A DNA stretch of 64,000 bases, from positions 8,045,001-8,109,000 of the forward strand of contig NC_063155.1 of the NCBI RefSeq assembly GCF_020921035.1, in the 5' to 3' direction. Shown piece after piece: positions 1 through 64,000 of this stretch. Position numbers and translations under genes: made by a program. Source of the DNA: Rhodamnia argentea. Taxonomy: Eukaryota; Streptophyta; Magnoliopsida; Myrtales; Myrtaceae. Below the pieces are notes generated by a model. It had not been told where the DNA came from. It worked only from the letters and a program-made list of their open reading frames with translations, and did no database searches. How positions within the stretch are numbered: position 1 is the first letter of the stretch; each line of letters opens with the position of its first letter.

Positions 1-389
1 GCCAATTAAAATATCTTTTCCTGTACAATAATATGCTATGGTTCTTTCTAGAACTCATTATGACAGGTCTTTGTAGAGTCCCTTTGGCTATTTTCAATTT
101 TTTGGCTCCTTTGCTAGTTTGTACATTCTAGATGCATATATATACTTACGCAATAATTGTAATCGACAGTAAAACGAAAGACAAATTTAGATAGAAAGTA
201 CGGGCAGTGCATGCATGGGGTATTCAGCTATCTACAAGTTGTGAGAATTTGTGTCCTGGAGTTGTGCCAGTTTTATCATAACGTTGCCTTGTGAATTATA
301 ATTTTCTCCTGTTATGCATGTTAACTTGGAATAGTTTTTATGACTCTAAGCTTATATTCAAGATTTGATATTGGTTTTCATGTGCCCAG
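1..389. other. formin intron sequence at window edge
   Basis: No coding exon is visible here. The stretch is T-rich and ends in an AG acceptor at 388-389, directly before the first recognisable formin exon, so it is read as intron of the gene that enters from the left. Confidence 0.5.
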
Positions 390-2875
390 AAACTTGCTGA
401 CCACTCGCCAGAACTTCTTGATTTTCATCGGGATCTTGTTAGCTTGGAAGTTGCATCAAAGGTAATACTACTTTCTCATTATGAGTTATATTGGTTCAGA
501 CACATATGCCAATTTTGGTCTTCGTTTGTTGCAGATACAACTGAAATCTTTAGCTGAAGAAATGCAAGCAATTATTAAAGGATTAGAGAAGGTAAAGCAG
601 GAACTGACTGCTTCTGAAAATGATGGCCCTGTTTCGGATATTTTTAGAAAGGTATCCTCCTTTCATGTACTATGATCAGGCATGCTTTACTTACAAGTTA
701 CAATCTTTAGTAAAGATACACTTTTTTCATCCTTCTTTGCAAAGAGGGGGCACTTATTTTTCCTTTCCTTTCTGTATTGATTAATTGCTTCATCCTTATT
801 ATTTTTTAGTTAGCAGGAGCAGGTGTTATTACTTATTCCTTTTTTTCCCATGTACTTTTGCTGCATAGTTTTACATCGATGCCAGCATGCTGATGGTTTA
901 CTTTCCCTTTTTTTATCATCTATTTTTCTTGTCTGTATGTTTCTTCTAAATTTGTTGGTTAACCTTTTTTTGCCTGTAATGACCACATTCTGCTAAACTT
1001 TTTCTTCTTTTAAGCTTTGTCTAGACCTTGAAAGAATTTATTGGTGTTGCTGAGGCTGAGGTCACATCATTGACGAATTTATATTCAGTTGTGGTAATGT
1101 GCCGGTTAATTTTAGTTTGTTGATTTATGAAATGATGGCATCTGACATTGTATGGTAATGATACCCCTTACTAATGTGCAGGGAAGAAACGCAGATGCAC
1201 TTGCATTGTACTTTAATGAAGATCCAGCTCGTTGCCCGTTTGAGCAAGGTAAGCTAGTAATGCAATTTCTCGTGCATTTATTACTGCAAATTATATGTTA
1301 TCACGGCTAATTACATCCCAGGATGGTGCTTTTCAAATTGTCGGTTGTAGTGTCAGTATTTATTGGAACCTGGGAACTCATCAGTGTCCTCTTAGGAAAT
1401 CCTCAGTGTCCTCTTATCTTAGTTCCTTTGTGAAGGTTGTGGTTCAGGCTGTTGGCTGAATATTGTTGACGCAGTTTTTTGGTGGGGGCGAAGTTCATGA
1501 GGTGTTTTTGTTGTCAAGGCAATCTGCATTGTCATTGTTAAGATTGTGAATGAAAAGGCCTTGCTTATGTCAATAAACAGAATGTTGAAAAATATGTCAA
1601 TGATACTTCACTGTAAGATCGTATAGTGGAACTTTGTTAAGAGTCGGGTTGGTTATGTGAAAGGGTTGAGGATTATTAGATTAATGGCAGGTTTCCTTTA
1701 GGTGTCTGCATCGGGTGCTAGATAATTTGCAGGAGGTAACAAAGATTAAATTTTAGAAGACTATGAAGAATTTATCTTGGCTTATTTGACATTTTGTAAA
1801 ATCTGTTGCTTTATCTAGTTGCAGTGTAGAGAACAAGTCTGAAAGGAAGATATGCCGCTTGCTATTCCATTTACCTGATGAATTTCTTGGCCACATTTAT
1901 CCAATGTAGCTAGATTTAATCCCATACTTTGTTCTTTTCCAATTATTGCATATTTCTTATGGCTAAGGAAACTAGCTAATGAACAATGCCACTTGGATAA
2001 TAGTACGTGTTTCTGCAAAATAACCCAGTCATCTTTTAAGCACATCACTTCATTTATAATCTTAGTAATTGTCAAGTAATAATCACTTTGAACTGATCCT
2101 AAATGGTTAGCAACACAGATTGGCCAGATACCCCTGTGAAACAGTTCATTTGACATCCAAGCTTTGCCCAAGGTGCATTACTACCAATTTTACCACCGAC
2201 TGTCGGGCATCACCAATTTTGTTGATCATCCAACCACAACAGCCATGATTGTCAACTGGATGGCCACTGCTGAGCTATTAAGCTTCAGCTGTTGCTCTCA
2301 TTAGCCATTGGACAATGTAGTTGAGTCAGTAAACAGAGCTGCAATGACCGAAAGTCCTTAGAAGAACTAACAATAATGGGTACCAAACGTCAGCACATGC
2401 TGTTTTATGTTTTTCTAGACAAACAATATTCACGGTAGACCGGAGCCTAGATAGGAAACTTTTGTTTAATGACAAAGAACTCTTTTGCAGGTGTTAGTGT
2501 TTTCGGCAAGAAAGGAGAAAGTCTAACTAGTCTTTAGTCAGACATAACCAATTGGACTGCATAATTTTTTTTTTTTTTTTTTTTTTTGCGGACTGCATAA
2601 TTTTTTGTTGCAAGTTATTTTATAGTTGTGTTTTAATTAAATTTTTTTATTTCTGCCGATTAGAGATATTTGCTGCAGTAGTTCAACTAACTCTGTTGAA
2701 ATTGCTACATGAACAAGCAGTTACAGCAACTCTCCTTAACTTTGTGAGAATGTTCCGGCGAGCACATGAAGAAAATTGTAAACAGGCTGAACTGGAGAAG
2801 AAAAAGGCTGAGAAGGAGGCCGAAATGGAAAAGGCAAAGGGAATTAGCCTTACAAAGAAGGGTGTAAATAGCTGA
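390..2875 (+). CDS. type II formin-like protein, C-terminal exons (partial)
   Basis: End of the FH2 domain of a plant type II formin, an actin nucleator and bundler. Five exons are assembled by hand: 390-461, 535-651, 1025-1093, 1182-1248 and 2721-2875 (TGA stop). They keep frame and give 159 residues; the rest of the gene lies left of the window. Seen motifs, all typical of the end of FH2: LADHSPELLDFHRDL, a basic coiled stretch with GLEKVKQEL, TLKEFIGVAEAEV, GRNADALALYF, PARCPFEQ, TLLNFVRMFRRAHEENCKQ. A highly charged Lys/Glu tail follows. The last intron (1249-2720) is long and carries a poly(T) micro-insertion at 2566-2589 and a possible alternative terminal exon at 2491-2537. The family call is firm. 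Which paralogue it is cannot be told from this end alone, though the XXT and NEN genes further on suggest the AtFH20 clade. Confidence 0.85.
2554..2601 (-). mobile_element. poly(A) micro-insertion with 12 bp target-site duplication
   Basis: The 12-mer ggactgcataat occurs at 2554-2565 and again at 2590-2601. Between them lie only a run of about 22 T and the dinucleotide GC. Read on the minus strand this is TSD, GC, poly(A), TSD, the layout left by target-primed reverse transcription. It lies in the last formin intron. Slippage explains the T-run but not the flanking duplication. Confidence 0.6.
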
Positions 2876-4184
2876 TTGGTGACTGTTTCCCAATGTCTAT
2901 ACTGGAAATGAAGTTCCGTCAATGCAGCGGCCCTGATGACCGTTCGGCACTCTATTGCAATGACTGATGCTGCTCCTAATTGATTTGGAAGCAGATTGGT
3001 CTCATATTGGAGCAAATGACGAGTTCATTTGACCCTTGCCAGCAAAGATGAGTTCCTGACAGGGTCAATCTCCTGTCAGATCAACGATGAGTTCCCTTGA
3101 CATTTGCCAGGTCAAAGAGCATGAAGACTTAGATTTTACATGCCTGACGTGGTGCTGTTGAGCCAGACGAGCAAGTGCTGCTGTGCGAGCTGGCAATTAG
3201 ATATCTGATAAACTGAGACAAGCTTACACGAACATCAGAAGACTGTTCAGATTGGCCAGAAGAGTCATTCTCGTGTGAATTCGCGGTTAGATGGTGAAAC
3301 TTTAGTCTTTTTGGGAACGAACACTGGAAAGATAAGTTGGAGCCGGGTTTCCATCAAAAGGCCCAGTTTGGCTTCTGCTTTGACATTGGCTGGGCATTGG
3401 TTTTTTGGCACCGAGGTGGATGCCTCCCGGATGGTAGAGCACGAAGTCTGTCTGTACCATGACACTGTACAAAGCTACTGACCTACTTGTATTAGGATAC
3501 GATTCTTTCCTCGTGTAGCACAGCTAGTCCAGTATCTTTTTTCCCTTTGAGATTGTTAGGTCCGATCCCGTCGATTTAGATGTATAGCTTGTCAGGTTAA
3601 GTTAGAGAAAAGTAGAAGGCGGGATTCCTTGTGTAATTGTGAGATAACAGGGTAGGCATAGCGGTTAGCAATTGCTTTTGTCTGTCACTCAATTCATTCT
3701 ATCGTTATTAATGAAATTCAAAGGCTTCCATTCTTTTTCTTGGTCGGTGTATCGTGGATACCTTTGAAATATCGACTTGGTAGCTCTCTCTCTCCCTCTC
3801 TCTCTCTCTCTCCACCTCGCACGCACGGTTATCTTCTTATTTTGGATGCAGCAAGAGGGAATGATAAGCCTTGTTTTCTGAACAGGCAACTTTTTAAGGA
3901 TGGGAAGAGTCCTTTCCGTTTCCAAATATGCTTTTGGAATTGAAAGTAAGTGTCCCCTTATGGTATGGCTTTAAGTTGAAGTATGGTCTTGGATTGCGCC
4001 TCTGGCCTGTCCATGGTTCTGGAATTCGTGGCAAGGTATGAATTAACCGAGAGTAAAGTTAAAAAAAAAACAGCATATGCTGACTGAATCAAATTGTATC
4101 ATTTCAGCAACCAAAGAAGAAAGTGGAGCAAAATGATTTTGCTGTTGCTTCGTCGTACAGACAATCTACGACAAATTCTCAAAC
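2876..4184. other. formin 3' UTR and intergenic spacer
   Basis: Roughly 2876-3720 is probably formin 3' UTR; an AATGAA-type polyadenylation-like signal lies near 3710. Short open frames on both strands at 3265-3481 show no family resemblance. A CT-rich simple repeat covers about 3785-3813. Nothing else is recognised before the converging membrane-protein gene. Confidence 0.4.
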
Positions 4185-5303
4185 TTATCTGAGTAATTCC
4201 CTTGACATGTACAACCTTTCTTGGTAAGGATTTACACAGACTGGTCGACATATCTCCGATCTTGTCACGACTGAGTTCAGAATTGGATCTGAACTCTTCA
4301 GGGAATTGTCATAGGGTCCATCGGCAGCATCGAAAATTTGGATCTGGCAATAGAATTTATCGTTGCAATTTATGAAGTCCTCGACCTGACAGCTTCTAAA
4401 GAATGTGCAGGCGACAATTGTGTCAAGAACGATGAGGACTGAATACAAATAAGCAATGTAGCATCCCTCCAGCAAAATCCCTATGCTGAAGCTTCCTGAC
4501 GCATGATATGGCGCTATGACCCGGTAACGAAACAATGCTTCTGTCGCAGCCAGGGTGAAATTTCCAATCACTGCAAATGATAGTGCAGTTGCTCTTCTTC
4601 CCCTCATCATTAAGTAGGCCTTTATGATTGCGAGACTCCCTCCGTGTTTCTCGATCCCGGATAACACCAGTGCCAAGTTGCAGACTATGATAGTGTTTGC
4701 AATGATCATGGAGTAAACAATGGCTGCTAACATCATCGACAAAAGGGAATGCTCCAGGGTAGTCAGTTGAAATCCTTCGAGACAGTTGAAACCGAAAAAC
4801 AGGAGGAAGAATGTGGTTGCGTTGGCAGAGAGAATGACCAAGAACCCACAGACATAGGTACAGAGGAGGGGTGTGTAGGCTGACCAAAGATCAAGAGGGA
4901 GTGAAAAAGGAAGCGTCGGGTTGGCTTTGACTTGGGCAATGCGTCGAATCACGGTTGATTTGGCAATGAGGAGGAAGGTGGTGGTGAGAGGGAGTGTGAA
5001 GATGGAGGACATGACTGTCTCCGGGAGCTTCAGGCTGAGAATGGTGAAGAATCCTGATGATGTCGGGAACCCAGCAGCTCTGAAGAGAGCTTGGAAGCGA
5101 TTGTGGAGGAGTTGCGGAAGAAGAAGACTGGATGAGGAGGATGAAGAAATGAATGAGGCTTGTGAAATGAGGAATAAGATTGAGAATGGCAAAGCTAGAG
5201 ATGCAGAAATTGTGGTGAAGTATTGGTAGTTTTGGAGGAATGTGTGGACTGATCTTCTCAGAATCTTGCTCGTTCCTTCCATGATATGATTCCTGAAATT
5301 CAA
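4185..5303 (-). CDS. plant polytopic membrane protein, intronless
   Basis: An uninterrupted frame of 372 residues. Met8 (5282), which begins MEGTSKILRR, looks the better start because plant homologues of this group begin close to that motif; the first seven codons may be leader. About six hydrophobic segments are visible: after NYQYFTTIS, near LPLTTTFLL, at CGFLVILSANATTFFLLFFGF, at MMLAAIVYSMIIANTIIVCNLALVL, around ALSFAVIGNFTLAATE, and at ILLEGCYIAYLYSVLIVLD. The C-terminal 60 residues are hydrophilic and probably cytosolic. It resembles an uncharacterised plant transmembrane family, recalled as including Arabidopsis At5g61340 and At1g31130. No biochemical function is known to me. It converges with the formin and diverges from the kinase gene downstream. 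Confidence 0.75.
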   Translation of the reverse strand: MNFRNHIMEGTSKILRRSVHTFLQNYQYFTTISASLALPFSILFLISQASFISSSSSSSLLLPQLLHNRFQALFRAAGFPTSSGFFTILSLKLPETVMSSIFTLPLTTTFLLIAKSTVIRRIAQVKANPTLPFSLPLDLWSAYTPLLCTYVCGFLVILSANATTFFLLFFGFNCLEGFQLTTLEHSLLSMMLAAIVYSMIIANTIIVCNLALVLSGIEKHGGSLAIIKAYLMMRGRRATALSFAVIGNFTLAATEALFRYRVIAPYHASGSFSIGILLEGCYIAYLYSVLIVLDTIVACTFFRSCQVEDFINCNDKFYCQIQIFDAADGPYDNSLKSSDPILNSVVTRSEICRPVCVNPYQERLYMSRELLR

Positions 5304-7844
5304 AGGAGTGATTAGTGAAGATCAAGGGAGATGGGCATGAAATGGGTGGTGTTCCTTTTGAATCTTTCTCCCTGTTGGGGTTGATAAAGAGGGAGAGTAG
5401 GAGAGTTGGTGATCTTTGATTGATTATATGGGCAAAGGACTGAGTAATACTGACTAACAACTACTGATGGAATTGGAGTTGTTTGAGCAATGTGTTTGAG
5501 CAGTTTTGTGTGTATTGTATTCTTGGACTCTTTTAAGGTTGTTGCTCGTGGGGTCTGAGCAAATTGTCTTAGCTGTCTGAAATATTACACAAAAAGGCAT
5601 GAAAGAGCAGCAGCTTTTGCATTTGGTTGATGGAAAGTTACAGAGTTACTAAACCCATTTTTTAAGGGGCATTGACTTTAGTAACTTGCAGATCACAAGA
5701 GTACTTAGTGATGATATTGCTTCAGACACACTCTCTTAGCTTCCTTTCTCCAGGCCCCGGACAACTTGAGCACGATTCATAGACAGTGATTGAGGAATAG
5801 ATCAAATCCACAATTTGAAATTCAGCATATTGTAGAATGATGAAAAAGTTACTCAATTGTTTCATCTCATCTCAGAAAAAAGACAAAACGTAATCAAGTG
5901 GTGGTGATGATCATTGCAAGCCACATATCTAGTACAACTAATTAAGGGTGGTTGGCTCCCAATCCGATGCTGTTCTACCTTGGAATCATGAACCAAACCA
6001 AGATGACAAGTTCCCAGTTTCAAGGATCGGAAATCCCGACCGGATGGTCCTCGGTCTGGTTCCTGGGCGTCCAATCATTGGACCAGTCGTATTTTATTTT
6101 ATTTTTTTGTGACTGGTCGTTAATAAATTTTTCTCGTTAACAACATATTCACCGGACTATTTTTAATTGACTACATCGCGTTGTTGCTAAATATGAAAGT
6201 CATACTAAGCATATTAGGTTTAGGTTTACATTTAGGAATGTTTTTAAATAAATATATATATTATTCGGTCCCATTTGGGCGATCCGCTAACAAGACCGAT
6301 AGTAACCAGTTCCAATTTTATGGAGCCGAGAGTAGGAGCAGAGCCTTCAAGACAGTTCCTGATTCGATTGGTCCATTATGCTTGGTCCTACGGCCAATGA
6401 GTGATTACTGTTTGGGTATGACTTGTAAGCAATGAGCATATCATTGAATCTTAGCTTTCAAGAATAAAGAACAGAAGTAGATGAAATAATTGCACTCGGT
6501 GGGTTCCTCAAACTAGTGGACATACAGTATTTGCATGAGACCAAACAGTTAATCTATGGAAAGCATCCTTCACTTGTTGGCTTTACTTTTCATGACTGCA
6601 CTAATGACTTGAGCTTTATCCTTCCTCTTAAATTTGGGCTTTATATAGGAAATGGAATGATTATTACCCACAAAAGAATGTGATGGGTGGGGTTGACCAA
6701 GCATTCGGCATAGATGGAAGATTACTAAAGTTGATGAAGTATGGCTTTCACTACCTGCTTTCTTGTGCACTTAAAATTTGGCCCAAAGAATAGATTGATT
6801 TAGAAGGAATATAAAGAGAAAACCTATTGTTTGTCTTCCGATTAGGCTATGAGTAAAGTCGGTAGCTCATACAAGTTTCTTAAACTCGTATGAGCTAACC
6901 GATTAGCCCTGAAACCGGTCTGTGACCGAACCGATTGGATTCCCAGTTTCTCCTTTAGATTGGTATTGACAAAGTTGACGTTCATAGATGATAACCCTAA
7001 TAGAACACGTTAACTAATCCAAAAGCGCAATGTCGATGGAGTTCGAATAAAGTGGACCAAAAAAAAAAAAACTAAATAAGCAGAGAAACATTAGAGGACA
7101 AAGATAAGTCGATTACATACATCCTAAATCTACCCAACCCACGTTTCATAAAACTGAGTTTCGTATGATAAGAGAAAAGCTCTTACTTGGGTCGTTTGAG
7201 TGGACTATCAGCTAACTAATTTGGAAGCTTTCAAAGACGATGAAATTTCCCCTTTGACTAAGTTGGTTTGGTGGAGCATGAGAACTCTCATTTGAGATTA
7301 ATTCCTTATTATATGGTAGTTAGAGATAACTAAGGAATTTATGAGGAAATCTATTTTATTTGCTTAGGTAACGGGTCAACATTGTTGACCTCCTAGTTCA
7401 AGAGGATTTGTTGGGAATCCAATACAGAAGCAAAGAAATTAATCAAGCGAGAAATGACTAAGCCACGCCTAAAATAGTATATAGTCTTGCTCTTGTGTAT
7501 ATATGTGCTCGGCTCTTTTTGGGTATTTCTCGAGAAATTATTATTGCCGCGGGATTTTTGACGGGATATTGGATGGATGCTGACGAAGGGCAGACTTGGG
7601 TCAAGGATGATGGTTTGGAATTTTTCGTGGGACGAAAATTAATTTGGGGCAAATGCGTTGTTGGGTGTCGGTTTAAATTTTTTCATTAGACACAAATTAG
7701 TTTGTGATAAATACGTCATTGGGTATCGATTCAAGATTCCCAATGATGTTAGACCTTATTTACGCGAGCGAGGTCAATTTTCTTATGACATTCTTGCCAT
7801 TTTTTTTCTTCTCTTAACATGTAATAGAATTGGTAGGGTTGTCA
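5304..7844. other. gene-poor intergenic DNA with repeat fragments
   Basis: No gene is recognised. The first ~250 bases are presumably promoter and leader of the membrane protein. Pieces near 6000-6070 and 6925-6960 contain words such as accgg, ggttc and gaccgaacc that recur in other repeat-like stretches of the window (49.2-49.6 and 59.7-59.9 kb), so they may be fragments of one dispersed repeat. A near-perfect hairpin lies at 6858-6903. A GACC plus poly(A) run is present at 7054-7071 but without a clear flanking duplication. Confidence 0.4.
6858..6903. other. near-perfect hairpin
   Basis: The arm at about 6859-6878 (tcggtagctcatacaagttt) pairs with its inverted copy at 6882-6902, which ends aactcgtatgagctaaccga. 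The stem is about 20 bp with one mismatch and one bulge, and the loop is three bases. No gene context explains it. Confidence 0.6.
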
Positions 7845-7855
7845 CCTGCCACAAT

Positions 7856-8532
7856 TGGAGAAAATTGTCCAAAAAGTCTTAAACCTATTATACGGTGGCT
7901 AATTCAGTCCTAAACCTTTTGAAAAATTGCCAATTCAATCCTAAATATTTTGATTGTACTAATTTAACCCTAAGCCTTTTAAAGTTTTGTTAAGTTAGTC
8001 CTAAAGCTTTCGTTGAATTGTTAATATAATCATTTCGGTTCATTTTAACTGGAAATGATCCATGTGATAGCCTAGTAAACGCAAGTTGTCCTATGTGGCC
8101 CTGCCGATGCTGACGTGGATAATTTTTTATTTTCATTTTATTATTTTTTCAATGTGCCGACAAGGCTACCAGCCACAGTGAGGGTTTGTGAGTCCTTGCA
8201 AAATCGGGTGTCGTGGCACTTGCACGGTCTCTCGTTGTGGCTCGCAAGGGCTTCATCGCCTAGGGGTTGGTAGAGGTTGCCAACTCCGCTGGCACAATGA
8301 AGAAGAAAATAAAAATGGATAAAATAAAATAATAAAGAATTATTCAAGTCGGTGATATCCGGATAAAATTAACGGGAAGGACTACATTGACAATTTATTA
8401 AAATGCTTAGGAGTAAAATGACAAACCGTCAGAAGATTTATAATCAAATTGATATAATTAAAAGGTTTAGGATTGACATAATTAAAAGGTTTAGAATTGG
8501 ATTGGTTGTGGCACACTTTTTGCACAAATTTC
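7856..8532. mobile_element. non-autonomous Mutator-type DNA transposon (MULE-MITE)
   Basis: About 677 bp flanked by a perfect 11 bp direct repeat, CCTGCCACAAT, at 7845-7855 and 8533-8543, the 9-11 bp duplication length typical of Mutator-like elements. The ends are inverted: the left starts tggagaaaattgtccaaaaagt, and the right, reversed, starts ggaaatttgtgcaaaaagt. The arms run on for about 150-190 bp and contain internal repeats of the type attcagtcctaaacctttt. The core, about 8060-8340, is GC-richer and non-coding. No transposase is present. The intact duplication suggests insertion recent enough that the flanks have not decayed. Confidence 0.85.
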
Positions 8533-8543
8533 CCTGCCACAAT

Positions 8544-11516
8544 GTATTTCACCTTGTTAAATCAACGAATCTATGATTGGGGCCCATAATCAGCATTATA
8601 AAAAATTTGAAAAACAACACATGGGCTCAATTGCCCGAGCCCAAAAAGATCACCCAAACTTTGTCCCCGGAAGGTCCGACCCGATTTGATGGACTAAAAC
8701 GACATGTCGTTCCCCCAAAAAGGAAACAGTACGAAGCAGACAAAGATTACGGCCAATTAGTGCTGCGTCAGACATAAGCTGGCGATTTTGATACGATGTT
8801 GACACAAAATACTATTGTAAGCCTGAAACCTTCTTTGATTGCTCTAATGGCGGAGTTCCTTGTGCTTCTTCATCCCGTGCGTCGAAGTCAATCGGCACCT
8901 TCGATTGGATTCTCGAGCTGGTTCGAGGTGTTGGCAAAACATCATCTGCTCCACTGCACTCTCGCTGTGTGGCGGAGGTTCTTCACTCGCGGCGGATTCT
9001 CGTCTCTGTTCTGGTGCGTGTTTTTCTGCCCGTGTCAGCGTTCTGAGTGTGTTGTGAATCATCGATGCATGATTCTTTCTTCTTCTTTTTTGGTGATGTT
9101 TATTGCTGTGTCTAGTTTTCCCTGGTTTGTACGTACTGTCTATGTTAAAATATGCCTTAAGTTTTAGACCGTGAAGGAAACCTGACGCGAGATAATGCAT
9201 AACGAACCCAGTTAATTAAGGAACAGTTCAAAAGTTGGAGATTCTGTATGCTCGATATCGAGCAAAGCAAAGCGCGTGGATTTCCTTTTACGAATTGGAA
9301 CCGGTTTCTTGTTTCCACTTTGACCGTGAATACAAAGTTTCAAAAAAAAAAAAAAAAGCTGTGGATAAACTCTATGAGTTACACATGAAAACAGATAAAC
9401 AAGGAATATATTTTACTCCGTTCATGCTCTGGATACGCGGTGGTTGATACGACGAAGGCTTGAAGCGCGGTTCGATAAACGAGTGCTTGGCATGTTATTT
9501 TTTCGTGGAATTACTTCAATAATTTTGTATTTTAGTCGAGAAATTCTTGCGGTAAGAATTTGTATTTTAATTCCTTTGCGAGATTGAGAGATTATTTCAC
9601 TAGGAGTTGGGGGCTAAATATTGTGTACTTATTAGATGTAATTGGGGGTTGGAAAATACTAAGAGTGTTTTGAGTGACTCGAGTGTGGTCTACAATCTTC
9701 GTGGATCACTTGGTTCCGCACAACAGTCTTTGTGGGTTCGCAATTCTTTTTTCCCATGTCGGCGAACTTGTTGAAAGCTGTGGTCTCGTTGAATGACCGG
9801 TCTTTTGGATAATTGCTTGATCAGTGATTTTTTTTTTTTGGAATTCTACTAGAACGAGAAGGGATTAGTGTGGGAAGTGAGGAATATTGGATAAGTCTTA
9901 TTCTCAGTCCTCCTGTAGAGACAGCGTGTGTATGATGTCCCGAATTGTCTTCTTGCATGCCTCCTTGCATGTGTATGTGCATGATACGTCAAAACTTAAT
10001 TTTTGCGTGTTGGCATTCGGTCGTGATTCATGATGTGGGCTTAATATGTCTTTCTTGCTTAATGGTTTGTGGTTTGCAGTTTGTTTGTTGGTTCAGGTTT
10101 TAGGGTGATGTTATCTTTCCCCTAGATTACCATCTTTCTTTTCCTGTGTCACTGGGTAAGTGGTTGATGGCCGTCACTGAGTAAGTGGTTGATGCTAATT
10201 ATCTTTAGAAGAGAGAACTTGGAATCCTGCTTAGTCAGTGATACGTAATAACTTGTCAGCTTTAAAAAAAGATGATGTCCAGATGTTGAAAATAAGGTTG
10301 TCTAATCAAAACCTCGCAAATCAAGAATTTGCTGCTGCTTGGACAGTTGCAGTCTATTCGAAATGGCTTCAGTAGTAGGTGGAAGAAGCAGCGATTTATA
10401 TGTTAAGACATCGATGGAATTATTTGGTGTATTCTAATTTTGTTTGTTTTTTTCTTAGTCGAATTTTTGTGTACTAATTGAAGAGTTGAAGATATAAGAG
10501 AAACGTACTGTGCTATTGTAATTGTCATACTGTTAGCTTTCTTATGGCTTCTTCTAACAGTGAGCCAGGTTCGGTTGTTTGGTCAAATTGCTTGTGTCAT
10601 ATTCTCCCTAAAGACATGAAATCTTTAATCTCAGAAAGCAACAGAATTCCATACTTCTTTATTGGTGGTGACTTGTGAATTCATATTTTGGAATAAAGTA
10701 TGTTATTCTTCTTCTTTCCTTTGGTCCATGTTGTTCTAGTTGATTTATGTCAAGTTGTTGGCTCAATGATATCTCATGCTCAGTGCATCTTCTGTTTGGC
10801 CATGATCTTTAGGCTAAAATGTTCTTTGATACAGTCACAAACTCAAATGATGTTCGAAGGCTTTCATACAAATATTCCAGGGCAGATGGTCAATTATATT
10901 TTGCTTCAGTGAAGAAGTGCAGCTGGAAGGGTAACGAAAAGTAACGAAGTATTTCTGTATCATTAGAAGGTCCATATTCCATTGTGCCTGGAAGAGTTTC
11001 AGTTTCGCGTCAGCTTTCATTTCTTAAATGCCGACTCCCTTGTTTTTGTGTATGCATGTGCTATTTCGTAGGTAGCACGCGTACTTTCCCCTTTGTTGAT
11101 GCTCTTGAAGTTTCACTTGATCTTTTTTTTTTTTTTTTTTTGGGGGGGAGGGGGGGCAGTGTTGGAAGGAGGATAATCGTTTCGTAAGATCTCCACTTGA
11201 CTTGAAAACAAATTAAACAGGAAAATTTTATGCATCCAAACTCCCTTTGGTGGAAGAGTTGTTGATTGATCGCCAAATATGTCGGAATTGCATGTAGGTA
11301 TCCAGTCCTGCTGTTCTTTTGATTGTCTATATCTTCATTTTTCTTCTTTTAGCCACTCAAATGAAGTGGAAGAAGATGATCTAGCAACTACTTAGTTACA
11401 TGATTCCACTTTACGTTGAGTATCTTGTCTTGTGCCTTAAGAAATATTATTAACTAACATATAGTATTGCCAATATTTTCTATAAATAATTATCTCTTAC
11501 TTCTCAGGAAAAGACA
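8544..11516. other. spacer and probable 5' leader of the SnRK1 gene
   Basis: No protein-coding gene is recognised. A splice acceptor (ttctcag) at 11501-11507, nine bases before the SnRK1 start codon, shows that the 5' UTR is spliced. A non-coding first exon probably lies upstream; the CpG- and CT-rich stretch around 8850-9011, followed by a gtgcgt donor, is one candidate. An open frame at 8796-9167 lies in that stretch but has no recognisable motif. A T-run followed by a G-run sits at about 11122-11156. Confidence 0.4.
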
Positions 11517-16650
<5,134 letters not shown>

Positions 16651-17577
16651 AGTGGCAATAATTATTAGAAGAGAGGTAATCTAAACACAGTAAAACTATC
16701 ACGTAGAACTCTTGCTATCAGCATTACATCATTCTCCTTTTAGTGATAGAGGACTCAAAACGTGACTTTCCTTCCTAATCTGCTTGCTTTTGTTCTCTGT
16801 TTTTCCTCTTTTGCGAAAGATCAATCAGCTTGTTAGGAAGGAAAGTCACATTGATAATTTTATTGATTGACGGGGAAAGGAATTATGAGTTGTTATCTCT
16901 TTCATTTTACATTTCCTGCTAATCCCAATTGCTGTTAATAGCCCAAAACTCTTCCATTGATAATTTCTTTTGCAACAGAATCTTGTCTACTCATAATGAC
17001 CGAGTTGTGCCAGAAATCTAGAGATGTGCTGGCAAGTGGAAGTACCAATCGGGAGACAGACCACGCCAAACTTTAAGATCATGCCTTTTCTGCTTTTATG
17101 TACCGTGTAAAATGTTCTGACATTTTGTCTATTGTAAGATGATCTTATTGCTGATGAAAAAGAGAATATTAGACATAAATCAATTGCTTTAGAACTATCG
17201 AAAAATTCCAACAAACAGAAACAGGTTGAGCCTGCTCAAACAATCTCTGAAAAACACATACACTAAGGACAAGGTCATGGAATCTTTAAACCTTCTCTAA
17301 AGAAGAATCAGTGGCAAAAACACATTGAAGCAATGATCATAGAGAACGTTATCTCAATTAAAGTTTCTGGCTATTCCCTCGAAGGAATACAAGGAGAATG
17401 AAGGGCTATAGCATCTGTGAATTTTAGAATCATGGAAAGCGGGAAGCGATAATCAGATTATTAAAAGAAAGTGTTGGAGTGGATCAAGTTCTCCATGGCA
17501 AAACATACAGATAGAATGAACTTAAATACTATTCAAAGCCGATGGACAGAAGCAGCCTCTCTTGTATTCCAGGCTTC
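16651..17577. other. SnRK1 3' region and convergent spacer
   Basis: Contains the SnRK1 3' UTR, the hairpin at 16762-16849 and, towards 17577, the 3' UTR of the receptor kinase on the other strand. No further gene is seen. Confidence 0.45.
16762..16849. other. long-armed hairpin just after the SnRK1 stop codon
   Basis: The 17-mer gtgactttccttcctaa at 16762-16778 is perfectly inverted at 16833-16849, with 54 bases between. It begins 112 bases after the SnRK1 stop, so it probably lies in the 3' UTR or just beyond. Weaker pairing may extend a few bases inward. It could be a small inverted-repeat element remnant, an mRNA stem, or a small-RNA precursor. Confidence 0.6.
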
Positions 17578-20082
17578 TCAGACTTGCAATCCTCCCTTTT
17601 GGGGATCACAACCGGAGGAGGTGGAGGCCTCTTCAAGCTGCAATGCTGACTCGAGGTTCCACAAAACATCACTCATTGCAGGCCTTTCAACACCATATTC
17701 TGCGAGACATTTTTCTGCGGCTTCTGCATACTTCTTAAGTGCTTGGGCGCATATTTTTCCTGCGATGTGGGGATCCATTATTTTCTCAAGCATCCCCTTT
17801 CTGTGCCACTGCATTGCCCACTCAGCCAAGCTGACCTGCTCTCTAGGTAATGCAGGATTTATGGCTGGCCTTGCACATAGTACCTCAAAAAGCACTACTC
17901 CGAAAGAGTAGACATCAGATTTGTCAGAGAGTTGCTGTCGCCTAAAGTACTCGGGATCAAGGTAACCAAAACTACCCTTCACAGCCGTGCTCACATGGGT
18001 CTGATCCAGATTAGGTGCTGCTTTAGACAACCCAAAATCTGAAACTTTGGCTACAAAATTCTCGTCCAGGAGAATATTTGTTGTCTTCACATCACGGTGT
18101 ATGATGCCTTGTGCTGCACCAGTGTGGAGATAGTGCAAACCCCGGGCTGCACCAATGCAGATCTCGAGCCTCTGTTTCCATGAAAGGGGGGGAAGGCTTG
18201 AACCATAAAGGTGGTCGCGGAGGGGTCCATTTGCCATGTATTCATACACAAGAATCATTTCTGTGTTCTCATCACAATATCCAATAAGTGATACAAGGTG
18301 ACGGTGCCGGACCCTGGAAAGCATTTGTATCTCGGTTTGGAACTCGTTGATGCCTTGCTGTGATGAAGGGTTTCCACGCTTGATTGCAACTTTTTTTCCA
18401 TCTTCCAAAGCTCCAAGGTAGACTTTGCCAAACCCGCCGACTCCAATAACTGCCTTCTCATCGAAATTTTGTGTTGCTTCCTGTAATTCTTTGAAGGTGA
18501 ATGATCGGTCAAAACCACCACTAGCAAAAAAGCTCGAGAAACCGCTCTTGCTCTTGCTCTTGCTGGAGCTGAAGAGGCTTGATCTGTAGCTGGTTCTACT
18601 GGACAAGAGATGAGCCTTGCTATTATTGAGAGGGGAGAGCCATGATGAGCTCTTCCCGTGGTTCCAAGTTTGATGCCTCTTCTTCTTCTTTCCTAGAAAA
18701 CTCTTGGCGAGCAAGAACATGGCTGTTATTCCAGTTGCAAGGGCAATGGCTGCGAAAATCTTCATCTTGTTTGTTCGAGGTCCTCGTCCCTTGGAGGAAC
18801 CAGCTGCCGGATCACTGTCCAGGCTTCTGGCAGAGTTGCTTATCTTAAGGATTTCAATCCCATTAAGGATGGCATTTGGTGAGCTTGGGTCAACTGTTGC
18901 CGCTGGACCGAGTTGAATCATGATGGAGCCATTTCTTATCACTGAGGCATTAAGCACGAAGTCTTTATAGTAAGGTACTGCTAGGCCTCCTGTGAGGGAT
19001 GACAGGTCAAGACCGGATGCACCCATCAATCCATTGATGTACACATCGAAGTACAGTTGATTGAGGCTTTTACTCACTATATCACAGAAATGCATCCTTA
19101 TCATGTATGAGAAACTCGGATCAACACTCATCTTCCATGTTAGATTGAAGTTCTGCTGATTTACCCCGGAATTTGCCATTTGGTCTGCTGTAGCATAGAC
19201 ATAGGGAGGAGCAATGTATGCTGTGGCTCCTGGGTTTGGATACTTGATTACGCCAAAAGGTACAGAGATGTTTTGAGCTCCTTCTGCGAAAGTCATATAT
19301 GTGTTGTCCGGCTGCCATGTCCTAAATAGTGTGTCATTAGAAGGACTTACAGTGGGCCCTCCAATGTTCAGCCGGTATGTTACTTCATAATCGTAGGTAG
19401 TTAAACCGGTGAACTCACCGAGTGGAAGAACTGCAGTCGCAGTATCAGAAACAAGCGAGTCCGGTGCTGACACAAACTCAATGGCATTGACAAAAGAAAA
19501 CGACTTTTCAGATGTAAATTTGAGGAGCACTGTATCTGATGAAGTAACATTGATGAGGTACTCTTTGAACACCAATTTCGAAATATCTGTCACCCTAAAG
19601 TCATGCAACAGAACTAGTTCATTGGCTGTGACCGTGAAAACAGCGTCCGCGAGGTTATAAGTTGGACAAGGAATCGGATGGAAGTAGAGACGGACCCAAT
19701 GGAGGCCCGCATGAGAAACCTTGAATGTGTAAATGGCTTCATCGGGAAATATCCTCGCTGTGCGGTACAACGGAAGCGAAGAAACAGGGTAACTAGAAGT
19801 CTCACTGCTGGATAAGGAATCGACCAGAGCTAACACATCTTGCTTGGTTCTTAAGAGAGGAGATGCATCGCGTTCGGATAGGAAGATTCTTCCATCGTCA
19901 AGCTGGGCCTGTTGAGGAGAACCACAATCTATGAGATAGATGTCGGGGGGTACGTAAGGCCCGATGGGAGAAGAAAATGATGGAAAGTCGCTGCCTTGGG
20001 CAGAAACGAAATACACAAAGCGGAGCAGGCAGAGGAAGAAGAGGGTGGACATGGAAAGTGGAAAGAAATGTGGAATCTTCAT
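17578..20082 (-). CDS. ERU: CrRLK1L receptor-like kinase, ERULUS (At5g61350) type
   Basis: Plasma-membrane receptor kinase of the Catharanthus RLK1-like family, intronless and 834 residues, the usual architecture. Residues 1-29 look like a signal peptide (Met11, at 20052, is an alternative start). A malectin-like ectodomain runs from about 45 to 420, starting PPDIYLIDCGSP and including VFKEYLINV, NFNLTWKMSVD, HFCDIVSKSLNQLYFDVYING and PNAILNGIEILKI. A transmembrane helix follows at about 440-458, then a basic Ser-rich juxtamembrane stretch. The kinase domain is about 530-810: GVGGFGKV near 546, VAIKRG, HRDVKTTN near 660, SDFGLS, KGSFGYLDPEYFRRQQL. All catalytic motifs are intact. The juxtamembrane and kinase sequences match what I recall of Arabidopsis ERULUS/CAP1, which controls root-hair tip growth and calcium oscillation. 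Function here is inferred by family. Confidence 0.93.
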   Translation of the reverse strand: MKIPHFFPLSMSTLFFLCLLRFVYFVSAQGSDFPSFSSPIGPYVPPDIYLIDCGSPQQAQLDDGRIFLSERDASPLLRTKQDVLALVDSLSSSETSSYPVSSLPLYRTARIFPDEAIYTFKVSHAGLHWVRLYFHPIPCPTYNLADAVFTVTANELVLLHDFRVTDISKLVFKEYLINVTSSDTVLLKFTSEKSFSFVNAIEFVSAPDSLVSDTATAVLPLGEFTGLTTYDYEVTYRLNIGGPTVSPSNDTLFRTWQPDNTYMTFAEGAQNISVPFGVIKYPNPGATAYIAPPYVYATADQMANSGVNQQNFNLTWKMSVDPSFSYMIRMHFCDIVSKSLNQLYFDVYINGLMGASGLDLSSLTGGLAVPYYKDFVLNASVIRNGSIMIQLGPAATVDPSSPNAILNGIEILKISNSARSLDSDPAAGSSKGRGPRTNKMKIFAAIALATGITAMFLLAKSFLGKKKKRHQTWNHGKSSSWLSPLNNSKAHLLSSRTSYRSSLFSSSKSKSKSGFSSFFASGGFDRSFTFKELQEATQNFDEKAVIGVGGFGKVYLGALEDGKKVAIKRGNPSSQQGINEFQTEIQMLSRVRHRHLVSLIGYCDENTEMILVYEYMANGPLRDHLYGSSLPPLSWKQRLEICIGAARGLHYLHTGAAQGIIHRDVKTTNILLDENFVAKVSDFGLSKAAPNLDQTHVSTAVKGSFGYLDPEYFRRQQLSDKSDVYSFGVVLFEVLCARPAINPALPREQVSLAEWAMQWHRKGMLEKIMDPHIAGKICAQALKKYAEAAEKCLAEYGVERPAMSDVLWNLESALQLEEASTSSGCDPQKGGLQV

Positions 20083-20257
20083 TGATGCTTTCTGTTCATT
20101 CGATGCAACAATGGCTGATGCTCACATAGTAGCTGAAAGAAACCTGAAAGAAGATGGTTTTGACTGTGTTTTGCCAGTCATAAGGATTGAGGAGGAGATA
20201 GAATTCATTCTGTGTAGTGGGCTGCTGATTAGTTCATGGTCATATGATTGACTTTGT

Positions 20258-20286
20258 GAAGAGAGAGAGAGAGAGCGAGAGAGAGA
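20258..20286. repeat. GA microsatellite in RLK leader
   Basis: Imperfect (GA)n tract about 180 bases upstream of the receptor-kinase start, hence CT on the coding strand. Such 5' leader CT tracts recur at several genes in this window. Confidence 0.8.
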
Positions 20287-20436
20287 TGTTTTTGTTCTGT
20301 TTTCTGGGGATAGGATGGTTGTGAGCATGATGTAAGGGAAGAACGTGCAGAGATGTAATGTGGGTGACGTTTTTTTATGGAGACAAGAAGTTGTTCACGG
20401 GGTGTTTAAAGAACTCTTAGCGACGGCTGGCTTTTT

Positions 20437-20458
20437 GTGTGTGTGTGTGTGTGTGTGT
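20437..20458. repeat. GT microsatellite
   Basis: (GT)11 tract in the receptor-kinase upstream region. Confidence 0.9.
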
Positions 20459-20524
20459 TAGGTCCATAGAACCCAGGAAGGAAATGTTCTTTTCTGGTCA
20501 CTCTTCCGACTACCAACTGCCATT

Positions 20525-20546
20525 AGAGAGAGAGAGAGAGAGAGAG
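20525..20546. repeat. GA microsatellite
   Basis: Perfect (AG)11 tract in the receptor-kinase upstream region. Confidence 0.9.
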
Positions 20547-20983
20547 TTGGCGTAGGAAAGTTCCCTTTTGGACCAGCTCATACAAAAATGTTGGTCTGGA
20601 TGGTGATAAGTTTTCAATAAAATTTCTTTGATATTTAGAATTTGCATTTGGCATTGTTTGCCACCACCCAAGAAGCAAAAGATTCGAGAGTCTAGGCTAA
20701 AAATATATGCATAGATTAGTGGTCTAATGACAAGGCCTAGCGACGGAAGCTCGGGACAGATCCGTATGATACGTAGAAGTCTCACGTTTGAAATATTTTA
20801 TATTGAAACTTCATAATTCATTCCAATAACAATTGTTCAGTCCATCTGATAGAGGGAATATACGAAGTTTTCAATCGTACGACTTGAGAAATGTAATTAT
20901 TAAAATAAAAACAGTGAAAAAGAATAAGGCATTTCTGGGCCTGAAGGCAAGCAAAAAGACAATAGGCCTCTCTTTTATAAAAT

Positions 20984-21034
20984 ATCCTGCAGGCCTTAGA
21001 CCCCCAAAAAAAAAAAAAAAAAATCCTGCAGGCC
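20984..21034 (+). mobile_element. GACCCCC-poly(A) micro-insertion with 12 bp target-site duplication
   Basis: The 12-mer atcctgcaggcc is at 20984-20995 and again at 21023-21034. Only ttagaccccc and a run of A lie between. This is TSD, short head, poly(A), TSD with no room for any element body. Confidence 0.65.
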
Positions 21035-21475
21035 CAATGGGCTGGAAACTATGTAGATCTACAGAAGTGCCAGGCCCCATTTCAGGCCATGCCAGCCCAG
21101 TTCCCCAGACTAGGCCGATTCTAATGTAAATGGGCAGAACAAAGGCCCACATTTGGGGCCCATTTTATGGAATCATGGGCCGACAGGGCGGATTAAAGCC
21201 CACTTGGGGCCAATGGGCTTGTGCCCCATTTTAGGTCCGTTGGGCGTACTGATACCCATTTTAGGGTCCATGTTGGTCAACGTAGGCCCAATGGAATGAA
21301 TCAGGGCTAAAGGGGCCCCTTTTTAGGCCTAATGGGCCAAAATTGGGGCCCATCTTATGGTCAGACCGAAGTTAGGCCAGACCAGGTCGATTTCATGGCC
21401 CAATGGGTAGAAGGAAGATCCATTTTCGAAGCCCACGGGCCGATTCTAGGCCCTGGGCCTAATGTGCATAATCTT
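21030..21475. repeat. cluster of GGCCCA/TGGGCC words
   Basis: About 450 bp holding well over twenty copies of ggccca, gggcc, tgggc or gccca in both orientations, separated by loosely repeated words such as attttagg, ggggcccat and aatgggcc at irregular 20-60 bp intervals. No unit repeats exactly, so it may be a decayed tandem repeat. GGCCCA is also the plant site II (TCP-binding) core, but the density here far exceeds a normal promoter. Confidence 0.6.
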
Positions 21476-22092
21476 TTGTTTGAACAGGGAACGAACACAT
21501 TGTCAAATCCAATGGGCTTCTTATTTTTCTTGGGTGACAAGTTGTCAAGGGTACAACGTACTGTTACAAGGCCCACAATGCAGGCTTATTTAAAATGATT
21601 GTTTTTCTTATTAAAGCCCAACTATGTCTATATGAGTTCTATTTATCTAAACAGTGAGAAACAACACATTGACAGATCAAAATAGAATTGTCCAACAGCA
21701 AAATCAGGTCACATGCTACTTTCTTTTTCTTCTTTTTCACATGGAACATAGAACCAATTCATAATATGACTTACCATGAACTGTAAGATTGAGAAAATCG
21801 TATTGGATTTCGAAGTTGTAAAGGACCTGCAGGCTGGGACCGTATATACGTACCCAAAGTTAACCATGTATCGACAAAGTTCGTGTTCTTGTTATATTCT
21901 ATCAGCTCTGTCGGACCAAAATTGTACTTTCACGAATGGCTGTTACAATATTCATTTTACAAGAAATCAATAGGGATCCGCATATTTCACTATGCAGATT
22001 GAAAGAATATGAATATGCTTTTTGAAAAGGAAAAAAAAAATCTTTTTGCGGAAAACTTGGGGCACAAACCCCCAACAAAGTAATATTTGCTA

Positions 22093-25000
22093 TTACTGCA
22101 CCCGGCAACCCTGTTCTTCGGCTCTTAGATAGATCAACCCGCGGCTGATTCTCTGCGAAACAATTTAGAGAAGGGCAAGTTAATGACACCAACAAGAGAG
22201 GAGAATTTCCAAAATCATGCAAGCTACACATCCTACACAACCAAATCGAACCACCGACTATCCCTACCCGCCCTCAATTAGATCAACTTGGCTCATAGCA
22301 CTGCTCATGGCAATAAACATAACTGCTAAAGCGAAATAGCACGACGAAATCACATGGCAGGCCAGAGAAATAGCACAACAAAATCATCACATGTAGGCCA
22401 CGCGTTCAATTGATTCCAAGAACACTCTTATCACTTGTCCAGCATGTTTAATACAGCAGCGACAGAGGCCATCCACCTTGAACCCCACAAAGGTTCAAAA
22501 TCCGAAAAAAAAAAAAACTATGGCCTTCGAGTAGAGATCGACCACGAGGGGTGACATTTAAATTAGGCCAACAGAAAAAAGAAAAAGATTCTCTTTCCCG
22601 GGGAGTGCTATGCCTATTACACATTCAATGTTATCAGGTTTTCAGCAATTTAGCATCCGGATAGCCTCAATCAACATAAAGAACACAAAACGCCATATGC
22701 AATCAAAAAAATATCAACATAGACATAACGGTGGTAACCTCTTCTAGGACAAATAAACGTATGATCTTTAATTCAATTTCTCCAAGCTGAATATTGCCTC
22801 AGATGGTCTTAGATTATTGTCAATGGCGCCCGCTCTCTGGCACAGAATATTAAGAGCTGGTTTAAACTCAGAAAAATAGGAATGAACTACTGATGTATTA
22901 CACTTCAAAGGAGGACGTTCCCCTTAACAATATGATTACTTTACTACACTAGCAAAAATGCAAATGCAGACATTTCAATTGGATTCAACAATATGATTTA
23001 TTCAATGTACGAGCAAAACATTGCACCAGATGATAAATACTAGGCAGATGTATCACTACATGCCAATGATTTGTTACATACCTCTCTAGTATCTCTTATT
23101 CGCAAGAGATCCAACTTTTCCTGAGGTCTCCGATTTGTTAGAGTTGCAAGCTGAACCAAAAATCTAGATCAGAAATATAACACAGGGGATATACTGCACT
23201 TCTCATTAATTTGCTAAACAAAGGTACCCAGAAACTGAATCGCTCAGGATCTTGTGGTGAGGGCATCATGCGCTCCAGGCTTAGTAGTTTTTCATACTTG
23301 GATCTATCTGCAAATAAAATGAAGTATCAGCAACACGAACAATCCCCGATGGACAAAAGCACCTTTAACTTCACTAGACGGAAAATCACAACTATAAATG
23401 ATGGTAAGTGCCCCACAATTCTAACCACCTTGCCATGTTTGCGCATTTGCTACATGTTGAACGACAAGAAAACAACTGTAGCCACAATTATCCTGGCTCA
23501 TATAGACAAACTGATCCACATGCGAAGAGAATTCAAGGACTGAGGTTTCGATGTTTTTGCTCAAGAAAGCATAAATTCCTATGTTCTATCGCACCATGTA
23601 CGACGAGTTTGATGTGATGATATCCATATTGTGGATATTGTCTTCTATGATTCAGTATAAATGCTCGACTTTATGTTATTTGAATTAATACATTCTGAAA
23701 CCATACTAAACAGAGAACAATTGGTTAGGTTAAGGAATGAGGTTCTTCTAAACTGATAACTTTAGTTTGGGTTTAAAATATAGTCCAAAGCAACCAAGAA
23801 TCCCCTACTTTCCACAACTACTTCACAAAAAAAGGCATGCATGGTTGTTGCTGGGGACGATAAGGCATTTGTATGATCATTGGCAACTTTTCATGACTCC
23901 GCGTAAGCTATTTATACAAACATGGGGTGGGGCGCACTCATGCTTGCTCTGGTTAGTTCAGTAAACCCTGCTCCCACTCTTCATCATGAGGTAGAGATGC
24001 TAGGTGTCTTGCCAGGCTCATTAACTTGAGTTCACGGGTTCAGATATCATCTCTGCCTTGAGTGGCAAGGGATTTGGTTTAACTTTCTTCGCTGCTAACA
24101 CTGCCCAAGGGACTTAAATAATAGTACTTTCTCCAAACTGCTTCACACAACATGAAACTATACAAGGAGACGGAGTAAAAGAACCCAAAATGATATGAGA
24201 CAGAGAAAGCTAAAAGTAGTACTGAGATTTTTCAGTCTGACATTCAGATGAAATAGCAGCTTTTGCTATTAGCAACGTCACAGAAGCAACAATAAGTGGA
24301 ACTGCAAAGATGATTCTCATGACTCGTCACCTTGTCGTGCTGCTTGTTTGGCTCCGGTCAACCATGACAAAGCACGTTCAGCTACATTAGTTGTCAATTC
24401 TAGTAACTGCAAAGCCACAAAGATTATCTCGAGCCAAAGATAATAAAGATGCACAAAAGACACTGAAAGTGTTCTTATTGTTGCCATTTCTCTGAAATAT
24501 TCATTCCATGTCTGAAACTCTTCGCTCTAGATACGTATCCAACAAAGAATCTTTCAGCCATAAAGAACCCCCCACCAAAAGGGAAATTATTATTTCCACA
24601 AAATTTAGAGATAAGTGCACTGAAATCTAAAACTTGTCATGAAAGTGCAATATAAGTCCAATAACTTATCAAATTGATGCAATCAAATCTATCTGTTAGC
24701 TTTGTCTAACTTGGCTAATGGAAAATGTTGACATAACTTTCTTTATCATTTGCTTAAGACTCGTGGTGTCGCCATGGCGCTCACCAAGAGCCTATCACAA
24801 AAACTTGAAAACATGCAAAGAAAAACGAATAAAGGATAAACATAACAAAAAAAGGATAAAAGAAAAATCAAGGAATCATTGTCGACCATTTGTGAAGCAA
24901 TGCATGAAACCACCCATGTCACTGTTCACCAGTGAAATCAAGCACCAAATGGCAATTTTTTTTTCTTTCCCCCTGGAGAAAGACATGTCAGTTCAATGGC

Positions 25001-28000
25001 TACAAGCAGAAACAATTTCCCCAAAAGTAGCAGCTACAATCTAAGTTAATTTTTTCTTTCAGATTAATCCTACTTTTCTCAAAAGAGAATGCAGTGAAGT
25101 TTTGAGTTCAGTAATGAAGTTTTATGTTTCATTCATCTGAAAAATAAAACTTGGTAGGCCTTGAATGTGGGCATTTCTCAATCATATTCTTGTGGTGCAA
25201 TGATTCCTCAAGAAAACTAGTTGCATTTGCGCTCCAAGTGCAATGATTCCTCCTGAAAACTAGTTGCATTTGCACTCCAAACTTGTTAAAATCATGATAC
25301 ACACAACCTTTCGCAACAAACTGAATGAATAGTGTAGGTTTATATTCAGCAACATGTCAAAACGAAGGAAGCAAATCAGGATGCTTGATGGTAAGCAGTC
25401 TCAAAAAAAAAAAAAAATAGAAGGAGAGAAGCCTCCATTTTTAAGTCAATTACTCTCCACAAAATTCTCTTGAGCATCTGATGCTGCATGTATGGCTGCA
25501 ACCTCATTCATTGTTAAGAAAGGGTGCTCCATTTTAAGTCAATTACATTCCACAATTGCCGTGACCGCGCGACATGGTTTTTGTCAGCAGGCCTTTGGCA
25601 GTTGCCGGCTATCATTAGTTCTGCCTTTTTCAGCATTTGTTACTTTTAATCACACTTGAAGTTTTGGCAGAAAATGACATCGTTTTGGGTATTGTTCACA
25701 CTTGAATTACCATCAACAAACACATAGGAGAGAGAAAATTATAGAAAAGGCCTCGTCAGTTTTAAGTTGAACAGATCAGATGGAGTTAAGAGATGGACTT
25801 CATCGCATCAATTTTACAAGGTAGAACTGGATTGACTATCTAAAAGTTTTATGACTCGATTGCATTGTCACGACAAGTTTTAGAACCCTAGGCGCACTTA
25901 TCCTTAACATTTATCGAAAATAAACTGCGCTTATGAAGTTGTTCCAACTTATTAATTGGCACCAACCCTAGATCCTTGCCCTGAGAAATGAATCAATACT
26001 TTCTACTCGAGCTAAATCATATACTGTTTACACTACATTTATCAAAAATAGACACTCACGAAGTTGTTCCAACTTATAATTGGCACTAACCCTAGATCCT
26101 TGCCCTGAGAAATGAATCAATACTTTCTACTCGAGCTACATCAGATGCCATTTACACTACAACCCAAGAAAAAATGAGGGTTCTAATCAAAGGGCAGTAC
26201 TTGAATGCTACTGCAGGTACATGCAAAGAAGTTATCAAAAGGGTGAATTTGTTGCCCTGGCTAATAGGCTTAGTATCAGCAATATTTGACATTTCTGGCT
26301 ACAAGATATAGATACAAGAACTCACCCAGAAAAGGACTTAGCATTTGGAAATCTACAAACAAAAGTATGAAGTAGCTATTACAAAATACAGGTTTCATGC
26401 AACCAAAGTTTTTAACACCTTTCTCTATGTAGTAACCGAGAGGAGAGTGGCAAACTAGATTAGTGGTCGTCCAAATGACATTACATAATACATTCCAAAT
26501 TAATGAATTTTCTCATTCCAAAATTTCATCTTTGCTAATAAAACCGAAGAATTTTTAAGGTGTTGCCGATCTGAAGCACCTTGTCCAAATTATCCCCAGT
26601 TATGACTTACAGGAACTTCCCTAAAAAGTTTGATGGAAGATGTTCTACAATTGATGACACTAAAGAGTCATCATCTTTTAGGATTTCACATAACTCCTAT
26701 AGGATCAGCAAATGAACAACGAGAATCATGTGAATCTAGACTGGATACCCATTTTAAAGATGGACTTACATCGGTTCTTTCTCCGTTCTCTTGTGAAGGA
26801 TGCACATCTTGTACCCATTCAACTTCCGCAACACGATATCTATATTATTATCGAAGAGGAAAGTAACTTAATGGATCATCCACCAAATTGAAAATTTATT
26901 CAAAAGACCACATTTTCAGAGGACTCACCCATCCTGATCCCAGGATCGTATTATGCGAAATCTACGCCTGCCCTCAACCTGCACAATTGTCTTAGTCCTT
27001 GAGATCAAAATAGATACCAATAAAAGTTAGCATAGCATTTTTCATCAAATGGGCACCAACCCATGATGAGTTGCTGAGTCGTTGGTCTAATGAAGCCAAA
27101 ACAGCTCAGAGATTATTGTTATTTTTCACACCTTCTCAATTTGTATAGAAATCAGTTAATATCTTCACTGTAATAAATTGCTCTTCCAGCAAGCCCCGTA
27201 TTTCTCTTTCTCCATCTCACAATTTGATTTTACACAAGAAACAACAGATCAATTTGCAAAGGTGTTTAAACCAGGATCGGTGTTGGGACCATGCAATTGA
27301 CATATATATCAGCAGAGATTTCTCAAAAAAGACTTTCTAAAGTAACTGTCCCAATTTGAGAAACATAAAGTTTTGTACGATTGTGACGAAGAACTGAAGA
27401 AACAGAAGATAAATTTATAGCGCAGAAAGGAGCCATAAAAGTTACTTCAATGACCTACATCAACCATCAACCTTTGGAACATCTCACTCAGTCTCATCAT
27501 TAAAATTCAGCATGGATGCAATAAAGTACGTCACTGAACTAATGCACCAATTTTTCACCTCTATAAAGAAACGCCCGTCTGGAAGTGGCTCACACCTACA
27601 CAGAATAAAGAAAATAAATATAATGACAGCAGTAAGCGATGACAACACGAAATGACAACACCAGTGAAGCTTCAATCTTAAAGACGTGATGTAGCTAGTG
27701 ACAAACTCATAAATCTTGAGAAATTGAGAGAGAAAAGAAGAAATTAAAAAGATAACCAAGTTAAAAAAACTCACTCAGTAATTTCCACTTCACAAGCAAA
27801 ATCAGCAATAGATCCAGTACCAGAATCAATTGCAACCTACATTACAGAACAATAATCAATTTCCCACTTAATCAGATGGACTAGACAGTTTGACCAAAAA
27901 AAAAAAAGATGGACTAGACAGATAGAACCAATCATAAGTTATGGAAAATACCATTCCCATCCGATGGTTCCCTTCCATTATCCTCCTCACCTGTAAACAA

Positions 28001-31000
28001 CAGTAGAGAAAAAGATTATCTACACAAATTTGCAGATATGCTAATCCTAATATCTCCGAGGCCGAGTTGCATAAATAGAAAGTAAGAGGTCAGGTTACCA
28101 CATAGGCTAGAAAAATGCTAGACAGCACCAAAGTTCAGTCCAGATTAGAAATCTACGACAAGATGGTTTTTCTTCTTTAATTGCATGCGAATTTGTTGCT
28201 GCATTTTGATCACCTTACAAAAATGCAAGAACATTTAAGATGGAAAGCAATCCTCCCTGAAGCTGGTGTTTGTGCCACGGATTATTTCTGTAACCTGTGG
28301 GTAGGTTTTCCAATCGAGCAAAGAAGCTTCCAGACTGTAGAGAGCTAACTCACAAATTCAGGGCAATGCCCGCCACACATCTCAACTCGACTGGTCAACA
28401 ATACACACATGAGCCTTCGCAAGGCAGATGATTAAAAGTGAAGTTGACATAATAAGCAGGAGCAACTGTTTGCAGAGAGCTCCTCCGCTTGCGTTATAGC
28501 AACAATAGTATGACTTACTAAACTAGGTTGGCAGAGCTCACTCAAAAATAACGCAATGCTTGTCCTTGTTATCATTAGGCAGGGTTTCAAAAGGGTTATC
28601 TCTCGCTACTAACTACAACTGTCCCAGCATCACAATTAGGTCAGTCCTTGCAACTTTCATGCACCACAAGCTCAAGCTATTTGAAACAAACAATTATATC
28701 ATACTTTTCCATGTGAATTTTGACATCCCTTCACCACTTTCTATTGGAGCAAATACTATAGAATCAACCTACTTATACTAAACAGCTTCTTTTTGTATAG
28801 TACAACGAATGGGCTTGAAATAAAACAATCAGTTAACTGGGTAAGTACTATTTACTATGACTAACTTACCATGAGCCTGTATCGGGGCTCAAAAATGTGA
28901 AGATGATACTTCTGGCAAGGGATAACGACATCCATCACGAAAAGAGGCACCAAATCAACTCCTAAATATGTAAGACTTTCATGCTCTGCCTTCCTCTCAG
29001 CATATTCCTCTGGAAAGTTCTTTTGTATAATGTTGTTGAGTGTCACACTGATAAAAGAAAAATGCACATTTGGAGTCACATTACCAATTAATTCAAGGAC
29101 ATTTTTCCCCATAAACAGGAACCCAAGGAAGAAGAACCTAAGGAAATAGTATTTCATGTGTCCAATGCAAAGATTAGAGAGGTAGCTTACCTGACAGCAG
29201 ATGTTCTAGGACTCATAAATAGAACTGTCCGGCACAATGGACATTTGTTCCCTAGCAATTGAAAAGTAGAACTTAAGAAGGCTAAAATTTACATATATGA
29301 AACATATGTAGTATAAACCATCAGTGAGAGTACAGAAAAAATGACATATTACGCACCACGATCCATAGATTGAAACAAGCATGATCGACAAAAAGAATGA
29401 CCACATGGTGTTGTGATAGGCTCATATAGTAGTTTCAAGCACAGAGTGCAATCAAAGTCATCTGTACGCTCAGGTCTTCCATGGCCTTGCCTCTCCACTA
29501 CTCTGGTCAAATTTCTCTCCAAATATTGTAGAATGGCTCGAAGAGGATTGCTGCAAATAAGCAGAACTCAATCATATCAATCATATACTTCCAAGAACCC
29601 ATGTGGGTGAGTAGCAAATTATCATGTTACCTAAAAGGATCCACCTGAAGACCAGATATTACTGTGTCCCTAGCCATTTCATACTTCTCCAACTGCCAAC
29701 AAATGAATATTAAGTGTTAGCACCACAAAAATCAGACTTCTGAGTACTCATGTAAACATACAAAGACAAGCCAAGGGCCAGCATCCTGTCAGCACTATGA
29801 AACCTAATCAGGCCAGACAACTCCACTCACATGTACAGAGCCCCTCCAATTGGTCTATCAAGTGGATATACCAGAAATTATACCTAACTAATCATCAAAA
29901 GCAGATAACAGTAACCGTTATCAAAAAGGTCACTCATGTCACCGATTTTGATTACCACAATTAAGGACACAATTAGAACAAGCCTCGAGAAGCGAGGGCT
30001 TTGAGTCGAATTCCTAGCCACATGTAGACATGAACTTGTGTGCTTACTGGAGGAGTTTTACCCAAACATAAGAGGTACTACCTAAGAGCTCCCGAGTTAA
30101 GCAAAAGTTGAGTCATAAAGTAGCTTTTACTTGAGACATTCTCAATCACTAAAAGAAAGCATAGACTTTTCTTTTTGTTTTATTCCAACCACACATAAAT
30201 CAATTGTCTATTCCCCATTTTGTGAGATCTCAACCGAGAAAATGAGAGCCACAAATAAAAGAACTTTCATATAGGGCTAACAAAACTAAAAACAATCTCA
30301 GTTGCAGACTGGTCAAAGCTCTATGATCCTTCTTTAGTTAGTCTTACTCTTCCAGCAAGCCCCGTATTTCTCTTTCTTTCTCCATCTCTCTTTTTTATCT
30401 TAAAAAAGAAATACCGGATCAATTTTAACAGGTTTTTAAAGAAGTTCAGTGTTGAGACCATGCAGTTGTACTACAGAACCCTGAGTTCTCCACATAGAAG
30501 TTGACACCACTACCGACTAACTAAAGGTTTAGACTATTAGAGAAAGGCATTGTTTTAATGATTAAATCATCCAAAATATCTTATATTTGGCAGGAACATG
30601 CATAAATTCACGAATACATATATGAATTCGTAAGCTAAATCACGAATGAAGGATGCAACATGTCTCATGCAAGTTCTGGTCAAAGCGTATTCTAACCAAG
30701 TAATGCACAAGATCATAACAAGAATAAAGAACACCTCCCAGATGCATCCCAGAATGAATAATAAGCAACATAAAATCTATATGTTGTCCCAAGGATAATG
30801 CAAATAGGGGATGAATCCGTCCCTTGGGTACTTTAAAACTGAGGGAAAGGAACCAGTCTTACCAATAAAAGAGTTCTGGCCTTCAAATTATATGGTCTGA
30901 CTGAAGTACTTTGGAGACTCAGTAGCTTCTCAGCATCCTTTAAGGCAAGCTGAATCGATAACATACAGTACTAGGTTAGAACTCTACGACGATCCTATTG

Positions 31001-33438
31001 TTAAGAAGGAAACACGAGAGCAAGATATACTTCTGCATGTATTGTAGGATCCAGCCCATTCAACGCCCTATATTCAGAGTCTGACGGATTTCTGAGTTTC
31101 AAGAATTGGCTAATCCTGAGCAGAAAGAAACCCTTTTCAGATTCACAAATTTGACAAAGTTGTCCAGAAGTCATCAATAAATCTGATATAAATGCCATGA
31201 GAATCAATATACGACATTGAGCAACCATGTTTGAGGAAGTAACATAACGAAACAAATAAGAACTATGGAAGAAAGGTAGGACAATAACCTTATATAAGCA
31301 GCACATCGGTTTCCAAGAATGACAGGATCATTGGGTTTGATATTGTTTGCCCTTGAGTAGTAATTGATCGACTGCCAAAGAGAATGAAAAAATTAGTTGG
31401 TGAAAATAAAGAATAGGACAGAAACTGCATACCATAACGATCTGTGGCATCAGAGAGCCTACTTTTTCAGTGCATTCTGAATACAGGATCAAATCAATGG
31501 TTTAAGGGGTACAGCCAATTAGATTTAGGTGCTCTGGCCAAGAACATTATCAGATTTAGGTACCATCGAAGGCATCATTTCAGCTGCTACCTCTCAAAAC
31601 TAGTCTGACAAAGATGCAGCTTATATTCTCATATTGAGTTATAAGAAAGAAGCTGAAAACATGATTTTTGATATCATCATCGACCAATATAGTGTGGATG
31701 GCACATAGCAAAGCAGTGTATCATAGTGGAAACTGAGATGAAGACTTTTTTTTTTTTTTGCTTTGCAAACAATGTCAAGAAAACCTTGAACATCATGCAC
31801 TCCAACTGAAACAAGCAAGAAATATTGTATAGTGCAATGCAAACATCATGTCGAGAAGTGCATTACAATCCAAACCGAACAAAGTGATGATTGACATGCA
31901 AGGAAGGATGTCTTTGTCCTCACAAGAAACAAGCAATAATGAGGTTATCCTAAATAACTAAGACAACCTCCTTGGATATGAATCACTATGATCAACTAGC
32001 AATTAACAGGTTAATTTTCTATTGTGTGGTCTGTTTGCCAACACAATCCGATAATAACTCAAGTTTCACGTGAAAAAATAAGACTCCAAACCAGATAACT
32101 ATCAAACTAGGGCATAAGCAATGATAGATATAAGCACTGCCGTTACCGGGAAAGAATATGCAAAACAAAGACAGAAACAATAAAGAAGCAGCTGAGCAAC
32201 TCTCGAACCTGTTCAAATGATGCAAGACGATTCTGCCGAAATGTTTGGTTTCCATTTTGCACAAGATCAAAGACATGACTGAACCTGTCCCAAGGCAGTG
32301 ACCCTTCACCCTCATTTGCCTGCAAATCTGATTAAAATAAACTTCTTTGTAGATTGAAACAAAATTTCAAAATGCACAGTGCCATATACTTAGGAATGCC
32401 AACAAAAAGAAAGAATTATCTTTCTGTAGTGCTTGATGAGACCTGAAGAAATGAGGACTGCTTCAGTAACCAAAATGACTATTTTGCTATGCAGGTTTCA
32501 GTGAAGAACTAAAGAGGAGACAATTGTCAAATATTTTATCAAGTCCTTCTTTCCCGCTATTCGAACACCAACTAGTCTAGCTATAGTCCTGAAATCCAGT
32601 GCAATGTTGATAGACACTTGTCATTAGAAGAAATTGGTCAGATTAGTATTCCTGTTCAAATGGAGTACCAACAACTCAAGTTGACTAGTAGCAATGAAGA
32701 AAAAAGAACACCGTAGTCTCAGTTGCCTCCCCTCGTTCTTCCTCGAAATCCTCAACACCCAGGAAATGATAATGAGATATAACAAAAATAGAAGCACAAA
32801 GCAAGAAAAACCAACCGATTCTCTTGTCATTTGACTACATTATTCTCCGATACCAAACACGTTTAACTGAATACAAACAAAAAGAGCCAAGTTTGAAGAT
32901 GATGAAGAGAAAAAACACTCTTATTTAAAAAAAAAACGTGGAAGAAATATTAGATTGGTCTTTGTCAAGTGCACGAGGGTCTCAGAGACAGACTTCTTGT
33001 TTTCTCAGATCAATAAGAGTTCGAAAGCTGAGGTATTCCCAATTACAAATTCCATGGCAGAAGAGCAGCAGAGAATTTGTAATGCAAACAATCTGTAGGA
33101 AGTTTTCAAAATGGAGCATTCTAGCCATGCAACAACAGCAAATTCTTCTCTTCTCTTCCTGTCTATTCACGGCAATGTAACGAAAAGGAACGGAATGAAC
33201 CAACCCTTTCCATCTCCAGAAAAACAGGAAAACCCGCGACTGAACTCCAAGTCACATCACACCTATGCAACATTTTCACTCCAAAGGGATTCACAAAAAA
33301 AAGACTAGGAATGGCGTTCGATCACTTCATGTAAAAACGAAGAAGAACAGATCAAACCAAACTAACCCAGATGTAGTCTTCGACATCTTCGACCCCTTCA
33401 AGACCCAGAAACCCAGAAGACGATTCTTCACCAGACAT
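22093..33438 (-). CDS. TPR-RING-LON domain protein (LONRF-like, At1g18660 type), probable E3 ubiquitin ligase
   Basis: Eighteen exons, in transcript order: 33438-33367, 32319-32209, 31371-31289, 31115-31031, 30949-30863, 29692-29631, 29550-29357, 29251-29191, 29047-28870, 27990-27952, 27836-27775, 27595-27559, 26978-26929, 26839-26770, 24406-24331, 23307-23228, 23150-23082, 22152-22093. Every junction has GT-AG signals and keeps frame, giving 491 residues, close to the ~486 I recall for At1g18660. After a short acidic start ([12 protein letters not shown]), residues 25-165 resemble TPR ([46 protein letters not shown]). A C3HC4 RING lies at about 201-243 ([17 protein letters not shown]). A LON substrate-binding-like domain runs from about 270 ([28 protein letters not shown]) to the end ([15 protein letters not shown]). 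No AAA or protease part is present, as in animal LONRF proteins. A RING E3 role is inferred from the domain; the plant substrate is unknown to me. Confidence 0.9.
25195..25280. repeat. 43 bp tandem duplication in intron
   Basis: Two units, 25195-25237 and 25238-25280, both starting gtgcaatgattcctc and differing at about three positions. They lie in the 2.4 kb intron 14 of the RING-LON gene. Confidence 0.85.
25935..26184. repeat. 125 bp tandem duplication in intron
   Basis: gaagttgttccaactta starts at 25935 and again at 26060, and the ~100 bases after each are nearly identical through ctactcgagcta. Also in intron 14 of the RING-LON gene. The two units differ by a few substitutions and a short indel, so the duplication is fairly recent. 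Confidence 0.8.
27181..27300. repeat. intronic repeat, copy 1 (partner at 30348-30470)
   Basis: Starts ctcttccagcaagccccgta and ends near gaccatgcaattg. A diverged copy in the same orientation lies 3.2 kb away in another intron of the same gene. No terminal inverted repeats are evident. Confidence 0.65.
27874..27921 (+). mobile_element. TTTGACC-poly(A) micro-insertion with perfect 15 bp target-site duplication
   Basis: The 15-mer agatggactagacag is at 27874-27888 and again at 27907-27921. Between are only tttgacc and 11-12 A. It lies in the intron between RING-LON exons 10 and 11 and is the cleanest example in the window. Confidence 0.75.
30348..30470. repeat. intronic repeat, copy 2 (partner at 27181-27300)
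   Basis: Begins with the same 28 or so bases as the partner and keeps alignment through ggatcaattt and gagaccatgcagttg with several substitutions and small indels. Confidence 0.65.
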
Positions 33439-36400
33439 TTGAAACAACCCACTTTCTTCCAACAAAAAAATCTCTCCAACCCAAGAATCGACGACCCCCT
33501 CGGACTCAAGAGAACAACAAAGGAGGAGAGGGGGCGGCGCCTTATCTTGAAACGGAGGAAATAAATGCGGGCAGCGTCAATGGCATCGCGGTGTTCGTTC
33601 TTGCGTCCTTCGTGCGTTCGCGGACCAGTATTGAATACGTGTTTCGCTAGACGTCGCTCAAAAAATCAAACCCAAAATGTACACACTTCCCCTGTTTTTA
33701 TTCTCTCTCCCTCTCTCTCTCTTCCCTTCCTTTCTATCCATGTAAAGCAGAGAAGAGGTGGGGTTTGATGGGGACTGACAACGAAGACAGAAGAGGATCG
33801 TGTGGCCCTCAAATGGAAAAATCTCCTCGGACAGGGTTTGGCTCTTTGCACGATATCGCTTGCTTTCGCTGCTTTGCCTGCAGAGAATTTTCCCTGGTGC
33901 GTGAAATGTTACGGACAATTTTAATGGCAGTTCTAGACAGAAGCTGAACGAGAGAGCCGGAGAGAGTGTTTACACGGGGGACCCCCTTTTTCTTTTTCTT
34001 TTTCTTTTTTCTTTTTTCTTTTTTTATTTTTGCCTTCAATTTTTGTATATTCTTATTTTATTATATTGGTGTTATTTGGATATTGAAGATGCGGCACGTG
34101 CGGGATTTTCTTGATTTTTAGATCAAACGCAAGAACGTTTTTATTTCATCATTGCGATTTAAATGTCCTCGTTTATATGGTGCGTTTTGATTTATTCTAG
34201 CTGACGATGTTTTTTTCTCGTCGCAAATATCCGAGCACACAAGCAACGCCGCTCGCCGATTTGAGTGTCGCCACGTGATCTTGTCCGAATTTTCTGTTAA
34301 CTGTTTCGAGATCGACTGGATGTGAACCCCATCGACAAGCTAGATAGGGCTATTCCTGAGCTATTTATGGTTGATATTTGCCAAACCAAGTGATTATTCA
34401 CGGATTATCAAACACCGTATAAAAGAACCCAGAGTCAAACAACTTGAACACTTACTAATTTTATGGGTAATTAGGGGAGGCAATTAAGATCATACTCGTC
34501 AAGATTCCCCCCATCAAATGCTTTTTCTTTTCTTTGTCTTTTTTTGCCTTCTCCTCATTGATTTCTTCATCGCCGAAAAAGTTTTTAACGAACAAAATCG
34601 CAGAATATTTGTCTATGGAGGAATCCTTCACATCTTAATGTATTTTTACAGTTTATCGAGTGAGTTAAAGATTCCATGGTCCGCCCTTTCTCGCATATGA
34701 CTTTTTATCCCGAAAAAAAAAAAAAGCGGAAGAAATATGATAATTTTCCCCTAATTTTGGGGAAATTTAATGCTAAATTTGGGCATGCAAATCCAATTTA
34801 CATTGTTCAATCATTATATAAAAGCTTAAGGCAATGGCCTTTGGGGTGGAGACAGAAGAGGGAGTAGGAAGTGAAACGACATTTGGCCGTCCCCGGAAGT
34901 TCGTACAGTCAAAAACGGCAAGCCGTTGAGGCCAAGAGAGGCGCTCACCTCCCTACAAACACCAAGTGACAAAACTGCCCCTCTGTCTATTTCTCTGTTT
35001 CCTATGCTTTTGTTATTGTCATGATGGCCTTGAATTGAAGAATGACAACAATGCGACCAAAACTTAGTCAACCCTTCAGCCCGCCCAGTGAAGAGAGAAA
35101 GTCAAACCACTGGGTAAGTCGGAGTTTACAATGATCAATGTGCCACAATTCATCGCACCTCCTCAAATGGGACGTCTCAGGTCGAGATCTCATGCCTAGA
35201 TCCGAATTCGATTAGTAAAAAGTCAAACGGCAATCAATGAGGACGTACATGAAAAATCCCAACATCCCACGATAAGGATACGGAAAATCCGACATCCTGT
35301 CTATTTTTTCGAGGCATATAGTTCACGAGACACCATTTCATATGATGCGAACTTTCATCTCCTACTAACACTGACCATTTTGACGAACCATGAACCCCGC
35401 TGCTCTCTGCATTCTAGGAGCAGAGCAAGCAAAAATCCACGCAGGGCCCGACTTTTCCAGATGCCCAGCACCGGCCCTAAAGTCGAGCGCAGCGATAAGC
35501 CAAATGGGTGATTACCGCGTCGAATCCTGCGGAGCCCACGGCAGAAAAGGGCATAGGATGCCAATTGTAGGAAGAAGCAATGCGTGTTTGCAAGAGGTCC
35601 ACGTTAATTGGGTGGGTGGATCTACCTAACTCTAATCTTTTTTACATTATCCAAAGTTTGACTACAGCCGCAGAAGTCAACCATCATAATTTTTTTCACT
35701 CAAAATATATAGAAAAGAAAAGGAATGTTCCCTTGTAATTTTCCATGATGTCCTCATCTGCCACTTGGACAACGTACATGACACGGATCTCATGTCCCCG
35801 CTCAATACGAGAGAAGTACGCAGTTCTTGCGCCCTGCCCTTGTCGTCTTGTTTGCAATTGGACAAGCGTTAAAGAGTTGAATTGACTGGACTTCACTGAA
35901 AAAAAGAAAAAAGAAAAAGAAATTAGTAAATAATTTTAAAATAATAGAAATTTACATTTGACCAGGAAGTATATCTAGCTTTGTAAGGAGTGGTGGCTAT
36001 TATTCCAGTGATTGATGCCACAATAACTACATGACAAAAGGAAATGGACGACGAGGTTTTTTTTTTTTTTGGCAAAATGAAGCGATCGATCTATTGAATT
36101 ATAGTCCGAAAATCACCCGCCTCTATGGAATCAGAAACGGCGCGTGCATTTCTGCCCAATGACGTTGCTGATGGCCAAAGGACGACTCCCGCCTTTCTAA
36201 GACGTAGATTCACGCCTTATTCTTAATCGAACGATCTAGAGGAGGAAGAAATCACTTAACCAAAAGAGGGAGGGATATGACTCGAACGGTCTTTCCTAAT
36301 TAATGCGGGAAACCCCGATAAGTTTGACTTTCAAGACCTACCCCCTTCTTTAATCTTTACTTAGATCGCGATTAAGGACTTTGGAACATCTAAGCTTGGA

Positions 36401-36542
36401 TTAACCTTAATCAATGGCCTTTTGCTAGTGGTCCTCTCTATTTCCACGGTTGATGGCCGTGACCACAAGCATACAACAATGTAAGGTCAGAATTGTCGAA
36501 ACGAGAATCTCCTCAATGAAATTTTTTAACCCAAAAAAATTA
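33439..36542. other. RING-LON leader and upstream intergenic DNA
   Basis: The RING-LON leader contains a CT/GA tract at about 33700-33730 (GA on the coding strand). A (CTTTTT)n-like run is at 33985-34030. CACGTG words occur near 34094 and 34274. From 34.4 to 36.5 kb no gene is recognised; short open frames there, including GC-richer stretches around 35390-35630, show no family resemblance. Confidence 0.4.
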
Positions 36543-36810
36543 AAAATTCAAAGTAAATTTGTTCATGACAAAAAACAAATAAAATAAAATTTTAGAAAAA
36601 AAATAGCCGCCACATAATTTGGGTTTTAATCCGTATCGTGCGGCCTTTTCGAATCCTCTGTGGCGCAAAACGACGTTGGATTTGTCCGTCCCTTTGTCCC
36701 TAGGGTTCAAAAGCAAATGGAGCTTGTTGAATACCCCATTGAATACGGGGCTAATTCCTCATAGATATTTTCTTTTTAAAAAAATTTTTAAATTGAATTT
36801 ATTTAGAAAG

Positions 36811-37320
36811 ATTAATATCATGAAAAATCCCAAATTGATACACTAGTGACAAATTTTTTCCAAACTATTTTTTTTACCAAGAAAAACTCTAAACCGGTAC
36901 AGTTGTGACAAATTTAACCTAAACTTTTTTTTTTACCACTAAAAACCCCGAACTAGCACACCTATAATAAATTTATCCTAAAAAATTTTTTTTTATTCCG
37001 AAAAACCACTAAACCGATACACCCGTAACAAATTTGCTCTCCGTTAAATTGGATTAATACTACGAAAATTTTCAAACCGATACACCGGTGACAAACAAAG
37101 GTAAAAACCCCAAGTTAATACACCCGTCAACTGCCACATATCATACAACTTAGCAAAATAACGGTTAGATTTAACGAAAACTAACAAAGGGTAAATTATA
37201 TATTGGTTTCGGGTAAACTTATCACAAATGTACCGTTTTAAGGTTTTTTTATGGTAAAAAATAATAATTTGGATACATTTGCCATATGTGTATCGGTTTG
37301 GGGTTTTTCGTGGTATTAAC
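36811..37320. mobile_element. inverted-repeat (MITE-like) element built of ~62 bp sub-repeats
   Basis: The left end, 36811-36856, starts attaatatcatgaaaaatcc. The right end, 37320 back to 37275, reads gttaataccacgaaaaaccc. They match at about three of four positions over 46 bases. Inside the left arm a ~62 bp unit containing aaaccgatacac and gacaaattta words repeats four to five times; the right arm carries about two inverted copies. The matching point in copy B (40591-40638) lacks it, so it inserted after the duplication or was lost there. Target duplication not resolved. Confidence 0.65.
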
Positions 37321-38100
37321 ACTATCGAGAAAGAATTTCCAATTTTTGATGCACTATTTTTCTCTTAACATAAATAATTTTGTACTGAGTATGTTTGAAA
37401 AATGGTGGGAGACCCTCATTAACAAAAATTTCAATAATGTCTGGCTTAGCTCAAGAGTTTGCCACTCTTCATATTTTAAGCTTCCAGTTTTTTTTTTTTT
37501 TTATACATTTCAATGGATAAATTACTATGTTTCGCTCATTCTTGAATAACCAAGGTTCATACATCGAAATTCAAATGACGTCTCGGGCATCTATGTTATT
37601 ACGAGAGATGATAGGATAGAAGAGGAGCGGAGAAATTGAGGATATTGGTATAAGAACCACATTAACCATAAGTCATTAATAAAATAAATGGTCCGCGAAC
37701 TTTGATTCAATGTGTGATATTATTCTTCAACTTTTTTAAATTTGTGCAATGTAGTCCTCTGAGTTTTGATCTAACGTACAACGTAGTTCCTAAATTTTTA
37801 ATATGATTAATGTAGTTCTTGAATTACCGGCAAATATTCTATACAGTTTTTAAATTATATGAAAATATTTAAAAATTAAGGAACAACATCAAATTCCGGA
37901 TCAAAGTCAGAATCCATCCTTTGAGCGCCGAACGCTCAAGCCAATCATGCACCAAGACAGTCGCAAAAGGAGTCGAAGTAATCCCGAGAAGAGATTGCGT
38001 GTCGTGACTCTTTCGCCCGCACACGGCGGGATTTATGCCAGGGTTCTCCTCCACGGGGTCAATGGAAGTCAACGGCAAAGGGTTGACTTGCGTCCATGTC

Positions 38101-38122
38101 TCTCTCTCTCTCTCTCTCTCTC
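38101..38122. repeat. CT microsatellite
   Basis: Perfect (TC)n tract inside the block that is present only in copy A of the duplicated segment. Confidence 0.85.
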
Positions 38123-38874
38123 TTTTTCCTTAACTTGGCTCCACGTTAGATAGAGCCAGACATTGGGCAAATGGGAGTTTTGAGCGAAACGACATCGGAG
38201 GCGGCCGTTTGTGCTCTGTCCCGTTCGGCATTTGCAGTCCATGAAACGACAGAACCTCCGTGCAGTTTAAGAAAAGAGAGAAGACAGCACAACAGCAACA
38301 GCAGCAGCAGCAGGCGGCTCTTGCAATAACTCCAATAAGGCCGAAAACGAAAAGGATCTGCGCCAAACGCAGGCCCGTCTCGCGCGTTCCTTCTAACAAA
38401 GGGTAATTCTAGAGATGATTTCTAAACTTTAACACAATATATAATGCGGTGTTCAATTTTTTAATTTGTTCGATATAATTTATGAACTTCAGTTTACTAT
38501 GCAATATCGTCCTTAAATTTGTAATAAGTTCAATATAAACTTTTAATACATATTCAATCTAGTCCCTAAATTACATGAAATTATTTAATGTTGTCTCTAA
38601 ACTTAAATTGATGGAAGAACAATATTGAACATTTTTATGCGATTCATGGATGAAATGGAATGTGTATAAAAAATTCAAGAACCATACTGAATACATTAAA
38701 AGTTCGAGGAGCAATAACCGTGACAATAATGAATGGACTATTGTGATGTTTTGACAAAAGGCCACGGTTTCCCAGACTAAAACAGAGCTCATGAATGTTG
38801 AGACCTCCATGAAGCTCGAAAGTCTTATCTAGATAGCATCTTGGCAGCACTAGAGTAGTCAAACGGTCGGTCTA

Positions 38875-39545
38875 AATGATCCGACCCAAATTGACTCATA
38901 TAACTCATTCATGATCCATTTACTGTAAGGCAAAATTCTCAATCCACACCCCCACCCAACCTATATCCGACCCTATCCATATTGCTAAAACACTTTTATA
39001 TTTAATCAAATATAGGAAAACTTACTTTTTATAATAATTATATTGCTAAAACATTCTAAATAATATTATGCTTTATAATTTTCTAAAAAATGATTTTTTT
39101 ATTTTTTATTTTTCAATTTATTTTTTCTTTTCTTTTCTTTTTTTCTTATAAGTTCGGCAAGGGCCAACAATCCTCGTCGGCCACTATGCCACTAGGCAAG
39201 GGCCGCAAAGCTCACTCGCTACCCGTGAGGGTTTCTGGCCCTCACCTTGTGGTCAATAAGAGTCAACCGGTGACCCCAGCTAGATTTCATAGAAAAAAAA
39301 AAGTAAAAGAAAGAAGGAAAAGAAAAAAATTGACATAAAATGCAAAATTATAAAATATAAAAAAAGTGACATGTTTATGACTCACTTAAGATAGTTAGGT
39401 ATCTCATTTAGAATTCATTAAGTTGTTAAGTAACAATTTATGACATATATTAAACTTTTTTTATTAAAACTTAAAGCAACCTATTTATGACTTACACTAT
39501 TAAATGCAGGTCATATATGACTTGTAGGCTCATTTCGCATCCTCT
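38875..39545. mobile_element. candidate insertion in copy A, GC-rich core in AT-rich arms
   Basis: About 670 bp lying where copy B runs straight through (41405-41415). The centre, about 39150-39290, is GC-rich with ggcaagggcc and ggccctcacc words like the cores of plant MULE-MITEs, flanked by very AT-rich arms. Terminal repeats are not clear, so the element type is a guess and loss from copy B remains possible. Confidence 0.35.
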
Positions 39546-40379
39546 AGGCGATACAACCGTTGATGAGCTAGTCATCCAAAATTGCGTTCTCTCGAGATGG
39601 CAAACGTCGCCGAGACGCTGCATTCCCTATCTATCTCGTGCAAGTCTCGTGATATTTTCATACCTAGTTTAATGTTTAGTTGGAATAATATTAGTTAATA
39701 ACTTCCTCCAAAGTACGTAAACTTTTTCGACAATTTCCAATAGTTATCTAATGCAGTTTTCTACAATGGCAGAACTCATCGAGGACCACGAACAACGGCT
39801 ATTGATGGCCATAAATCACAACCATTCGACGCAAGACGGCGGTTGGTTGGCGGATATATCGATCGGATGAAATGGATTTGGTTAAGTGTTGGATGCATGG
39901 AGGAAAGGAGATGAAGTGAGAATGCAGATGGAAGACAAATGTATCGATTGAAGGCTCAAGTCGGTGGCACTCAAAGAGTTATAGGTGCCTACGGATAAAT
40001 TCGGCGTGCGATCAAGGGAATTAAAGTTATGAAGATGAGGTCATAACCATCATCAGAAAATTAAATACTTACTGTTAGGATACACGTGTGAATTGTATTA
40101 GAGAAATCGCACAGCGGATAATTGATGTGGTGTGGAGTAAAATAGCATAGTTAGCCCTCTTTTTTTGGTGAACTTTGTTGGGCTCCTTTTGTTCCGTATG
40201 TTTAGCAAAAACAAATATGTATATGTTGTAAACAGATCGCTAATTAACGCTAGATTCGCTACTCAAATTCAATTCATGTCCGAATTACCACTAAACCTGT
40301 TTGACCCAAAAAAAAAAAAAAAACAAAGAGCAATCTTTGATTTTACGATTTTGGACAACTGCCGAAAAGAGAATCTACT

Positions 40380-41520
40380 CAAATTCAAGCAAATTTGGTC
40401 CGGACAAAAATGGAAAAAGAGAAAACAGCCGCCGATCGGATTTGGCGTTTTGACCCGTTTCGCATGGCCTTGTCGAATCCTCTGCGCAACAAAACTTCAT
40501 GGATTGTTCTGTCGCTTTTGTCCTAGAGTTCGGTCAGATGCAAATGGAGCTTGTTGAATACCCTTTTGAATACGGCTAAATCCTCATAGATTAGAAAAAA
40601 AAATAATTTTTTTTCTAAGAAAAGTATTTATAAAGGATTTCGTATTTTCGATGCACAGCTTTTCTCTTAATAAAAATACATTTTGTAAATGAACTTCTTA
40701 TGTTCGTCGCGAAAAAATATGAAAGAACCAAGAATTAGAATTTGTCCTAGCGCAGCATTTGCAGTCCATGAAACGACCGAACCTCACATGCAATTAAGGG
40801 GGAAAAGAAGAAAGAACACGAGGAAAAAACACATCAAACTCTTGTTATGAACTCCGCAGGGTGAAAACATGTGCAAACACAGGGTCGTCTTGCGCTTTCC
40901 TCATAACAACAACAACCATAATAATGACATATGTGTTAGGATTCGGTGTACAACCACAACAAAATAGAGCGTAAAAACGAAAAAGAAAAATCAAAACACA
41001 AAATTTATCATAATTCACTTTTAAATTAAGGCTCACATTCAATGAGGATTTCCACTATAATTAGTGCATTGCACCTCTCTGCTATATTATTCAATTACAA
41101 GCGAAATAAAGTAAATATAACGGTAGTTATTTATGAACTCAAGCCCAATCGACTAAAAAAAAAGAGATGGGCTCAAATCATAAAGAGCTCTCCCAGAGAG
41201 CTCGAGAGCACTGCCTCCGTGAAAATCGTGCTTTTCTATCAATGGATAATACAAATCATACCCCAATAGTATGGACCCGTTCAAATGTTTGAAAGAAGGT
41301 CATGAGTTCGAAGCCTAGATCGAGCTCATGAATGAATGTCCAAACCTCCAAGAAGCCCGAAGGTCTTATCTACATGGCATCTTGGGCCTTGGCAGTACTA
41401 TATGATCGATGAGTTGGTCACCTGAAGCCGCACATCTTCCGCGAGACTTTAAATATCGCCAAAACGCCGCATCCCCTATAGAACTCGCGGGAGTCTCATC
41501 ATACTTCCGTACCTCATTTT
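40380..41520. repeat. collinear duplicated segment, copy B (compact)
   Basis: Compact partner of copy A. Just upstream, at 40302-40321, lies a TTTGACCC plus poly(A) run with no clear flanking duplication. No coding potential is recognised. Confidence 0.7.
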
Positions 41521-43943
41521 AGTAAGGAGAAATTTCACGCGGTCGTTAAAAGCACATGTTCATTTGGAATGTACTTAAAAAATTCCACCAAGCACATCCT
41601 CTTTTATTGTTCTTCGCACAAGTTCTACGCTACAGCCCTCTTAAAAAGGACAGAACATGGTAATTAGGTGCTAATTTGTCTCATGAATAAGGGTTTTCAT
41701 CGATTTATACTAAAATGCAAAGGGGGGCCATTTAGCCTTCTTAAACTTGATTTGAAGATGTTGACTAGCTTGGGATTGGCAGGCAATGAAGTCTTCGTAG
41801 CATACTATAATGAACTCGCCGGATGCAACGATTACAGATCGGCAGCCTCCAGTCCACCAATCAAGAAGATTCCTCAAAAACTACCACCAAGAAAGCTGTC
41901 TTAAACAGGCAAGATCATTGGCAAGCACGCAGTTTCTTCACCCAGATGCATAATTCAACTGAGTCCCTCCGTCTTCTAGACACAAACCAAGCTACCAGTG
42001 CCAAGGACTGGCATATACCATGATCGGCACACGACTGGATAGGACGGCATGGGGTTACAGGGATCACATTCTTGTCCTGCCCCCATGAAATTAAACCTTT
42101 TGCCCCACAGCTTCGAGAGGCAACAGCCCCGCAGGGCACGGCCATAAGAATGAATGGACTCCTGTGAACCAAACTCGCTCCAACCTTCGAAATTAGTCAA
42201 TGTGGGACAATGTGAACATGAAATATGCGTGAAAAAACCGTCCCCCGTTGATTGATTAAAGGAATTTCCAAGCTCGCATCTTCTATAAAAGCAATGCGTT
42301 TTAAGAGGAGATTGTGCTTAGGATTAATATTACAACATATGTTCCTAACAAATACATACACTAATAATAATTCTTTTTCTTCTTAAAAGCACACACGGGC
42401 GGATCCGCTAGGTGGGGCAGGGCTAGGCATTTTTCAGGAAAATTTTACCCAATTCGAGGAGGTGTCCGGCAGAGTACGGACTTCCCACATCCCATGCCCA
42501 TCAGTCTCACTGTACCTAGCACCATTCAAGCAATATATATCTGCCATTACTTCTTGTAGGCATCTCTATATAACCAGGGAAGAAATCAATAAAAGGAGCA
42601 CCGAGGGTATTCTCCCAAACAGCATCCAATTTGCATTGCAGAGACAGAAAATCTCTAACGCTTATGTGCAGTTTCTTGTTATCATCAACGTACATGTCTT
42701 TCACTATGGATATATCCCCCGCCAGAGTGAGGTTTCTACCATTCTCAATATGAAGAACACTGCTACACATGCCAAAGGTCAGAATTCAGGAGCATGCCGA
42801 ATATGCAATGCTTGTAAGTTGGGCAGGAACATCACTTGAATTCGAGACTCCGATTTTCCCGAGACTCCGTTTTTCCGGCTCCTCGTTTTGGCAGTTTGCC
42901 ACTGCCGTAATATCACGTGGACCCACATCTAAAACCAGATCGCGGGGATCTCACACACTAAGGTCCAGACTAGTTCCCCAACCCTACCAACGATTTTAAC
43001 TGAAGAGTCAACAGAAAAAAGGTGCCACAAAGCTGCTCAAAGATGCACACTTTTAAACTAAATCATGTCAAGATAGAGTTCCCTATGAGTCTAAAGTCAT
43101 TTGTTGCATATCGTGGCGCAATTGCATATAATGGTGATTGACATGGACAGGTTCATTGATCAACCAGTGGAGATAAGGGCATGACCAGATAATTACAATC
43201 TAATCACTCAATTGGCAATAGACTTACAAGAACTCATTGAGAAGAATTGTCAACATCCATTAAGCGTTTTTTAATAACACACAGCTCATTTTACAAAGAA
43301 AAATGCAGAGCAAAATACCTAGAGAAGGAATTGATTTTTGCATCATGAATCATCTGGCTGCATACAGAGAGCCAAACTGCGCAAAGACATTATCTTGCCA
43401 ACTTCGTTTGAGTAAGCATACAGGGGGAAAAAAAATCATGACTCTCATGGGATGAGAAGTTCGAAGCCAACTGACAGTTACATGATATCTACATCTACAA
43501 ATCTCTGATATAAAACCTCAAGGAACAAACAACCAGTAACATCTATACCAACAATGACCACATGTCACAATTCAGAGCATGTAGGCTTCATCGACTATCT
43601 ACTTCGTGGATTGAAGGCAAAGTCAGGAGGTTCGAGTTAACAGAACACTAGAACAATACGACTGTAATTCGTAATGGACCCTGAACCTCCTGGACTGGAG
43701 AAATGGACAAATTTGATCACTTTGAAAGAAAATATAGAATCAACAGCAAATTATATGTTATGACAACTATTCTTCAGAGATGCCCAAACAAGTTCAACGG
43801 AAGAGTTACTCTTTTAATGAAAAAATGTCCACCCTTGCAATTCCAGTCACATTACTGAAACAACAGAACAAATCAAGTGAACTTGACAGATGATTTGCGT
43901 TACCTGCATAACTAAAGACATTCAAACCTTTTCTCACTGGCTT
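41521..43943. other. spacer with one coding-like island
   Basis: Nothing recognisable except the minus-strand open frame at 42516-42770. The open frames around 41915-42200 have no family resemblance. The last few hundred bases are probably 3' UTR of the xylosyltransferase gene. Confidence 0.35.
42516..42770 (-). CDS. unidentified short ORF, coding-like
   Basis: 84 residues starting MCSSVLHIENGRNLTLAGD and ending SNGRYILLEWC, with a balanced, protein-like composition (VKDMYVDDNKKLHISVRDFL, NTLGAPFIDFFPGYIEMP). I do not recognise the family. An in-frame stop lies shortly upstream of the Met and no convincing acceptor was found, so it may be a small gene, the final exon of an unseen gene, or a relict exon. 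Chance is less likely than for the other short frames here but not excluded. Confidence 0.3.
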   Translation of the reverse strand: MCSSVLHIENGRNLTLAGDISIVKDMYVDDNKKLHISVRDFLSLQCKLDAVWENTLGAPFIDFFPGYIEMPTRSNGRYILLEWC

Positions 43944-45293
43944 CTATGATCTGCTATTTCCATGTACTGGTCGGCGAATATCAAACTTGTCTACAAACTC
44001 CAAGGGAGTGACAGTTTCGTTTCGTATCCTTCTGATCTTGGGACTCAACAAGCCCCGATGACTGAACCCATAGAGCTTGAGCACTTGATTGTCTGCAAAA
44101 TTGAATGCCCTCTCCATGCTACTTAGGCACCTCTCAACTGGGTAATCCCCATAACTCCCACAAGGCTTGCAACCCACGAAATGAGTCACAAATGGCCACC
44201 TCTCGTCTCCCAAACCAGGATGATACTTTTCAATCATCTCTTCATACCGATCCACCAACCCTGCCCAATAACCGTGCAAATAGTACGAATTTTCAACAAA
44301 CACCCTATCCATCCACTGATCCTTCTGAGAAATCAGCAAGTATATCAAAGCAGACTGATCATCCGCCTCGAAAGCCGGCCTTCCTTTTAGATTAGCAGTC
44401 AAAATCTTCCCAGCCTCGTCACGGATTGGCCCCTTTGGGCCCATCGGTGCCCAAGCATCAAGCAAATCCAATGACCATTGACAATTCCTAAAGAGAAAGC
44501 TTCCAGTATTCAAAGCAATCCACGACTTCTGATCGAACAACAAATCAGGGTACCCGTGAATAACCAAATTGTAGTTAGCATACTTAGAAAGCGGGATCTC
44601 AAACACCATATCAGTGAACAAAGCATCACTGTCCATCCACCAAATCCACTCCACCTCAGGGTGTGACAACATCAATCTCCTAATCATGGGCAATTTCGCC
44701 CAATACCCAGCAAGCTCTTTATCCAAATGAGCCATATTATACACAATCTCAATCCCGTGAATCCTACAATAGTCAATCTTGTTCTTGACAGCCTTCAACA
44801 AATAATGATCCCCAATCGGGTTATCGCAAGGGTTCGGCGGGGACCCAGTTAGGAGCAAAATCCTAGGCTTACCGTTGACATAATTGGGGAACTCAGGATT
44901 GCTCTCAAGCCAATTCTTGCGGTCAGTGTCCCAATTCGAGATCTTGGGCCCCAGAGTGTAGGTGACATTGGGGTTGGCATCGGCCTCGGGCGGGTCGTAC
45001 GGGTCGATGGGGTCGGAATCGGATCGGATCTCGGCGAGGATCCGGTTCGTCTCCTCGATCAGGTTCTGGTTGACGGCGTCGGCATCGGAGCTCCCGAGGT
45101 TGCCCACGCCGATCGTGCCGCGGAGGACGAGGATCGTGACGAACCCGCACAGGAGCGTGATCTTGATGTTGTTGAACGTCTTCTGGATCTGCCGGCCCCG
45201 AGGGATTACGCGAGACGGGTGCCTGCCGTTTGTGGCCGTCGTCGGCAGCGAAGAGGAAGTCCGCTTCTGGGGCGTGAAGCTGTCTTGACCCAT
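43944..45293 (-). CDS. XXT5: xyloglucan 6-xylosyltransferase, GT34 (XXT3/4/5 clade)
   Basis: Golgi type II membrane enzyme that adds alpha-1,6-xylose from UDP-xylose to the glucan backbone of xyloglucan. Intronless, 449 residues (family about 450-460). The cytosolic N-terminus MGQDSFTPQKRTSSS is followed by RGRQIQKTFNNIK, a signal anchor at about 47-60 (ITLLCGFVTILVL), then a stem with VGNLGSSDADAVNQNLIEETNRI, which I recall as characteristic of the XXT3/4/5 rather than the XXT1/2 group. The catalytic domain has TLGPKISNWD, GDHYLLKAVKNKIDYCRIHG, WIWWMDSDALF with the DxD at 221-223, NTGSFLFRNCQWSLDLLD, FEADDQSALIYLL, and FVGCKPCGSYGDYPVERCL. All look intact. The leader carries a GAA/TTC repeat at 45535-45563. 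XXT5 versus XXT3/4 is not settled by eye. Confidence 0.93.
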   Translation of the reverse strand: MGQDSFTPQKRTSSSLPTTATNGRHPSRVIPRGRQIQKTFNNIKITLLCGFVTILVLRGTIGVGNLGSSDADAVNQNLIEETNRILAEIRSDSDPIDPYDPPEADANPNVTYTLGPKISNWDTDRKNWLESNPEFPNYVNGKPRILLLTGSPPNPCDNPIGDHYLLKAVKNKIDYCRIHGIEIVYNMAHLDKELAGYWAKLPMIRRLMLSHPEVEWIWWMDSDALFTDMVFEIPLSKYANYNLVIHGYPDLLFDQKSWIALNTGSFLFRNCQWSLDLLDAWAPMGPKGPIRDEAGKILTANLKGRPAFEADDQSALIYLLISQKDQWMDRVFVENSYYLHGYWAGLVDRYEEMIEKYHPGLGDERWPFVTHFVGCKPCGSYGDYPVERCLSSMERAFNFADNQVLKLYGFSHRGLLSPKIRRIRNETVTPLEFVDKFDIRRPVHGNSRS

Positions 45294-47050
45294 GATTGCG
45301 CCCCGCTTCTTGATCTCGGAGAATTCACAGAATTGGGCGGGGGAAGGTCATGGAAGTGTTCGTAAGCCGCGCATTTGGAATCTGTCTTCTTTTTCTTGCG
45401 AAGATAGAGAAATTCTCTCCGGGAAGATCTCTATCTGCTTTGCTCGAGGTGGATGATTAGGAAGGGAAGCGAAGGTGGGTGTATAAACCCTAGATGTAGG
45501 AAGGAGTAGTGGAGCTCATGTAGATCAACGAGAGGAGAAGAAGAAGAAGAAGAAGAAGAAGAGCAGCGTCGTGTGAGAGAGAGAGAGGCAGGTGAGTGGA
45601 AAGCTGGAGCAACATGGGGGTCCGACACCGACCGTCTTAAGTTAATTTTTTTCATTTCTTGACATCGTAATATTTCCGAAAAAAGCACGATTTTCTTTGT
45701 CCCTATTTTGGTTCTCCCCAATGTAAATCAACCCCAATCTCCCTAATTTTAATTTGGTCAGCTCGACTGGTGTTATTGATTATTCAAATAATTTTTGAGC
45801 ATATGTACGAAAAAAATATTCTGATGGGTAAGCTTTCGATTCTGCGACGAACCGTGTAAAAAATCTATCTTGTGTGTATAAGATTCATGAACTCTCTAGC
45901 GCAACATTATCTCACACGCCGCACGGAAATACAGCCGATAGTGATTTGTTGTCGATGAATAATGAGTCGATCCTGGAACAAATAATGGATGAATTTATGA
46001 TTTTTGGGTCAAAATACTAAAGAGTAGGTCGTTTTCGAGAATCTCACATCATTCGGATTCAACCCGGGTTGGGAAATCCACGGAATGGCGGCATTGCCAA
46101 CTCGAAAATGGGCCCCTTTGAGCATCTGGACAGTTGGCGCATGGCTGTCTTGTGTTGTATTTTAAAACCTTAACCAAAACAAATAATCAAATGAACGAGC
46201 CTGAATTCACACTCCTACTCGCTTTCATTGCCGGTGGGCGAAAAAAAAAAAAAACGACTCATCCATAGTCAAACGGATATGCATTTCATTCTCAAATTTC
46301 TTGAAAGTTTCAATTTTTCCATCCTCAATTTGCCGCTGAACGAGGGGGAAACTGCCAGGTGCCACTCAAAAACTGCTTCCGGGACAGAGAATGATGAAGA
46401 TAGATGGCAAGTAGGACTCCTTAACATGTGCACTGCTGGTGCAGTTGCCTCATTTCATGGGCCCTTTGGCCTTGAACAACGGTGTTATGCGGGCCTGCAG
46501 TGAAGTAAGAGAAAACACGAGCAATGAAAGGCCTAACCTGTATGCTTGCTTGCTTCGTCCAAAAGGGACAGCACAATGCAACGGAAATCCTGCAGTTCAG
46601 GTGGGGCATGATCAATTATCGGCACATTAGAATGTACTCACTAAAGCTCAACTCTTTCTTTGGGTGAATCGGACTCAAGTCGAGTATTTATTCGGGGTTT
46701 CCAGGGGAAACCTAAAAATCCGATTCTCGCCTGGATGATGCATGAATTGTCGTTTCATAAGGATAAGGAATATTTTGCTGTTTCCACAAATGCTTTGCAA
46801 CTCGATTCAGCAAGCCCCGGAGCCCTGCGGGTAGATGCTCAAACGTCAGATGAATTCATGTAAGACAGGCAAAATGAAACAGTCGGCCATACAATGTAGT
46901 GAATGTCCCATGGAGTTCAAGCACAAAATCTACGTTGACAAACCGGAATCGCACCTTAATACTTTGCAGGACCAAAACAAACATTTTTCTATCGGTTATG
47001 CGAGCTACGTTATGGAGAGGATGATGAACTGACACTATGCTGAATTGGTC
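45294..47050. other. XXT promoter side and spacer
   Basis: 45294-45590 is probably the XXT leader, holding a (GAA)n run at about 45535-45563 and a short GA tract at 45577-45588. Downstream to 47050 nothing is recognised. A poly(A) run at 46241-46254 has no GACC head or flanking duplication. Confidence 0.4.
45535..45563. repeat. (GAA)n microsatellite in XXT leader
   Basis: About nine trinucleotide units, so TTC repeats on the coding strand, roughly 240-270 bases upstream of the xylosyltransferase start codon. Confidence 0.85.
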
Positions 47051-48538
47051 CTATTTCATGCCCTTGTTGTAGCCTTTTTTCTTCTTCTTCTTTTTTTTCT
47101 TTCCTCTGGCCCTACTATTTTGCAATGGGGGCTCTTCAATCATGCATATCAAAGGCTTAACATCCTCCACCTTCGTCACTGGTTTAAAAACTTCAGTGAT
47201 ATGAGGGTTCAACACATCCTCGGAGCAGCTTAAAGTGATGCCCTTACTTGCTGCTTCATCCCAAAGCTCTCTGGCCTTACAAAAATCGCCTCCTCGACAA
47301 AGCTTTGGTACTAGAACATCATATACGGGCCCATATCCGCCCAACGAACTGCTCTTCATTCGCTCGAACAATTCGAGAGCATGATTCACTCTCTCGACCC
47401 CGCAAAGAATGCCAATGAGGTCATAGTAAAACTTATGCTCTGGCACCAACCCCTGCTCAATCATCTCATCTACCATCTTGTTACCCTTGCCGAATCTTCT
47501 GCTCAGATATAGTACTCTTGCAACAAGATAATAACTCACCCAATCTGGAGAACACCCCGACTTCTTCATTTGGTCAAGAATTTGACATGATTCCTTGACT
47601 CTCCTAGCCCTACCCAAACATGAAAGCAAAATATTGTAACTAATTGAACTAGGAATGATCATATAGGTTCTCATTTCCATCATCACATTCAGAGCTTCTG
47701 GAACGAGACCTGAAGGATTACGCTTAAGGTTTCGCTCACACAAGCATCTGAGGAAGGTGTTAAAGCAAAACAAATCAGGCATAAACCCAGCAGATTTCAT
47801 CTCCTTGATAATTCTCCTTGCTTGCTTCACATCCTCCTTCACAGACCACCCGTATAGAAGACACCTGTAGATACAAGCTTCGATGCCTATTAATTTACTC
47901 CTGTGATGCTCAACTACCCCCTCGGCCATCTTGGCATGTCCTTTGGAACAAAGCGCATTGACAATAGCCATCACTGTTGCACTGTCCTGGGGACATTTGA
48001 ATTTCTCCAAGTTCTTGAAGAGACCCAACGCCTCGCCTTGTCTCCCCAAGTTGACCAATTTTTCCGCTACTACACTATAAGTCTGTTTATCCATCACCCG
48101 GCCTTCTTTCCCGAGATCCGAAATCAGTATATCCATTGCCGTGTGGTCCTTCTTCTCTGCAAACATCTCAATTGCATAGTTAAAATCCTTATCCTCAAGA
48201 CCAGAGCCCAAATTCTCCCTAGCCCAAGAGAAGAATCTCAATAACCTCCTGGTGGGTGCTTCATCCTTGCAACGATCGATCGCTTGGGTAACGAGGGACG
48301 ACGTCAAACGACCTCTGAACTGATCAAGACTCAGTTCCAGGTCATCTAAGCCACCAATCGGGGTCGAAACTGCGTCACACAGATCCTGTAGCTCGGCCAG
48401 CGTCCGCGGGGCCAACTGCGTAGAGCATAACCGTCTATGACGCGGTTTGCAATGTCGGGCAACGCAGTATTGGCCGAGAAAGCCTTTCCATCTCGACGCA
48501 GCTCCTCTCGAGAATATCATCGAACAAGTGGTGTGCAC
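47051..48538 (-). CDS. pentatricopeptide repeat protein, mitochondrial type (At5g61370-like)
   Basis: Organelle RNA-binding P-class PPR protein, intronless, 495 residues. The N-terminus (MHTTCSMIFSRGAASRWKGFLGQY) is basic and lacks acidic residues, as in mitochondrial targeting peptides; Met7 (48520) is an alternative start. PPR-type helical pairs run from about 130 to 440: DFNYAIEMFAEKKDHTAMDILI, QTYSVVAEKLVNLGRQGEALGLF, CFNTFLRCLCERN, SYNILLSCLGRARRVKESCQIL, SYYLVARVLYLSRRFGKGNKMVDEM, FYYDLIGILCGVERVNHALELF, VYDVLVPKLCRGGDFCKARELW. No DYW or E tail. The C-terminus ends in an unusual run of nine lysines before GYNKGMK. Resemblance to At5g61370 rests on memory and on its place beside the ERULUS-like and TOC1 genes. 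Confidence 0.88.
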   Translation of the reverse strand: MHTTCSMIFSRGAASRWKGFLGQYCVARHCKPRHRRLCSTQLAPRTLAELQDLCDAVSTPIGGLDDLELSLDQFRGRLTSSLVTQAIDRCKDEAPTRRLLRFFSWARENLGSGLEDKDFNYAIEMFAEKKDHTAMDILISDLGKEGRVMDKQTYSVVAEKLVNLGRQGEALGLFKNLEKFKCPQDSATVMAIVNALCSKGHAKMAEGVVEHHRSKLIGIEACIYRCLLYGWSVKEDVKQARRIIKEMKSAGFMPDLFCFNTFLRCLCERNLKRNPSGLVPEALNVMMEMRTYMIIPSSISYNILLSCLGRARRVKESCQILDQMKKSGCSPDWVSYYLVARVLYLSRRFGKGNKMVDEMIEQGLVPEHKFYYDLIGILCGVERVNHALELFERMKSSSLGGYGPVYDVLVPKLCRGGDFCKARELWDEAASKGITLSCSEDVLNPHITEVFKPVTKVEDVKPLICMIEEPPLQNSRARGKKKKKKKKKGYNKGMK

Positions 48539-48558
48539 TTACCAGGAAGCTGAAAAAC

Positions 48559-48561
48559 GTA

Positions 48562-48593
<32 letters not shown>

Positions 48594-48595
48594 AC
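48559..48595. repeat. GA microsatellite in PPR leader
   Basis: Imperfect (GA)n tract 21-57 bases upstream of the PPR start codon, so CT on the coding strand within the presumed 5' UTR. Confidence 0.85.
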
Positions 48596-48687
48596 TCGTG
48601 GGAGTTGCGATGTTCTTTGGCTCCCTCCAAATTATTGTTTCGCTGAAAGACGTAATTGCCATCTTCCTTTAATTGTTGAATTTTTAA

Positions 48688-48736
48688 AGTAGCTTGAAGC
48701 ATTTGACCCAAAAAAAAAAAAAGAGTAGCTTGACGC
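48688..48736 (+). mobile_element. TTTGACCC-poly(A) micro-insertion with 13 bp duplication
   Basis: agtagcttgaagc at 48688-48700 is repeated as agtagcttgacgc at 48724-48736 (12 of 13). Between are atttgaccc, a run of A and ag. Confidence 0.6.
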
Positions 48737-49664
48737 AAAAATAGATTCGTGAAAAGAAATATATATATATATATATCAATAGAGGATGATCAATAATTTT
48801 CTTAATTAATTTTTCATGTAAAGTAAATATCTCACGGAGAAAGAAAATTAAAACTAACCAATTAGATAAGAATTAATATATAAGGAAATAAAAGGTCAAT
48901 TTTACGGAAAAAAAGAGAGAAAGTAAATCCATGAACATTACGCCATTTATCCTTTCGAAATGTTCATTTATGTTGGTTGTGATCGAGGAATGAATCATGA
49001 GTAACTAAGGTCGACATAAATAAAGAAAAATGTCAACATTTCTTTCCATATGATCTTATGCATATCAAGTCAACAAACGAAATACGAGTAATCGAAAATA
49101 CGAAGAAAGAAAAGTTCCTACAAATGCATTTGATTTGATTTTCATTTGCATAACCACTCATTTTATTTTTCTTTTTTGGTGCTCCGATCAAGTACTTATT
49201 AATTATGTGGTGCAATTTTAGGGTGAGCGATTGGGCCGATTCAACTCAGACCGACTCGAATCAAATCAAATCAAATCAACATTACCCAATTGGTTCTAAG
49301 ATGATTCACACGAGCACCAATTGGGTCCCCGAGTGATAACCCTAAGAAGCAACTTTGATTGGCTTGGTTTCCTAGTAAAGACGATTTTGAACGTTTGAAA
49401 TCAAATCCCGGGGAACTTTTGTTAAAAAAGAATGAGATTGAGTATGGTAACATAAACATGCAGATGGTAACCTAAAACTTTTGAAAAATAATGTGTTTGA
49501 TAGAGCAATTAAATTCAAAAGAAACAAAACTGAAAAAAAAAAATGTGCCAGTTTTCAAGTAACTCTGGAACCATTTGGTTCTAAAAAATGGAAACCGACT
49601 CCGATAGCGTTGGCCTGAAGTTCTCGCCCGAAACCGATCACGTCTAATAGTGCTATTTCTTCAA

Positions 49665-49701
49665 TCAACACTACAGATCCAAAAAAAATTCAACACAACA
49701 G
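49665..49701 (+). mobile_element. ATCC-poly(A) micro-insertion with 12 bp duplication
   Basis: tcaacactacag at 49665-49676 is repeated as tcaacacaacag at 49690-49701 (11 of 12), with atcc, A8 and t between. The A-run is short and the head differs from GACC, so this is the weakest of the six. Confidence 0.45.
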
Positions 49702-49740
49702 TGCAATTTGTAAGTAATGTAGAAAAGGAGAGATTCAAAC

Positions 49741-49782
49741 CATTTATTAATCTTTTCGACCCAAAAAAAAACATTTATTAAT
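49741..49782 (+). mobile_element. CGACCC-poly(A) micro-insertion with 11 bp duplication
   Basis: catttattaat at 49741-49751 is repeated exactly at 49772-49782. Between are cttttcgaccc and A9. Confidence 0.6.
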
Positions 49783-50259
49783 TTATTTGTCGAAAGCGAT
49801 ATTCAAGCCCAGGCTGCCCAGCTACGGACGCTTCTGATCCGACCAAAAAAAAAAAAGCGGTGGCACCGACCGTAAATAATGTCGAAACTGCAAATTCCAA
49901 TTTATGCTCCCTGAAAAATCTCTCCGCCTCCTCCTCCTCCTCCTCCTCCCTGTCCGATCGACTTCTCTGTCGAAATTCTCCGGCGATCTTCCCGGAAAAC
50001 CCACCGATTCGTCCACGGGTGCGATTCGATCTCCTCTCCCAACGCGCATTTCGTTGAATGTCCCGACATTAGGTGTTCGAGTCTCTGTTTTGTTTTTTGT
50101 TTCGGTTCTTGCGGATCAGGTTAGGTGATCTGATTAGTCGGGGAGCCCCGCATGTAGGCTGCGTTTGATCAGAGATTTCGAGAGATTGAGATTAGTCGTC
50201 GTTGCGCTGATTTTGTTTGGTTGCGCGTCTCTTGGTGAAGGTCGGATTAGGGCGGCGCG

Positions 50260-52013
50260 ATGAGTCAGGTGTTTGAGGGGTACGAGCGCCAGTACTGCGA
50301 GGTGTCTGCGAACCTGTCGCGGAAATGCACGGCGGCCGCGGCTCTCAACGGAGGTAAGATGATTCGATGTCCGAAATGTCTCCTTTTTTCTTTTTTCTTT
50401 TTTTTTTTGGTGTTGCCAATGCCGTTGGGGAGGTTTTCTTGATTTGATAGATCGGTGAACGTGTTAATGGAATGTTTAGAATCTCTGGATCCGTTTATGG
50501 TTTCTAATGATTCCGAGGAATGCGTTGTAAGAAGTCTTGGTTGTAGTTCGTAGGCGGACATATCGAAATGCAAGCAAAAAACATTGGGAAGATTGTCTTT
50601 ACCATTTCGTTATGGTTTATGCCGAACTCCAGATCATGTTTGTTCCTCACGGTATCTGTGAATTTATACTCTGCGATCCGCTATTAAAAGCTCGATCGAC
50701 AGTGGCGATTAGTCTTTTCACAATTTACGAATTTCTTTGATGGTTAAGCTAGTCGATTACGTGGAGGTTCACCAAGCGTGTGAAGATGTAACTTGAAACT
50801 GCGTGATTGGATTAACTATGAAATTAACTTTGTTGGTTTGCTACCTGATTGTGGTGGGTTGTTTTGTTGCTTATAAATATGCAGAGCAGAAGAAGCAGAA
50901 GCTTTCTGAAATTAAAGCTGGCTTGGATGACGCCGAAGCCCTGGTATACGAGATAATTCCATCGTTCCATATACTCCTTTCTTTCTCCCATTAATTGTTA
51001 CTTATTTCGACCTTTTCCGATTATTATAGATTCGGAAAATGGACCTTGAGGCACGGAGTCTGCAGCCGGGTGTTAAAGCAACGCTTCTTGCCAAGTTAAG
51101 GGAATATAAAACTGATCTGAACAATTTGAAGGCCGAAGTAAAACGACTTACGTCTCCAAATGCTAATCTGGCTGCCCGAGACGAGTTGCTGGAGTCGGGC
51201 ATGGCAGATGCAATGATGGTCTCTCTCTCTCTCTGTGACATATTTCTTTGCCTTCACTGCTTCCCTTGTTTGGTTCGTTGTGGATGATTTCTTGATATTG
51301 CTAGGTTTCTGCTGATCAAAGAGGGAGATTGTTGATGTCAACAGAAAGACTAAATCACTCAACTGACAGAATTAAAGAAAGTAGAAGGACTATGCTTGAA
51401 ACAGAGGAACTTGGTGTCTCAATTCTTCAAGATCTTCATCAACAACGCCAATCCCTTCTGCATGCTCATAACAATGTACGTAGTTTGCCATAATCACTCT
51501 TTATTTGCTTCAGCCTGGTTTTCCAGTATCCTGACGAAGATAGAAAGTACATTACTCTCTTTTCCCGGGTAATTTACAGTATTCCTTGCGAAGGTTTGGT
51601 TCTCCCCTACTGGTAGTATCCTAGCATGGTTCAATCAAACCCCCTCTCCATAACATCTGTCCCAAGTTGCTTGGTTCATGTATCAGGACATTGTCATCCT
51701 TTTTCATCCCAAGTGATATCAGTGCAGACTTCGTTAATTGTTGCTGCATGTGAACCCTTGTGCACTTTGTCCGGACCATTACTTTTCCGTTCAGGGCGTG
51801 TCAGTTTGTTCAAATTTGTTCATGTAGGAGGACATCTATTGATGTTAGTTCTTTGGTTTACAGCTTCATGGGGTGGATGACAACATTGGCAGGAGTAAAA
51901 AGATTTTGACCGCCATGTCGAGAAGGATGAGCAGGAACAAGTGGATCATTGGCTCCACCATCACAGCCCTAGTCATTGCCATTGCTCTGATCCTTTATTT
52001 CAAGCTGCGTTGA
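50260..52013 (+). CDS. VTI11: VTI1-type Qb-SNARE (VTI11/13 group)
   Basis: Vesicle SNARE acting between trans-Golgi network, prevacuolar compartment and vacuole. Five exons: 50260-50353, 50885-50943, 51030-51218, 51305-51475, 51864-52013. All keep frame and give 220 residues, against about 221 for Arabidopsis VTI11. N-terminal VTI1 helical domain: VFEGYERQYCEVSANLSRKC, KAGLDDAEALIRKMDLEARSLQP, LLAKLREYKTDLNNLKAEVKRL. The SNARE motif is at about 130-190, with ERLNHSTDRIKESRRTMLETEELG and ILQDLHQQRQSLLHAHNNLHGVDD; a central-layer Gln is present, as in Q-SNAREs. The C-terminal tail anchor is IIGSTITALVIAIALILYF. The last exon junction completes HNNLHGVDDNIGRSK. VTI11 is favoured over VTI12 by overall resemblance and context. 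Confidence 0.92.
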
Positions 52014-52931
52014 TGTCATCGCACGGCTTAGGACACATTTCTATCTGCTCAATTGTTTATGGCTTTTCCGTGGTGTGAACGTCGCAATACTCATTGCAAA
52101 TGTTTTGTATCCTTAGAGCATGGCGATGCATGTTTTGCTGAGCTGAGTCTTTCTTTGAGTAATCATCACCAGCTGGCCGACCTTTTTCTTACTTAAAAGT
52201 GCAAATAGTCACTAGTTTCCGTCGGTTTATGTATACTGCGGAATCTACTTAACCTTGCCCAAGGTCTTTTCTAATTATCCATTGCAGTTTGCACTTTACT
52301 CTCGTATATGTTCTTTTTTTGCTGTACCACCTTTCGAATTTGTTGACCCTCACTCCATAACATAAGAATTACGGCCCGAGTGCTTACTGTTTAGGGATAT
52401 CGAATAAGGAAACTTCACTCAACTAATAACACGGAAAATCTCTTTGTTAAATTCACTTTGCGGCAAATTACGACATCCCACAGGGAACAACCGGCCAATT
52501 ACGACATCCCACAGGGAACAACCGGCCCGACTTGGTCTCCAGATTGACACAACTGATGCGACTTTCCTTTTACGTAAACAACGTTACTTCCAGCTTGCAA
52601 ATTGCACAAGCATTAAACCGAACTATAACTTATCTGTGCCAACAAACTACGGAAAGATAAAATGGGGAACCAATATGATGTGGCGCCATTTGTTTGATGA
52701 ACAATTAGGTCAACGATGAAGCTGCCGTGGTGCATGGTGCCTGCCTAGGTTGGAAGAGGAACTGCGGTATGCAGCTTTTATGCAATCTGCAGCACTTTCT
52801 GCATGCTGAAATCTGATGTTGGCATCCAAAATCACTGAGCTGATGCTACGTATGATCTTTGCCAAATCGAGAAGTAAGAACCTCAGCTTCAGTATCCTTA
52901 TGGGTTCTGCAGATAAAAATCACCTTTTATG
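52014..52931. other. VTI1 3' region and convergent spacer
   Basis: VTI1 3' UTR, the 31 bp tandem repeat at 52466-52527, and the 3' UTR of TOC1 on the other strand. No gene is recognised. Confidence 0.45.
52466..52527. repeat. perfect 31 bp tandem duplication
   Basis: Two identical units, 52466-52496 and 52497-52527, each starting aattacgacatcccacaggg. Perfect identity points to a recent event. Confidence 0.95.
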
Positions 52932-55900
52932 TTAAGAAACGCCTCCGTTGGGAGTAGAACCCCTCAAAGCGAGATCCTCATCCTCGTACTCTGCTTCGTC
53001 CTCATCATAATCAGCCGACTCAGGCTGGCCATTTAGATCCACATTTACACCATTTACCTTCCTCACAAATTGGCCCCGCACTCGGGGCCTCCTTTCAGCA
53101 AGCCGTTTCCTGTTAACATACCTGATCTTCTTGTCAAAGCAACGCTCTTTCCTTTTCTGCCTAAACTTGATTAGGGCTGCCTCTCGCCTATCTACTTTAT
53201 TAGTTTTTGCTTCAGATATCGATGAACTTCCAAATGATGGCCATGCATGAGCTGAAGTCATCTGACCTTGTTGTAAGCATAAGCCAACGGGGTAATAGGG
53301 AAACGACGCCATCCCATTCACATGGGTGGGACACTGAGGAAGATGACTGTAATGGGGTAACATGGCTGAAGTGGCATGGTTTTGCAGGTCATGCAGATTA
53401 TTCTGGTAAACCTGTGCTGATGAATGCGCCATAACTGGATTAACTACTCCGGGCACATAGTATGGATATGTGCTCTTCGCAGGCAATCCTGGAAGGTCAA
53501 TGCAAGGCTTGTTTATTGCATGCATAGGCATCTGAGGCACCCGTTTTTCCATGAAGTTCCTTTGTTGAGGAAAGTCAGCTGACCCTGGCGGAGTACAGGA
53601 CCGCTCCAAAGACAGAGAATCTGGAACACTACTCCCACTTGGAAAGTCATCTCCCAGGGAAGATTTCTCCCAGGCCTCTCCATTTTCATGTACTTGAGGA
53701 TCATAAACCGCCTGCTCATCCTCTGCTTGATCCGTCACTTCCATCTGACAACTTACAGAAGCACAACCATCAAGTTGTCCAGCTGTTGAACGGGTGTTCT
53801 TGACAATTGTCGATTTGACATATGTAAAGAAGGCTGAGGACTCTCCGACTTTTAGTTCACTCTTCTTAGGACCAGAAGAACATTGTCCTGCCCAACAACG
53901 AATTTCAGGATGAAGGACATAGTAATAGTGATAGTCATAGTAATAAACAAAGGGAGCACTAATTCTTCATGCTACTTATGAGAATATATCATGAGGAATG
54001 CATAAAATGTGCTGCAAATGATGGAATGCACATAACAGCACCCAGGATGAGAGACTACAAATGCTACAACTAATTAAAATACAAATTCAAGCATGCTCAC
54101 CAGTCCGACGATCACTGATTCCTGGCACATCAGGGCGACAATCCACTGCACCATTAAGTGGGGGCTCAGCAACAGCAGCAGACTGAAAAATATGAAGCCA
54201 AAAGTAGCATAAGTGTTAACTAGTCTATAACAAGTTTTGGGATACAGGCAATGGATTCACAAGTTGCCTATAATTCAGCAGAATGAAAAGATTAATCAAT
54301 TTCTTCATAGATTTTTCCATCCCAGCAACCTTATTGAGATAAACCAAATTTCATACAATAGAATAGATCCTTCAGAAATCCCACTTCCTCATTAATTTTG
54401 CCCTGGGAGCAACCTTATTCCAGTCCATGTATGTACGACCTTAATAGCCCATATTTGTACTACCTTAATAGCTTCTTCATTAAAGCCACCAATCGCACCA
54501 CCTGCCTCTTTAAATGAAACAACCGTATCTCAAGTTTGTCAAGTCTCAGGCACACAGAATGCCCACAGCTCCATGGAAAAGAGCAAATCATGTATTTCAC
54601 CACAACCACGGCCTGTCCCTGTAAGTGGAACAAAGAACCTCAATACTTTATGTAATACTCACCTGGTCTTCATGAGTTGCAGACAGCCCAATCTCGGGAC
54701 TGGCACTCTTCTGGGACTTATCATCAGTATCATCAGAAAGCAAAGTAGTACTATTCGTGTTAGCATCACTAGGGTCGGAACCAATCAGATCAAAGTCATA
54801 GCTCAACAGGTTCTTCTCTACCAGTCCGAGCTGCCAGAAAAGAATGTGAAGGAAAACATAAAAACCGCTGCTTTGCAGATGCACAAGCTCACTATAATTG
54901 TAATTGGAAAATTCCAAAGCAAAAGCACTCATTAAAATTGTAAAAGACCAGAGAGTGGCATAGCCAGGAAAAGGTGTCCCAAAGGATCGGTGGGACACTG
55001 ACATTTAAAAATGTTAAGACCATGTCAAGTGTAATATGTTACTCAAATTACGAGGTACTCAAGAAACTTCTTCGATCATGATCTAAAATAGCTCATACAA
55101 ACTTCAAAAACATGCATCTGAATAGTGTCGTTGTTTGGATTACTTCACTACGCCACTCCCACTTGAAATAGCAAATAATTCTTTGACATAACTATGGAAA
55201 GGAAAATAGTATGGTCACACAAAACTGACCATGCGTCGCCTTCTCCACATGTGTGTCCACAAGTTTAACAACTCATTGGTCCGCAAGGGCTTCACAAGAT
55301 AGTCCGCTGCTCCCAATCTCAAGCATTTGACAACAATTGAGACCTCATCCTGTGCTGACATCACTTATTGAAGCCAAAAAGAAAGAATAGAATGATTAGG
55401 ATTGATAGTATTGGATCTACATCTGTCAAAAATTTGGAAGCAACTAATGCATATATTTTAATTAGGGACTCTTCCTCCAAAAACCCTCATCCATCTAAAG
55501 AAGACCAATAACATCATCCAGGAAGATTGACAATCAAGAGTATTGGCCATGTCTGTTTATTCAGATAGAAGCCACATATTAGCAGCATCGGATGCATGAA
55601 AACCAATCCACAAGTGCTGGCGAAAACAACTAGTTTCCAAATGATTCTGATATTAAAATGCATTCAATGAAGGTTAAAACTAGATGTTTCTATTTGCTCA
55701 AACCTAGGAAGATGAGGAGGGAAGTGTTTCAACCAAGTAACGTTGGCAGCCAATGGACGATGATGAACTTACTGATGACAGGAATCCGCCTCAATTCTTT
55801 ATCTCTTGTAATATATTTCAACATCTTCATGCCTTTGTTCATGGGTATGTCAACTTCAGCTAGAATAATGTCTATATCAGGCCCTTCAGCATTTAGAGCA

Positions 55901-57061
55901 TCAATGACCTGTCTAGCGGATCTTACAGAAGTCACTGCAAAACAAATGCAAACAAAAATGGGCCTCAATTACAAATAAGGGATCTACCAAAAGCCTAGTA
56001 TAGCACATATTTAGAAACTCACCTACTTTAAAAATGAAAAAGCTAGCACGTTACTAGCCACAGAGATGGAGAGAGAGAGAGAGAGAGAGGTGACAAATAT
56101 CTCTTCCCCTTCAAAAGTACAACCAGCACCCCATTCCAAGTCCAACAGAGTGGAAATGAGATGAAGTCTAATCAAAGAAGATATTAGTTGAATTTAAGCA
56201 ATACAGCATCAAACAGAAGACCACTAACTATTAATGGTCTCTAGCTTTTTCTGTTTGACAACTGTCAAGCTAATTAATTAGTGACCAAGCATTTGTACAT
56301 TAAATAGCGGAGAAAACTAAATGACTATAAGTTATAGCTTTTCATCCTCTCACAAATCAATTTTACTACATCATAATCGTAGTTTCTCTAGTTGGGAGTT
56401 CCTGTCATGTCCCCTGACAACAAAACTGGGCATCGCTACCATTTCATTCTCCATAAGCACTACACTCCATATTTAAACTTTCTGACTGGTCTCTATCCTG
56501 GTTCATTCAAACTTTGTAAATTTGGTAGACGTGATGTCTTACTTTGTTCTTTGTAGCACAATTTATAAGCATTCTCCTCAAATTAGATCATGGCCCGAGA
56601 AGTACATAATACGGTGAATGAAAAAGCTATGAATTTCGAAGCTACTTTGTTACCACAACCTCTAAAACCACTTCTCCATGAAAATAAAAAAGTTGAAAAT
56701 ACAGCAAGCAATCACAAGTGCTGAGCATTTCTCCTCAACCAAGAGACCAAAATTACGGCCTTAAAGAGAGCACCAAAGCCAATGCAAAAAACAAAAAATG
56801 CTACTAAAATGACAAAAAGAAAATAACAGCTATACCCTGATAAGAGCATTTCGAAAGAAGCGTGAGAACCTCTTCCGAACTCTCCGTGTCGTTATCGCAC
56901 AACAAGATCCTCACTTTGCTCCTATCAATGAATCCTTCCCCACCACTCTTATTAGCAATATTCCCAACACTTCCCCCAGCACCGCCGCCACCGCCACCGC
57001 CGCCGCCAACACAGGAACCATCACCAATCTCTTTGTTCAAATTCAATTCCAAACAATCCAT
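52932..57061 (-). CDS. TOC1: TOC1/PRR1, pseudo-response regulator of the circadian clock
   Basis: Evening-phased transcriptional repressor of the plant clock, nuclear. Six exons in transcript order: 57061-56836, 55934-55773, 55363-55230, 54830-54663, 54182-54101, 53887-52932. Junctions keep frame and give 575 residues (Arabidopsis 618). The pseudo-receiver domain is about 45-165. LCDND is at 55-58, the usual phospho-acceptor Asp is Glu102 (LAEVD), and the Lys is kept at 154 (YLVKPL), the expected pseudo-receiver pattern. TOC1 signatures [18 protein letters not shown] and [28 protein letters not shown] follow. The CCT domain is at about 492-534 ([42 protein letters not shown], given here in two halves: [17 protein letters not shown] then [17 protein letters not shown]), followed by [19 protein letters not shown] and an acidic end. 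Ahead of the receiver lies a Gly-rich run coded by a GCC/GCC-like repeat at about 56977-57008. Confidence 0.95.
56065..56090. repeat. GA microsatellite in TOC1 intron 1
   Basis: (GA)n tract on the plus strand within the first TOC1 intron. Confidence 0.85.
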
Positions 57062-57594
57062 GGCTTCAACTAAGAGGCTTTCTCTCTAACCCAATGAAAG
57101 CCTCCAAAAAAAGCTTTCCTGTTTTACTATTTTTTCAGTTGGAAAAATGAAGCGAAAAAACCTCGCGCGATACTAAAGAACTTCCATGGAAACTCTCCTC
57201 TTCACAGTCCCAACCAAAACTAAACTTAGGGTTACAGTTTCAAATTCCCTCGTTCGCGTAACATCTCCCATGGATCTATTCACAGAGAATCACTCGCGAA
57301 CATGCTAAAACCTAACATCTACCGTCAACTCATTTACATCAGTAAACAAAAGACAACATAAAAAATCCATGACACCATCCAAAAAGCAGCTCTGAACAGC
57401 TCAACAGCGATTCACGAGCGCACGTTCCGAAACAAAATCAAAGCTAGAGACAAACTTCGAGCAAAACTCAGCGACTCAATCCGAAGTTTCAGAGATCGAA
57501 GATCGAGGCGAAACAACGATCGCCGGGGAGTCCCGGCGCAAGTTAGCGCGGCGGCGGAGAGAGGTTTGGGTTTCTGCGAGGAGACACCCAACGA

Positions 57595-57598
<4 letters not shown>

Positions 57599-57625
<27 letters not shown>
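57599..57625. repeat. GA microsatellite in TOC1 leader
   Basis: (GA)n on the plus strand, CT on the TOC1 coding strand, about 540-565 bases upstream of the start codon. Confidence 0.85.
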
Positions 57626-58178
57626 CTATCTCCGCGGATATCTCTCTCACACGAAAAAAGCGTCCATTTGTTGACTAGAAAAAGATAGCTGCTGGTGGGG
57701 GCTAAAGTGCGCCCGGAACGGGAGGCGACAAGGGCCGTCGGATCGGAGCCAGAGGGAGACGAAAGCGGAGGGCGGGGATCGAGTTGAAAGGCGTGGTGCG
57801 CAGTGACCACGGGGGAGCAAGATAGAGGAAGGGGTGACGTGGAGGGTGGAGGGTGGACAGGACAAAGAAAAAAGCGAGGCCAGCAAAAGAGATAGTTCGG
57901 TAGAGACGAGGAAGCGGCCACGTCACCCACTTGTAAGATCTCTCGGACAGGAAAGCAACCGCGACCAGTTCTTTTCCATTTTCCATTTTTTTTTAATCAA
58001 GAAAAATTGGTGTGGGTCCTTGTCGACCCAAATTAAAAAATAAATAATAAAATAAAATAAAATAGCAACATAACGTCGAAAATTTGCCAAATTGGAGATA
58101 AATATATAATGAACGGGGAGCGAACAATCCGTCGCTGTTCGAAAATGGAAAGTTCGAGAGGCGACGAAATCCCGCAGT

Positions 58179-58186
58179 CCACGTGG
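58179..58186. promoter_or_regulatory. palindromic G-box CCACGTGG upstream of TOC1
   Basis: A perfect CCACGTGG about 1.1 kb upstream of the TOC1 start codon. G-boxes bind bHLH (PIF) and bZIP factors, and clock promoters often hold them, but an 8 bp match alone is weak evidence. Confidence 0.35.
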
Positions 58187-59301
58187 CGCCTCCGGCATTC
58201 GTCGTTGCTTTTCGCAGAAACATGCATACCCATGTTTATGAATGTGTATATCACGAGCACGGGCTCAACGCAATTGGGAAAGACAGCTCCATCAGCGCCA
58301 AACTCAGTTTTGTTACACAAGCTCTTATTGATACACTGGATGGGACAACCTTGGAAAATGCTCTCGAAAACGTTAACCGGATCGGGAAGTGCGAGTTTCG
58401 AGTGTAATCGTGTTCGTACAACTTACATGACTTACATAATCGATAGCGTGTTATCCTTCTATACCCCTTCAGTTCTCTGCAGAAGACCAACCAAGTGGAT
58501 TGGTCGTGTAGCCGCTCCCGCCTGAAGCCCGACAATCTCGAGAGCTTAAAAGAAAGGGAATAGGAAGATGTTTAAGCGCATCTACATACATTATACAGAG
58601 GAAGCACCCATCATAGGCTGCATCATGATTGCCGTTCGAGACGCTGCCAGCAAATATTTGCGTTGTTGACTAAGGGGCTGTTTAGTATTACATGAGGGAG
58701 TGATTTGCAAAGCCTCCTTGTGTCTCCAGGGAGAGAACATAGACACCACCTATATCTTCGCCTAAGAAGAAAACAGAACACCCCAAGGACAGAATTTCGG
58801 TTGTCTTGTTTACCTGCCCAAACAAAGCACTGCTGAAGGTAGAAAAAATTCCTGTATGCACAGGTTAAAAAGCCATTTTGACACCAGCTTTTAGACTGGA
58901 ACGAAACAAAAAGGGAGACAGTCACGGAAATTACAAAGTAACTTGCAAGGGAACATGAAAGGCGCTGAGTTGCATCAACGCTAGATAGATAATGTTTAAA
59001 CAAAGTTAAAGGGCGAGTCGAGATCATGCACGCTCGCATCTGTCAATGCCCAATAGACAAAAAAAAGTGACAAAACAGTGATATTAAGGGAAAATATGTC
59101 CAGTCAAAGAACTAACACAAACATTTTATTTGAATTCAATAAGATATTTCAACATCGTCCTAAGATCTGACGATTGGCAAAGAATTAGTCAGACGACAGA
59201 CACTACTTCAGCAGTTAGGATTAGTCTGAACTATACAATTTGTGAAGCAGACAAAACCCCTGCTCATAAGTTAAACATTCATCTATCAGTATAGATCTAG
59301 A

Positions 59302-62300
59302 TCAGTTCGAGTGAATAAACAACTTCTTTGCCACTAGCCGGATGCCAGCATTCTGTTGATAGTCGTAGTGATCCAAAGAGAAGCAAGCATCCACTAAGGT
59401 TCCAGTACTGAGCAAGGGCTTGATCTCAGCAGCATTACACTGACTAAAAATGAGTTTCTCTGCACTGCCGGAAGATTCTTTTCGGTATATCTCGGTCTCG
59501 TATCTTGGGACATCTGCATTAACAGTTGGAATTCTGTGGGCAGAGAGAGAAATTAACTTAGTCCTCAATAAGAATTTTAACAGCCTCAACTAATATTGCA
59601 GATGCATATGTTTCATATGTCTCCAATGCATTAACACATCTAAGTAGGGGTGGATCGATTCCAAATGAAAACTTGGAATCTACACAGTACAGGCTGATTG
59701 TGGTTATTTGGAACCAGGACTCTTTGGAAACAGCCCAGGACCTAACCAGCCATTTTGCCCTGGAACAAGTCTCGGCTTGGGTAGACCGATTGTAAAACAG
59801 GCCATCCAGAGACTTAACTCAGGGACTGAACTGGCCTTGGCCAGTTCTCAAGTTTTTTACTCATGAACCTACCCGGTTCACCTAAGACCGGCCGGTTCAC
59901 AGGTTGAACCAGGACTAGTGCTTGTCCCTATTTCCAAGGACACTCACACCTATGTGAGTATAAGAGAGAGGAGAAATAGATCGAAAGCCCCCTCTTCTCA
60001 TCAACCCCACCACCCCCCAAAACCCAAGGCTCTTGGAAAAAGATCCGACAAACCCAAAACAACCAAATAAACTTGCATGGATTTTGTAATTTTATCAAGG
60101 ACTATGTCCTCAGCACTAAAAGAATTTGACAGTTACTGAAGCTTGTGACAATCCAAGGGAAGGATAGCAAAAGTAGAGAACTTACTGCAGTCTTATAGTC
60201 GGAGAGTTGACGAAGCCATTTTTCCTACTCACGATGGACCTCCACTCAGAGCTGCTACCAGAATCAATAGATAGCTTCTGTGCAATTCTATCACAGGCAT
60301 CAAGCACCTGACATAAGGTTGGAGACGCATCCACCACAAAACTAAATTTTGGCAGACCAGCATGATTGTGGTACTTGTCATTAACACCAAACCGCACTCT
60401 CAAATTATTGCAGCAAAGCTGCAAAATTGCACCTTTATGCGAAAGCTGTATTTTTTGACTACCCCTATAGAAAGGGATGAAGTATGCACAAATAGAAGGG
60501 ATGGATACTTCTTCAGGCTCTAAGAACCCGGCGTAGCCACTGCAACCCTCAGATGCAGCTACTGGTGAGGAAACAGATATGTCAGAATTCTGGTTATCAG
60601 GTTGTTCTTCCATAGCAACATCTGATAGAAGGTGATCTGCTCTTAAATCAATGCTCAGGGAATCCATTCTAAAAGCATCTGCCTGAACTGTATCAGGCTC
60701 GACCACCTCATCTGCATTGGTAGTCAGTAGAGAGAATATCGGGTGGGCTTCCCCCACTCTTTGATTTGCAGGGGAGAGTATTCGATCCTCTTCGATCTTT
60801 TGACCAGGTGTGGAGGAACTTACGGAGCTTTCTCCATTTGATAATTTTCCATTACTACGACTTCTTGTGGTAGCATTAGGGGAAATCCAACTGTTTGTTG
60901 TGAATATGTCTGGGAGACTTGATTCCTGCAGATATTGAGATTTCAGTCAGTGCCACAACCAATGAAAAAGTATACAAATAAATATGCTTATCACTCATGC
61001 CAACCGCCAGATCAAAGACAAATCTGTATCTTTCATGAGGGGCGATAACAATTAGCCCTTGACCCGTTTCAGAGAATGACAAGTCTAGAGTGGCAGGTGC
61101 CTATGCATTGACAGAGGCAACGGTGACAAAATATTATGTGCAGAAAAAAAGGATTACAAATCAAATCATAACCCAAATCTTTGTCAGTTTTGCCTGTTTT
61201 TACATGCATTACACCACACCAAAAACATCAACAATAGCACGGCATCATGATTACTTTAATCTAGACTGCAGAGAAATTCCAGGTAAGAAGATCTATTAAC
61301 TCATGCTCCCATAGAACAAGTCAAGTCAATCATTCAAGAGGAGCAACATGGGAGGATGAATCGACAAAATCAAAAAACAAATTTTCCACAAATGATGCCT
61401 GTCATCTAGATTTTCATTTTGGCTCCTTTCTTTCAGCGCATCAAAAGAAATAAAATAAACATGCAGGACTCGAGAAAACCAATAGTTTGCTTCATATGGA
61501 AAGAGCCAGATGCACACGCACTTAACAAAAGTCGCAAAAATCTCAACTGCTATGAAGGCATTCATGTCTGGTACTATGCATGGCAATATCGGCAGGGAAG
61601 ATAGAATCACCAAAAGCTGATGTTGACAGCAGGCAATGCAGATGATGTTGTATTTAAGTTCAATGAGTAAAGAAGTTATAATCATCGGAGATTGGAATTC
61701 AACAGATTAAGGCCTTACCAAGAATAGAACTGTTGCACAATACTTAACAACTTCCAGATTCATCCTCACATCATCCAAACTCCTGAGAAAATGTTGCCAG
61801 AAAAGATAAACATTGAATTGAAGATATGATACTAGAAGTGGAATAACTCCTTCAAGACAAGCAGGATTACCTATGAGTTTGCTGTCCAAGTCCAAAGTAT
61901 GTTGCCAAGGTGGCCATCTGCAGCGAAATAATAGCAATTGAGAAATGGAAAAGAAGTGATAACCAGGATACCTATGCAACTTCTATGTCATCTCGAAGTT
62001 TTACCAAGCACAATCTATGTATACATTGCAAGAAAGGAAGGAAAGAGATAATTTCACCCAAAAGAGAAAAAGGAATGACATAGCTGCCAAACATTCTAGA
62101 TATTTGTGATGTGAATGGACTAGAAGCAATGTACATGGCAGAAGACATTTTGTCGACAAGACGATCTGTGCATCAAGTTACTATTATCAACCTCTTAAGC
62201 CCCAGCTGCATCCATAGTCAATTATCTATAGGAATAGCTAACGTGCAAATTCCACATTTGGATAATTTAAGTAACTGATGGAAGACGGGTTTGGTTTTAT

Positions 62301-63014
62301 CAAAACAACCAAGACAAGTCCATAAGCATGACCCAAAAAGCAAACAAAACATGCTCCTCACAACACATTCCATGTCTAGGAAAAGACTTGAGCATAAACC
62401 ACCGAATTCTTAAACGCGTACCTTCATATCACCAGCTCTTCTTCCAAACTTTTTAGTCAACAACGCTAAAGAATCAATTGTCCCCTTTGGCTCCGGCGCT
62501 GGCCTACCAATCTCGGCGAACGCCTCCCTAATTCGAGCACAATCGAACTTCAATATGTTGTGCCCCGCCCATATCCTTCCTATCAACACAAAACCCCCCC
62601 AGCACAACGTCAGAAAAAAAACCCAGAACGGGACCAAGCCCAAACCACAACACAACATCTCCAACACCCCCCGCATTTCCATCATCACGCACAACGGCGA
62701 CAGGAAAAACAAAGAAGCTCGCGCTCACCGTGGAGGATGTCGTAGACCTTGTCCGCGATCTCCGCGAAGGTGGGGGCGGAAAGGACGGCGTCGTGGGAGA
62801 TGCCGTTGCAGCGGACGGAGAGCGACGAGATGAGGGAGAGATCGGAGGGCTGGACAAGGGTGGAGTAGTTGTCGAGCTCCACCAGCTTCCTCGGGCACAC
62901 CAGGATGGACCCGAACTCGAGGATCGCGAACCGCTGCCCGGACCGGGTCGGCACGGTGGTCTCCACGTCGAAGAACGCGATCTCCGATCGGGCGTCGTCG
63001 GCGGTCGGACTCAT
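59302..63014 (-). CDS. NEN2: NEN-type DEDDh exonuclease domain protein (NEN1/NEN2)
   Basis: Plant exonuclease-domain protein; the Arabidopsis NEN proteins act downstream of NAC45/86 in enucleation of sieve elements. Six exons in transcript order: 63014-62729, 62579-62422, 61917-61871, 61782-61719, 60925-60186, 59533-59302. Junctions keep frame and give 508 residues. The start is Met63014 (MSPTADDARSEIAFFDVETT) rather than the in-frame Met ten codons upstream, because family members begin close to the exonuclease motif. DEDDh motifs: FFDVETT (Asp16, Glu18), AGHNILKFD, and His163-x4-Asp168 in QTHRSLDD. A variable Ser-rich linker follows ESSLPDIF, then a conserved C-terminal domain with SIPSICAYFIPFYRGSQ, LRVRFGVNDKYHNHAGLPKF and GTLVDACFSLDHYDYQQNAGIRL. 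The intron between exons 4 and 5 holds a 96 bp in-frame candidate cassette (61100-61005). Confidence 0.9.
59646..60060. repeat. probable dispersed-repeat fragment in the last NEN intron
   Basis: Rich in gaaccgg, ccggttc and ggaaccagg words (for example near 59718, 59875 and 59895), like stretches at 6.0-6.1, 6.9 and 49.2-49.6 kb. No ends or target duplication were identified. Confidence 0.35.
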
Positions 63015-64000
63015 CGATCCAAAGCTCCGATCTGAATCGTACACAGAGAGAGAAAAATGGAGGGTTTTAGAGTGGTTCTTGCAAAGGTTTATCGTTCTGA
63101 GGTTAGAGACTGACGAAGGAAGGAAGCGCGCATTCGTTGGGTACTTATGGAGGGAAGGAGGGCTGGGATCGCGTGCGGGTGAGGAGTACGGGGTTGCTTC
63201 GGGGATTGGTTGTGCGCGGTGTTACCGTTTACCGGTGGGACACGCCTCCCCGTTGGGGGTTTATCCTCTCGGGAGTGCCTTGCGCGACCGGGCAGATCGT
63301 TTCGACGTCCAGGATTCGACGGTACCCCGCTGAGCACCGTTCAGATCGGACGCAGAGAATCGGATCCCCCTCGAACGGGGGGATGTTCGTTTGACCAAGG
63401 GGGAGCTTTGACCGTGTAGTTTCCGTTTGGGCCGATGTGGGGGTAACAAATGACTTATGTCGTACATTTTCACCTTTCCCCCAACAGTGCAGTAACGTGA
63501 CGAAATGTTTTGGGAACCTTGTTGGCATATGCCCGTTGGTCGATTAAGAGAGTAGTTTATCATCATTTTCCATTTGATGTCCGTTGTAATCACGATCTGA
63601 CCCGTTAAACACCACAATTAAGAGGAAATCGAGATAATTGAACTGGAATAATATTGTGTGCCCACCAGAAAGAAAAAGTTTTCATCGTTGGCCAGAATTT
63701 CCGATACTGTACCGGCACGACAAAAGCAACCTCGTTCCGCGATAAGAAAAAAATATGGGGAGTTAGACGTCATGATGGACATATTTTGATTAGAAAAATG
63801 ACCCAATTGATTCACGAACTTTTAATTTATTTAATATAATCTCTAAATTTTGATCTAACATCATTCAAAGTAATTTATGAACTTTTAAATATTTTTATAT
63901 AATTTAAGAATTACATTAATATTAAATTCACTAATGCAAGTATCACGTTGAATAAATTAAATATCTAGAATCACGTAACACGTGATACCAAAGTTCAGCA
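63015..64000. other. NEN promoter side and repeat-like AT DNA
   Basis: 63015-63400 is CpG-rich and probably the NEN leader and core promoter. The short overlapping frames there are composition artefacts. 63800-64000 is AT-rich with words such as ttatgaacttttaa, ctctaaattttgatctaac and atttaagaattac that also occur at 37690-37870 and 38400-38640, so it is likely a fragment of the same dispersed repeat, cut by the window end. Confidence 0.4.

Follow-up and report, generated by a model that had tools for sequence, protein, structure and literature searches.

Short GACC-headed poly(A) insertions in Rhodamnia argentea are very probably extremely 5′-truncated L1 elements

The 64-kb stretch of the Rhodamnia argentea genome that we analysed (the window) contains six sites at which duplicated flanks of 11–15 bp enclose nothing but a short head and an A-run (Table 1). 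All six had been reported in a first-pass annotation and were found again, with flanking-duplication scores of 8 to 15, as were the three GACC(C)-poly(A) runs it had listed without a duplication (7054, 40302 and 49841). The duplication it saw at 48688 also stands, but it is longer than had been given (AGTAGCTTGAAGCA/AGTAGCTTGACGCA), so that the head is exactly TTTGACCC. The weakest of the six is 49665, whose target-site duplication (TSD) measures 12 bp with one mismatch. GACC, or GACCC and longer, stands directly before 7 of the 41 A or T runs of at least 8 nt in the window (7059, 21006, 27896, 40308, 48710, 49763 and 49845). A seventh run was flagged for a duplication at 36925 (score 10); its ‘head’ is 34 nt long and it lies inside a repeat stretch. 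No tRNA or Rfam match was found in the window.

Table 1. Micro-insertions, candidate decayed copies and empty-target repeat copies in the window
Feature	Position	Strand	TSD	Head	A-run	Remark
Micro-insertion	2554..2603	-	AAATTATGCAGTCC	GC	A23	without GACC
Micro-insertion	20984..21034	+	ATCCTGCAGGCC	TTAGACCCCC	A18	
Micro-insertion	27874..27921	+	AGATGGACTAGACAG	TTTGACC	A12	
Micro-insertion	48688..48737	+	AGTAGCTTGAAGCA/AGTAGCTTGACGCA	TTTGACCC	A13	one extra G
Micro-insertion	49665..49701	+	TCAACACTACAG/TCAACACAACAG	ATCC	A8	
Micro-insertion	49741..49782	+	CATTTATTAAT	CTTTTCGACCC	A9	
GTGGACC-A13	7054..7071	+		GTGGACC	A13	possibly decayed micro-insertion; without clear TSD
TTTGACCC-A16	40300..40323	+		TTTGACCC	A16	possibly decayed micro-insertion; without clear TSD
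GACC-A12	49841..49856	+		GACC	A12	possibly decayed micro-insertion; without clear TSD
Window copy of the repeat hit by L012, empty target	37214..37323	-				single target copy, without TTTGACCC-A14
Second window copy of the repeat hit by L012	36799..36916	+				

A duplication score of 10 was reached by 0.68% of 3360 random positions in the sampled sequence. Among 241 A-runs (314 kb), 18 scored at least 10, compared with 3.0 when the downstream flanks were swapped between runs. Several of these 18 have 28–38 nt between the copies and resemble tandem repeats. Moreover, motifs were counted over the whole genome (346.66 Mb in 74 contigs, apparently 11 of them large), with the same pattern read backwards as the control. 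GACC-A10 occurs 4305 times against 304 reversed (14-fold), GACCC-A10 1592 against 45 (35-fold), GACCCC-A10 347 against 10, GACCCCC-A10 167 against 1 and TTTGACCC-A10 280 against 3. The corresponding figures are 1106 against 17 for CTTACC-A10 and 463 against 1 for a longer CTTACC-type terminus with up to 2 mismatches. GACC heads and duplications are thus far above their controls, the motif counts genome-wide, and the excess before A-runs bears out the common GACC(C) head that the first-pass annotation had proposed.

Our main sample was an unbroken series of 68 GACCC-A10 sites along a single chromosome, at least A10 being demanded by the search; all samples came from one chromosome, except for part of the 30 TTTGACCC loci. 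A TSD score of at least 9 was reached by 35 of the 68 sites, where 1.25 were expected from swapped flanks. The remaining 33 fell below 9, so that about half lack a clear TSD; the 19 sites scoring below 7 still show an A-peak at −15 to −17. Nearly all TSD-bearing GACCC sites (33/35) have a head of 1–14 nt (mode 8, mean 8.1), whose length is uncorrelated with A length (r 0.10, n=33). For GACC-A10, judged against a small swap control of 380 pairs, 10 of the first 20 sites had a TSD score of at least 9, with heads mostly of 6–7 nt, whilst for GACCCCC-A10 duplications occurred in 4 of the first 12 sites, with heads of 10–15 nt, as raw counts. Head lengths across the three classes therefore place the 5′ end ~2–5 nt before GAC, irrespective of how many C follow. 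Overall, heads are mostly 5–12 nt long and give the logo TTN|GACCC, in which the base preceding GACC varies, as does the C number. Truncation within a few bases of the tail, as claimed from the window sites, was right and even understated, the head length being nearly constant and anchored to GAC.

A poly(A) of mean A14–15 adjoins the downstream TSD copy. The first two bases of the TSD are A in 79% and 84% of cases, with T in 53% at −2 (n=43); this is an endonuclease target of the TT/AAAA type, though looser than TTAAAA. Mismatch-free TSD pairs (34/57) suggest that many insertions are young. The last two TSD bases are T in 51/114 cases compared with 175/557 within the TSD (p=0.003). T also stands at the start of 34/54 heads, where it is no commoner than at that place in L1 termini.

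In all, 67 insertions were tried for paralogous empty sites. For micro-insertion L012, paralogs of the repeat it hit show an empty target in five alignments to five places (two in the window, two in L013 and one in L002), each carrying one flank copy and lacking the head, the tail and the second TSD copy. A weaker case is L179, with paralogs L017 and L048. The pair L087/L011 was rejected as an empty site, the A-run being present in both copies.

Many of the plant's own L1 LINEs end in a T-rich stretch followed by N, GACC(C) and A(n), ~19–31 nt after the ORF2 stop, and the heads match these ends. Copies carrying zf-RVT end in TTTTCGACCC-A14, TTTCCGACC-A14, TTTTTTGACCCCCC-A15 and others; the stop lies 19–31 nt before the A-run in 20/33 L1 3′ ends, some of them near-identical copies. 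At −3, −4 and −5 before GA, the positions where heads start, the L1 termini are 82% T (22 termini). RVT_1, zf-RVT and RNase H domains were found in both GACC-type L1 copies scanned (L054 and L055), whilst a scan of one CTTACC-type copy, L052, did not find RNase H (RVT_3). Plant L1s with an RNase H domain are reportedly known from the work of Smyshlyaev in 2013. The last 11 nt of the head at 49741 are identical to those of L1 copy L047 (CTCTTTTCGACCC-A14). The head GC of site 2554 finds no explanation in an L1 terminus, and its source RNA is not assignable. A C-rich L1 terminus comparable to the head at 20984 is that of L166 (TTTTTTGACCCCCC-A15), and the head at 49665 reads GATCC if a shared G is counted, the terminus of L1 copy L148 being TTTTTCGATCC-A10. 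As the match to an L1 terminus usually spans just 5–12 nt, the exact parent L1 cannot be named. A single source RNA ending in TTTGACCC, as the first-pass annotation had it, does not agree with the variation in the C number and in the base before GACC, which matches the diversity of L1 termini; many related L1 sources are the best reading of these sequences.

We also searched the sampled sites for an L1 body. A profile of L1 3′ ends, which recovered 32/34 L1 ends when each was left out in turn, matched 2 of 122 sites, both of which belong to the 110 sites having 150 nt or more of upstream sequence; it says little about the 12 GACCCCC sites, for which only ~60 nt upstream were available. The two ends missed, L060 and L155, are the doubtful members of the 34, and since the L1 frame of L060 continues through the A-run, the GACC-A13 found there could be a micro-insertion in its own right. 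A short-sequence test of low power (11/32 known L1 ends found) flagged 3 of the 12 GACCCCC sites, namely L189, with a strong signal, and the pair L198/L199, where a single sequence is present twice; among the remaining 110 sites it flagged L009 and L185. Three more sites that score below 7 for a TSD and do not match the profile (L023, L078 and L171) have an AATAAA/AATGAA signal like that of an L1 end. The 49-nt head of L115 weakly resembles L1 copy L054 (17/1000 shuffles were as good), which is suggestive only of a link of the kind expected to join micro-insertions and longer copies. The 500 bp upstream of 30 sites held nothing in common except one 38-nt match between L009 and L021. A recognisable L1 body was thus not the rule; a truncated copy need not have one, and homology alone cannot class the rest.

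Taken together, the duplications, the poly(A), the AA start, the identity of heads with L1 termini, the near-absence of an L1 body and the empty site point to an origin by L1 target-primed reverse transcription. The GACC-headed sites are, with high probability, extremely 5′-truncated insertions of plant L1-clade LINEs, in which reverse transcription got just past the terminal GACC and aborted where it met a U-tract. Duplications, poly(A) and controls likewise uphold the earlier view of LINE-type insertions with almost no body, easily confused with microsatellites. The L1 endonuclease would nick the target just before a sequence starting with A (compare the TSDs starting AA), and the reverse transcriptase, primed at the poly(A) tail of the L1 RNA itself, would copy the terminal C2–5, A and G. 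Copying would usually halt within ~2–5 nt, on entering the U-rich stretch directly upstream, and the short cDNA would then be linked to the opposite side of the staggered cut, giving TSD-TTNGACC(C)-A(n)-TSD. The enzyme would be that of an RNase H-bearing L1 lineage with a 3′ UTR of 19–31 nt, and the stop may be due to a weak rU:dA hybrid, to annealing of an A-ended cDNA with a T-ended target, or to both.

The same L1 insertion might instead be halted by a roadblock on the RNA: a ribosome terminating at the ORF2 stop, a protein bound there, or folding of the 3′ end. The short distance from stop to poly(A) in 20/33 L1 ends and the near-constant, template-anchored head length would suit this. However, a ribosome footprint would leave ~14 nt rather than 7–8, target-primed synthesis is nuclear, and the folds of 7 L1 ends do not share a stem that ends 8 nt before the tail, so we consider a roadblock rather unlikely. 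A hairpin block at 8 nt was rejected on minimum free energy folds of these 7 GACC-type and 3 other-type ends, which share no stem. Early cutting of the RNA:cDNA hybrid by the RNase H domain, freeing the template and aborting synthesis after ~20–25 nt of cDNA, agrees with RVT_3 being found in L054 and L055 and not in CTTACC-type L052. It predicts a constant total cDNA, yet in the GACCC sites the total has an sd of 4.1, compared with 2.2 for the head and 3.3 for A length, a comparison confounded by later slippage of the A-run; we regard it as distinctly improbable.

A non-autonomous tiny retroposon with a short RNA of its own, a micro-SINE rather than an aborted L1, could account for the near-constant head size and for the rarity of a recognisable L1 3′ end (2/110 testable sampled sites by profile). 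There is no body to hold a promoter, however, and the differences among heads (base before GACC, C number and GATCC) mirror those among L1 termini, which makes it very improbable. An RNA polymerase III promoter body of tRNA, 7SL or 5S derivation was not found, heads being mostly 5–12 nt. A tRNA, 5S, snRNA or SINE source for the heads was rejected, given the window's lack of Rfam and tRNA matches and the fit of L1 termini, and so was a processed pseudogene, as there is no mRNA-derived body and the heads match L1 termini. Lastly, A-runs are common and a clear duplication is missing from about half of the sites sampled, as would be seen if microsatellite growth or replication slippage had taken place beside a chance GACC with chance flanking repeats. 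Against this stand the 35- and 14-fold excess of GACCC and GACC before A10, the TSDs at 35/68 sites against 1.25 and the empty paralogous site; we give it almost no credence, and the motif counts and duplication controls led us to reject it.

5′-truncated L1 insertions, in mammals and in the plant L1 clade, have an A-starting endonuclease target, a TSD of ~10–17 bp, poly(A) and a retained L1 3′ terminus, all of which the present sites share. They differ in a nearly constant cut-off, ~2–5 nt before the terminal GAC, in the near-absence of intermediate lengths in our sample and in numbering thousands by count. A poly(T) insertion in an NF1 exon (PMC3219598) is an isolated poly(A)/poly(T) insert ascribed to severe truncation; there too almost only the tail was inserted, but it is a single human event without an assigned source, whereas here a genome-wide family has source-specific heads. 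Lepidopteran microsatellite families seeded by RTE LINE 3′ ends likewise join truncated LINEs to simple repeats; those copies keep coding sequence and 3′ UTR, whereas here 7–8 nt are left (PMC2887409). L1-mediated retrocopies of dicots also show a TTAAAA-like target, poly(A) and TSD, but their templates are gene mRNAs (PMC4838847), whilst here it is L1's own 3′ end, hardly copied. Among the papers listed by our literature searches, mostly outside subscription journals, none describes such a family in its title or the start of its abstract. That L1 copies are 5′-truncated was already known; what appears new is their abundance here and a micro-length that is nearly constant and anchored to the template.

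In summary, extrapolation from the sampled sites suggests thousands of such insertions in the genome. We tentatively propose, at somewhat less than even confidence, that an RNase H-bearing L1 lineage with almost no 3′ UTR has a built-in 3′-terminal stop. Most of its germline integrations would then break off at one point, and thousands of ‘micro-retroposons’ of defined length (TTNGACC(C)-A(n)) would be left per genome; these would record the primed RNA and could hit one target more than once (tandem pairs, 35 against 1 in the control). In standard repeat annotation such sites would probably pass for mononucleotide repeats, and L1 activity would therefore be underestimated, homology picking out 2 of the 110 sampled sites that could be tested. 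Because each keeps its junction and the last bases of the RNA, micro-insertions would form a large natural record of L1 start sites and RNAs. This record is relevant to whether RNA recognition by plant L1s is stringent, limited to their own 3′ end, or relaxed, with any poly(A) sufficing; Ohshima's review leaves the matter to experiment (PMC3747384). Moreover, the near-constant stop point would make an old question, the cause of L1 5′ truncation, directly testable in vitro.

Each pattern was counted across the genome (346.66 Mb in 74 contigs) and compared with the same pattern read backwards. GACC-A10 occurs 4305 times against 304 reversed, GACCC-A10 1592 against 45, GACCCC-A10 347 against 10 and GACCCCC-A10 167 against 1, a summed excess over the four classes of approximately 6,050 sites with A10 or more. 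TTTGACCC-A10, a subset of GACCC-A10, is found 280 times against 3. In the window (contig C6, 8.045-8.109 Mb), all six poly(A) sites with target-site duplications (TSDs) claimed by the first-pass annotation were found, and GACC or GACCC+ lies directly before 7 of 41 A/T runs of at least 8 nt. The window's open reading frames, labelled by eye, resemble plant genes for a receptor-like kinase, a CIPK-like kinase, a PPR protein and a CCT-domain protein, and we accordingly take the host to be a plant. Moreover, in a 314-kb set that is not a random genome sample (the window plus fetched loci L002-L072, minus 30 selected central sites, with 40 kb being arbitrary 10-kb stretches), 18 of 241 A8+ runs score at least 10 for a flanking duplication, against 3.0 with swapped flanks. 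GACC+ heads precede 7 of these 18 runs, compared with 19 of 206 scoring below 8. By reversed-pattern counts and the swapped-flank test, GACC heads and flanking duplications exceed control levels, contrary to the refuting outcome named in the first-pass annotation.

The consecutive sample consists of the first 68 GACCC-A10 sites along contig C1 (60 plus L009-L016). Duplication scores of at least 9 were reached by 35 of these, where swapping the downstream flanks gives an expectation of 1.25. Heads at the 35 sites measured 8 nt in eleven cases, 7, 9 or 10 nt in five each, 5 or 6 nt in two each and 1, 12, 14, 44 or 49 nt in one each. Head length did not correlate with A length in this sample (r 0.10). 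The A-peak 15-17 nt before GACCC, which marks the start of the duplication, persists in 19 sites scoring below 7, and therefore many of these are probably older copies. Among thirty TTTGACCC loci, 13 score at least 8 under the first scorer, 7 of them with a head of exactly TTTGACCC, and 13 score at least 9 under the later scorer. Ten of the first 20 GACC-A10 sites score at least 9, with heads of 1, 5, 6 (three sites), 7 (four) and 9 nt; with swapped flanks a score of 9 was reached in 0.8% of 380 pairs. For GACCCCC-A10, 4 of the first 12 sites, which include two copies of one sequence (L198 and L199), score at least 9 with heads of 10-15 nt, a count without swap control. Measured upstream from GAC, heads start at a median of 3 nt for GACCC (n=43), 2.5 nt for GACC (n=10) and 4.5 nt for GACCCCC (n=4). 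Therefore, the stop depends on template sequence more than on the length of cDNA made.

Empty target sites were sought by joining the flanks of 67 insertions and comparing them with the available sequence of this genome (window and loci). Locus L012 carries TTTGACCC-A14 between AATACCACAAAAA/AATATCGCAAAAA within a repeat, and in five alignments other copies of that repeat read like GTTAATACCACAAAAAACTCC, without the insert or second target copy. An empty site for L179 has weaker support (L017, L048). Rejected candidates were L081/L010 and the window insertions, where each locus matched itself, L132/L120, where the match consisted of poly(A) and heads, and L087/L011.

A search for zf-RVT, a LINE zinc-binding family, gave 150 scored matches among 907 candidates. 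An A-run follows directly after GACC or GACCC in 7 of 30 fetched zf-RVT loci, of which L060 is doubtful as an L1 end because the L1 frame continues through its A-run. Among 36 further L1 3′ regions, picked for having the longer form of the zf-RVT match, 15 have GACC+ or GATC+ right before the A-run (L155 being doubtful); others end in GAC, GAT or GACCG, and 4 have no A-run of 6 or more. RNase H accompanies the RVT_1 and zf-RVT domains in two GACC-type copies, L054 and L055. In 20 of 33 L1 ends, some near-identical, the A-run begins 19-31 nt after the longest frame has ended; in the remaining 13 the distance is longer or the frame stays open through the A-run. An ORF2 stop so near the poly(A) amounts to a nearly absent 3′ UTR (L054, L055, L065, L142, L150 and others), and 22 of 34 L1 3′ ends carry AATGAA/AATAAA close to the terminus. 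There is also a second L1 type (L050, L052, L056), of which L050 and L056 end in ...ACTTACCTTACC(C)-A(n); an RNase H domain was not found in L052, its sole copy scanned. CTTACC-A10 occurs 1106 times genome-wide against 17 in the control, and this type may make micro-insertions too.

Termini and coordinates of L1 ends, poly(A) sites and repeat copies
Feature	Locus or sequence	Position	Remark
L1 terminus TTTTCGACCC-A14	L047		last 11 nt are the window head CTTTTCGACCC
L1 terminus TTTCCGACC	L044, L135, L143
L1 terminus TTCCTGACC	L147, L167
L1 terminus TTTTTTGACCCCCC-A15	L166
L1 terminus TTTTTCGATCC	L148		compare window head (G)ATCC
GACC-A13 within L1 reading frame	L060	~2517	probably a micro-insertion into L1
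L012 empty-site copies	window	37323-37214, 36799-36916	joined-flank comparison
L012 empty-site copies	L013 (two), L002		joined-flank comparison
Diverged repeat, both orientations	window, L002, L012, L013	36799-37323 (window)	motif like GTTAATACCACAAAAAA..CCAAAC.GATACA
34-nt 'head'	window	36925	probably accounted for by the diverged repeat
Four GACC/GATCC poly(A) sites within 1.2 kb	window	48688-49856	local cluster adjoining PPR-like gene (label by eye)
GACCC-A sites on opposite strands	L010/L081	C1: 2011365, 2012514	~1.15 kb apart
Two CTTACC-A10 sites		C1: 7902562/7902589	27 bp apart

A 130-nt profile built from 34 L1 3′ ends picks out two of the 122 sampled sites, L009 and L129; it is a fair test for the 110 with at least 150 nt upstream, the 12 GACCCCC sites having about 60 nt. 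On leave-one-out, with relatives of at least 85% identity also removed, it recovers 32 of the 34 ends, missing the doubtful L060 and L155. A low-power short-sequence test, which found 11 of 32 known ends, flags 5 of the 122 (L009, L185, L189, L198 and L199), and in L189 the similarity to the terminus of the L1 element L054 is clear. An AATAAA/AATGAA signal is present at three other sites whose TSD scores are low (L023, L078, L171). BLAST analysis of 500 bp upstream of the thirty TTTGACCC loci found no common body except a single 38-nt stretch in which L009 and L021 match, and matches of these regions to L1 loci (L009, L017, L021, L032) are scattered pieces that fall short of the head. Ordinary longer L1 copies thus account for a few sites and form a small minority of the GACC and GACCC samples.

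Taken together, the data show that breaks are staggered and lie at targets starting with A, that the inserts carry poly(A), that the L1 terminus is copied and that copying stops early at a template position. T makes up 82% of positions -3, -4 and -5 before GA in the 22 L1 termini used (from 23 listed, including L060 and L155), and target ends are T-enriched (51/114 against 175/557, p 0.003). Judging from this coincidence, copying would stop where L1 termini carry a U-tract; in our reading, dissociation on the weak rU:dA hybrid would be followed by joining helped by A/T pairing. Of 54 heads, 34 begin with T, a share no higher than in L1 termini themselves, and so a U-specific stop is not proven. 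A ribosome or protein roadblock, or release by RNase H, are less probable alternatives for what halts copying, as is a separate short RNA for the source of the heads.

Micro-insertion may also recur at a single target. Genome-wide, two GACC-A8 motifs separated by 8-34 nt on one strand occur 35 times against 1 reversed; if a density of some 8,000 sites is assumed, we estimate that 2-3 such pairs would arise by chance. In L026, L132 and L195, two different heads are separated by copies of one duplication, as expected if each insertion recreates a target. We read L195, one of the four GACCCCC sites scoring at least 9, and L132 (GACCC) as double insertions, the second on the repeat of the same target.

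5′ truncation, TSDs and poly(A) are textbook features of L1. Plant L1 lineages and 3′-end recognition are covered in Ohshima's review (PMC3747384), L1-type retrocopies occur in dicots (PMC4838847), a human poly(T) insertion has been interpreted as severe truncation (PMC3219598) and microsatellites can be seeded by LINEs (PMC2887409). The insertions here form a uniform 7-8 nt class, which is absent from the portions of these four accounts that we consulted; a literature search mostly of sources outside subscription journals found no description of it among the titles and abstracts listed. Therefore, relative to the portions of that literature consulted, we call the micro-insertion class a new form of the known truncation of L1.
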